A stretch of 64,000 bases of DNA, from positions 4,132,765 to 4,196,764 of the forward strand of contig RPFO01000164.1 in assembly GCA_009746045.1 (NCBI GenBank). Direction: 5' to 3'. Position 1 is the stretch's first letter; every line of letters begins with the position of its first letter. Below, piece by piece: positions 1 to 64,000 of the stretch. A program made the translations under genes and the position numbers. Below the pieces are notes generated by a model that did not search any database, was not told where the DNA came from, and saw nothing but the letters and a program-made list of their open reading frames with translations. Source of the DNA: Mesostigma viride. Lineage: Eukaryota > Streptophyta > Mesostigmatophyceae > Mesostigmatales > Mesostigmataceae.

Positions 1-988
1 CGTCATCATCCCGGGAACCCAACAATACTCAATTCCCCGTTGCCGGATCAGTACCATAACGCCCAATTAAGCAAAGAAAACCGAACTGCTGGCAACCCGA
101 TAGATATAGACCCACATGCGTGACTGAATGTGGCAACAACCAGGCACAAAATCTCAGAGCTACGAAGTAATTATACCCATATATCTGGCTTTTCAATACC
201 AGAGCAGCCCTCCAACACTTGGCCGTCACACAATAGTGTAGGTGAGAAATTGACGAGAAAACGGTTCTACAAGGATTGAGAATGGACACATGCTTTCCTA
301 TTCACATTGCATTTACTACGTTCGGCAATTTTCCTGTCAACTTCACGGCCATCTCCTCCATGCATCCGTGAGCGACGCCCCCGAAATTATTATGCCACAG
401 AAAGGTGCTGCGGTCCCGTCACGCAGTCTCGCAGATGCCGCACATTCGCGGTACGGCGGCCTCGGCAGCAAACCTCGATTGCTCACCTGTCATGCAGTCA
501 CTCGATGCCAACTAGGATAAAAGTGCCGCCTCAGTTCACAGACTCCAAGTTAAGTACGTTGTACGTAGTAGCGCACTTGCAGTTCCAATGCAACTTCGCA
601 ATAATGCTACTTTCTGTAACGCACACACCAGCTCACACACCTGGGTTTTTGTTTACTGCACTGAAGGCAAACGCAAATTCCTCCAACCCAATACCCAGGT
701 CCGCCATACCGACACCAAAAAGAGGTTCTCGCAAAGCCATTCCGACGCAATTTAAGTGGTCAGCTCGCTTAGGGGCACAGTATTTGTACAGCACGGCATC
801 TTCCAGTGTATTGCCTAGGTGCAATTGAACTTTTGGTGGACGGCCTATTGAGCAGCGCAAACAGGTCAATCGCATTCTAGGTCGGCTGCCACTGTGACTT
901 TCAGCTGAGAAGGGATTTCTTAAGAATATGGGGCTAAAAATTCACATTAATTAGAGTAGCTTAAGACAATTTTTTTCAGTAAAGCACT
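1..988. other. Upstream region of EMC4, nothing recognised
   Basis: No coding region, RNA gene or repeat could be supported here. The short open frames have no recognisable protein features. The last few hundred bases presumably hold the promoter and 5' UTR of the gene starting at 989; no clear TATA box was identified. Confidence 0.4.
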
Positions 989-2096
989 ATGGCAGCTAGC
1001 CACGCTACGCGCAAGTGGGCGGTGGATTTTGGGGAAGGCGCAAGCACTTCTCGGATACCAGATCCTCCCGGCTTCGCCAAGGCCGTGCTCGAGCAGGATG
1101 AAACCACGCGCAGCAGTAGGATGAAGGATACGGCCGCCTTGCAGGCCAAGAAAGAGCAGGTAAGCGCCCATTGATGCTGGTCGGGCATTTATCTCCGCAC
1201 ACTCTTCGGGATGAAGCGGGGTGGCGAGTTCTTGCCGCTCCTGGCTTGACAGCTGCTACGTGTTGTCCGTCCAGGAAATTTCATAGCAGCCGTTTTTGCT
1301 AGACGGATGCTTTGGGCGGTGTTCAAGGTGACATAGTTATTCGGGGCCTTGCTCATCATTGTATACTGGGACATGCAGCTAACTGCACGTGTCAACTCTG
1401 TTTTTGTGACTTTCCTGTGTGGTCTGTAAGAAGTTAATACAGGTCTTTCCGCGTTACTCTGGTTCTTGTCATCCAAGAGTTGTATAGTGGTGCCAGAGCG
1501 TGCACAGAAGGCTAATGGCAGACAATAAGAGCGATTCAGGTGCATGCTCAGGGAGTATTTGCTGCGTTGGTTCCCACTTGGCTAGCACTGCTCCTTCGTC
1601 TACTAAAACATCAACTCCCTTGTAACGCCCCTGTTGCGCTTTTCCTTCTCTCTCCCACGTTCGCCTCCCTGGTTCCTGCCCTCCTCTGTGACTCTGTTTC
1701 CATCCCCCCCCCCCCCCCCGCACAAATGCCCGGGTGGATTCTGGATTGCGCCAGAAAATGTGGGAGTTTGCTCGCAAGCCCTTCTCCCAGATCCTCATGA
1801 TGTGCTTCATGTCCTGGATGGCCGGCGGCGGCGTCCAGATCTTCTCCATCATGATCGTGGCGGGAGGCATCTGGAGCCCCGTCAAGGCCATCCAAGGTGT
1901 CAACCGCGAATTCAAGCGCTTTGAGGATGGGAAGCTCGACACGTTCGCCCCCAAGTTGCTCTACTGCGCCATCAACGCGGCCGGGTTTGCCTTCTTCGTC
2001 TACAAGCTCAACAGCATGGGCTTGCTGCCCACAAGCCGCGCCGACTGGGTGTTTGAGGACGTGCCGCCGGCGGTCGAGCTCTCGGTGGGGGGATGA
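989..2096 (+). CDS. EMC4: ER membrane protein complex subunit 4 (EMC4)
   Basis: Two exons, 989-1159 and 1755-2096, joined in phase 0 across a GTAAGC...CCAG intron with a poly-C tract. They give about 170 aa, near the usual EMC4 length (human about 183). Seen: a KWAVDF start, a VPDPPG-like segment (IPDPPGF), then KMWEFARKPFSQILMMCF, a membrane stretch with MSWMAGGGVQIFSIM, and the family hallmark YKLNSMGLLPTSRADW near the C-terminus. Known of the family: EMC4 is a small multi-pass subunit of the EMC insertase, which inserts tail-anchored and polytopic proteins into the ER membrane. The ATG at 989 was chosen because the exon 1 peptide matches the conserved EMC4 N-terminal pattern and splices in frame. 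The gene stands alone, with no clustered partners. Confidence 0.9.
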
Positions 2097-2946
2097 TGTC
2101 ACTCCGGCCTGTCATGATGATGTCACTCTAGCCTGTCACGATGACGTCGTACTGGGTTCAACCATGGGTCGCTCCCACGGGCCTTGGCCTACTACGATCA
2201 GATATGAGGATGTGCCGTGCTCAGGCATGGCATGGCAGGGCAGCGCGTTCATGAAGTTGGGCCGAAATTGCGCATGGCCACCTGTGGGACTACTCTTAGC
2301 ACATGGCGCGAAGCCATGGAGCCTGTTATGATGACTGAACGCAGTGGTGTCCTGTCCTTGGTTGAGGGAGGGAAGCTGGGCCGAGGCACACTGCTGGAGC
2401 TGCCTACTTCCTGTCGAAGCACATGCTTGGCTGGTAGCTTACTTGGTATCCTGCGCTGTTTGAAGTGAGACAATCGATTGGATGTGTACTTGTGCTTGGC
2501 CATGTGGGTATCGCACGTCTTATCGCATGTCCCCTTGATTCTATGGAATGCCGACTCAGGAGGAGGATAAGCATACACTTAAGAATGGCCAGTTTAGGCC
2601 TCAATACGGGTATGCTACACAGCATCGCCCGGGTGCAGCCCCGCGGAAGGGTCCTGCGGCAATTCAGCTGCCGAATAGTAAGAGGAGAGGAAGCGCGTGG
2701 CGGGTGATCCATAGGTACTGCGTATGGCTTGGTATCATTCGGGCAAAAGTTGTCACATCACTCTGATGGCTAGCCTGGCAGTAGTTGCGATCAAACTACC
2801 GGGAGAAGCGGCTAGTGAATGGTTGTGTGGACATGGAATGGCTAGCTTCTTGCGGTCAGGAGGACTGCATGATTACACATAAGCCTTGAGAAAATGACAG
2901 TATATTAAGTGAGACAACTATTCCTGGTTGCATGGCAACTATTCCA
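2097..2946. other. EMC4 3' flank, nothing recognised
   Basis: No gene is supported. Just after the EMC4 stop (about 2091-2150) there are two to three imperfect copies of a 28-bp unit containing GATGATGTCACT and GCCTGTCA. The rest is unremarkable. Confidence 0.4.
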
Positions 2947-3654
2947 GTCGGGGTAAAATTGGCTCTTTTTTAGCAAATTTAGCAAATTAGCAAATTAGCG
3001 GAAGGCGGGGGCCGAGATTAATTAAGAGGTACCTTGAAATTAAATAAGACGCACACCTCTATCGAGATATATGTTCGGAGGCGAATTTCTATTGGCGTTA
3101 ATTTGTAGTATTGTACGAAAACATGTCAAGGGTGACGGAAAGAAGGACTTATGTTCCAATTCAATTCAATGCACGACGGTATTGGACGGAGTTCCCGGTC
3201 TGGCAAGCGGATTTTGGATCTCACGTTCAGAAAAGGGCTTGGGTACACGACGCGGCGCGACGTACGTTGTAAAATGGCTCGCAGAAAAGGAACCGTGGCG
3301 ACTATTTGGCGCCGCGTCGGTCTTGACGTTGTTTGCTCCGTTGGATCTGCATCTACGGCGTTCGTGGGTTGTTTCGAAACCCGGTCGATGAGATTTTACG
3401 GAGAAGTAGGGTATATAAGTGATCTTTATTGTTTTCTTGATATAAGTGATCCTTTTTTGACCAAGCGGTGAACTGAATGTAGAAGTCGGAATGAATTATA
3501 CGGTCTGACACGTTGTCGTACTATACTACAACTTAACGCCAATAGAAATTCGCCTCCAAAAATATATCTGGATAGAGGCATGCCTCTTATTTAATTTCAA
3601 GGTACCTCTTATTTAATCTCGGGCGGCGCCCTCCGGGAGTCGGGGTAAAATTGG
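2947..3654 (+). mobile_element. 708-bp MITE-like element, copy 1
   Basis: The element is bounded by a 16-bp direct repeat, GTCGGGGTAAAATTGG, at 2947-2962 and 3639-3654. Just inside lie long imperfect inverted repeats of about 110 bp (from about 3012 and about 3622 inward), sharing AAGAGGTACCTTGAAATTAAA and GGCGAATTTCTATTGGCGTT. An almost identical copy of exactly the same length lies inverted at 50852-51559, and diverged pieces follow at 51.6-52.5 kb. A 106-codon frame (3151-3471) is also intact in copy 2, but it has no recognisable domain and may simply reflect recent duplication. A TATATAAG-like box lies near 3410. Inference: a non-autonomous DNA transposon or other short mobile unit. No transposase is seen. 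Confidence 0.65.
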
Positions 3655-3885
3655 TTAATTTGTAAACTGGGGACAACCTAGTCAGTATCAAATTTCCAGT
3701 CATGCTACGTGTTCAGTCCTTGCCTGTTTAACTTGCAGCTCGTTGGCAAATATATATTAAGTCACCCGCCGTGGGAAGAACGCCCGGCTTGACCGCTAAA
3801 ACTAGGCAATACCCGCTACGTGGCATGTTATTGATGTTATTTAATATGGCATTACATAGATACAATCGACCGGTAGGATTGTTTG

Positions 3886-5215
3886 TCCATCCATCCATCC
3901 ATCCAGTCATCCACCCACCCACCGGCCCACCCACCCACCCGTCCGTCCGTCCGTCCATATCCATCCATCCATCCATCCATCCATCCATCCATCCATCCAT
4001 CCATCCATCCATCCATCCATCCATCCATCCATCCATCCATCCATCCATCCCTCCCTCCCTCCCTCCCCCTCCCTCCTCCCTCCCTCCCTCCCTCCCTCCC
4101 TCCCTCCCTCCCTCCCTCCCTCCCTCCCTCCCTCCCTCCCTCCCTCCCTCCCTCCTCCCTCCCTCCCTCCCTCCCTCCCTCCCTCCCTCCCTCCCTCCCT
4201 CCCTCCCTCCCTCCCTCCCTCCCTCCCTCCCTCCCTCCCTCCCTCCTCCCTCCCTCCCTCCCTCCCTCCCTCCCTCCCTCCCTCCCTCCCTCCCTCCCCC
4301 CTCCCTCCCTCCCTCCCTCCCTCCCTCCCTCCCTCCCTCCCTCCCTCCCTCCCTCCCTCCCTCCCTCCTCCCTCCCTCCCTCCCTCCCTCCCTCCCTCCC
4401 TCCCTCCCTCCCTCCCTCCCTCCTCCCTCCCTCCCTCCCTCCCTCCCTCCCTCCCTCCCTCCCTCCCTCCTCCTCCCTCCCTCCCTCCCTCCCTCCTCCC
4501 TCCCTCCCTCCTCCCTCCCTCCCTCCCTCCCTCCCTCCCTCCCTCCCTCTCCCCCTCCTCCCCCCCCTCCCTCCCTCCCTCCCTCCCTCCCTCCCTCCCT
4601 CCCTCCCTCCCTCCCTCCCTCCCTCCCTCCCTCCCTCCCTCCCTCCTCCATCCGTCCGTCCGTCCATCCATCCATCCATCCATCCATCCATCCATCCATC
4701 CATCCATCCATCCATCCATCCATCCATCCATCCATCCATCCATCCATCCATCCATCCATCCATCCATCCATCCATCCATCCATCCATCCATCCATCCATC
4801 CATCCATCCATCCATCCATCCATCCATCCATCCATCCATCCATCCATCTCATCCATCCATCCATCTCATCCATCCATCCATCTCATCCATCCATCCATCT
4901 CATCCATCCATCCATCCATGCATCTCATCCATCCATCCATCCATCCATCCATCCATCCATCCATCCATCCATCCATCCATCCATCCATCCATCCATCCAT
5001 CCATCCATCCATCCATCCATCCATCCATCCATCCATCCATCCATCCATCCATCCATCCATCCATCCATCCATCCATCCATCCATCCATCCATCCATCCAT
5101 CCATCCATCCATCCATCCATCCATCCATCCATCCATCCATCCATCCATCCATCCATCCATCCATCCATCCATCCATCCATCCATCCATCCATCCATCCAT
5201 CCATCCATCCATCCA
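3886..5215. repeat. Compound TCCA / TCCC tetranucleotide microsatellite
   Basis: About 1.3 kb: (CCAT)n, then interrupted (CCCT)n with single-base phase slips, then (CCAT)n, with short CATCTCATC interruptions near 4847-4930. Both strands stay open in several frames (Pro-Ser/His repeats on +, Met-Asp-Gly-Trp on -), which is an effect of the repeat. The array continues on the far side of the LINE at 5216-6834. Confidence 0.97.
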
Positions 5216-6834
5216 TTAAATTAAATTAAATTAAATTATAACATGCCTCCGTTGGGAGATCATGTAGCACATATTCCTTGATGGTTGGGTGGGATGGAAG
5301 GAGCCGCGTATAATCGAACTAACCTAACTCGAATCTAGTCTAGAAAAATCCTAACTACACTACTCATCAAAACGCCTCCTCCGCTTGGGGGGAGGTGGTT
5401 TGCCCACAGGGTCGGGCGTGTGAGCCTTGACAATCCTCTTCCACCCCATCTTGTTCTGCATGGCAGTCCAAAGAAGGGCCGGAGAGATCGAGTGGATGCG
5501 GTATTCAAACTGGGCTGGGACCAGTACTTAGGTCATCGATCCAGCAACATCTGTACGTAGTTCGTGACATGTTTCCCTACCTTTTTGGGAATGTCCTTCG
5601 GGCCAGGCCAGGTCAGAATGTGCCGTCCTGGCTGGCCAAGCCGCTGGGGGCCGGCCAGACCAAGGGCGGTGTCGACCTGGCTGGTGCGAGCAAGGTGTCC
5701 TACAAATGCTATCCTACGCTGTCTAATCTCGTCCGAAATACGGGGCATGCCCTGATACAAAGACTCTGATCGATGACGGGCGCTTGGAAAACCCTACGTT
5801 GAGGACCTGTCGGAGCATCCTGTAAACTGTGCCGGCTAGCCTAGATGCCAGCGTGGGTGTGATGATTGTCCACGCCTCGGCGCCATACGTGAGCACTGTA
5901 AGGACGAGGACCTTGAAGAGCATGCGCTTGCGGTGGTCGCCCAGGCCCTTGGAGCGCCAGTAGGTGTTGAGCGAACGAAGCCGAGCCCAGGCCAGGCCGA
6001 TGCGGGTGTCCACATCGTCGGCGGTGTCAGGGAGCCAGCTCCCTAACAGCTTGAAGCGATCGCGGAACGGGGCCGTCGTCCCATCGAGCAGGCGCGGCAG
6101 CGGCGGTGTACTGGAGGTCCCAATCACCATCGCCTCAGTTTTTACACTAATCTCCAACCCCACCGCCCTCGCCTCCAGGCCCAGACAGTCCAGCCAGGTC
6201 TGAATGTGCTCGGGGCGCGCGATGAGGGTGGTGTCATCCGTGCATGCGTATAAATCAGGTCGGCCAGGCGGTAACCAGGTCGAACCCCGCCATGTTCTTT
6301 CTCGTTAAGGATGTCCAAGCCTGGCTCGAGCAGTAAAGCGCGCACGTGCTCGGCGCATGACGTGATCCACGACAATAATGAACAGGTATGGGGACAGGAC
6401 GTACACAACCTTGCCACACCCCGTGGTGAAGGGGGAATGGTGGGGTGGTGCCTTCCGCAGTCCGCACTACTGCCTGTGAGCCCTCATACAGTCGGCGAAT
6501 GGCAGCAATAAACGCAGGTGGCAAGTGCTCGATCCAGAGCTAGGATGGCCCAAAGAGCCTCCCAGAGGACCGTGTCAAAGGCCTTGATATAGTCAACAAA
6601 AATGAAGACCAGCGGCAAACTGTATGCAGGGGGAAGGCGACGCACCTCCTCCATCAACCGGCGCGCGACAAACACAGCCATATATGACAGTATTACGACC
6701 ACGACGGAAACCCATCTGAGACTCACCCAGGTGGGGGTCCAGCGCGGCGCGGAGCCTGTGCAGCATCATGCGCATGAAGACCTTCAGCGCGGCGCTCTGG
6801 AGGCAGACACCCCTGTAGTTACCGGGGTCAGCAG
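5216..6834 (-). mobile_element. Degenerate 5'-truncated L1-like LINE (copy A) inserted in the microsatellite
   Basis: Read on the minus strand this is the 3' part of a LINE ORF2. It has an [12 protein letters not shown] segment, a FIFVDYIKAFDTVLW motif (RT motif A), a damaged motif B/C region and a C-terminal FVGHLARTSQVDTALGL segment. It is broken by several frameshifts (pieces at 6593-6877, 6484-6726, 6255-6524, 6142-6417, 5723-6163 and 5533-5760). The 3' end carries the family hairpin (5241-5265) and an (AATTT)n tail. CATC repeats flank both ends, so the element landed inside the microsatellite. It is clearly non-functional. Confidence 0.9.
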
Positions 6835-6877
6835 CATCCATCCATCCATCCATCCATCCATCCATCCATCCATCCAT
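6835..6877. repeat. CATC microsatellite, right side of LINE A
   Basis: About ten CATC units, continuing the array at 3886-5215 beyond the inserted LINE. Confidence 0.9.
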
Positions 6878-7319
6878 CGGGGTTAATTAATGCTCCGTGA
6901 CTTTCCAACGGGAGCACGAGTCTAATCAATTAATGAATTAATTAAAAGCCATATGAACCTTCTCAGGGATATTATGTGCTACGTACATGTACTCCCAACG
7001 GAGTTATGTTACTAATTAATTAATTAATTGCTGCCCGATGTGGTGAGGCACAGGCGATGTTGGAGTACGGGTCGATCAGGAGTTGGATTTTTCAGCGCCC
7101 ATGGTGCCCGGCCGGGGGTCTCCTATCCAACAGGGTCTAAAGCCCCATTGCCCATGCAGCTCACTCCAAATAAAAAAGTGTAAGGTGAAAATGGGTAGGC
7201 AGTGAAAAAATAGACAGGATGAACAAACATAACAGTGAGAGGAATAAAGAGGCGGCACAATTAATTAATTAAGTATAGACGCGTGCTCCCGTTGGGGAGT
7301 CACGGAGCATTAACCCCGA
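6878..7319. mobile_element. About 440-bp segment with inverted ends made of retroelement 3' termini
   Basis: The left end (6878-6924) and right end (7277-7319) are inverted copies of one sequence: CGGGGTTAAT, then GCTCCGTGACT, a CCAACGGGAGCACG hairpin and an AATTAATT-rich tail. The interior holds a plus-strand half-LINE 3' end with its own hairpin (6985-7009). The right flank resumes as GATGGATGG, the inverse of the left CATC array. It could be a TIR element or two head-to-head retroelement 3' ends; no coding content is seen. Confidence 0.4.
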
Positions 7320-7616
7320 TGGATGGACAATATTAGTATGCTCACGCGGGTCTTATTGCACCCACAGAATTTGCCGGATCATCCATCGTGGACATCCGAT
7401 TGCTGCTGTGGCATGCCTCTGGCGTGAAGGAGAAAGGGGGCCGGTCTCTGCCCTTTCTTCCTGTTGTGCACATACAGGGATTAAATTAAGCACTCCAGTG
7501 CTCCGTGACTCCCCAAAGGGAGCACGTGTCTAATTAAATAGTCATCCATTCATATATCCATTGCCCGGGTCCGTGATGGCTCCCCAATGGACTCTTTACC
7601 GGAGAATTAATTAATT
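7320..7616. other. Mosaic of short repeat fragments
   Basis: No gene. It contains another copy of the CGTG-type 3' hairpin (7504-7526) with an adjacent TTAAATTA tail. The rest is unassigned. Confidence 0.35.
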
Positions 7617-8035
7617 AGGAACATAACTCCGTTGGGAGTATATATGTAGCACATAGCCCTGAGAGGGGGCATATGAGCCTATAATACATTCTAAGCTACT
7701 TCCTGCAAGGGTGGGAATGTAAACAACACTTGCTCTAGGTGCACTAGCTAGGGCACGGCTGCACCACCCAGAGTCTCGGGCAACTCCCAGCTAAGGGGAG
7801 CCCGCGTCATAGGTGGGGAAGATCAGCATAGCTATACAAGCTAGAGCTTTAAGGCATGGCTTCTCAGCAGGGATCCATCCATCAGCAGGGATCCATCCAT
7901 CCACGGGAATATGTGCTACATGATCTCCCAACGGAGTCATGTTATAATTTTTAATTTAATTTTCTCAGCAGGGAGTGACTCCCGGCATGGGCACTGCATA
8001 AAAATAAAGCTGAGAATTGTGCCGGCCAGTAATAT
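7617..8035 (-). mobile_element. Half-LINE 3' UTR fragment (D5), interrupted by a tiny LINE insertion
   Basis: On the minus strand this matches the 3' UTR of the half-LINEs at 10.5-16.2 kb: the GTGCACCTAGAGCAAGTG-type block, GCAGGAAGTAGCTTAGAATG, CTCAGGGCTAT, and the terminal hairpin at 7621-7646 followed by a TTAATTAA tail. The ORF1 region is absent, so it is a severe 5' truncation. A second insertion splits it at about 7873-7969. Confidence 0.7.
7873..7969 (+). mobile_element. Extremely short LINE 3'-end insertion
   Basis: Under 100 bp of LINE 3' terminus: ATGTGCTACATGATCTCCC, the hairpin (7918-7942) and an AATTT-type tail. It interrupts the D5 fragment and is flanked by repeated TTCTCAGCAGGGA (about 7860-7872 and about 7970-7981), as expected for a target-site duplication. 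Confidence 0.65.
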
Positions 8036-8199
8036 TCAGAAATTCTGCACGAGACAAGTTGACGTACTATATGCCTCGCGTGCAGACACGTGTGTAGTAC
8101 TCCTACACACAGATCTCGAGTGATTTATCTAGTACCAAATCCGAAAGGCTTGCATCACTCCCCGGACAGGAGAACTTTTGCGGATGACTGTAGGTGTAA

Positions 8200-8290
8200 G
8201 TTGGCAATGCCATGGTAACCGGAGACAGCCGTCCTATAGTCAGCGAAAGTAAGTGCGAGAGGTCCCCAGTTCGATTCCGGTCGGATTCAT
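8200..8290 (+). repeat. Possible tRNA-derived SINE head (A- and B-box-like)
   Basis: A good RNA polymerase III B-box-like string, AGTTCGATTCCGG, lies at about 8270. A weaker A-box-like TGGCAATGCCATGGTAACC lies about 60 bases upstream. The segment does not fold into a convincing intact tRNA by eye. Its reverse strand reads NRTGDLSHLL-like, a pattern often seen opposite tRNA-like repeats. Only one copy is recognised here, so the assignment is tentative. Confidence 0.3.
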
Positions 8291-8397
8291 TTGCAGATCG
8301 CGTTTTTCCGCGTTTTCCGCGGCCCGGCACTGAACGCACATGGTTTTCACCTTTGCGGCGTGCCTGATCAGAATATATGCCTGGATGCATGCATGGC

Positions 8398-10490
8398 CGC
8401 CATTTTTGCGGGCTTTGCGGCCCGTGCCCCGTTGCTGGCGGCCCGGCACCTGCCGGTCATGCCCCGCCGCCGCCCCGGCCCGCTCTACCGCCAGGACCCC
8501 AAGGTCTTGGCCGCCCGGCACCGCCTCAAGCGTAACCGGGACCCGCTGCAGAAACCAGTGCTCAAGGCCGCCCTCATGGAGGCCTACGAGCACGCTCAGG
8601 ACGCGGAGGCGGCCCAGTGCATCGCGGATGCCAAGGCCTGCCAGGCTCGCAACCAGGGCAAGGACATGTGGTACCACCTCGACCGGCTCGGCGGCCGGCG
8701 GCAGCGCACCCCGGTGGAGCACACGGGGGACGGCACGGCGCCGGTCAGCCTTGACCGCTGGTTGGCCCACAATGTTTCCTTGACCGGTGGGGCTCGCGCC
8801 CCCCCCCCGCCGCTTCACCCCGAGACGGCCGCCCGCCTCGGGGTCGCCGGACCCCCGCTGCCGCCAGCGCCCCCCTCCTCGGCCGCGGACTACCAAGTCC
8901 CCGCCTTGCAGGAGGGCTGCCTTGCCACTGACGACGTCGTCCCCCCCTTCACTTTGAAGGAATTGGACGGCGCCCTTGCTCGCCTGCGGTACGATGCGGC
9001 GGTCGGTGCCGACCACCTTTCTGCTGAGCTGCTGAAGACCCCTGATCCGGCGGTTAGGGATCTTCTGCTGGCGTTCTGCAACCGTGGCCTGCTCTCTGAC
9101 GAGCCTCCGCCTGCTGAGTGGCAGACGGCCATCCGAGTCATGCTGTACAAGAAGGGCTCTGCTGCTGACCCCGGTAACTACCGGGGTGTCTGCCTCCAGA
9201 GCGCCGCGCTGAAGGTCTTCATGCGCATGATGCTGCACAGGCTCCGCGCGGCGCTGGACCCACACCTGGGTGAGTCTCAGATGGGTTTTCGTCGTGGTCG
9301 TAAGACTGTCATGGCTGTGTTTTTCGCGCGCCGATTATGGAGGAGGTGCGTCGCCTTCCCCCTGACAGTTTGCCGCTGGTCTTCATTTTTGTTGACTATA
9401 TCAAAGCCTTTGACACGGTTCTCTGGTGGGAGGCTCTTTGGGCCATCCTAGCTCTGGATCGGGTGCCACCTGCGTTTATTGCTGCCATTCGCCGACTGTA
9501 TGAGGGCTCACAGGCAGTAGTGCGGACTGCGGAAGGCACCACCCCACCATTCCCCCTCCACCACGGGGTGTGGCAAGGTTGTGTCCTGTCCCCATACCTG
9601 TTCATTATTGTCGTGGATCACGTCATGCGCCGAGCACGTGCGCGCTTTACTGCTCTTAAGGGGTTCGAGCCAGGCTTGGACATCCTTAACGTGAAAGAGC
9701 ACGGCGGGGTTAGACCTGGTTACCGCCTTGCCGACCTGATTTATGCGGATGATACCACCCTCATCGAGAGCCCCGAGCACATTCAGACCTGGCTGGACTG
9801 CCCGTGGGCCTGGAGGCGCGGGCGGTGGGGTTGGAGATTAGTGTCAAAACCGAGGCGATGGTGATTGGGGCCACCTCCAGTACACCACCGCTGCCGCGCC
9901 TGCTCGACGGGACGGAGGTCCCGTTCCGCGACCGCTTCAAGCTGTTGGGGAGCTGGCTTCCTGACACCGCCGACGATGTGGACACCCGCATCGGCCTTGC
10001 CTGGGCCAAGCTTCGTTCGCTCACACCCTACTGGCGCTCGAAGGGCCTGGGCGGGCACCGCAAGCGCATGCTCTTCAAGGTCCTCGTCCTCACGGTGCTC
10101 ACGTATGGCGCCGAGGCGTGGACCCTCCCACCCAAACTGGCAGCTAGGCTAGACGGCACGGTTTACAGGATGCTCCGACAGGTCCTTAACGTAGGTTTTT
10201 CCGAGCGTCCTTCATCAGAGTCTTTGTATCATGGCATGCCTCGTGTTTCGGACGAGATTAGGCAGCGTAGGATAGCATTTGTAGGACACCTTGCCCGCAC
10301 CAGCCAGGTCGACACCACCCTCGGTCTGGCCGGCCCCCAGCGGCTTGGCCAGCCAGGGCGGCACATTCTGACCTGGCCTGGCCCCGCGGACATTCCCAAA
10401 AGGGTAGGGAAACCTGTCACGAACTACGTTCAGATGTTGCTGGACGACCTAGTGGTCCCAGCCCAGTTTGAGCACCGCATCCACTCTCTC
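8398..10490 (+). pseudogene. LINE ORF2 fragment: reverse transcriptase and C-terminal region
   Basis: Pre-RT linker followed by RT. Visible blocks: GADHLSAELLKTPDPAVRDL and [19 protein letters not shown] (finger region), GFRRGR, FVDYIKAFDTVLW (motif A), HHGVWQGCVLSPYLF (motif B) and YADDTTLI (catalytic motif C), then LGSWLPDTADDVDTRIGLAW and a long C-terminal region. Frame breaks lie near 9330 (frame change before MEEVRRLP) and near 9800 (after IQTWLDC). An extra Trp codon sits in the FDTVLWW segment. The C-terminus is cut at 10490 by the half-LINE; the true end resumes at 16193. The APE-type endonuclease domain is absent. RT class: non-LTR, L1-like by overall pattern. Confidence 0.9.
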
Positions 10491-10647
10491 ATCCCACGAG
10501 CCACGAGCCACGAGGTAGCCATGGCTGACGGCGGAGCTCATAACTTTCACGTTTGAGCACCGAATTTAGCCGTGAATATCACAATCGATGCGTCTTTCTA
10601 CGACGCACATGCTGATGTAATTTTCCGAAGCCATTACGCAATATACG

Positions 10648-13600
10648 ATGAGCAAACGCCTCTCGACGCAACGCAGCCTGGCGGCTGCGCTCGGCAATGA
10701 TAATACGTCTGCAGCTTCGGCTGCAGCTTCGCCCACCGGCCCAGATGGCAACGGTGACACTAGTCGTGCACTGGTGCTCGCCCAGCCTCCCGGGCTTGCC
10801 TCGCCATCTGCCTCGCCTGACCCCAAGCGCAGTCGCTCTGCTGAGCCGCCCTGGGAAGAGCGCTCCTTTGACGCCAACGACTCCAGCTACTGGCGCCAAG
10901 GCATAGGCGCCTTCATGGACGACGTGTTTTCCGGCAATCACGCCTCGCTTCTAACCCTGTGCGTGCACTTCACGTCCCACAACCGCGGCCGCTGGCCTGG
11001 TAATGGCCAGCTTGTCGACCCCGCCGAGGCTCTCCCAATCCTCCACCGCATGAGTCGCCCCAAGCTTCAACGCTTCGCCCTCTGCTCCCTTGCTGGACGC
11101 TCCGAATCCGCGCTCTGGGCTTCCCCCCCCCCCCCCTCCACCTTCCCCACCGAAGCCACCATCCGCACCCTCCTCAAGGAAGCTTTCGAGCAGCACGTGA
11201 CCCCTCTTGCCGCAGATGTGGCGGCACTTGGCGGCACGCTGGCTGCTGAGCTTCCCACCATCCCCACCGCCACCGCCACCCTCCTCGCCTCCACCCCCCC
11301 TCCCCCCTCCGCCTCCACCGACTCCATCACCGCCCAGCTCCGCGACATCGACCAGCGCCTCAAGGATAATGCAATCGCCATCGAGGTCTTGCTGAACACA
11401 GCAGGCCTCACCGCCCAGGCAGTGAAGGACATTGCCGCCAAGCCCGCCTCGGCTGGCCTGGCCGGCGATGCTCCTCCCATCACGACCTGGGCGGACATGC
11501 TTAACCCCTAAATGGTCTTGCTGCCGATTTTCCGCCAAAAATCGAGTTCCAGCCGATGCATCGGCCCCTTCTCGGGGGACCAGATGCCGCGAAATCTATT
11601 GAGAATTAGGAAAAGTTTAGCTGAGAAGATCGAAAGTTTATAAAATTCTTCACAGCATGGTACTAGGGTTTGCTATATTTTGACCAAGTTTAACAGGTGT
11701 TCCAGACCGTCAAAGTACAAGGGGTCAGGGTACTTTTTCACGTACAACGTGCATTCCGGAAAACGACGACCTGGCCATGGCGGCTTGCGCCCACGCATGG
11801 CATTTACGTTTGCGTTCGAATTTTCTGGCCAAACTTAGGATATTGATTTTATACGTCCTAAAGATGATACAGGCCAATTTTTGGTTCGCGGGAACGCCAT
11901 TTGATAGGTGTCGGCAGCGTTCTTGCTGGAAATAACTGCGATCAGGCCGGACGATAGAAACGTTGACAGCAATACCTTTCCGGCGTATTTTAAAGGATAT
12001 ATTGGTTTCTTTGTACTTTTTATGATACATAGTAGTCGTAAACGTGCAAGGGTGGCCAGAAATCGCCGAATCCAGCGACCATGCTGCACAACTTTGGTGT
12101 GCCGAAATGCGCCATTTTGCGGCCACCGCCTGGGCCAAGGTAACGCCATCCATGCCTGGTAAAGCTTAAGCATCGTTTTCCTATCGATGTTTGACGTTTA
12201 TATATACGTTCTAGCTTGTGTAGCACATTCTTTTTGCACTATTCATGCTCTTTCTTGACCCTGGCCTGGCCCCTTTCTAAAACACCCTTCTTAGATGCTT
12301 CCCTCAGTCAGTTGACCTGCCACAGCGTGATGGTGATAAGTTTTAGAGGCTGTATGGGTTTGAATACCTCCATATATGTTTGTTATACATTTCCCATACA
12401 CATATTGCATGAGTGTGAGGCAGTTGGCTGGTCTCTGTGGCATCATCAAGCACGTAACTGGTGAGTACAAGCTTCCCATTGACAGCATGTGCCACCAGGT
12501 GTGCTGGCCATCACCTGGCAAGCTATAGCAGCTTAGGCCTAGTTTATCCTTGCTAGGGCAGGCTGAAATAGGCTCAACACCACTAGTTTGCTGGTGGCTG
12601 CCTCCTAGAATGCATGCCTTGCGTAGGGTGTCCGTACCACGTTACCTACGTGCATGGACAAGGTGGCACCTGCACATAGGTGCCATGTAAGGGCAGTGTG
12701 ATGATGCAGTTATGTTTCCCCATCATTGTGGAAGGGAAATGTATTGTTTGGCATGGTTGGTGGCCATATTAGGAGGTAGTATGCCCACCCCTACTCCCTT
12801 GGTTGCTTTTTACCAACGGTACCCCTATGGGCTGTACTGGGTGTAACTGCTGGTATACCCACCCAAATTATGACCCCAATGGCTCAAACTGTTCAGCAAC
12901 TAATTGTTTATCATCCCTGAAGTGGTAGGTGCCTAGGTCTTATAACATAATTCAAAATGCACATTCTACCAAAAATGAAAACGCGCGTCTTGACCCCCCT
13001 GACTTTGACGGCAGTTAAACATGGCCTACCCTGCATATATGTGAGGTTGTGATATACCAACCCGAAGGGCAACTCATGGACATGCTTGGCCCCCAAGGAC
13101 AGCCATTGGATATGGGTAGGTTGGATGGCATCTGGTTTGCAAAATTGTGAAGATCCAGCCGATTTATCGGCAGGATCTCAGACCATTTAGGGGTTAAGCA
13201 ACATACCACCTCCACCACCTCCGCCGTCGCAGCCCAGCTCCAGCGGCAGACGCTTGACCTCCGCGAGGAGGCCGAGCTCGCCAAGCGCAGCCTCAACGTC
13301 ATTGTCAAGAATCTCAAGATGGAGGAAGGTGAGAATTCCGAGAAGCTTGCGCGTGTTTTTGAGAGAGAAATCCTTGATCGCATGGGCCTTACTGGTGAGA
13401 TCGAGCTGGCCGCCCACCGCCTTCCCCGCGCGCGGGGTAAGGCCGGGCCGCCCCCGCTCCTTCTCACCTTTAAGACCCCGGCGGACAAGATTTCTTTTCT
13501 CAGACGCCGCAAGCGGCTCGAGAAGACTCTCTTCACCCTTGACGACGACTTGACCCTGGCACAGCAACAACGACGACGGGAGCTATGGCAGACCTACCTC

Positions 13601-13726
13601 CAGCTCCGGCAGACCAAGGCGGGCCAGCCGGTGTACTGGAAGGGGGCGGCCATCTACGTCGGCCACAAGCCCTGGCAAGCGACCCCCTCGACCACCGCGG
13701 CCCCAGCAACTCCAGCCCCAGCCTAG
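10648..13726 (+). pseudogene. L1-type ORF1 protein of D1, split by a DNA transposon
   Basis: The coding parts are 10648-11504 and 13198-13726. The N-terminus (MSKRLSTQRSLAAALG) is Ala/Ser/Pro-rich and probably disordered. A coiled-coil-like stretch (QLRDIDQRLKDNAIAIEVL) precedes the breakpoint. After it come a second helix and an RRM-like core, SLNVIVKNL, then LTGEIELAAHRLPRARGKAG, LLLTFKTPADKISFL and TLDDDLTLAQQQRRRELW. This order (coiled coil, RRM, C-terminal basic domain with an HRL-R signature) is that of L1 ORF1p, an RNA-binding chaperone. The transposon introduces a stop at 11512, so this copy is inactive. Excising the element would restore continuity, as the uninterrupted D2 and D3 copies show. 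Confidence 0.85.
11505..13193. mobile_element. Non-autonomous piggyBac-like element (TTAA target)
   Basis: A 1689-bp insertion flanked by TTAA on both sides (11501-11504 and 13194-13197). The empty site reads ATGCTTAAGCAG in half-LINEs D2 and D3. The terminal inverted repeat is CCCCTAAATGGTCT (14 bp, perfect). A subterminal palindrome of form CCAGCCGATNNATCGG occurs near both ends (about 11553 and about 13155). TTAA duplication with CCC-starting ends is the piggyBac signature. No DDE transposase is recognisable inside, so it is either a deletion derivative or too decayed to identify. Confidence 0.8.
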
Positions 13727-14116
13727 GGGAATACAGCAGTAGTGTAGAATAGTTAGACAGTGGCCTTGTACATGCCCGCCTACTACAGGCACTATACCAG
13801 CTGAGGCCTAGCCTTTTTAGTCATGTACATGTGTGCCTATGATGTGCCACACTCCAGACGATGCCTAGCCTTATTTAGTAATGTTGTGCCCATGCAGGGA
13901 GTCACTCTCTGCTGAGAAGCCATGCCATAGCTCTTGTATAGCCATGATGATCTTCCCCCTCACAGGCATGCTCCCCCCCTTACCCGGGCATAGCGTGATA
14001 GACCATGAGGGTGCGGGTGCCCTGGTGCACCTAGAGCAAGTGTTGTTTACATTCCCACCCTTGCAGGAAGTAGCTTAGAATGTATTATAGGCTCATATGC
14101 CCCTTCTCAGGGCTAT

Positions 14117-16134
14117 TGAATTGAATTGAATTGAATTGTAACATAACTCCGTTGGGAGTATATGTAGCACATAGCCCTTGAGAGGGGGCATATGGCCTAT
14201 CATACATCCTAAGCTACTTCCTGCAAGGGTGGGGATGTAAAGGACCCTTGCTCTAGGTGCACCAGGGCACTTGCATCCCCATGATCTTCAAGCTATGCCC
14301 AGCGAAGGGGGAGCCTGTCATGGGGGGGAAGATCAGCAGAGCTATACAAAAAGGCTAGGGCATGGCGTCTCAGCAGAGAGTTACTCCCTGCATGGGCACA
14401 ACATAGCTAAATAAAGCTAGGCATCATCTGGAGTGTGGCACATCATAGGCACACATGTACATGATTAAATAAAGCGTGTGGCTTAGCTAGGATAGTGCCT
14501 CTAGGAGGCGTACATGTACATGGCCACGGTCTATCTATTCTACACTACTACTGCTGTATTCCCCTAAGCTGGGGCGTCTGGAGTCGTTGGGGCCGCGGGG
14601 GTCGCCTGCCAGGGCTTGTGGCCGACGTAGATGGCCGCCCCCTTCCAGTACACCGGCTGCCCCGCCTTGGTCTTCCGGAGCTGGAGGTAGGTGGGCCATA
14701 GCTCCCGTCGCCGTTGTTGCTGCGCCAGGGTCAAGTCGTCGTCAAGGGTGAAGAGAGTCTTCTCGAGCCGCTTGCGGCGTCGGAGAAAAGAAATCTTGTC
14801 CGCCGGGGTCTTAAAGGTGAGAAGGAGCGGGGGCGGCCCTGCCTTACCCCGCGCGCGGGGAAGGCGGTGGGCGACCAGGTCGATCTCACCAGTAAGGCCC
14901 ATGCGACTAAGAATTTCTCTCTCAAACGCACGTGCAAGCTTCTCGGAATTCTCACCTTCCTCCATGTCGAGGTTCTTGACAATGACGTTAAGGCTGCGCT
15001 TGGCAAGCTCGGCCTCCTCGCGGAGGTCAAGCGTCTGCCGCTGGAGCTGGGCTGCGACGGCGGAGGTGGTGGAGGTGGTGTGCTGCTTAAGCATGTCCGC
15101 CCAGGTCGTGATGGGAGGAGCATCGCCGGCCAGGCCAGCAGAGGTTGGCTTGGCGGCAATGTCCTTCACCGCCTGGGCGGTGAGGCCCGCGGTGTTCTGC
15201 AGGACCTCGATAGCGATGGCATTATCCTTAAGACGTTGGTCAATGTCGCGGAGCTGGGCGGTGATGGAGTCGGTGGAGGCGGAGGGGGGGGGGTGGAGGC
15301 GAGGAGGGTGGCGGTGGCGGTGGGGATGGTGGGGAGCTCAGCAGCCAGCGTGCGACCCACAGCTGCCACATCTGCAGCTAGGGGCGTCACGTGCTGTGAG
15401 ATGGTTTCTTGGAGGTGGAGGAGGAAGGTGGATTCGGTCAAGGGGGAGGGGGTCCAGAGGTCCGTGACAGAGCGGTCAAGGATGGAAAAGAGGGCGGCGA
15501 GCTGAAGACGGGGGCGAGACCAGCGGGCCAGGTTCTCAGGTCGGTGAGTAAACCGGCCGTCAGGTCCAGGGCGGAGGCGGTAATGGCTGTGAAGGCGCTG
15601 GCACAGGTCGAGAATGGAGGCGTATGACCCATAAAACACGAGCTCCAGTATCTTGATGGGTGGCATGTCGAAAAAGCCGGGTCTGGCACCGTCGAAGGTG
15701 GAAAATAACCCGTCAACGTCAAAGTCGCGCTCAGACCAGCTTGGTTCGGTTGGGCGGCTGCGTTTTGGCTCGGGCGAGGCTGAGGGCGAGGCAGGAAGCC
15801 CGGGAGGGTGCTGGGCGACAACCAGTGCGCGACTAGGGTCACCACCGCCTTCCGGCCCTGATGGCGAAGCTGCAGCCGGAGCTGCAGACGTATTTTCATT
15901 GCCGAGCGCAGCCGTCAGGCTGCGTTGCGTCGATGGGCGTTTGCTCATCGTATATTGCGTAATAGCGTCGGAAAATTATATCAGCATGTGCGTCGTAGAA
16001 AGACGCGTCGATTGTGATATTCACGGCTAAATTCGGTGCTCAAACGTGAAAGTTATGAGCTCCGCCGTCAGCCATGGCTACCTCGTGGCTCGTGGCTCGT
16101 GGCTCGTGGCTCGAGAGATGGTGGCGGGCAGACG
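14117..16134 (-). mobile_element. Half-LINE D2, inverted, inserted into the 3' end of D1
   Basis: Flanked by a 7-bp TSD, GGGCTAT (14110-14116 and 16135-16141), which is the D1 sequence just before its 3' hairpin. On the minus strand: 5' CGAGCCAC repeats, ORF1 (15948-14564), a 3' UTR of about 400 bp, the hairpin (14141-14165) and an (AATTC)n tail (14117-14138). It is apparently full length at about 2.0 kb. Confidence 0.85.
14564..15948 (-). pseudogene. L1-type ORF1 protein of D2, frameshifted at a homopolymer
   Basis: Same protein as in D1: MSKRPSTQRSLTAALG start, Pro-rich linker, coiled coil, RRM-like core (SLNVIVKNLDMEEG, DLVAHRLPRARGKAG) and a TLDDDLTLAQQQRRRELW tail. The first frame runs 15948 to about 15290 and the second to 14564. 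The switch falls at a run of nine to ten G (about 15285-15295). Apart from that slip the ORF is intact, about 460 aa. The slip may be real or an assembly error. Confidence 0.8.
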
Positions 16135-16457
16135 GGGCTATGTGCTACATATACTCCCAACGGAGTTATGTTCCTAATTAATCCACTCTCTCTCCCGTCT
16201 TTGGACTGCCATGCAGAACAAGACGCGGTGGAAGAAGATTGTCAAGGCGCACACGCCCGACCCTGTGGGCAAGCCACCTCCCCCCAAGCGGAGGAGGCGT
16301 TTTGATGAGTAGTGTAGTTAGGATTTTCTAGATAGCTTAGAGTTAGGATAGTTCGATCACGCGGCTTCCTCCACCCCATCCATCATGGAATATGTGCTAC
16401 ATGACCTCCCCACGGAGGCATGTTATAATTTAATTTAATTTTTAATGCATGCATGGC

Positions 16458-17712
16458 GATCCAACGCCGCGTGGAAGGACTAGGGTAGTTGTCTGAGAGG
16501 AAAGACGCGTATATATCAAGGAGACGCGTATTTCTGGCCTGCGCTGGTTGTCTCCTTGGTATATATCAAGGAGACAACCAGCGCAGGCCAGAAATCGGGA
16601 GAATCCGGACCATGACCAGTAGCTCGAGCCTGCCGTTATATTGTCCGCGTGTTCGAGTCGTTCAGGATGATGAATATGTATGCAGCACTGCATCTTGCGC
16701 TGTATTAACAGAATGCAGTGCGTATCGTTCGAATGTCTAAAATCCAATTGGTTGTCGATCTATTGCTACAGTGCATGTGATAACGCATGGATGTAGATCG
16801 AAGGGAAAACATGGTTTTAGTATCGACCAGATCGATATACAGGACAGCATGCCTCACAAGGAAGCTTCAGAAGCTGGCAGTTATATGCACTAGTCGCATT
16901 TTTGAGAATGTCCAAATCTGTCCAGGTCAAAGCATTGTTGACCAGTTATGAATGTCTGTACTCAGATCCGAAACAGGTCAGATCTATGGTTCCAAGGTTG
17001 ACTGGTTCCAGGATGCATGCTGTGGGAAAAACCTGCCCATGCATGGACTGTGAACACTCAGAAAAGTTTTTCCTAGCTTACTCAAAACTTGCATCACAGA
17101 TATTCTTCAAAGTGCCCCACATGGCGTTGACATGCCACACAGTTGAAAAAGTGACTGACGAAAGGAAAAACACTGGTCGCCATCTTCCTGGTTGTCTTTC
17201 CACCAGGACAGGTAGCAGGAGATCTAATCATCCGAGTCATAATCTGCAACCGCATGGACGGAGAAGCAAGTACAAGGCCAAGCCGCAAGGAACACACAGA
17301 GTTGACAGAAAGATACCGGCTCTACCAGCAAAGCCATGTACAACTACTGTTGGCAACAATCAGGATTCCAAACGTACAGTCACCTATTTCAAAATTAGAG
17401 GACCCAGTCACACGCACAGTTTCAACTGTAGCACGCTGTGCGGAGGCTCTATATCTAGAGCAAGGTTTAGTACACATAAGCAATCCCTGCCAGCCTCTTC
17501 CCACCCCCAGCCCAGAAAAACCACCCTGCCCCAACAATCGCCTACATAAGTGCATAACTTCCATGCACAGAAACCAACACAGTAAGAACAAAAGCGATAG
17601 TTGGTGCGACTAGAAATGGGTCAACTGCCTAACCTCAACAAGTCACCCGCATCTGCACTCACCCACGACTTGACTCGGCAACCGCACACATCAACACGCC
17701 AGGCGTCGATTG
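16458..17712. other. Intergenic region with a perfect hairpin repeat
   Basis: No gene is recognised between LINE B and the ceramide synthase stop. The strand-ambiguous open frames here show no domain. The distal part should include the 3' UTR of the minus-strand ceramide synthase gene. Confidence 0.4.
16531..16594. repeat. Perfect 28-bp inverted repeat (8-bp loop), member of a dispersed family
   Basis: The arms at 16531-16558 and 16567-16594 are exact reverse complements containing CTGGCCTGCGCTGGTTG; the loop is GTATATAT. The right arm continues for about 85 bp into a sequence found again, in the other orientation, at about 19066-19156 and about 50088-50182. Confidence 0.85.
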
Positions 17713-20700
17713 TTACCCACCTTCCTCCCGGATGTCGTCCTTGACGCGCCCCTTGTCGCGCACCTGCCGCACGGCCATCTTGATGATGAGCACAAACCAG
17801 TAGATGTTCATCAGCAGCAGCAGGATGAGCAGCGTGTTGAATTCGAGCCAGTAGGGCGGCAGCCACTGGCCGCGCATCGTCGAGTGGAGCACATAGTGCC
17901 AGGACTCGAGCCTGGGAGGGCCAAGGGGCCAGCGACATGAGGGGCCAAGGGGAAGGGTTGTGAGGGGCCAAGGGGCAAGGGAGGTGAGGGGCCAAGGGGC
18001 AAGGGGGGTGAGAGGTAACGGGGAAGAGAGGGGCCGAGGGCAAAGCTTGTTAGGGCCACAACGGGCCGAGGGGCTAAGGGGAAGAGAGGTGAGGGATGTG
18101 CCAACAGATGGGCAAGGCATGCGGACACACAGTGATTCAGGCTTGGAATGGCCGGAGCATCGAGGACAGCATGGACCACGCATGGCAGAGTGGCAGGGCA
18201 CCGAGAGGCAAGAAGTGATGTGGTGAGGGCGGCTCAAGGCTGATAGCTGGGCACATGGTGTAACAGCTCCCGTGTCCTGCCTGTAAGAAGGGAACGATGG
18301 AAGGGGGGAAACTGACCCCTCCAGACCAGTGGCCGCACTCGCACCGCCAAGCGTAGTCATAGACACATCAGGTCATCGGGTTTTTCCCGTCTTTGTTCTT
18401 ATCGTGTCGATTTCATCACGGCGCTTGTTGAACTCTTGCATCGTTTGTTGGTCAAAGACTACGACCGAGACATTATGCTCCGTCAAGTCCGGTGTTTTTT
18501 GCAACGTCACCCACATCTGTTCGGTGCTGCCCCTTGGCACAAGCTCTACAAACAGGTCGTGGACTGGCTGGATCGTGTAGTATCTCCGCACATCTGGCCC
18601 CTGTGGTGCCAGATCTCCTTTGCGGCCGTTCCGAGCCTAGAACTGGATTCGTTGTCCACATTGTCGCGTCGCTGCAGCAACACGATGTTTTCTGGCATAC
18701 GCGGGCTTTTGGTTCCCGCCGCACATTTGAAAGTGCTGTCCTCCGGCTTTTTGCCTTTGCACCGTGTGCAGTTCTTGGACGTTTGGAATCATGGCATGGC
18801 TAACGTAATGACTGACTAGCTAGATCTTTTCAGTGGTTTCCCATTTGCGGGTATTTCCTCGTAAATGGTGGGAGAGCGATCGCAGAAATGGTGCTTACCC
18901 CTACACACTCACGGCCAGTGGCTCGAAACACACGCCCTGATCAAGCAAGCTGTTTCCGGCACCACCGTCTAGGTCATCTAGTCGCTCTACACGTAAGCCA
19001 GCCATAATTTCAATGCACAAGGCTACATATTTCCATCACCATTCATCTTCATCATCCTGAACGACTCGAACACGCGGACAAGATAACAGCAGGCTCGAGC
19101 TACCATGGTCCGGATTCTCACGATTTCTGGCCTGCGCTGGTTGTCTCCTTGATAGACACATCAGCACAGGTAGTGTAGCTTAACTGGATTTCCAAAAATG
19201 GCGGGAGCCCATGAGAACTGGCATCCAGCGCACAAGTGCACCAGCCATAAACATTATCCCCACCCCTACTTTCTAAAAGTGATCCTAGTGGAGTGGGTTC
19301 TTCTGCCCACGTTTGAAGTATACAGCAGCCATGAGCGAGCAAACATCCAGGAAGAAAAGCCCATGCGCAAAAGAAACGAGGCAGCTGCTAGAAGAACAGA
19401 ACCCGATCCCTCGCTCATCGAGGGGTTCACTCCCCGGAAGCTCCATATGACCACAAAACTGGAATACGACGACTTTTGAGTGTGAAACTTACAGCGCGCT
19501 GTGGATGACCCAGAACGGGTAGTAGGTGAGCCGGGTCAGCACCCACACGATGGCGAACGCGGGGAAGGTCACGTTGACGGCGGCCTCCAGCTTGGCGTAG
19601 TGCAGCACCTTGGACGCCTCCATGAACACGTCGCACACGTCGTGCAGGAGCATCACGATCGAGCCAATGCGGTAGTAGCTGGCGAACGCAAGGCAATATA
19701 TTGAACCAACGGAGTTGGAGCCGGTGCAAGCAAGGCAAGGGACGTCACGTGGCCAAAATGGGTAAAAAGCATACCAGGGCGAGGTGAGATGTTGAGGCTT
19801 TTGCGGTCAAGGTGTTGAAAAGTTTCCATTGATGTGGGAGGGGAACTTTCATTAGAAGGCTCAATCAGAGGACCAAACGATTGTAATGACTTCGTTCTCC
19901 AAGTGCACATCGCATGCGAGGGGAGGGAGGGCAGCGGAGGTGTGTGGGGGGAAAAGTACTGTGCAGTGTTGCTGACGGGGAACGTCCAGCATATCCTTAA
20001 GCCGGATGTTGGTTTCGAAAAGTGACAAGGACTTGGTCAGACGGCACAAACTGTGCAAGCCATAGAGAAGCCAAGGCATTCTGTGCAGGCGCCCGCCATT
20101 CATGCCATGGTCAGTGGCTACTTTTTCATCCCACCACATCCAGCAACAATGCTGAGGATTGCTTGGGACTTCCATCCCGTTCTCCAAGAACAGCCAAGCT
20201 ACACTCGCACAAAGACACTCACAAACACCCAGCTCCAACTCTTAAATATGCCCTGCTGCTTGCTGATTCAGACACCAACCACCCAGAGTTTCTCGTTCTC
20301 CCTAGGCCCATTTTCCTGCTGTGCGGCTGGCGGCATCTTGCACACTTTGCAACATGTAGCGTAGACAGCTGTTCACAGTACGCCTCACATTTTGTCAAGT
20401 GCTTCCCTGCTACCTGCCCCATCGACATGCCTGATAAAGATAAAGGACCAATCATTAACGAGTCTCGGCCACTTGCAGCTTTGTAATGACCTTGGGAAAT
20501 AATCGATGCTACGAGAAACCAGCCCCGCTGACACAGACGTTGGACTATTTACTGCTGCGCTAGGTCGACCCACACCAACAGACACTCTTGAGATAGGAAG
20601 GCCACAACACGCCCCGTCGCTGCTCATGCACAAGGGACTTGCGTTATGGGAGATGCACGGTGCAGCAACACCATGAACTTGCGCGGACCACAGGGGTTGG

Positions 20701-21738
20701 ATGCGCCATGCACACGAGGCAGGTGGAGAGCCACTCACCCAACCACATAGGAGAGGAAGATCAGAGCACTCGTCACCAAGTGGTGCATCAGCATGACCCA
20801 GCGGTCGCTGCGCTTGGTCTCGAAATACAGCACATCGATGATGCCGAAGCAGTAATACCCCAGCTGGCAGAAATACAGCAGCTGGAGCTTGAACCTGCGT
20901 GGCGCCATAGGGTGAATAATTCGATATAAAGTCATGCTCGTTATTCAAAATGGATTTGGTCGACGATGATTCCCAACTCGCAAGCCAATGGGCTCCCAAC
21001 ACCACAGTTTCTGATAGAGGATCTAAGTGCCAGCTGCACCAGTGTGACTATTCTCGAGCAATAACGAATGTAGATTCACACGCTGCATTCTGTTGAACGC
21101 AACTAGAATGGAGAAGGGAAAGGGGAAACTTACTTAAGGAACTGCTCGTGAAGGAAAAAGCCACGCCAGTAGTAATCCGTGTCCCAGAACCAAGGCTCGT
21201 TGATAGAAGCGAAAATGCCCCAAGACATGGTAAAAGAATAATATGTCAATTTCCAGCATGACTCCTTGCATTTTAGCAAATCCTTCGTCATCTTCGTCTT
21301 CTTCTTCTCGGCCGACTCCTTCGCAATCGCGGTGTCCAGTTTCTTTTCCTCCCCCGAAGCATCAGCCGTACCAACGATCGACGTTGCTAAAGGCTGCGCA
21401 AAATGTCCAATGTTTAAAGATAAGATCAATCACAAGAAGCGAAGTTCTAAGCTCCAGGATAGCAAGAGTACGTGTTGAACCGAAGAGCACAGCACGATAA
21501 ACATAGCGTTTCAAAAACATCTTAGATCATAACGTACGTCGAAGAATAGCCGATTCAAGATGAACCGGACAAGTGGGATCAAAATGGCAAAGCCCACTGC
21601 GATGTATAAGTCTGAGTAGTCGCATGGCGGCGTCGGGATTCCGCGGGTAGGATCCCAAAATCTTTTGGAGGTCCATTTTAAGTCCCCCTGGGCAGCCTCA
21701 AACTCTCGACAGTAAGCACCTGAGTCCAACATCGCCAC
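17713..21738 (-). CDS. Ceramide synthase, LAG1/TLC-domain family
   Basis: Five exons on the minus strand: 21738-21538, 21393-21134, 20894-20739, 19678-19493 and 17911-17713. All junctions are GT-AG and phases agree, giving 333 aa. Known role: acylation of sphingoid bases with fatty acyl-CoA in the ER membrane. Seen: several hydrophobic segments; the Lag1p-motif region with HH at residues 191-192 (WVMLMHHLVTSALIFLSYVV) and LLHDVCDVFMEASKVLHYAK (HD at 218-219); a WVLTRLTYYPFWV segment; and a charged C-terminus, VRDKGRVKDDIREEGG, like the tails of plant and protist LAG1 homologues. There is no N-terminal homeodomain, unlike many animal CerS. It is divergently arranged with the DNAAF9-like gene. 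Intron 4 holds a GGGGCCAAGGGGCAAGG minisatellite (about 17918-18075). Confidence 0.9.
17918..18075. repeat. G-rich minisatellite in ceramide synthase intron 4
   Basis: About six degenerate copies of a roughly 26-bp unit, GAGGGGCCAAGGGGCAAGG. Strong purine bias on the plus strand. Confidence 0.7.
19034..19156 (+). repeat. Dispersed repeat, copy 2 (related to the 16.5-kb hairpin)
   Basis: Lies in a ceramide synthase intron. It contains CATCCTGAACGACTCGAAC, GGCTCGAGCTACCATGGTCC and CTGGCCTGCGCTGGTTG, matching about 50050-50182 and, inverted, 16567-16675. Non-coding. Confidence 0.7.
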
Positions 21739-22955
21739 TCCCGGAAATTAATTTGAAGCCACCATATCCTTACAGAAATAAGCCACGTAGTAATTTAAAT
21801 GGCAACCGTTCGTCAGGACAAAATTGATGAAATTCAGGTAGATGCCTATGCCGTTAATAACACTGGCCAAAAATGCCAGGCGGCGAACACGCGCGCGGCA
21901 GCAACACCCTACAGGAGTGAGGACAAGAACACGTGCAATGCGAGAACACTTGCCACTAATAATTCTTTGACATTTAGCTAGCAGTCTATCCCCTCGTTTC
22001 CCGACGGTAGCTTCCGATGCAGGTAAGCTGAGGCATACGCCGATCGTGACGTGAACGTGCATACTTCTAGCATTTCAATTATTGCCAAGTTGTTTCCCCA
22101 CTCCCAGCAAACCAACTCAACTCAACTCCCAGCAAACCGAGGCTGAGCTCGAAAAAAATGTTTAAAACTAAGTTGTGTGGCTGCGAATAGCTCCTGGCAT
22201 CTGAAGTTCCCTCTAGCTTCAAGCTTGCTTGCGTGCTGCTCACGCAACTGACGCAAGCGCGTTTGATCACTTGACTTTGATCCTGGTTTGATCCTGATAT
22301 TCTAGCCTCTCGATACCGTCGTTATTATAATAACCCTGTCGGACGTCGGTAAGCTTACACCGGCGCGGGAATAAACTCAACTGAACTTTTTCCGGGTAAA
22401 TGGGTATTTTTATTAACCAATAGGAATGTCTTTAGGTGAAGGGGTACCACGTATCGACCAGCTGGTTACACAAACTCAACTCAACTCAACTCAACCGTCT
22501 ATCGTTAGTAGGGAGTATCTGGCAATCCTGAAGCTGACACGTTTTCCAGGGTCTGTCAGCGTTTTCCAATGTCTAGAATCATCAAGCGTGACCCACCATC
22601 CCAAGTTCCCAACGCATACCAACGCATCCCAACGCATCCCAACGCGCGCGTGCAGACCGTTTGCCTCAAGGTATTTGCGGGAAATAAATATCATTTTCTC
22701 ATAAGTCGATAGAACGTCATCCGCTATCAGGCGATGTAGAGGAATCACGTCCGATGCATCAAACCGATCGGGGAAGTTTGGGGTTGAACTGATTACTTAC
22801 GGACAATCACATAGCTTCTTGGACTTCCAGGCAATAGGGAACGTGCTACTTGATAAAATTGCCTGCCGAAGGCAATCGCCGACGTTTCCTTACTGTCTGG
22901 TCATGGAATCCTTGTGCATTAGGTTATAGTTTTATCGAGGATTAACAGGTGCAAA
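21739..22955. promoter_or_regulatory. Shared upstream region between ceramide synthase (-) and DNAAF9-like gene (+)
   Basis: About 1.2 kb separates the two divergent start codons, so it should contain both promoters. There is no clear TATA box. Short tandem runs of CAACT (about 22100-22130 and 22468-22496) and CCAACGCAT (about 22610-22645) are visible. Function is inferred only from position. Confidence 0.4.
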
Positions 22956-35999
<13,044 letters not shown>

Positions 36000-36572
36000 T
36001 ATAATATATACATATATTACTACAACTTTATACATCGATGAGACAACCATGCTCACATGCCTGGAATCTGGAAGAGATGGACCATGGAAGTGCGATATAT
36101 ATATATGGTGTTGGCCATTAATGGTTGGGGTTCCTGCTTGCTAGGGTAGTTCTAATGAATTTTGCGCTTCGATTTTGTTGCCGAGAGATCTCATGTCCGT
36201 GACTCATTTTCAACTATTATGTGGTTTTAAGTAAGTACTTGCGTCATGCGCATATTGCGCATTTGACGAACGTTAGCCAGACATAATTTTAATGTCCACG
36301 GCTATGCATTTCAACCTCGGTCCATTCATTTCCATCACCCTGAACGACTTGACAATAAGTAAGTGTTAACCCGCGTTTTTTTACAACGCGATACATCGCG
36401 TTGTAGGGTTAGAATGCGATGTATCGCGTTGTAATCTGACACGTGGCAAGCCTATTAAACATGCGATTTTTGGTCTGAAACTTTCAACACAGGTCAGAAA
36501 CATCTCATAGAATTCAAGAAAAAATCCTGGTATTTTTGGTATTTTTTTTGTGACAGCTGCAAACAAATATTA
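36000..36572. other. 3' flank of the DNAAF9-like gene
   Basis: AT-rich sequence with no gene. A partial copy of the dispersed repeat (CCATTCATTTCCATCACCC then TGAACGACTTGAC) lies at about 36312-36352. A short CGATACATCGCGTTGTA duplication is seen at about 36388-36435. Confidence 0.45.
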
Positions 36573-38763
36573 AATTAAATTAAATTAAATTATAACATGC
36601 CTCCGTGGGGAGGTCATGTAGCACATATTTCATGATGGATGGGTGGTGTGGAGGAAGCCGCGTGATCGAACTATCCTAACTCTATCTAGAAAATCCTAAC
36701 TACACTACTCATCAAAACGCCTCCTCCGCTTGGGGGGAGGTGGCTTGCCCACAGGGTCGGGCGTGTGCGCCTTGACAATCTTCTTCCACCGCGTCTTGTC
36801 CTGCATGGCAGTCCAAAGACGGGAGAGAGAGTGGATGCGGTGCTCAAACTGGGCTGGGACCAACAGGTCGTCCAGCAACATCTGAACGTAGTTGGTGACA
36901 GGTTTCCCAACCCGTTTGGGAATGTCCGCGGGGCCAGGCCAGGTCAGAATGTGCCGCCCTGGCTGGCCAAGCCGCTGGGGGCCGGCCAGACCAAGGGTGG
37001 TGTCGACCTGGCTGGTGCGGGCAAGGTGTCCTACAAATGCTATCCTACGCTGCCTAATCTCGTCCGAAACACGAGGCATGCCATGATACAAAGACTCTGA
37101 TGACGGACGCTCGGAAAAACCTACATTAAGAACCTGCCGGAGCATCCTGTAAACTGTGCCGTCGAGCCGAGCTGCCAGTTTGGGTGGGAGGGTCCACGCC
37201 TCGGCGCCATACGTGAGCACCGTGAGGACGAGGACCTTGAAGAGCATGCGCTTGCGGTGCCCGTCCAGGCCCTTCGAGCGCCAGTAGGGTGTGAGCGACC
37301 GGAGCTTGGCCCAGGCAAGGCCGATGCGGGTGTCCACATCGTCGGCGGTGTCAGGAAGCCAGCTCCCCAACAGCTTGAAGCGGTCGCGGAACGGGACCTC
37401 CGTCCCGTCGAGCAGGCGCGGCAGCGGTGGTTTACTGGATGCCCCTATCACCATCGCCTCAGTTTTGACACTAATCTCCAGCCCCACCGCCCGCGCCTCG
37501 ATCCAGGCCCAGGCAGTCCAGCCAGGTCTGAATGTGCTCGGGGCTCTCAATGAGGGTGGTATCATCCGCATAAATCAGGTCGGCAAGGCGGTAACCAGGT
37601 CTAACCCCGCCGTGCTCTTTCACGTTAAGGATGTCCAAGCCTGGCTCGAACCCCTTAAGAGCAGTAAAGCGCGCACGTGCCCGACGCATGCTTGGCGCCA
37701 TACGTGAGCACCGTGAGGACGAGGACCTTGAAGAGCATGCGCTTGCGGTGCCCGTCCAGGCCCTTCGAGCGCCAGTAGGGTGTGAGCGACCGGAGCTTGG
37801 CCCAGGCAAGGCCGATGCGGGTGTCCACATCGTCGGCGGTGTCAGGAAGCCAGCTCCCCAACAGCTTGAAGCGGTCGCGGAACGGGACCTCCGTCCCGTC
37901 GAGCATGCAGGCGCGGCAGCGGTGGTTTACTGGATGCCCCTATCACCATCGCCTCAGTTTTGACACTAATCTCCAGCCCCACCGCCCGCGCCTCGATCCA
38001 GGCCCAGGCAGTCCAGCCAGGTCTGAATGTGCTCGGGGCTCTCAATGAGGGTGGTATCATCCGCATAAATCAGGTCGGCAAGGCGGTAACCAGGTCTAAC
38101 CCCGCCGTGCTCTTTCACGTTAAGGATGTCCAAGCCTGGCTCGAACCCCTTAAGAGCAGTAAAGCGCGCACGTGCCCGACGCATGACGTGATCCACGACA
38201 ATAATGAACAGGTATGGGGACAGGACACAACCTTGCCACACATCGTGGTGAAGGGGGAATGGTGGAGTGGTGCCCTCCGCAGTCCGCACTACTGCCTGTG
38301 AGCCCTCATACAGACGGCGGATGGCAGCAATAAACGCAGGTGGTACCCGATCCAGAGCTAGGATGGCCCAAAGAGCCTCCCAGAGAACCGTGTCAAAGGC
38401 CTTTAGATAGTCAACAAAAATGAAGACCAGCGGCAAACTGTCAGGGGGAAGTCGACGCACCTCCTCCATCAATTACCGGCGCGCGACAAACATAGCCATG
38501 ACAGTGTTACGACCACGACGGAAACCCATCTGAGACTCACCCAGGTGTGGGTCCAGCGCGGCGCGGAGCCTGTGCAGCATCATGCGCATGAAGACCTTCA
38601 GCGCGGCGCTCTGGAGGCAGACACCCCGGTAGTTACCGGGGTCAGCAGCAGAGCCCTTCTTGTACAGCATGACGCGGATGGCCGTCTGCCACTCAGCAGG
38701 CGGAGGCTCGTCAGAGAGCAGGACACGGTTGCAGAACGCCAGCAGAAGATCCCTAACCGTCAC
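36573..38763 (-). mobile_element. 5'-truncated L1-like LINE (copy E) with internal tandem duplication
   Basis: On the minus strand: finger region (38763-38473; [12 protein letters not shown]), motif A FVDYLKAFDTVLW, motif B HHDVWQGCVLSPYLF, motif C YADDTTLI, then LGSWLPDTADDVDTRIGLAW and a C-terminus ending KPPPPKRRRRFDE at 36705. The 3' hairpin lies at 36595-36619, followed by an (AATTT)n tail. A segment of about 490 bp is duplicated in tandem (37203-37690 and 37694-38185), breaking the frame. Another frame break lies near 38472. Non-functional. Confidence 0.92.
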
Positions 38764-39323
38764 AAGCCATCCAAACCGTTTCGTTTCATGGAGAGCATAA
38801 CATAATAAGCCATCATAGGCAGTTTCGTTTCATGGAGAGCATAACATAATAAGCCATCATAGGCAGTTTCGTTTCATGGAGAGCATCCACGTTTGATCGT
38901 ATCTCATGAGACGTGGACAGCCTAGCCTGCCATCTCCTGGATCCTCCCGTCCTCATTCTTGTTCCTTGGGAAACGTGTCCATGGTTTGGGAACGGCCCTG
39001 ATGGCCCGCTGTTTGCAACCCTGTCGATATCTTGGATCACGAATAGAAGCAACCATTTACTCATAGGAAGGAACAAATCTGAATCCGCAGCTTAGTAAGA
39101 TCTCCCGATGTTCATAATAACATCTGTCTGCACTCATGCTTCGCCAGCGCTGCTGCCCTTAACCAACCATCCTTCCCTTGTCCGCCCTCGCTCCAGTGTT
39201 GGCAACTCACCCTAGACCTGTCCGCTGTCCCTCCTGTCCCTCGTTCTGTGCTCGCTGTTCCCGACATCCCTGCACGGCATGTCCATCTGGTATCTCTGCT
39301 GTCGGGGTCACGCTTGCCACCAG
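38764..39323. other. Region upstream of the 5'-nucleotidase-like gene
   Basis: Three near-identical 43-44-bp tandem units (about 38781-38890) contain GTTTCGTTTCATGGAGAGCA. Nothing else is recognised. The first exon(s) and promoter of the downstream plus-strand gene may lie here but could not be located. Confidence 0.45.
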
Positions 39324-42300
39324 TGTTCCGCCTCCCGGAGGAGGCGCCCGATGGCAACCTCTTCCTGCTGCCCTCCGAAGAGGCGCTTGCCACGTGCAAC
39401 TTCACCGGGGCCACCCCAGTGCCTGAAGGGGGCCGCCGCGTCGTCCAGCTGCCTATCAAAGTAGCCGGTAATTATGCCCCCTGGTTTTCACAAGCATTAT
39501 GAATGCTCCTAGGTGCCCGTGTGTGTGATGAAAACCTCCAGGTGCCCGTGTGCGTGATGAACAACTCGAGCTGCCCGTGTGCGTGATAAACATTGAACCT
39601 CAGGTGCCCGTGTGCGTGATGAACAACCCCAGGTGCCCTTGTGTGTGATGAACAACCCCAGGTGCCCGAGTGCGTGATGAACAACCCCAGGTGCCCGTGT
39701 GTGTGATGAACAACCCTAGGTGCCCGTGTGTGTGATGAACAACCCTAGCTGCCCGTGTGCGTGATGAACAACCCCAGGTGCCCGTGTGCGTGATGAACAA
39801 CCCCAGGTACCCGTGTGTGTGATGAACAACCCCAGGTACCCGTGTGCGTGATGAACAACCCGTGTGTGTGATGAACAACCCAAGCTGCCCGTGTGTGTGA
39901 TGAACAACCCGAGCTGCCTGTGTGTGTGATGAACAACCCTAGGTGCCCGTGTGCGTGATGAACAACCCGAGCTGCCTGTGTGTGTGATGAACAACCCGAG
40001 CTGCCCGTGTGCGTGATGAACAACCCCAGGTACCCGTGTGTGTGATGAACAACCCGTGTGTGTGATGAACAACCCCAGGTGCCCGTGTGTGTGATGAACA
40101 ACCGCAGGTACCCGTGTGTGTGATGAACAACCGCAGGTGCCCGTGTGTGTGATGAACAACCTCAGGTACCCGTGTGCGTGATGAACAACCGCAGGTACCC
40201 GTGTGCGTGATGAACAACCCGTGTGCGTGATGAACAACCCGTGTGTGTGATGAACAACCCGTGTGTGTGATGAACAACCGCAGGTACCCGTGTGTGTGAT
40301 GAACAACCCGTGTGCGTGATGAACAACCCCAGGTGCCCGTGTGTGTGATGAACAACCCCAGGTGCCCGTGTGTGTGATGAACAACCGCAGGTACCCGTGT
40401 GTGTGATGAACAACCGCAGGTACCCGTGTGTGTGATGAACAACCCCAGGTGCCCGTGTGTGTGATGAACAACCCCAGGTACCCGTGTGTGTGATGAACAA
40501 CCCGTGTGTGTGATGAACAACCGCAGGTACCCGTGTGTGTGATGAACAACCCGTGTGCGTGATGAACAACCCCAGGTACCCGTGTGTGTGATGAACAACC
40601 GCAGGTACCCGTGTGCGTGATGAACAACCCCAGGTGCCCGTGTGTGTGATGAACAACCCCAGGTACCCGTGTGTGTGATGAACAACCCCAGGTGCCCGTG
40701 TGTGTGATGAACAACCCCAGGTACCCGTGTGTGTGATGAACAACCCGTGTGTGTGATGAACAACCCCAGGTGCCCGTGTGTGTGATGAACAACCCCAGGT
40801 ACCCGTGTGTGTGATGAACAACCCCAGGTGCCCGTGTGTGTGATGAACAACCCCAGGTACCCGTGTGTGTGATGAACAACCCGTGTGTGTGATGAACAAC
40901 CCCAGGTATACCCGTGTGTGTGATGAACAACCCCAGGTGCCCGTGTGCGTGATGAACAACCCGTGTGTGTGATGAACAACCCCAGGTATACCCGTGTGTG
41001 TGATGAACAACCCCAGGTGCCCGTGTGTGTGATGAACAACCCCAGGTACCCGTGTGCGTGATGAACAACCGCAGGTACCCGTGTGTGTGATGAACAACCC
41101 CAGGTACCCGTGTGTGTGATGAACAACCCCAGGTACCCGTGTGTGTGATGAACAACCCCAGGTACCCGTGTGTGTGATGAACAACCCCAGGTACCCGTGT
41201 GCGTGATGAACAACCGCAGGTACCCGTGTGCGTGATGAACAACCGCAGGTACCCGTGTGTGTGATGAACAACCCCAGGTACCCGTGTGTGTGATGAACAA
41301 CCGCAGGTACCCGTGTGTGTGATGAACAACCGCAGGTACCCGTGTGTGTGATGAACAACCGCAGGTACCCGTGTGTGTGATGAACAACCCGTGTGCGTGA
41401 TGAACAACCCCATGCAGGTACCCGTGTGTGTGATGAACAACCCCAGGTACCCGTGTGTGTGATGAACAACCCGTGTGTGTGATGAACAACCTCAGGTACC
41501 CGTGTGTGTGATGAACAACCCCAGGTGCCCGTGTGTGTGATGAACAACCCCAGGTACCCGTGTGTGTGATGAACAACCCCAGGTACCCGTGTGTGTGATG
41601 AACAACCCCAGGTACCCGTGTGTGTGATGAACAACCCCAGGTACCCGTGTGTGTGATGAACAACCGCAGGTACCCGTGTGTGTGATGAACAACCCGTGTG
41701 CGTGATGAACAACCCCATGCAGGTACCCGTGTGTGTGATGAACAACCCCAGGTACCCGTGTGTGTGATGAACAACCCGTGTGTGTGATGAACAACCTCAG
41801 GTACCCGTGTGCGTGATGAACAACCCCAGGTACCCGTGTGTGTGATGAACAACCCCAGGTACCCGTGTGTGTGATGAACAACCCCAGGTACCCGTGTGCG
41901 TGATGAACAACCCCAGGTACCCGTGTGTGTGATGAACAACCCCAGGTACCCGTGTGTGTGATGAACAACCCCAGGTGCCCGTGTGCGTGATGAACAACCC
42001 CAGGTACCCGTGTGTGTGATGAACAACCCCAGGTACCCGTGTGTGTGATGAACAACCGCAGGTACCCGTGTGCGTGATGAACAACCCCAGGTACCCGTGT
42101 GTGTGATGAACAACCCCAGGTACCCGTGTGTGTGATGAACAACCCCAGGTACCCGTGTGCGTGATGAACAACCCCAGGTACCCGTGTGTGTGATGAACAA
42201 CCCCAGGTACCCGTGTGTGTGATGAACAACCCCAGGTGCCCGTGTGCGTGATGAACAACCCCAGGTACCCGTGTGTGTGATGAACAACCCCAGGTACCCG

Positions 42301-45300
42301 TGTGTGTGATGAACAACCGCAGGTACCCGTGTGTGTGATGAACAACCGCAGGTACCCGTGTGTGTGATGAACAACCCCAGGTACCCGTGTGTGTGATGAA
42401 CAACCGCAGGTACCCGTGTGTGTGATGAACAACCCCAGGTACCCGTGTGCGTGATGAACAACCCGTGTGCGTGATGAACAACCGCAGGTGCCCGTGTGTG
42501 TGATGAACAACCCCAGGTGCCCGTGTGTGTGATGAACAACCGTAGGTACCCGTGTGTGTGATGAACAACCGCAGGTGCCTGTGTGCGTGATGAACAACCC
42601 CAGGTACCCGTGTGTGTGATGAACAACCGCAGGTACCCGTGTGTGTGATGAACAACCGCAGGTACCCGTGTGTGTGATGAACAACCGCAGGTACCCGTGT
42701 GTGTGATGAACAACCCGTGTGTGTGATGAACAACCCCAGGTGCCCGTGTGTGTGATGAACAACCCCAGGTGCCCGTGTGTGTGATGAACAACCGTAGGTA
42801 CCCGTGTGTGTGATGAACAACCGCAGGTGCCTGTGTGCGTGATGAACAACCCCAGGTACCCGTGTGCGTGATGAACAACCCCAGGTGCCCGTGTGCGTGA
42901 TGAACAACCCCAGGTGCCCGTGTGCGTGATGAACAACCCCAGGTGCCCGTGTGCGTGATGAACAACCCCAGGTGCCCGTGTGCGTGATGAACAACCGCAG
43001 GTACCCGACTGTGTGTGATGAACAACCCCAGGTACCCGTGTGCGTGATGAACAACCGCAGGTACCCGTGTGCGTGATGAACAACCGCAGGTACCCGTGTG
43101 TGTGATGAACAACCGCAGGTACCCGTGTGTGTGATGAACAACCGCAGGTACCCGTGTGCGTGATGAACAACCGCAGGTACCCGTGTGTGTGATGAACAAC
43201 CGCAGGTACCCGTGTGCGTGATGAACAACCGCAGGTACCCGTGTGTGTGATGAACAACCGCAGGTACCCGTGTGTGTGATGAACAACCCCAGGTACCCGT
43301 GTGTGTGATGAACAACCGCAGGTACCCGTGTGCGTGATGAACAACCGCAGGTACCCGTGTGTGTGATGAACAACCGCAGGTACCCGTGTGTGTGATGAAC
43401 AACCGCAGGTACCCGTGTGTGTGATGAACAACCGCAGGTACCCGTGTGTGTGATGAACAACCGCAGGTACCCGTGTGTGTGATGAACAACCCCAGGTACC
43501 CGTGTGTGTGATGAACAACCGCAGGTACCCGTGTGTGTGATGAACAACCGCAGGTACCCGTGTGTGTGATGAACAACCGCAGGTACCCGTGTGCGTGATG
43601 AACAACCCCAGGTACCCGTGTGCGTGATGAACAACCCCAGGTACCCGTGTGCGTGATGAACAACCGCAGGTACCCGTGTGCGTGATGAACAACCGCAGGT
43701 ACCCGTGTGTGTGATGAACAACCGCAGGTACCCGTGTGTGTGATGAACAACCGCAGGTACCCGTGTGTGTGATGAACAACCGCAGGTACCCGTGTGTGTG
43801 ATGAACAACCGCAGGTACCCGTGTGTGTGATGAACAACCGCAGGTACCCGTGTGTGTGATGAACAACCGCAGGTACCCGTGTGTGTGATGAACAACCGCA
43901 GGTACCCGTGTGTGTGATGAACAACCGCAGGTACCCGTGTGTGTGATGAACAACCGCAGGTACCCGTGTGTGTGATGAACAACCCCAGGTACCCGTGTGT
44001 GTGATGAACAACCGCAGGTACCCGTGTGTGTGATGAACAACCCCAGGTACCCGTGTGTGTGATGAACAACCGCAGGTACCCGTGTGTGTGATGAACAACC
44101 GCAGGTACCCGTGTGTGTGATGAACAACCGCAGGTACCCGTGTGTGTGATGAACAACCCCAGGTACCCGTGTGTGTGATGAACAACCGCAGGTACCCGTG
44201 TGTGTGATGAACAACCGCAGGTACCCGTGTGTGTGATGAACAACCGCAGGTACCCGTGTGTGTGATGAACAACCGCAGGTACCCGTGTGTGTGATGAACA
44301 ACCCCAGGTACCCGTGTGTGTGATGAACAACCGCAGGTACCCGTGTGTGTGATGAACAACCGCAGGTACCCGTGTGCGTGATGAACAACCGCAGGTACCC
44401 GTGTGTGTGATGAACAACCGCAGGTACCCGTGTGTGTGATGAACAACCGCAGGTACCCGTGTGCGTGATGAACAACCCCAGGTGCCCGTGTGTGTGATGA
44501 ACAACCCGTGTGTGTGATGAACAACCCCAGGTACCCGTGTGCGTGATGAACAACCGCAGGTACCCGTGTGCGTGATGAACAACCCCAGGTACCCGTGTGT
44601 GTGATGAACAACCCCAGGTACCCGTGTGTGTGATGAACAACCCCAGGTACCCGTGTGCGTGATGAACAACCCCAGGTACCCGTGTGTGTGATGAACAACC
44701 CCAGGTACCCGTGTGCGTGATGAACAACCCCAGGTACCCGTGTGTGCGATGAACAACCGCAGGTACCCGTGTGTGTGATGAACAACCCCAGGTACCCGTG
44801 TGTGTGATGAACAACCGCAGGTACCCGTGTGCGTGATGAACAACCCCAGGTGCCCGTGTGTGTGATGAACAACCCCAGGTACCCGTGTGCGTGATGAACA
44901 ACCCCAGCTGCCCGTGTGCAGAACTAGCACCCTTAGGCTTCTACGTGGATTTCAACCCCGAGTTCGATTAGATAGGCTTCTTCACATGGAAGGGTTTTAT
45001 GCTCTGCGGTTCCCACATGGCCGCTTGGAGGGGTTCCACAGGCTCGTCCTGCTTGCCCGGGAACGCCTGCAGTTGACCATGAGCTCAGCTATGTTATACT
45101 TGTAGGGGGTACCTTTTGCTCCTCGGTACCAAGGATCCATACAGTATAACCTAACTAGTTCTTGTCTAAGGGACTGCGTGCTCACCATGGGGAGGCGGGG
45201 AGGATGGACAATACGGATGGACTGTGCGGTCTAGGCATGGAATACACCATCAGGACTAACCTATATGAAAACCAGGTGTGACGAACAACCGGATAGACCA

Positions 45301-48300
45301 CCCAGACAATGGCAGTCACTGAGAATGCTGCTGTACTGCCTGTCTGTGGCTGTGGCTGTGTATCAAGTCTGGCATTAACTAGCTCATCGATACTCCAACT
45401 GGCCCATCGACTCTCTAACCAGCCCATCGATACTCTTACTAGCATACTGTTCTCTAACTGGCCCATTGACACTAAAACTAGCCCACTGATACGCTGACTA
45501 TCCCATCATGGATAATCTGTACGCTCTCGGAGTGGATGCCAATGTTGGACTGCCAGGTTGCATAGGACGTAGAGTTGATTTGTTTTACCAGTCCTGCAGC
45601 GCTCTTATATTTCCAGCGATCAGCCTAGGCCCTTCACTTTCACTTAGCCTGAGCTCTCATTTCCATACTTTGTGGGGTGTTAATTCGTCGAGCCCCTGAC
45701 TTGTAAACATCAGCAATGGCTCGGAGCTAACCGGCAGGCAATCACTCTAGGTCTGATCCACCCAGTTGGGCTGCTGTGGAAGGATGTAGACCTGCTGTGT
45801 TCGATCGTGCCATCCGAACACACTCCGTGCCTAATGAGAATTACACTCTGGCAGAACGGCGCAGGCCATTCCACATTCTTGGCTATCAATTATTCCAACC
45901 ATCTCTTTGAATGGGCTCAAACGCGTGTTGGCGTGTCGCAGGGACCCTGTACATCGCTGACCTAGAGTACTGCAACGCAAACGTGAAGTTCGCCCTACAT
46001 ATCGGTAAGTGTGGCTGCTTCATTCTGTATGACATAGGCGTGCTGCAAGCTCCCATGAACTATGGAGAGGAGTTTTTCTGCGCAAAGCGATCCTTGCGTA
46101 CCACCGCGTGATCTGCTGGCTGTGTGAGGATGGTGCGCTGCAGGTTCCCATGCAGCTATCAGTCATGTTTTCCTAAGCAATTCTTGTGTGACATGTGATT
46201 GTTGTGGTGACAGCAAAGCGTCGCTCTTTGCACGTCTGCATTGCCTCACCGCATGCAGCCACACAACCATGCTTTCATCCTATATGCGACCATGCCAGGC
46301 GCATGCGGCGCACTCCATGGGCTCAAGGGACAGGCATTGCCAGCCACCTCTCCCACATGCAGAGTCGATGTTTTTAGCCATGTTTGCTGTCCATGCTCTT
46401 TTCATATGTGTCCGCCCCCTTATGCCCTTGCGGCGCTCGCATCGGCCCACGCACCTGCCACACAGACGAACTGGTCAAGCTCCTCGAGCTGCCCGAGGAA
46501 CTGTTTGGCGGCGGCAGCAGCTCCCTGGAGAAGAAGATGGTGCGCAGCGGCAGCACCAACCTGGGCAACCTGATCGCAGACTCGATGGCCCTCGTCGGCA
46601 ATGCCTTGTCCCCACAGCCCGTCCGCTTGGGCGTGTACAACAGTGAGTGGCACAGCGTGTTCAATGGCGAGTGTCCGTGAACAGTGGGGGGGGTGTGCAA
46701 TCGGGAGGGGCAGGGCATCGGCAGCATTAAGTGGCAGGCTGGACCATCTAGAACAGCGAGGTGGGCGCCCTGTGGGTTTTGGTCATTCTTAGGACACCGA
46801 ATATGTCCGAATATGTCTCCCCATTGTAAAATATGAGCTGATCAATCGAATATCCCCGACATCATCATCATCAGTGAAGCCTTGAATCGTCCCCGAATCA
46901 AGCAAGCAAAGATAGAGAGAAACACAAGGGGGGCGGTGAGATTGCTGGCTCATGGTTTCTGGGGTGGATGGTTCGCTACCTAAAAGCTTGCCTTGTACTC
47001 CCTTCTCTCTAGTGTAGTGAACAACAGTAGAAAACAGCCGATGAAAACCTCTTGTTCAGTTGTGCGTTTCCACACGTACACCGTACCAAGGATCTCCCAA
47101 CCTGGCCCCCAGATATATATATAACTTTTCCTCCGGGCTTTCTTTAACCCATTTTCACGGGCCTAACCACCTGATCCTTGCTTATCATGGTTACCTTGCG
47201 TATTGTTGTTACTGCTGGACAGTTGCGCTTTCAAAGCTGCTGGGTGTCCACCAATTTGTGCATAGTAAAACGAAGGAAGAAGCTATTAGTAGTGTGTCTT
47301 CTCCCCCTTCCCTCTTCCCCGGGCTTAACATATTATGATAACATATATGCCCCCTCGCAGGTGGTGGAATCGGAACCGGTGCCCCCAGGGGCCTTGTGGA
47401 CCTTGGCACTATACGGCGTTTCTTCCGCTTCCGCAACGGTTTCGCCGTCAAGGCCCTCAACGGCTCCGAGGTGGTCGCCATGCTCCGCCACTCCGCATCC
47501 GAGTTTGGCGACGGCGCCTTCCTCCAGGTCTCCTCCAACTTCCACGTGGTTCTGGTGATGACGCCCGAGGGCCGCGCCGAGCTGCGCGAGGCTCTCTACC
47601 GCAACGAGGACGGCCACCTGGTCCCCTTTGACGAGTTGGCCACCTACAATATCGCGATCAACGAGTACATGGGCAGGGGCGGCGACGATTACGACATGTT
47701 TGTGGACAAGCCTGACCTGCTGGACACGGATGAGTTCAAGGCTATCCAGTTTGCGGAGATTGACGCGCTAGGCGTCGCGCTGATTTGGACCTACCCTGAG
47801 ATTCCTATCTCCAACGAGGCCCGCTACACCATCCTGGGTATGTCATCACTTAGGACCAAGGCACAGCAATCCTTCCATGGACCCCTTGAAGGAACCCTAT
47901 GAACGCCTTTGTAGACCCCTTTGGACCCCTTATGGACCTCCTACCCACTCATTCATTCATTCATTCATTCATTCATTCATTCATTCATTCATTCATTCAT
48001 TCATTCATTCATTCATTCATTCATTCATTCATTCATTCATTCATTCATTCATTCATTCATTCATTCATTCATTCATTCATTCATTCATTCATTCATTCAT
48101 TCATTCATTCATTCATTCATTCATTCATTCATTCATTCATTCATTCATCCATTCATTCATCCATTCATTCATTCATTCATTCATTCAATCATTCATTCAC
48201 GCGCCTCCGTTGGAGAGTCACGGGGTACCAATTTTGAGTGGGTACCTTTCATCCCTGTTTGATGCACAGCAAGAAGGGGGAATGGGACCTCCCCCCTCTC

Positions 48301-50581
48301 TCGTTGCCCTGAATTTAAGGCAGGCCACAGGTTCAATTAAAATGCTCACTGGAGAGTCCAGCAACTACTGTGGGTGCAATCAAGCTTCGACATAACAAAA
48401 CCCCTTATGGACCCTATGAACCTTTCATGGCCCTCATTACTCCCTAGCCTTCTATTTTGAATCTCGATTGTATGGGTTTGCAGATCCTTATTATTATTGT
48501 ATGTGTTTGGCTTTGTGCTTGTCAGTGCTTCAAGCAACTCCGCCATGGCGTTTACCCCGCTTGTCGTTATGTCCCTTAAATTAACCGCTAGCTATCCGCC
48601 TCCCTCCCGCTCCCTTTGTTGTGTTGTAAGCAACCAAGCTGGCACGCCCTCCCTGCGGGCCCGCGTGGATTCGAGGAATGTGGAGCGGAGGTGCCCGCGT
48701 GCGTGCGTGCGACAGCCGTGCGTCCGCAGTATGCGAGGGTGCTGGAAAGCTACTAATTGGTCGTGGCGTTACAAGCATGCACAAACGGAAGGTCTGCGCA
48801 CTTCCAGATTACATGTATGCGCTGGTCATCGGATGGATGTAATAATTGAGAATCGTGAGCATTCGTACGCAACACTATTGACACAGGCGACTTCCTGAAT
48901 GCCGGCGCGACGGTGGGCCCCCTCGTCACCTCCTTCATCGACACGTTCCCTGCGTACAAGCGCACGCTGCTGCACGCGCTCAAGGAGTACAGCTACGCCG
49001 AGGGCGACCCGAGCTTCTTCAACCACGACCTCAGCGCGCTGACCGCCGACGATGGCAAGGGCCAGCGCTTCATCTCCGCGATCGATGACGCAATGGGTGC
49101 GGCGGCGCGCGTGGGGGAGTTGGAGGGTGCAGTGCCCACGGTCATCAAGGCGTTCATGCGGGCGACGCTGCAGCGCATGGAGGGGTACATCCGGGTAGGT
49201 GGCGCGCCTGAATGTAGATTGTGCACGCCGTGAGTACAGGCTTTATACTACTAAATCATGCTTCATCCTCAACGCAGTAAATAGGTCGTTATGACTTTGA
49301 TGAGTGAGGCTGGTATGCATAGCCTTAGTGGGGTGCACGTTTATATGCTTGCTGCATCTTAATAGGCTGTGTGGCGCGCATTTTAATAGGCTGTGGCTGT
49401 GTTGGGTGCATGCTAAAAGGCTTGATAGGCTTGGTGGGGCGCATGTTAAGACACTTGGTGGGGCGGATGTTGTTAGGTTTGGTGGGGCGCATGTCAAGAT
49501 ACTTGGTGGGGCGCTTTGTGGATAATCTCAGGGTGATGCCGCATGCACCTCATGCTATCTTGCATGGTAGGCATGGTCAGGCCATGCTCCCTATATAGTG
49601 TTATTTATGTGTGACTGGTACACGAAGCCTGCTACCAAGAGGCTGATTGAGTCGGCCAGGTTGGCATGTACACCAGGTCATCAGGCGTGCTGGTTGTCTC
49701 CATTTTGGATGTCTCCCCCCTTGCCCGCCACACTCTTATCATTATGGTGGTTCGTGCCCGGATCCATCCTTACTCTTGTGCTTACGCCCTGTTGGCTGTT
49801 ATGTAAATAATGGAACAGATTGCCATGGACGCGGCGACCGCGGCTGGCTGCGATGACGATGACGACATGCACCTGGCGACCGAGAAGTTCCTGGAGGGGC
49901 TGGCGCGCGTGCTGGACCGCCCCGAGGACGTGCTGGATGAGTGGCGGTATGTGCTGACCCCTTGAACAAGTTTCAAGACTTATTGGATAGTCATTTCTCT
50001 AGTTTTTTTGTGTGTCTACCTTTTTTTAGAGGGCATGCTACCATATATACTCATCTCAATTCATTTCCATCTCCATTCATATTCATCATCCTGAACGACT
50101 CAAAAACGCGGACAAGATAACGGCAGGCTCGAGCTACCATGGTCCGGATTCTCCTGATTTCTGGCCTGCGCTGGTTGTCTCCTTTATATGTACTCAGTTG
50201 ATCTATGCCCTTGGTACTTGTTTCAGGCGTGCGCTGCTAGCTGTTTTGTCAACCTCAAATTTCCAGCTTACCCCACCGGATGGCTGCATTGTATATCCGG
50301 TCTTGCATAGTTGACATCTAAGATGCTGGCATAGCAGATTGTTTTTGTGTTACAATCTGCATGGCTTTTAATTGATTGCATGTACATAGTATCATGGTTG
50401 TCAATCAGCTAATTCTTCGATGTGTGGTTTCTATCTTGGGTGCGCATGGGCCCCTACTCCTCACGTGTACATTGTGTACAACCTCTGATCGATATGTCGC
50501 AGTGAAGCGTATCGCATCTCTACGGAGTGCGTGATGCGAGGCCCGAAGATCGGCCGCAAGATGCTGCGCTACATGAAATAG
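39324..50581 (+). CDS. Secreted-type protein with possible cupredoxin-like segment and 5'-nucleotidase C-terminal domain
   Basis: Exons with consistent phases: 39324-39467, 45942-46004, 46466-46642, 47361-47837, 48887-49194, 49819-49946, 50503-50581 (TAG). The 5' end is not found. Exons 3-4 carry clear 5'-nucleotidase C-terminal signatures: VRSGSTNLGNLIADSM, NSGGIGTG across the splice, VDLGTIRRFFRFRNGFAVKA, LNGSEV, FLQVSSNFHV and YNIAINEYMGRGGDDYDMF. Exons 1-2 spliced together give CNFTGA...LPIKVAGTLYIADLEYCNANVKFALHI, resembling cupredoxin strands (a Cys, then YC near a KF-x-V end); this is tentative. The catalytic metallophosphoesterase half expected before the C-terminal domain is not visible. 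The last three exons (GDFLNAGATVGPLVTSF onward) match no family I know. Intron 1 is about 6.5 kb because of the 29-bp repeat array. Confidence 0.6.
39500..44925. repeat. 5.4-kb array of a 29-bp minisatellite
   Basis: About 185 units. The consensus unit has two parts: GTACCCGTGTGTGTGATGA and ACAACCCCAG. Variants are CGCAG for CCCAG, GTGCC for GTACC and TGCG for TGTG; occasional 20-bp short units lack the CAGGTAC part. The period (29, not divisible by 3) and absence of stops on the minus strand leave all three minus frames open, up to 1663 codons. Larger internal duplications are visible (see findings). It lies in an intron of the 5'-nucleotidase-like gene. Confidence 0.97.
44926..45941. other. 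Remainder of intron 1, with a short coding-like stretch
   Basis: Just after the array a short stretch reads LAPLGFYVDFNPEFD before a TAG (44959). It has an acceptor-like CAG/TAG before it but no donor, so it was not used as an exon. Degenerate 22-bp units with ACTAGCCCATCGATACTC lie at about 45375-45505. Confidence 0.35.
47949..48196. repeat. (TTCA)n tetranucleotide microsatellite in an intron
   Basis: About 245 bp of TTCA repeat with a few CATCCATT variants. It ends against a retroelement 3' hairpin of the CGCG/CACG class (48200-48222). Confidence 0.95.
50050..50184 (+). repeat. Dispersed repeat, copy 3
   Basis: In the last intron of the 5'-nucleotidase-like gene. Contains TTCATATTCATCATCCTGAA, GGCTCGAGCTACCATGGTCC and CTGGCCTGCGCTGGTTG, as at 19034-19156. 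Confidence 0.7.
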
Positions 50582-50851
50582 CTCAAAACGCGGTGATGCT
50601 GCGGCAGCCTTTGAGCCCTGCACGGATTGCTATCGATTGATGTTGCCTTATGAAATTTGCACAATTGACGGAAATTGGAGCGACTAAGTGCTCGGGTGCC
50701 ATCAGTGAGACTTCCAACCCAGTCTTGCATGATTTTGCGAGAGGGGATAGCTTGATCCGTACCATGCATATATTCAATATATTCAATATATTCAATAGAT
50801 TCAATTGACTAATTTTTTTACTGACTAGGTTGTCCCCAGTTTACAAATTAA

Positions 50852-51559
50852 CCAATTTTACCCCGACTCCCGGAGGGCGCCGCCCGAGATTATATAAGAG
50901 GTACCTTGAAATTAAATAAGAGGCATGCCTCTATCCAGATATATTTTTGGAGGCGAATTTCTATTGGCGTTAAGTTGTAGTATAGTACGACAACGTGTCA
51001 GACCGTATAATTTATTCCGACTTCTACATTCAGTTCACCGCTTGGTCAAAAAAGGATCACTTATATCAAGAAAACAATAAAGATCACTTATATACCCTAC
51101 TTCTCCGTAAAATCTCATCGACCGGGTTTCGAAACAACCCACGAACGCCGTAGATGCAGATCCAACGGAGCAAACAACGTCAAGACCGACGCGGCGCCAA
51201 ATAGTCGCCACGGTTCCTTTTCTGCGAGCCATTTTACAACGTACGTCGCGCCGCGTCGTGTACCCAAGCCCTTTTCTGAACGTGAGATCCAAAATCCGCT
51301 TGCCAGACCGGGAACTCCGTCCAATACCGTCGTGCATTGAATTGAATTGGAACATAAGTCCTTCTTTCCGTCACCCTTGACATGTTTTCGTACAATACTA
51401 CAAATTAACGCCAATAGAAATTCGCCTCCGAACATATATCTCGATAGAGCTATGCGTCTTATTTAATTTCAAGGTACCTCTTAATTAATCTCGGCCCCCG
51501 CCTTCCGCTAATTTGCTAATTTGCTAAATTTGCTAAAAAAGAGCCAATTTTACCCCGAC
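50852..51559 (-). mobile_element. 708-bp MITE-like element, copy 2 (inverted)
   Basis: Near-identical reverse complement of 2947-3654 and exactly the same length. The 16-bp terminal repeat CCAATTTTACCCCGAC lies at 50852-50867 and 51544-51559. The flank AGGTTGTCCCCAGTTTACAA occurs on both sides here and (inverted) on the right of copy 1. The internal 106-codon frame (51355-51035) gives the same protein as copy 1. Confidence 0.65.
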
Positions 51560-52460
51560 TAGGTTGTCCCCAGTTTACAAATTAACAAAATTAACAAATT
51601 AACGCCGGCGGACTACCTGCGGACTGCTCGACGCGGAGTCGCCGGGCTACAAGTTCCGTACTTTACCAAACTCAGCCTTAGAGGCCGCCGCACCAATTTT
51701 TACTTCTTTCCGTCACATGGCTTGCGTTGGGTTCATCGACGAGCATCGACGCTCATCGACGGTGCAATCTGACGGCGGAGAATAAGTTCGCCACAGCATA
51801 GCGCGACGCAAGGGCTAAGATCCGACAACGTGACATGCAAAGCTTTATACCGCATCGCTAACCGTCCAACACCGTCGTACAGTACTGCCAGTCGACCGCA
51901 CCTCTGCCTCTTAACCGTCGAATGCGCAATCGATCTAGAAAGTAGAAACGTCCCCGCGACACTTCCGCGATTTCAGTACTTTCCGTCACCCTTGACAGGT
52001 TCCGTACAATACTACAAATTTACGCCAATAGAAACTCGCATCCATACATATATCTCGATAGAGGCGTGCGTCTTATTTAATTTCAAGGTAACTTACCTCT
52101 TAATTAATCTCGCCCCCCCGTTGTAACACCGTCCCCCCGTTGTAACACCGCCCCCCCGTTGTAACACCGTCCCCCCCCACGAACAGTACTTTCAACCGCA
52201 GCGAGCTGCCTTTTAACCGTCGAATGCGCAATCGATCTAGAAAGTATCCGCGATTTCAGTACATGCCGTCACCCTTGACAGTTGTCGTACAATAGTACAA
52301 ATTAACGCCAATAGAAACTTGCCTCCAAACATATATCTCGATAGAGGTATGCGTCTTATTTAATTTCAAGGTACCTCTTAATTAATCTCGGCCCCCGCCT
52401 TCCGCTAATTTGCTAATTTGCTAAATTTGCTAAAAAAGAGCCAATTTTACCCCGACTCAA
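51560..52460 (-). mobile_element. Diverged partial relatives of the 708-bp element
   Basis: Two partial copies in the same orientation end near 52108 and 52456, each with CGCCAATAGAAACT, TATATCTCGATAGAGG and CTTATTTAATTTCAAGGTA. Between them is a four-fold CCCCCCGTTGTAACACCG tandem (about 52107-52172). Their interiors (ACCGTCGAATGCGCAATCG) differ from the full copies. Confidence 0.6.
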
Positions 52461-52518
52461 TATATTCGATATATTCAATATATCATCCATACCACCCCCC
52501 TGGTTGAAATACAAACAT

Positions 52519-54091
52519 TAATTAATTAATTAATTAGTTAGGAACATAACTCCGTTGGGAGTATATGTAGCACATAGCCCTGAGAAGGGGCATATGAGCC
52601 TATAATACATTCTAAGCTACTTCCTGCAAGGGTGGGAATGTAAACAACACTTTCTCTAGGTGCACCAGGGCACCCGCACCCTCATGGTCTATCACGCTAT
52701 GCCCGGGTAAGGGGGGAGCATGCCTGTGAGGGGGAAGATCATCATGGCTATTCAAGAGCTATGGCATGGCTTCTCAGCAGAGAGTGACTCCCTGCATGGG
52801 CACAGCATTACTAAATAAGGCTAGGCATCGTCTGGAGTGTGGCACATCATAGGCACACATGTACATGACTAAAAAGGCTAGGCCTCAGCTGGTATAGTGC
52901 TTGTATTAGGCGGGCATGTACAAGGCCACTGTCTAACTATTCTACACTACTGCTGTATTCCCCTAGGCTGGGGCTGGAGTTGCTGGGGCCGCGGTGGTCG
53001 AGGGGGTCGCTTGCCAGGGCTTGTGGCCGACGTAGATGGCCGCCCCCTTCCAGTACACCGGCTGGCCCGCCTTGGTCTGCCGGAGCTGGAGGTAGGTCTG
53101 CCATAGCTCCCGTCGCCGTTGTTGCTGTGCCAGGGTCAAGTCGTCGTCAAGGGTGAAGAGAGTCTTCTCGAGCCGCTTGCGGCGTCTGAGAAAAGAAATC
53201 TTGTCCGCCGGGGTCTTAAAGGTGAGAAGGAGCGGGGGCGGCCCTGCCTTACCCCGCGCGCGGGGAAGGCGGTGGGCGGCCAGCTCGATCTCACCAGTAA
53301 GGCCCATGCGATCAAGGATTTCTCTCTCAAAAGCACGCGCAAGCTTCTCGGAATTCTCACCTTCCTCCATCTTGAGATTCTTGACAATGACGTTGAGGCT
53401 GCGCTTGGCGAGCTCGGCCTCCTCGCGGAGGTCGAGCGTCTGCCGCTGGAGCTGGGCTGCGACGGCGGAGGTGGTGGAGGTGGTATGTTGCTTAAGCATG
53501 TCCGCCCAGGTCGTGATGGGAGGAGCATCGCCGGCCAGGCCAGCCGGGGCTGGCTTGGCGGCAATGTCCTTCACTGCCTGGGCGGTGAGGCCGGCTGTGT
53601 TCTGCAAGACCTCGATAGCGATTGCATTATCCTTGAGGCGCTGGTCGATGTCGCGGAGCTGGGCGGTGATGGAGTCGGTGGAGGCGGAGGGGGGGGGGGG
53701 TGGAGGCGAGGAGGGTGGCGGTGGCGGTGGGGATGGTGGGGAGCTCAGCAGCCAGCGTGCCGCCAAGTGCCGCCACATCTGCGGCAAGAGGGGTCACGTG
53801 CTGCTCGAAAGCTTCCTTGAGGATGGTGCGGATGGAGGCTTCGGAGGGGAAGGGGGGCGGTTTGGGAGCCCAGATCTCGGATTCGGAGCGTCCAACAAGG
53901 GAGCAGAGGGCGAAGCGTTGAAGCTTGGGGCGAGGCATGCGGTGAATGATGGGGAGAGCCTCGGCGGGGTCGACAAGCCTGCCGTCACCAGGCCAGCGGC
54001 CACGGTTGTGGGACGTGAGGTACACGCACAGGGCTAGAAGCGAGGCGTGATTGCCGTAATAAAAGTCTTCCATAATCCAACCGGGGCTGCA
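52519..54091 (-). mobile_element. Half-LINE D3 (5'-truncated)
   Basis: Flanked by a 12-bp TSD, AAATACAAACAT (52507-52518 and 54092-54103). On the minus strand: ORF1 lacking its start, a 3' UTR of about 400 bp, the hairpin (52544-52568) and a TTAATTAA tail. The body closely resembles D1 and D2. Confidence 0.88.
52963..54091 (-). pseudogene. L1-type ORF1 protein of D3 (truncated, frameshifted)
   Basis: The part from WIMEDFYYGNHASLLALCV to the stop after ATPAPA is present. It includes the coiled coil (QLRDIDQRLKDNAIAIEVLQ), SLNVIVKNLKMEEG, HRLPRARGKAG and TLDDDLTLAQQQRRRELW. The frame changes at a run of about 11 G (near 53690-53700), the same homopolymer as in D2. The first ~90 codons are lost. 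Confidence 0.8.
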
Positions 54092-54529
54092 AAATACAAA
54101 CATGCCTAGCTGATTTCGACTCGCTAATCAATCAATTAATTAATTAATTAAGGGGACAGGACATGCCCGAATTTGTTGGCGCCGAAAAATTCGCGGCACC
54201 GTCCGAGGTACCATCCGTACCGTGAAAAGTGGGTGCACGGTGCGCGCACCCCTTGCGGAAGTGGCCATGGCGACTACATTCTGACGAAATTACCACAAGA
54301 GGGCAAGCGAAATGCAAAATATTTGCTCAAATCTTAAAGACGACGATTTTATGATGTTGGTTTGTGGCGGAAATAAGCTGGTTTAAAATATCGCTGTTGT
54401 TTTTATATGCCATCGGCATGGGGGTTAATCTGAATTTTTTTGTCGCGCGGAATGAAATAGAATTCATGATAATAGCGCGCGATAAAATCGCGTTTTTTGT
54501 AGTTGTTCTGACCGTGAAGCATGCAGGCA

Positions 54530-55126
54530 TTAAGCAAGTCCGCCCAGGTGGAGGGAGCATCGCCGGCCGGGCCAGCAGGTGCCGGCTGGGCGGCGATGTC
54601 CTAGCTTCACCGCCTGGGCGGTGAGGCCGGCGGTGTCATGCAAGCACTCAAGGGCGGTGGCGGTGGCTTGAAGGCATTGGTCGAGGTCGAGGAGCTGGGC
54701 TTGGATGTCGGCAGTGGAGGCGGAAATGGCAGTGGAGGTGGAGGCGGCGGCGGTGGAAATGTGAGGAAGTTCAGTAGCCAGCGTGCCACCCATTGCTGCT
54801 ACGTCGGCAGCAAGGGGGGTCACGTGCTGCTGGAAGGCTTCCGTGAGGATGGAACGGAGGGTGGGGGCGGAAATGGATGGAGCCCAGATCTCGCCGTCAG
54901 AGCGTTGGAGAAGGGAGTTGAGGATGGCATGCTGGAGGACGGCGCGGGGGTAGCCGAAAACCATGCTGACGTTGTGCCAGCGACGGCCGTCGGGGACGAG
55001 GAGGCATCCGGTGGCGTGGAGATGGTGGCACAGGTCATAAAGCGAGGCGTAGTCCCCGTAGAAGATGCAGTGCAGAGCATCGGACGGAGACATAATGGTC
55101 CAGTCGTGATCGGGCGTCCCCAACAT
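54530..55126 (-). pseudogene. Diverged half-LINE ORF1 fragment (D4)
   Basis: Shares the middle of ORF1 with D1-D3 (EAFQQHVTPLAADVAAMGGTL, LDQCLQATATALECLHDTAG, TAQAVK) but is clearly older. It has a different N-terminal part (DALHCIFYGDYASLYDLCHH) and no RRM region. Upstream and downstream sequence is unassigned. Confidence 0.65.
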
Positions 55127-55661
55127 CTACTGCTCCAACCTAGGGCCATTGCTGGTACTTTTGACGTCATGAAAGCAGCGTTTTGGACTAGTGGAATATG
55201 ATTTTACAGCATAAAAAGTCCATTTTATCATGAATGAACATGGCCAACAACCCCAAGTGCCCCTAAATTTCTCAATATTTGTAGAGAAATGCTACTTCTC
55301 ATAATTAAAACCTGCACAAATGCACAATTTGGGGCATGCATGTGAAAGTTTGAAGTACAATGAGGTTTTACATTTTTCAATTATTAATGGTATCTCATTC
55401 TTCAATCAATCAATTTGCAATCGTCCAAACAATTTATTCATTTCATACATGTCCGAATATGTTGAAAGAACACATGCAAGTGCTCAATCAGCGTGGACCC
55501 CCTTGGACGCGCCCCACCATATATACATTGGACACGTCACCCCAACTACTAAACTGCCCAAAGTCACGGTAACTGATCCAACTACTATGTACATCTGCAT
55601 TTCTCCACGTTGCGGTGGGCAATTACGTGCAAAACGCGATTTCGTGCAAAGTCCTCGCCCA
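55127..55661. other. AT-rich intergenic region
   Basis: No gene or repeat is recognised. It should contain the 3' end of the minus-strand gene that stops at 55662. Confidence 0.4.
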
Positions 55662-58600
55662 TCATCGCTTGCCAGGTCGATATGAAGGAATGTTGTCCCA
55701 GCTGGCGCCTTCCTTCAGGAGAGTAACATGTTCTCTAGCGAACTTCAGAGGGAAACGAAACTTTTGCTCGCACTCATTACTCCAACCGAGGTCGTGCCCT
55801 TCATCAAACCATCTGAACACCACCTTCTCCCTCTCTTTGCCCAGGAGGGTGCCAAAGAGCGGAAAATCTTCCTTCTTGGGGTACTTGTGCTCCCAGTTTA
55901 TGCACACGTCGTCTACCCATTTCGAACTCCAACCTCCGCGACTCAGTTTCGCGCCATCCATAAAGCGCATCCGGACGTCCGGCCGAACGTCCCTGATTCG
56001 GTTTTCGGCCGTCGCATCTCTGCCCTGACCACCACCCTTCTGCGGCTGTGCAGGTTCGTCGGCACCCTCCGTCTCCTGCCCCGCCCCTCGCCTGCCCCCT
56101 CCCCGACGTTTTGCCTTCTGCCCCTGCGCAGCCGCCGCCTCTGCCATCAACTCTTCGTACGTTTTTTCTGGCTGACCGCACGGTAAGGCTGGTGCGTGAG
56201 TTGGTGCGTTGGGTGGGAGCTCGTCCCCTCCCGCCCCCGGTTGTGCAACTGGTTCGCCGACCGCGGCCTGGCCAACAACACGGCCGGCCTCTCTGGACAC
56301 AGTCCCAGACGCGGATCCACGGGGAAACCGAACTGGAGTTTCTTCTTCGCCTTTCCCTGCACGTAAGCACATGCCAATTAACATGAATACGGAAGGGTCG
56401 TGTGAGAAATCAATGAAGCCATGGACTGATGCAAAAAAACTTATGTAGAAATATATTAAGGTACTTATTAAACTCGTTTATTGAAAATGAAATTTACCGG
56501 CCGAATGTACCGTTGGAGCGTGGAAGGGCATCCTTGGTCGATCGAAGATATCCGTCAATGTTAACGGTGCGGTCGATGTCCCTGGCGGCGCCTCAACATC
56601 GACCACCTCAGTCGGGCGCATCAATCCGGCAAACGCCGGCCCTCCACCTGAGACTTTCGGCGGACCCTCCACGTTACGAGCCTCCAATACCCTCTTCTGC
56701 AGTGGGGTGCTCGCAACAAAATCCGTGTCAGCCGACGGCTCCGGATCGTCATCCTCATTCAGCAGTATCGTGTTCGGGCATTGCTCCATCCCCGTCGAGC
56801 GGGGGGGCAAAGTCATCACAACCGTCCTTCCTGACGACGGTACGGGATCGTCACCCAGACCCAAAGAAACCGAGGCGAGGGCGGGGGTCCCCTCAACCGG
56901 GGGTCCCCATGAATCCTGACGAGGCCTCATTCCCATCTGTCGGACACGACCGCCTCCCGTAAATCGGGAACGCCCGCCGGCGCTACCAGTAACAGGCCGC
57001 GAGCCTGCTTCCTGCTGGCGATCCCCATCCTCATCACAGATACGCCCGCCGGCGTTTCCAGTAACACGCTGCGAGCCTCCTTCCTGCTGGCGATCCCCCT
57101 CCTCATCACAGATACGCCCGCCGGCGTTTCCAGTAACAGGCCGCGAGCCTCCTTCCTGCTGGCGATCCCCCTCCTCATCACAGATACGCCCGCCGGCGTT
57201 TCCAGTAACAGGCCTCGAGCCTCCCTCCCGCTGGCGATCCCCCTCCTCGTCACAGATACGCCCGCCGGCGTTTCCAACGACAGGCCTCGAGTCTCCTTCA
57301 CCAGCACGCTGGCGCTTACCTCCCCCCCTGTTGTCTTCATCCCCCCCATTGTCTCATCACGCAAGCCTCCATCACCCCGACTGCGCTTTTTCCCTCCCCT
57401 TCCATCTCCTCCCCCGTCCCTCTCCCCCTCCCCCTCCTCCCATCTCCCCATCCCCATCCCCTTTCTCCCCCTCCGCCTGCCCCTCACCCATCCCGGGCGG
57501 GTGCCCCTCAGCAATATCCTCCTCCTCGTCCTCCTCGTCCTCCTCGTCCTCCTCGTCCTCCTCGTCCTCCTCCTCCTCCTCATCCTCCTCCTCCTCATCC
57601 TCCTCCTTCTCATCCTCATCCGCCTCCCCCTCTTCCCCCTTCTCCGAATCATCATCCTCATCAGACGAAGAATCGTCGTCGGAAAAGTATTTGAGGCCTT
57701 CCCACCCATCTTCAACAAGCCAATATTTGATAAGGCGGACCAGGCGCTTCCACCGGCGGATATGGGCGGGCTCCCCGAACACCAGCAGAACTCTGCAGGG
57801 TCCCCTAAAAAGGGCGTTGGTCATCTTGTCAACCACATCCCACACGACCGGGCTCAAATGCGAGGAGGGTTTGGGAATGTTGCTCTCCTCCGGAATGCAG
57901 TCTGCGTCCCACTTGCGCAGGTTCCTCCACTTCTCGTTGCTGTCAGCTGCCAGGTCCAGCACAGCAAACGCCTGGTCCTCCAGCGACCGAGGAATTTTGT
58001 AATTCCCCGCGCACAACTCGTCCACCACCTTCGTCACCACCAGATCCTTTCTTTTTTCGTTTTCCTTCCATGTCATTGTCCTGTATGCGATCCAGTCGGA
58101 TCCCATCCTCACCCCCTTCCAATCGCTGTAGGCTTCCAACCTTTCCTTCCACCCCTTCTTGGCCTTGGTAGTCCCCTCCTCCGCCGCCTCCTCGACCTCC
58201 TTCTCGACCTCCGCCGCCGCCTCCTGTGGCACACCCAGCAGATGTTTGGTCTTCACCCCCAAATCGTCATACAAATGACGGGGGTGGGAAGCGAGCAGCC
58301 CTCTCGGGAACTTCCAGTCCTTCTGGTCGACCACTTTCCTTTTAGCCGGCGGAAGGTCCCTCAGCGTGAGAATGATCGCCCTCATGGCCGTGACGACCAC
58401 CCGCCAAAAGTCTCTGGTCAGGCGGCAGTCGGCGATGAACTTGTCGAGGTCCGTGGCGAAGGTGCCCTTCAGCTTCACGCCAAACACGTGCTCCCTCACC
58501 AATACGGGGTCGAAAGTCCCGTTTAGTTGTTTGCAAGCGGCCATCAGCTCGGGGTTCTCCAGGAACTTGATGTGGGCGAATTGCTTTGCCGCCTCTATCA

Positions 58601-61600
58601 AATTCTTGGCGACTTCCATTATTTTTATCAGGTTGCTGGGAGGGGCCTCACAGGACATGATCGGCGCTTGGATCAGGCTGTCGAAGTACTGGAAACTCGC
58701 AAGTTCCCGATGCGCGGTGAAAATGGACAGTTCGTGCGCCTTGTCTTTAGGGCGCGTGTCAAGGAAGTCTTGCCGAGCCGCGATATCCTGTGCGATCGCC
58801 GGCTTGCCGTCGACAGCGGGCTTCAAAGGGTCCTCACACCAGAACAGCCAGCGCTGCATGAAGTTCTTCTGGTCCGGCCCCCACTTGTCCGTCTCTTCAG
58901 CCCCTCCTGCCTTGTCGCCTGCGCCGTCCCCTTCGGCCTTGGCTTGCTCTCCTTTCTGCCAAAAGGGCTTCACAATCGCCCAGATCTTGCCGTACAGAGG
59001 AGTTGGGAGAGACACGCCCTTCCCTCTCTTGACGGGTCCATATGCCTGGTAGGCCCGGTGCACATCCCCCAGCGCTGAGCCCCACGTTGCCTTGGCTTGG
59101 GCTGTGTCCTCGGCGTTCATGGCGTTCCCGAGCTGCCTGACAACTTCGATCATCTTGCCGACTTGTTCGGTAACCTGCATCCCCGTAGGGCAACAACGCG
59201 CAGAGACACATCGACAGTCCTCCCAAATAAGCACAACTCAACTGAGAACAAGAATACGACTGACAGAAACGCCGGCGGTCGCATCTTGACCAAAATATGG
59301 CATGCTAAGGTGGAACATGAAAACCCCTTATAGAAACGCCGGCGGTCGCATCTTGACCGAACTAATGGCATACTGAAATTAACACAAGAAAACCACTTAT
59401 AGAAACGCCGGCGGTCGCAACCTGGCTTACCTTCTGTTCACGGATCTGCCACCAGGTCGGCAGGATGGTCTCACCCTTGAGCATCTGCACGTCCACCCCC
59501 CCGAAATTCGTCCAATCAGTTGCCCACTCCTCCAGCTTCGCCGCGGCCACGGTCTTCGTGACCTCCTGCTCCTTCCCTCCCCGCGCAACGACCCTGAGCT
59601 TTTCCGCCTTCATGAAACCATTCAGCATTGCCTGGTACCACACAGATCTTTGGTCCACCGTCATATTGTCGGTGACCAGTTCGAATTTCACCGATTTGAT
59701 GAGTGTGGTAAAGTGGTTCCCGTCCAGCACGAGAAAGCCGCAAATGGCTGGCGGCAACGGTGGCTTCTTCTCGAATGGAGCCATCTCCCAGGCGGACTTG
59801 CACAAACTGTCCAAAAGCGCGGCCTTTCTCACGTCCACGGGCTTAAGATCGTCCAGCAAATCGGCCCGTCCTGTCAGAACCGCGGTGGAAGCAGCTTCGG
59901 CCATTCCCTTGGCCGAGCTCGTTCGCAGGTAGATATCAATTTCTTCGTCAGTCATTGCGCGAGCGTAGCCAGCCTTCATTGTCCGTGCCCCCCCCATCTC
60001 CCCGAAGAGTTGCGCGAGCTGACGCTGGGTGCCTTCCTTTTTCATCCAGTCATGAAAAGTGTTGGGGCACCGGTCAGCCAAAAACTGGAACGAGTACCGC
60101 CACACAGGAATCACCAGCTTGTCGTGGCCGTAGTCGGACTCCGAGTTTGCAAAAATGGTGGCGTTCTGCTCGGCTCTAGACAGATGCAAGTCTCGTGCGA
60201 GGAGCTTCTGAGGCCCCACGAACAGGTTCCTTGTCCACACCCGATTTCGATGCACCAAGGCTTTGGACATCTCATCGAGGTCCCGAGGCTGAACGGCAAG
60301 CTGCTTCCGTAACCGTTTGCCCTTCGCGATCTCATCGTTCACATCCAGGATGTCATCATCATCCTGCGACACCGGGGACTTCTCCCATTTCTCAAGCAGA
60401 GACACGGGAGCATCCGCAACCTCCACCTCCTTTCCTTTCCCCTTTCCCTTCAGCGCCTTCCCCTTGTAGGTCGCAAGTGCTTCGGAGAGTCCCTTCTGGT
60501 GTTCGTCGACGGCAGCAGTCCACGTACTATCTATTTTCATGTTCTCGCGGCGCGCGTGCTGGTCGAGGCTGATTGAGTACAGGATGGCCGCGTGGGTCGC
60601 CCTCTCGGCCTGCACGTACTGCAGTGATGCGAAAAAATCAGGAAAGCATAACCAAAAGGAATAAAGTAAATGTCGATTGAGAAACGCCGGCCGTCGCAAC
60701 CTACATGAAACCTGAACCTCAACATCAAAGCCCCCCTCACAACAGAGGTATACTTACCTCGTTCCCCTTAACAATGATATGAAAAAATCAGGAAAGCATA
60801 ACCGAAAGGAATAAAGTAAATGTCACACTTGAGAAACGCCGGCCGTCGCAACCTAGATGAAACCTAAACCTCAAGATCAGAGCCCCCCTCACAACAGAGG
60901 TACACTTGGCTCATTTCCCTCAACGATGCGAAATCAGGAAAGGAAGTAAGTGTTAGTCAAAAGGAAGTAAGTGTCACACTTAAGAAACGCCGGCCGTCGC
61001 AACCTACATGAAACGTGGACCTCAAGAACAAAGCCCCCCTCACAACAGAGGTAGACTTACCTCATTCCCCTCAACCGCTGCTGCTTCAGCCGCTTTCTTC
61101 GACCCCTTCGCGATCTTCGGAGACTTGTCCTGGCGGGCATCGTGTTCCTTCAACATCTTGATCAGAGTCTTGGCGTCCTTCTCCGTCACCGTCAACAGTT
61201 TACACTTCCTCTCCTTCCCTTTGCCCTCGAACAGGTTCTCCTGCATCCACTTTATCAAGGCCTTGGCGCTCGGGATTCCTCAGGCTGTGTGGCGCCATCG
61301 GGCCGGCACGCATTCTTCACGATCAACTCAGCGACTTGATGGAGAATCATCATCTGGTTCCGTACCTCAGGTGGGGCTTTTCCGTTCTCACCTCGGCCAC
61401 AACCCACTTTGCCAACTTCTTCAGTTGATAAGCATCCGCTTGCTCCTTAAAGCGTGTCATTTTCGCAGTATCGCCGTCGCTTCCACCCGCGCCCTCTGAC
61501 ACAGGCTCACCGACAGCGATAGCCCCCTCTCCCTGGAGATTTGCCCCACCCTGACGACCGGCTTCCTGCAAGAACATTATCAACGGAAGATTTTTAATGT

Positions 61601-63707
61601 AAGAAAAGTGTAAAGAAACGCCGGCCGTCGTAACTCTGTCCATTGAGGACGAACCTAAACTTTCGATTACTAAGTCAACGGTAACTTACCCTTCCCCCCT
61701 CTGCAGTGGAACCACCGTAAGATCCACTTCCCCTCCTGTCACCGCCCTCTTGCTGCTCGAACGGACTTCCCTGTAAAAATAGCAAACGCGATTGTCCATT
61801 CACAAGAAAAAAATTACTACAAAAATAAACAAGGATATACGCACGCAAACCTTTTCAATACAAGTAAACCGGAGAGGAATCTGACGCACTCATGTACCTG
61901 GGTGCTTCCCGCCATTGAGCGGGCTTCTCTTGCACCAACATCCTCTTGCCGGCCCTGCGAACATTTCAACGGAAAGTAAAAATCCGCTTAGTTGTCGGAA
62001 ATGACATGTCTGGCGAATATTGCAAAAAAATGCGTATTGTATTTCACGACATCAATTTAATGGGCGGAGACTTACGAAGATCGGCCCGCCACCTTCCAAA
62101 TTGCCCAGCGTCATATCGAAAACATCGAGGACTTCCCCTCCATCGACCCCCTTCCCCCTTCCCCTCTGCCGCGGCGGGGGCATATCGCCCGTCGCGACCG
62201 GCTTGGAAGTCGCGGGGGGATCCCTTGCGGTTGAGGGCACTGCGGCCGACTCGTGCACACTCTCCCCCCTCTTTTGGGCTACTGCGGCAGGCGCGGCATG
62301 GGAGGGCGCGGCGGCTACTGTCTCTGGCGCATTCTGAGCCAACCGACGCAACCTTAGCTCCTGCTGGAGCAGGGTTTCGAAACGAGGCATGAATGTGCGC
62401 TTGGAGGTATAAGGCACCTTGGCGACTTCAGGTTTGTCATTAAGGATGTCTTGGTACAGCGCGAATTGCTGTTCACGAGTGCCATTCGCGAGTCGCTCAA
62501 ACCGCTCAATCTGAATCCGCTTAACCGGATCGTCCACCATCTCAAGACCACCGTGGTACTCATCCTTCCCAGTGACCGCGGCAAAGCTGACACCAGATTC
62601 CACCATTGGGGGCGGCGTGCCCTCCCTTGCACGCTTGTGAGGAGGCTGTTGTGGGGAGGCGCCTTGGGCCTGAACTGGTTGCCCTTCTGACCCTTCCCCC
62701 CTAGGGGGAGAGTCGCCGACCACCTGCGATGTAGGGCCGCCCTTTTCCATCTGCAACACAAAACAAAAAAATTGGAAAAAACATACGAGTCAGCAGGAAG
62801 ATGCGCCCCACGTCGCAACTCAATACAAAAAATGCATCATTATGTCAAGGTACAAACAACGTTATAATTCAGAATGAACAGAGATTCATAACAAGAGAAC
62901 GACGCACTAAAAGATGCGACCGCCGTCGCAACTTTCGTCAATTCACTCTCTATACAAACAACTCTATGTCCCTCATAAAGAATCAATTGGCAAGGAAATG
63001 CAAAAAAATTCCGTTACCACCTCCGTCGACCCATAAGTGGTTCGCGAATGGGAAATCGCTGCTGATTTTCGGTCGAGCCCTTCACGGTATTTTCGAAATC
63101 TCGAGGCAAGGTTGCGCGGAAGAGGGCCCCCCTCAATCATGCGTGCGATCGGACTGGCCATGGAAACGGATACCTGGTTCCTGGACTGCCTTGCACGGTC
63201 AACCATCTTGAAACTTCCCCGGAGAAGGAAATCAGACGTCAGACGGTTGAATATGCGAACGTCAAGATTTGACCAACCCATCATCCATTCCACCACCTTC
63301 TCCGCGGCATCATGGAAGACCTGCCTCTCATCCGCCACTCCTCGAGACCCAAACACACAATCGGCCGTGTTATCGTCGTGCCTCTTAAGGCGAATGTTCA
63401 CGTCCTCTTTGTCATCATCCATTTCCGACAGCCGAATTACAGCCCTTTTGGCTCCGTCCACTCCATCCTCAAGAAGGACGTCCATCTGCGCCCCTCCCAC
63501 ACAATTGTTGTCAACGTATTGTTGCAAATGACGGGAAATCATGTCCTTTCCAAAAGCTACGATGTGTTCCCCACACAGACCCATGTCGGTAATTGACAGC
63601 TTTTTACATTTCCTATCCCGGCACTTCTTTTCGGGATCCTTCTCAAAAATCCGGAAAACAGCGTCCTGATATGGACGTCCCCTTATGTCGACCGTCAGAC
63701 TGGACAT
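55662..63707 (-). CDS. Long multi-exon gene of unknown family
   Basis: I do not recognise this protein. Exons on the minus strand, with GT-AG junctions: 63707-63018, 62750-62076, 61954-61898, 61770-61690, 61565-61392, 61261-61061, 60618-59431, 59174 to about 57500 (donor unresolved), 56936 to about 56499, and about 56362-55662 (stop). All but the last junction are phase 0. The 61392/61261 junction is weak. Total is about 2000 aa. Seen: C29-x4-C34-x10-C45-x2-H48 near the start of the first visible exon; Pro/Lys-rich linkers; a 396-codon exon (WRYSFQFLADRCPNTFHDWM); a large exon ending in a long Asp/Glu run after a GPCRVLLVFGEPAHIRRWKR segment; and a C-terminus with KWVDDVCINWEHKYPKKEDF. A further exon may lie upstream, outside the window. 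A nuclear or chromatin role would fit the zinc cluster and acidic tail, but that is only a guess. It may be two genes, or the coding part of a large mobile element. Confidence 0.55.
56965..57290. repeat. 69-bp tandem repeats carrying a CGCCGGCG core
   Basis: About five units, each with ACGCCCGCCGGCGTTTCC, CGAGCCTCCTTCCTGCTGG and CGATCCCCCTCCTCATCACA. The period is 23 codons, so one minus frame stays open (LLLETPAGVSVMRRGIASRK repeats). It lies between two exons of the unknown gene, in a frame different from both, so its coding status is open. The core resembles the intronic motif of the same gene, in inverted orientation. Confidence 0.85.
59175..59430 (-). repeat. Intron with three tandem copies of the GC-rich motif (67-69-bp spacing)
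   Basis: Motif starts at 59266, 59333 and 59402 (plus strand GAAACGCCGGCGGTCGCA). The copy nearest the donor lies a few bases after GTAAGC. Between copies the sequence is AT-rich and partly conserved (CCACTTATAGAAACGCC, CCCCTTATAGAAACGCC). Confidence 0.85.
60619..61060 (-). repeat. Intron built of three tandem ~151-bp units, each with a donor-like end
   Basis: Motif starts are 60681, 60833 and 60984. In gene sense the unit begins GAGGTAAGT or a close variant, then CTACCTCTGTTGTGAGGGGG, then GGTTGCGACGGCCGGCG, then TATGCTTTCCTGATTTTTTC. The exon-end plus donor is therefore repeated inside the intron. Confidence 0.85.
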
Positions 63708-63708
63708 C

Positions 63709-64000
63709 TGCGAAACCAGAACATACCGGCCGCGAGTAGTTTATATTATTAAAAAAAACTGGCATTTATTAAGTCATCTTCATCTATTTATGCGAGCTAA
63801 AATTTGAAGAAAATGCAACAAAGAAACGCCCTGGGGCGCAACTTCCTCAACAACCACTTTCTACGTACAAACGAATGGCAATCACATCGACTACGATTGT
63901 CACTACATACGAATGTCCAGACAATATAATGTGTATGTAGAGGGGGGGCATTCAAGACCAGAGAAACGCCGGCGGGCGCAACTCATATCAATATAGACTG
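63709..64000 (-). other. Upstream intron of the unknown gene (runs off the window)
   Basis: Sequence before the TTTCGCAG acceptor at 63708. It carries two copies of the GC-rich motif (63823 and 63963, plus strand GAAACGCC...GCGCAAC). A 5' exon probably lies beyond 64000. Confidence 0.5.

Follow-up and report, generated by a model that had tools for sequence, protein, structure and literature searches.

Three LINEs of Mesostigma viride that carry ORF2 (A, C1 and E) each share a terminal hairpin of their own with a half-LINE that carries only ORF1 (B, C2 and E2, respectively). The explanation that we favour, and consider very probable, is that this hairpin acts in the RNA as a stringent-type template-recognition handle for target-primed reverse transcription (TPRT), which would also be used by the ORF1-only half-LINEs. 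A previous sequence-only reading of the window (the whole stretch of 64,000 nucleotides under analysis) had described one hairpin common to ORF2-bearing LINEs and ORF1-only elements; the sharing is borne out, whereas the single hairpin gives way to three, one for each of three pairs, and the CGTG type, taken there as a third class of one series, belongs to a separate LINE/half-LINE pair (C1/C2).

Hairpins at the element ends

The hairpin was found directly 5′ of an AT-rich tail at all 13 sites where it had been proposed (Table 1). Folded one by one, the sites show two stems separated by a one-base bulge, the upper stem closing a four-base loop, with exceptions at 48200-48222, which folds imperfectly, and 7621-7646, where the lower stem is longer; the bulge is a structural feature missing from the earlier description. 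The core CTCCCAACGGAG occurs exactly at 7 of the 13 sites and with one mismatch at 2, and the four CGTG-class sites are absent from its matches at up to two mismatches. Because 20 first-order Markov copies of the window gave a mean of 5.85 matches at up to two mismatches, two-mismatch matches are uninformative and exact ones informative. Rfam covariance models gave no match at gathering score in the whole window, neither to a UnaL2-type nor to any other LINE RNA family.

Table 1. Hairpins, elements and reading frames in the window
Feature	Position	Strand	Basis or remark
Terminal hairpin, LINE A, A1 type (ACATG.A.CCTCC CCAC GGAGG CATGT)	36595..36619	-	site check, fold
LINE A copy with ORF2 fragments	36595..38763	-	38763 is not a mapped upstream limit
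ORF2 fragment of this copy, RVT_1 piece	37966-38472	-	
ORF2 fragment of this copy, C-terminal piece	36705-37571	-	
Terminal hairpin, LINE A copy	16399..16423	+	site check, fold
Terminal hairpin, LINE A, A2 type	5241..5265	-	T.G at top pair; LINE piece about 5241-6836
Terminal hairpin, LINE A3 type (ACATGA.T.CTCC / GGAG TCATGT)	7918..7942	+	bulge displaced by one
Terminal hairpin, half-LINE B	52544..52568	-	site check, fold
ORF1 frame, half-LINE B	52963..53787	-	predicted RRM like human L1 ORF1p central domain
Terminal hairpin, half-LINE B1	14141..14165	-	AATTC-repeat tail; element 14141 to about 16102
Terminal hairpin, half-LINE B starting near 10494	16147..16171	+	apparently split by 14141-16102 element
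Terminal hairpin, 5′-truncated half-LINE B	7621..7646	-	element about 7604-7873; two extra lower-stem bases
Terminal hairpin, short half-LINE B end	6985..7009	+	about 6935-7023
CGTG-class hairpin, C1 type	6896..6918	+	upstream context (GGGGTTAAT..) and AGTCTAAT tail
CGTG-class hairpin, C1 type	7282..7304	-	upstream context
CGTG-class hairpin, C2 (half-LINE) type	7504..7526	+	3′ end, about 7337-7526
CGTG-class hairpin, decayed	48200..48222	-	

In the A1 copy the ORF2 frame ends at 36705 and the hairpin lies 85 bases beyond, and in the ORF-bearing copies examined the hairpin comes after the ORF and before the tail. The LINE A copy ending at 16399..16423 is split by nested half-LINEs into pieces at about 8396-10490 and 16181-16423, and the repeat map suggests that the B1 element is nested in the half-LINE B that starts near 10494. 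In the case of the C pair, the hairpin follows the C1 ORF2 in L052, a copy whose hairpin has three extra bases, and it follows the C2 ORF1 in L028, L015, L058 and L056/L057. LINE E and half-LINE E2 have CACGTGAC-GCA-GTCACGTG in common, a hairpin with no bulge.

The proposed loss of 3′ UTR similarity beyond about 40 bp proved right for LINE A versus half-LINE B, with an ungapped ten-base identity of 0.21-0.31 from -120 to -11, 0.49 from -10 to -1 and 0.97 in the anchor. Apart from this end the two 3′ UTRs show no relationship, and for A and B inheritance of the complete 3′ UTR is ruled out. The unrelated remainder was measured in this pair, the C1/C2 and E/E2 pairs being judged by reading the sequences only.

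Across the genome, the ACAT-class pattern has 11,819 matches (control, 1), the CGTG-class pattern 7,505 (control, 0) and TGTGCTNNNNNNNCTCCNNNNGGAG 11,966 (reversed-pattern control, 2). The three pairs together account for 23,734 pattern matches, with E counted by a pattern that is fixed in the hairpin flank alone. End-only copies are also present (L019:5191-5269 and L038), as TPRT would yield, and the hairpin was absent from all eight loci fetched out of 150 RVT_1 family-search matches.

Compensation in the lower stem

The stem is kept by compensation at its fifth lower pair (n5-m2) and at n7-m1, and the fourth pair (n4-m3) is mostly uncompensated. Among the first 100 listed ACAT-class copies, n5-m2 is paired in 96, as G-C (40), A-T (34), G.T (9), C-G (8) or T.G (5). 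A C or T at n5 is found in 1,671 copies of the genome, and in the first 100 of these listed a G stands opposite in 41 of 42 copies with C and 47 of 58 with T; ACATTTA with T:T makes up 11 of the 100. The genome as a whole contains the C:T and A:G mismatch words at n5-m2 just 4 and 7 times, respectively, against 27 (A-T) and 7 (C-G) matching paired words in the first 100 listed places alone. When 3′ partners were predicted blindly from the 5′ arms and checked against sequences printed afterwards, ACATC rows had GATGT in seven of nine cases and the partner G in eight of nine, and ACAGA rows had TCTGT in two of four.

The covariation score over 42 distinct rows was 0.195, a value reached in none of 500 shuffles, and slid controls gave at most 0.045; in the same test, pairs changing on both sides (three) were no more numerous than in the shuffles, of which 189 of 500 reach three. 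When 3′ UTRs of half-LINE B were placed on a tree with the hairpin left out, all three m2 changes fell on branches with an n5 change, and pairing was kept. Of the 48 hairpins, 11 were dropped from this tree, B1 copies among them, and its figure of 18/18 is biased because the loci were picked by hairpin type, with paired types taken. Pair n7-m1 is formed in 86 of the first 100 listed copies, or in 99 if the bulge may shift, a shift allowed only after the data were seen. CAAC and CCAC account for most of the loops among the 100 listed ACAT-class rows, and the constancy of TGTGCT, CTCC and GGAG arises by construction, since the search patterns fixed them.

At n4-m3, a base other than T at n4 is found in 547 copies, of which 100 listed comprise 5 with G-C, 1 with G.T through an indel and 94 unpaired. 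A single type, ACAGATA/TTATGT, makes up 61 of these 94 rows, and its G:A mismatch makes the fold less stable (-7.4 against -11.6 kcal/mol); as the 61 listed copies are of one type, the mismatch was no bar to amplification. The idea of a lower stem that differs between families and yet stays paired is thus supported at n5-m2, whereas n4-m3 tolerates mismatch in an amplified subfamily. Moreover, the assignment of ACATG to LINEs agrees with the G at n5 in all 19 LINE A copies, 18 with the arm ACATG and one with GCATG, and ACATA is not the half-LINE stem as such, half-LINE B having ACATA, ACATC, ACATT, ACATG and ACAGA.

The ORF1-only partners

The LINE ORF2 matches RVT_1, with an Exo_endo_phos match below its cut-off, and no match was obtained in an ORF2 search of the half-LINE locus L028, which matches 1,988 of 2,041 bases of the stretch 14120-16160 at 95.5%. 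In LINE A an ORF1 related to that of the half-LINEs lies upstream of ORF2 in L053; on this ground, a two-component arrangement, in which ORF1 and ORF2 would be divided between different elements, was rejected for LINE A. L029 is 5′-truncated and inserted in another repeat: upstream of its start, eight near-identical LINE A copies were read over roughly 150 bases, which seven of them have in common; in the remaining copy, L062, the similarity covers the part closer to that start. The structural model of the half-LINE B ORF1 resembles L1 ORF1p, its best PDB match being 2w7a (human L1 ORF1p central domain; probability 1.00, E 6.3e-3), with no PDB match at E 0.001 or better.

The half-LINE B ORF1 is about 26% identical to the LINE A ORF1 (one copy, L053) and 40-62% identical to other half-LINE ORF1s. 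Since the identity to LINE A is so low, half-LINEs are an old lineage and not fresh deletions, and a recent deletion of a resident LINE was ruled out for half-LINE B by this value together with the unrelated 3′ UTR. A SINE origin, suspected at first for the CGTG class, was dropped once ORF1 was found upstream; within the window, ARAGORN (bacterial settings) and Rfam found nothing, and ORF1 is present. The ORF1s of C2 and E2 are the most alike (64-68%), yet the two elements end in different hairpins, and the ORF2s of the partner LINEs lie at much the same distance from one another (46-58%). This hints at partner switching; with the ORF2s nearly equidistant, ORF1/ORF2 congruence gives no ordering. 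Tentatively, a single old ORF1-only lineage could have switched terminal hairpins to match three LINEs, and its diverged ORF1 may act in trans on LINE particles.

Template recognition, alternatives and precedents

The hairpin lies at the 3′ end of APE-type LINEs and most probably works as RNA: the ORF2 reverse transcriptase of a given LINE would use it to bind and recognise the template, and TPRT would begin at the repeat tail just past it. A half-LINE carrying the hairpin of one LINE would then be copied in trans by the ORF2 protein of that LINE.

Hairpins may also act in RNA 3′-end formation or stability, as exemplified by the histone mRNA stem-loop. A role of this kind, or in transcription pausing, would suit a hairpin that sits at the element end, and compensatory change proves only that some structure matters; it is nevertheless unlikely to replace RT recognition, since the hairpins track LINE identity (A/B, C1/C2, E/E2), a correspondence not required of a general processing signal, and RT recognition has a precedent in ZfL2 (PMC4176376). 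The nesting of elements in each other's ends would be expected if the inverted repeat worked as DNA, serving other insertions as a target or as a site of recombination or nesting, but the wobbles usual in RNA stems (G.T and T.G, 14 of the first 100 listed at n5-m2) and the placement between ORF and tail in the ORF-bearing copies examined make this extremely improbable. Simple descent, with half-LINEs as LINE deletion derivatives and the hairpin inherited without function, is in line with the related ORF1 of LINE A in L053 and with HAL1 elements, which come from L1 in mammals (PMC5753468). It is contradicted by the unrelated A and B 3′ UTRs beyond about 40 bases and by the ORF1 identities of half-LINE B, and the stems change by compensation, all of which renders it very unlikely.

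Recognition of a terminal hairpin is already known from UnaL2, ZfL2 and plant L1/SINE pairs, and what is new is the half-LINE series. HAL1 follows a relaxed, poly(A)-based recognition. We know of no terminal hairpin that HeT-A shares with TART or TAHRE; all three are confined to chromosome ends, whereas thousands of copies lie here in ordinary contigs. The half-LINEs described here encode only ORF1p, as does the non-autonomous HAL1 (half-L1) of mammals (PMC5753468); HAL1 was derived from L1 several times, whereas here ORF1 forms an old separate lineage with a specific shared hairpin. At Drosophila telomeres, HeT-A encodes only a Gag-like protein, and TART and TAHRE also encode a reverse transcriptase (PMC3776773). 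UnaL2 of eel and ZfL2-1/ZfL2-2 of zebrafish have, like the elements here, a terminal stem-loop before short repeats; according to PMC4176376, their loop is recognised specifically and the stem is partly exchangeable, UnaL2 needs a single bulge (cited therein), and ORF2 binds its cognate stem-loop. The shared-tail partners of stringent LINEs described in PMC3747384 and PMC5135761 are SINEs, whereas here they are ORF1-only half-LINEs. LINE1-1_ZM with ZmSINE2/3 (plant L1 clade) and L1-1_CR with SINEX-3_CR (Chlamydomonas) share about 50 or 80 3′ bases, and the plant case has a hairpin with compensatory stem mutations and a conserved loop (PMC3747384); in Chlamydomonas the shared tail consists of poly(A) repeats, in contrast to the AT-rich unit repeats and non-SINE partners found here. 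The open-licence literature, with subscription journals and Repbase outside it, yielded no report of such half-LINE pairs.

LINE template specificity through a terminal RNA hairpin, and its acquisition by non-autonomous elements, are usually argued from single LINE/SINE pairs, whereas here a single genome offers three pairs, together with a range of stems compensated in nature and a mismatched subfamily that was amplified. These natural variants make lock-and-key specificity directly testable, and they point to ORF1-only elements, and not SINEs alone, as users of the stringent route. If hairpin switching did take place, each half-LINE would fit one particular LINE as a natural key fits its lock.

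The terminal hairpin of LINE A and half-LINE B

A hairpin was present at all 13 window sites where the sequence-only reading had placed one. In the class shared by the ORF2-bearing LINE A and its ORF1-only partner, half-LINE B (ACAT class), it consists, in element orientation, of TATGTGCT followed by a lower stem of five pairs, one bulged base, an upper stem of five pairs and a four-base loop, either CAAC or CCAC. Downstream of the stem come mostly TTATA, TTACA, TTCCT or TTGAT, and then (AATTT)n, (AATTC)n or (TAAT)n tails. The core CTCCCAACGGAG occurs exactly at seven window sites and with one mismatch at two more. In the genome (440 Mb, 2,243 contigs), the pattern TGTGCTN7CTCCN4GGAG plus ten further bases gave 5,855 + 5,964 matches, against a single one for the reversed-pattern control, and the CGTG class gave 3,690 + 3,815, with none for its control.

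LINE A encodes an ORF2 frame of 1,064 amino acids (locus L029) with an RVT_1 match of 83.3 bits and an Exo_endo_phos match of 22.7 bits, below the cut-off of 24.5, and its closest solved relative is human L1 ORF2p (E 3.6e-13); a query with the ORF2 C-terminal part yielded 25,835 first-look candidates, of which 135 were scored. LINE A also carries its own ORF1, seen in one copy (L053, frame shifted close to the start), which shows 26% identity to the ORF1 of half-LINE B. The latter element is about 2.0 kb long with a single ORF region; its copy in L028 aligns with the window stretch over 1,988 of 2,041 bases at 95.5% identity, and an ORF2 search of that locus gave no match. The half-LINE B ORF1 is predicted to form long helices and an RRM-like part (pLDDT 67.2, with some low-confidence stretches), and the top PDB match of this model is the central domain of human LINE-1 ORF1p (E 6.3e-3, probability 1.00, target TM 0.63), with nothing in PDB at E 0.001 or better.

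The claim that the 3′ UTRs differ outside the shared end holds for LINE A against half-LINE B. Their ungapped identity per ten bases stays at a background of 0.21-0.31 until 11 bases upstream of the anchor, and from the last ten pre-anchor bases onward runs 0.49, 0.97, 0.70, 0.80, 0.59 and 0.53, the final values taking in the AATT-rich tail. Over the same upstream stretch, ungapped identity among copies of one element drops as well, to 0.28-0.53 for A and 0.32-0.61 for B, and because indels depress these values even within a family, the gapped comparison carries more weight: sensitive BLAST of the upstream parts of A against B returned 101 matches, none of those listed with E below 0.46.

Pairing and covariation in the stem

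Positions are numbered n1-n7 for the seven bases preceding CTCC and m1-m6 for those after GGAG; TGTGCT, CTCC and GGAG were fixed by the search pattern. The 3′ partner of each allele was predicted from a listing of the 5′ side only, and a later two-sided listing (the first 100 places) served as a check. The fifth lower-stem pair, n5-m2, was paired in 96 of these 100 places (G-C 40, A-T 34, G.T 9, C-G 8, T.G 5), and the others in 98 (n4-m3), 92 (n1-m6), 93 (n2-m5) and 98 (n3-m4). The predicted base stood opposite in 8 of 9 ACATC rows (G) and in 2 of 4 ACAGA rows (C). Just below the upper stem, where covariation had also been proposed, n7-m1 paired in 86 of the 100 places; the count rises to 99 once n6-m1 is accepted as an alternative pair, a bulge shift allowed only after the data had been seen.

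Among 42 distinct sequences, two-sided changes filled 29 cells, against a shuffled mean of 9.7, and the covariation score of 0.195 was reached by none of 500 shuffles and fell to at most 0.045 when the partner was slid along. The number of pairs with a two-sided change (3) showed no excess, 189 of 500 shuffles reaching it, and the 10 further pair types were reached by 29 of 500. Genome-wide, 1,671 copies have C or T at n5; in the first 100 listed, G stands opposite in 88 (41 of 42 with C, 47 of 58 with T) and another base in 12. Exact mismatch words are rare in the whole genome (ACATC..TTATGT 4, ACATA..TGATGT 7), whereas the first 100 places of the two-sided listing alone hold 7 ACATC..TGATGT and 27 ACATA..TTATGT paired words.

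Independence was addressed by mapping both arms by parsimony on a tree of 18 half-LINE B 3′ UTRs, hairpin excluded, a sample biased because many loci were chosen by paired hairpin type and because the A and B filters excluded 11 of 48 hairpins, including copies of the B1 subtype. On this tree n5 changed seven times and m2 three times; all three m2 changes coincide with n5-change branches and keep pairing, the four one-sided n5 changes yield wobbles, and n4-m3 changed once, on both sides together.

The proposal that the lower stem is kept paired, well borne out at n5-m2, mostly fails for variants at n4. A base other than T at n4 after ACA occurs in 547 copies, and the first 100 listed comprise 5 G-C, 1 G.T through an indel and 94 unpaired. 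A single type with a G:A mismatch, ACAGATA/TTATGT, accounts for 61 of these 100 and has multiplied despite a predicted fold of -7.4 kcal/mol, against -11.6 for its compensated sister ACAGATA/TTCTGT. The lower stem is therefore constrained, but not every single pair in it is indispensable.

Two further LINE/half-LINE pairs

The CGTG/CACG hairpin, read from the sequence alone as a third class, belongs to a LINE/half-LINE pair of its own, ending another ORF2-bearing LINE (C1) and another half-LINE (C2). LINE E and half-LINE E2 form a further pair. The flank pattern of the LINE E end had 4,410 genomic matches, against 47 for the control, with the exact hairpin in 14 of 18 rows with letters. On folding, the bulge was seen in the A, B and C classes, whereas the E-class hairpin had none. 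In the stretches compared, ORF2 identities are 55-58% (A-E), 46-53% (A-C1) and 49-54% (C1-E), and those of the half-LINE ORF1 are 64-68% (C2-E2), 48-62% (B-C2) and 40-47% (B-E2).

Elements and other features in the window and in loci (L) of the same genome
Feature	Position	Observation
LINE C1	L052	C-terminal part of ORF2, then hairpin within ~370 bases, with three extra bases
LINE C1	L051	ORF2 as in L052; half-LINE inserted ahead of hairpin
Half-LINE C2	L028, L015, L058, L056/L057 (overlapping loci)	ORF1 preceding hairpin
LINE E	L018, L025, L027; diverged copy in L015	End TTATGCTCACGTGACGCAGTCACGTG, then TCTATTAATTAATT (TTACGCTC in L018)
Half-LINE E2	L027	ORF1 and end GGCACCCACGTGACGCAGTCACGTG, then CTTATTAATT
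Half-LINE E2	L019, L054	ORF1 alone; ends fall outside these loci
Second hairpin, half-LINE B	e.g. window 14166-14200 (-), L031-L037	In GCCATATGCCCCTTCTCAGGGATATG or GGCCATATGCCCCCTCTCAAGGGCTATG, abutting the terminal hairpin from upstream; bulge moves between the variants, both able to pair
LINE A, end-only copy	L019:5191-5269	Hairpin interrupted by a second, inverted copy of the element end, as template switching would leave
LINE A, rearranged insertion	L030:2142-2600	5′ end joined to another piece of LINE ORF2
Different high-copy repeat	L029:1-2614	LINE A copy inserted at its end; last ~600 bases with at least 39 further copies at 99-100% identity among the matches listed
750-bp repeat	window 2946-3695, 50811-51560	99% identical, internal 130-bp inverted repeats, pieces also in L014; resembles a foldback element or a non-autonomous DNA transposon
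Tandem array	window 39466-44930	Large; 29-bp unit, open in several frames
Several long ORFs	window 55662-63707 (-)	No Pfam match for five ORFs scanned; no match >100 bases in the other genomic loci compared
DAAF9 (dynein axonemal assembly factor 9) gene, parts	window 22956-23480, 33104-33799 (+)	Suggestive of a eukaryote with cilia

Proposed hairpin recognition and copying in trans

The terminal hairpin is a fresh example of an already known kind. In the ZfL2 elements of zebrafish, deletion or swap of the stem-loop is reported to abolish retrotransposition, although one element kept about half of it with a swapped stem, the loop being specific (PMC4176376). The same paper reports that UnaL2 needs a single bulge, a feature that the Mesostigma A, B and C hairpins have and the E hairpin lacks. 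For plant L1, the same recognition was proposed on the grounds of a common hairpin bearing compensatory mutations (PMC3747384), and further LINE/non-autonomous pairs of this sort are listed in PMC5135761. A set of ORF1-only elements, each hairpin-matched to a different LINE of one genome, was not found among the open-licence papers searched; the nearest ORF1-only elements are, to our knowledge, HAL1 (PMC5753468) and HeT-A (PMC3776773). The best supported reading is that the ORF2 protein of each LINE would recognise, presumably by binding, the terminal hairpin of its own RNA and then use the repeat tail to start target-primed reverse transcription, and that half-LINEs with a matching hairpin would be copied in trans.
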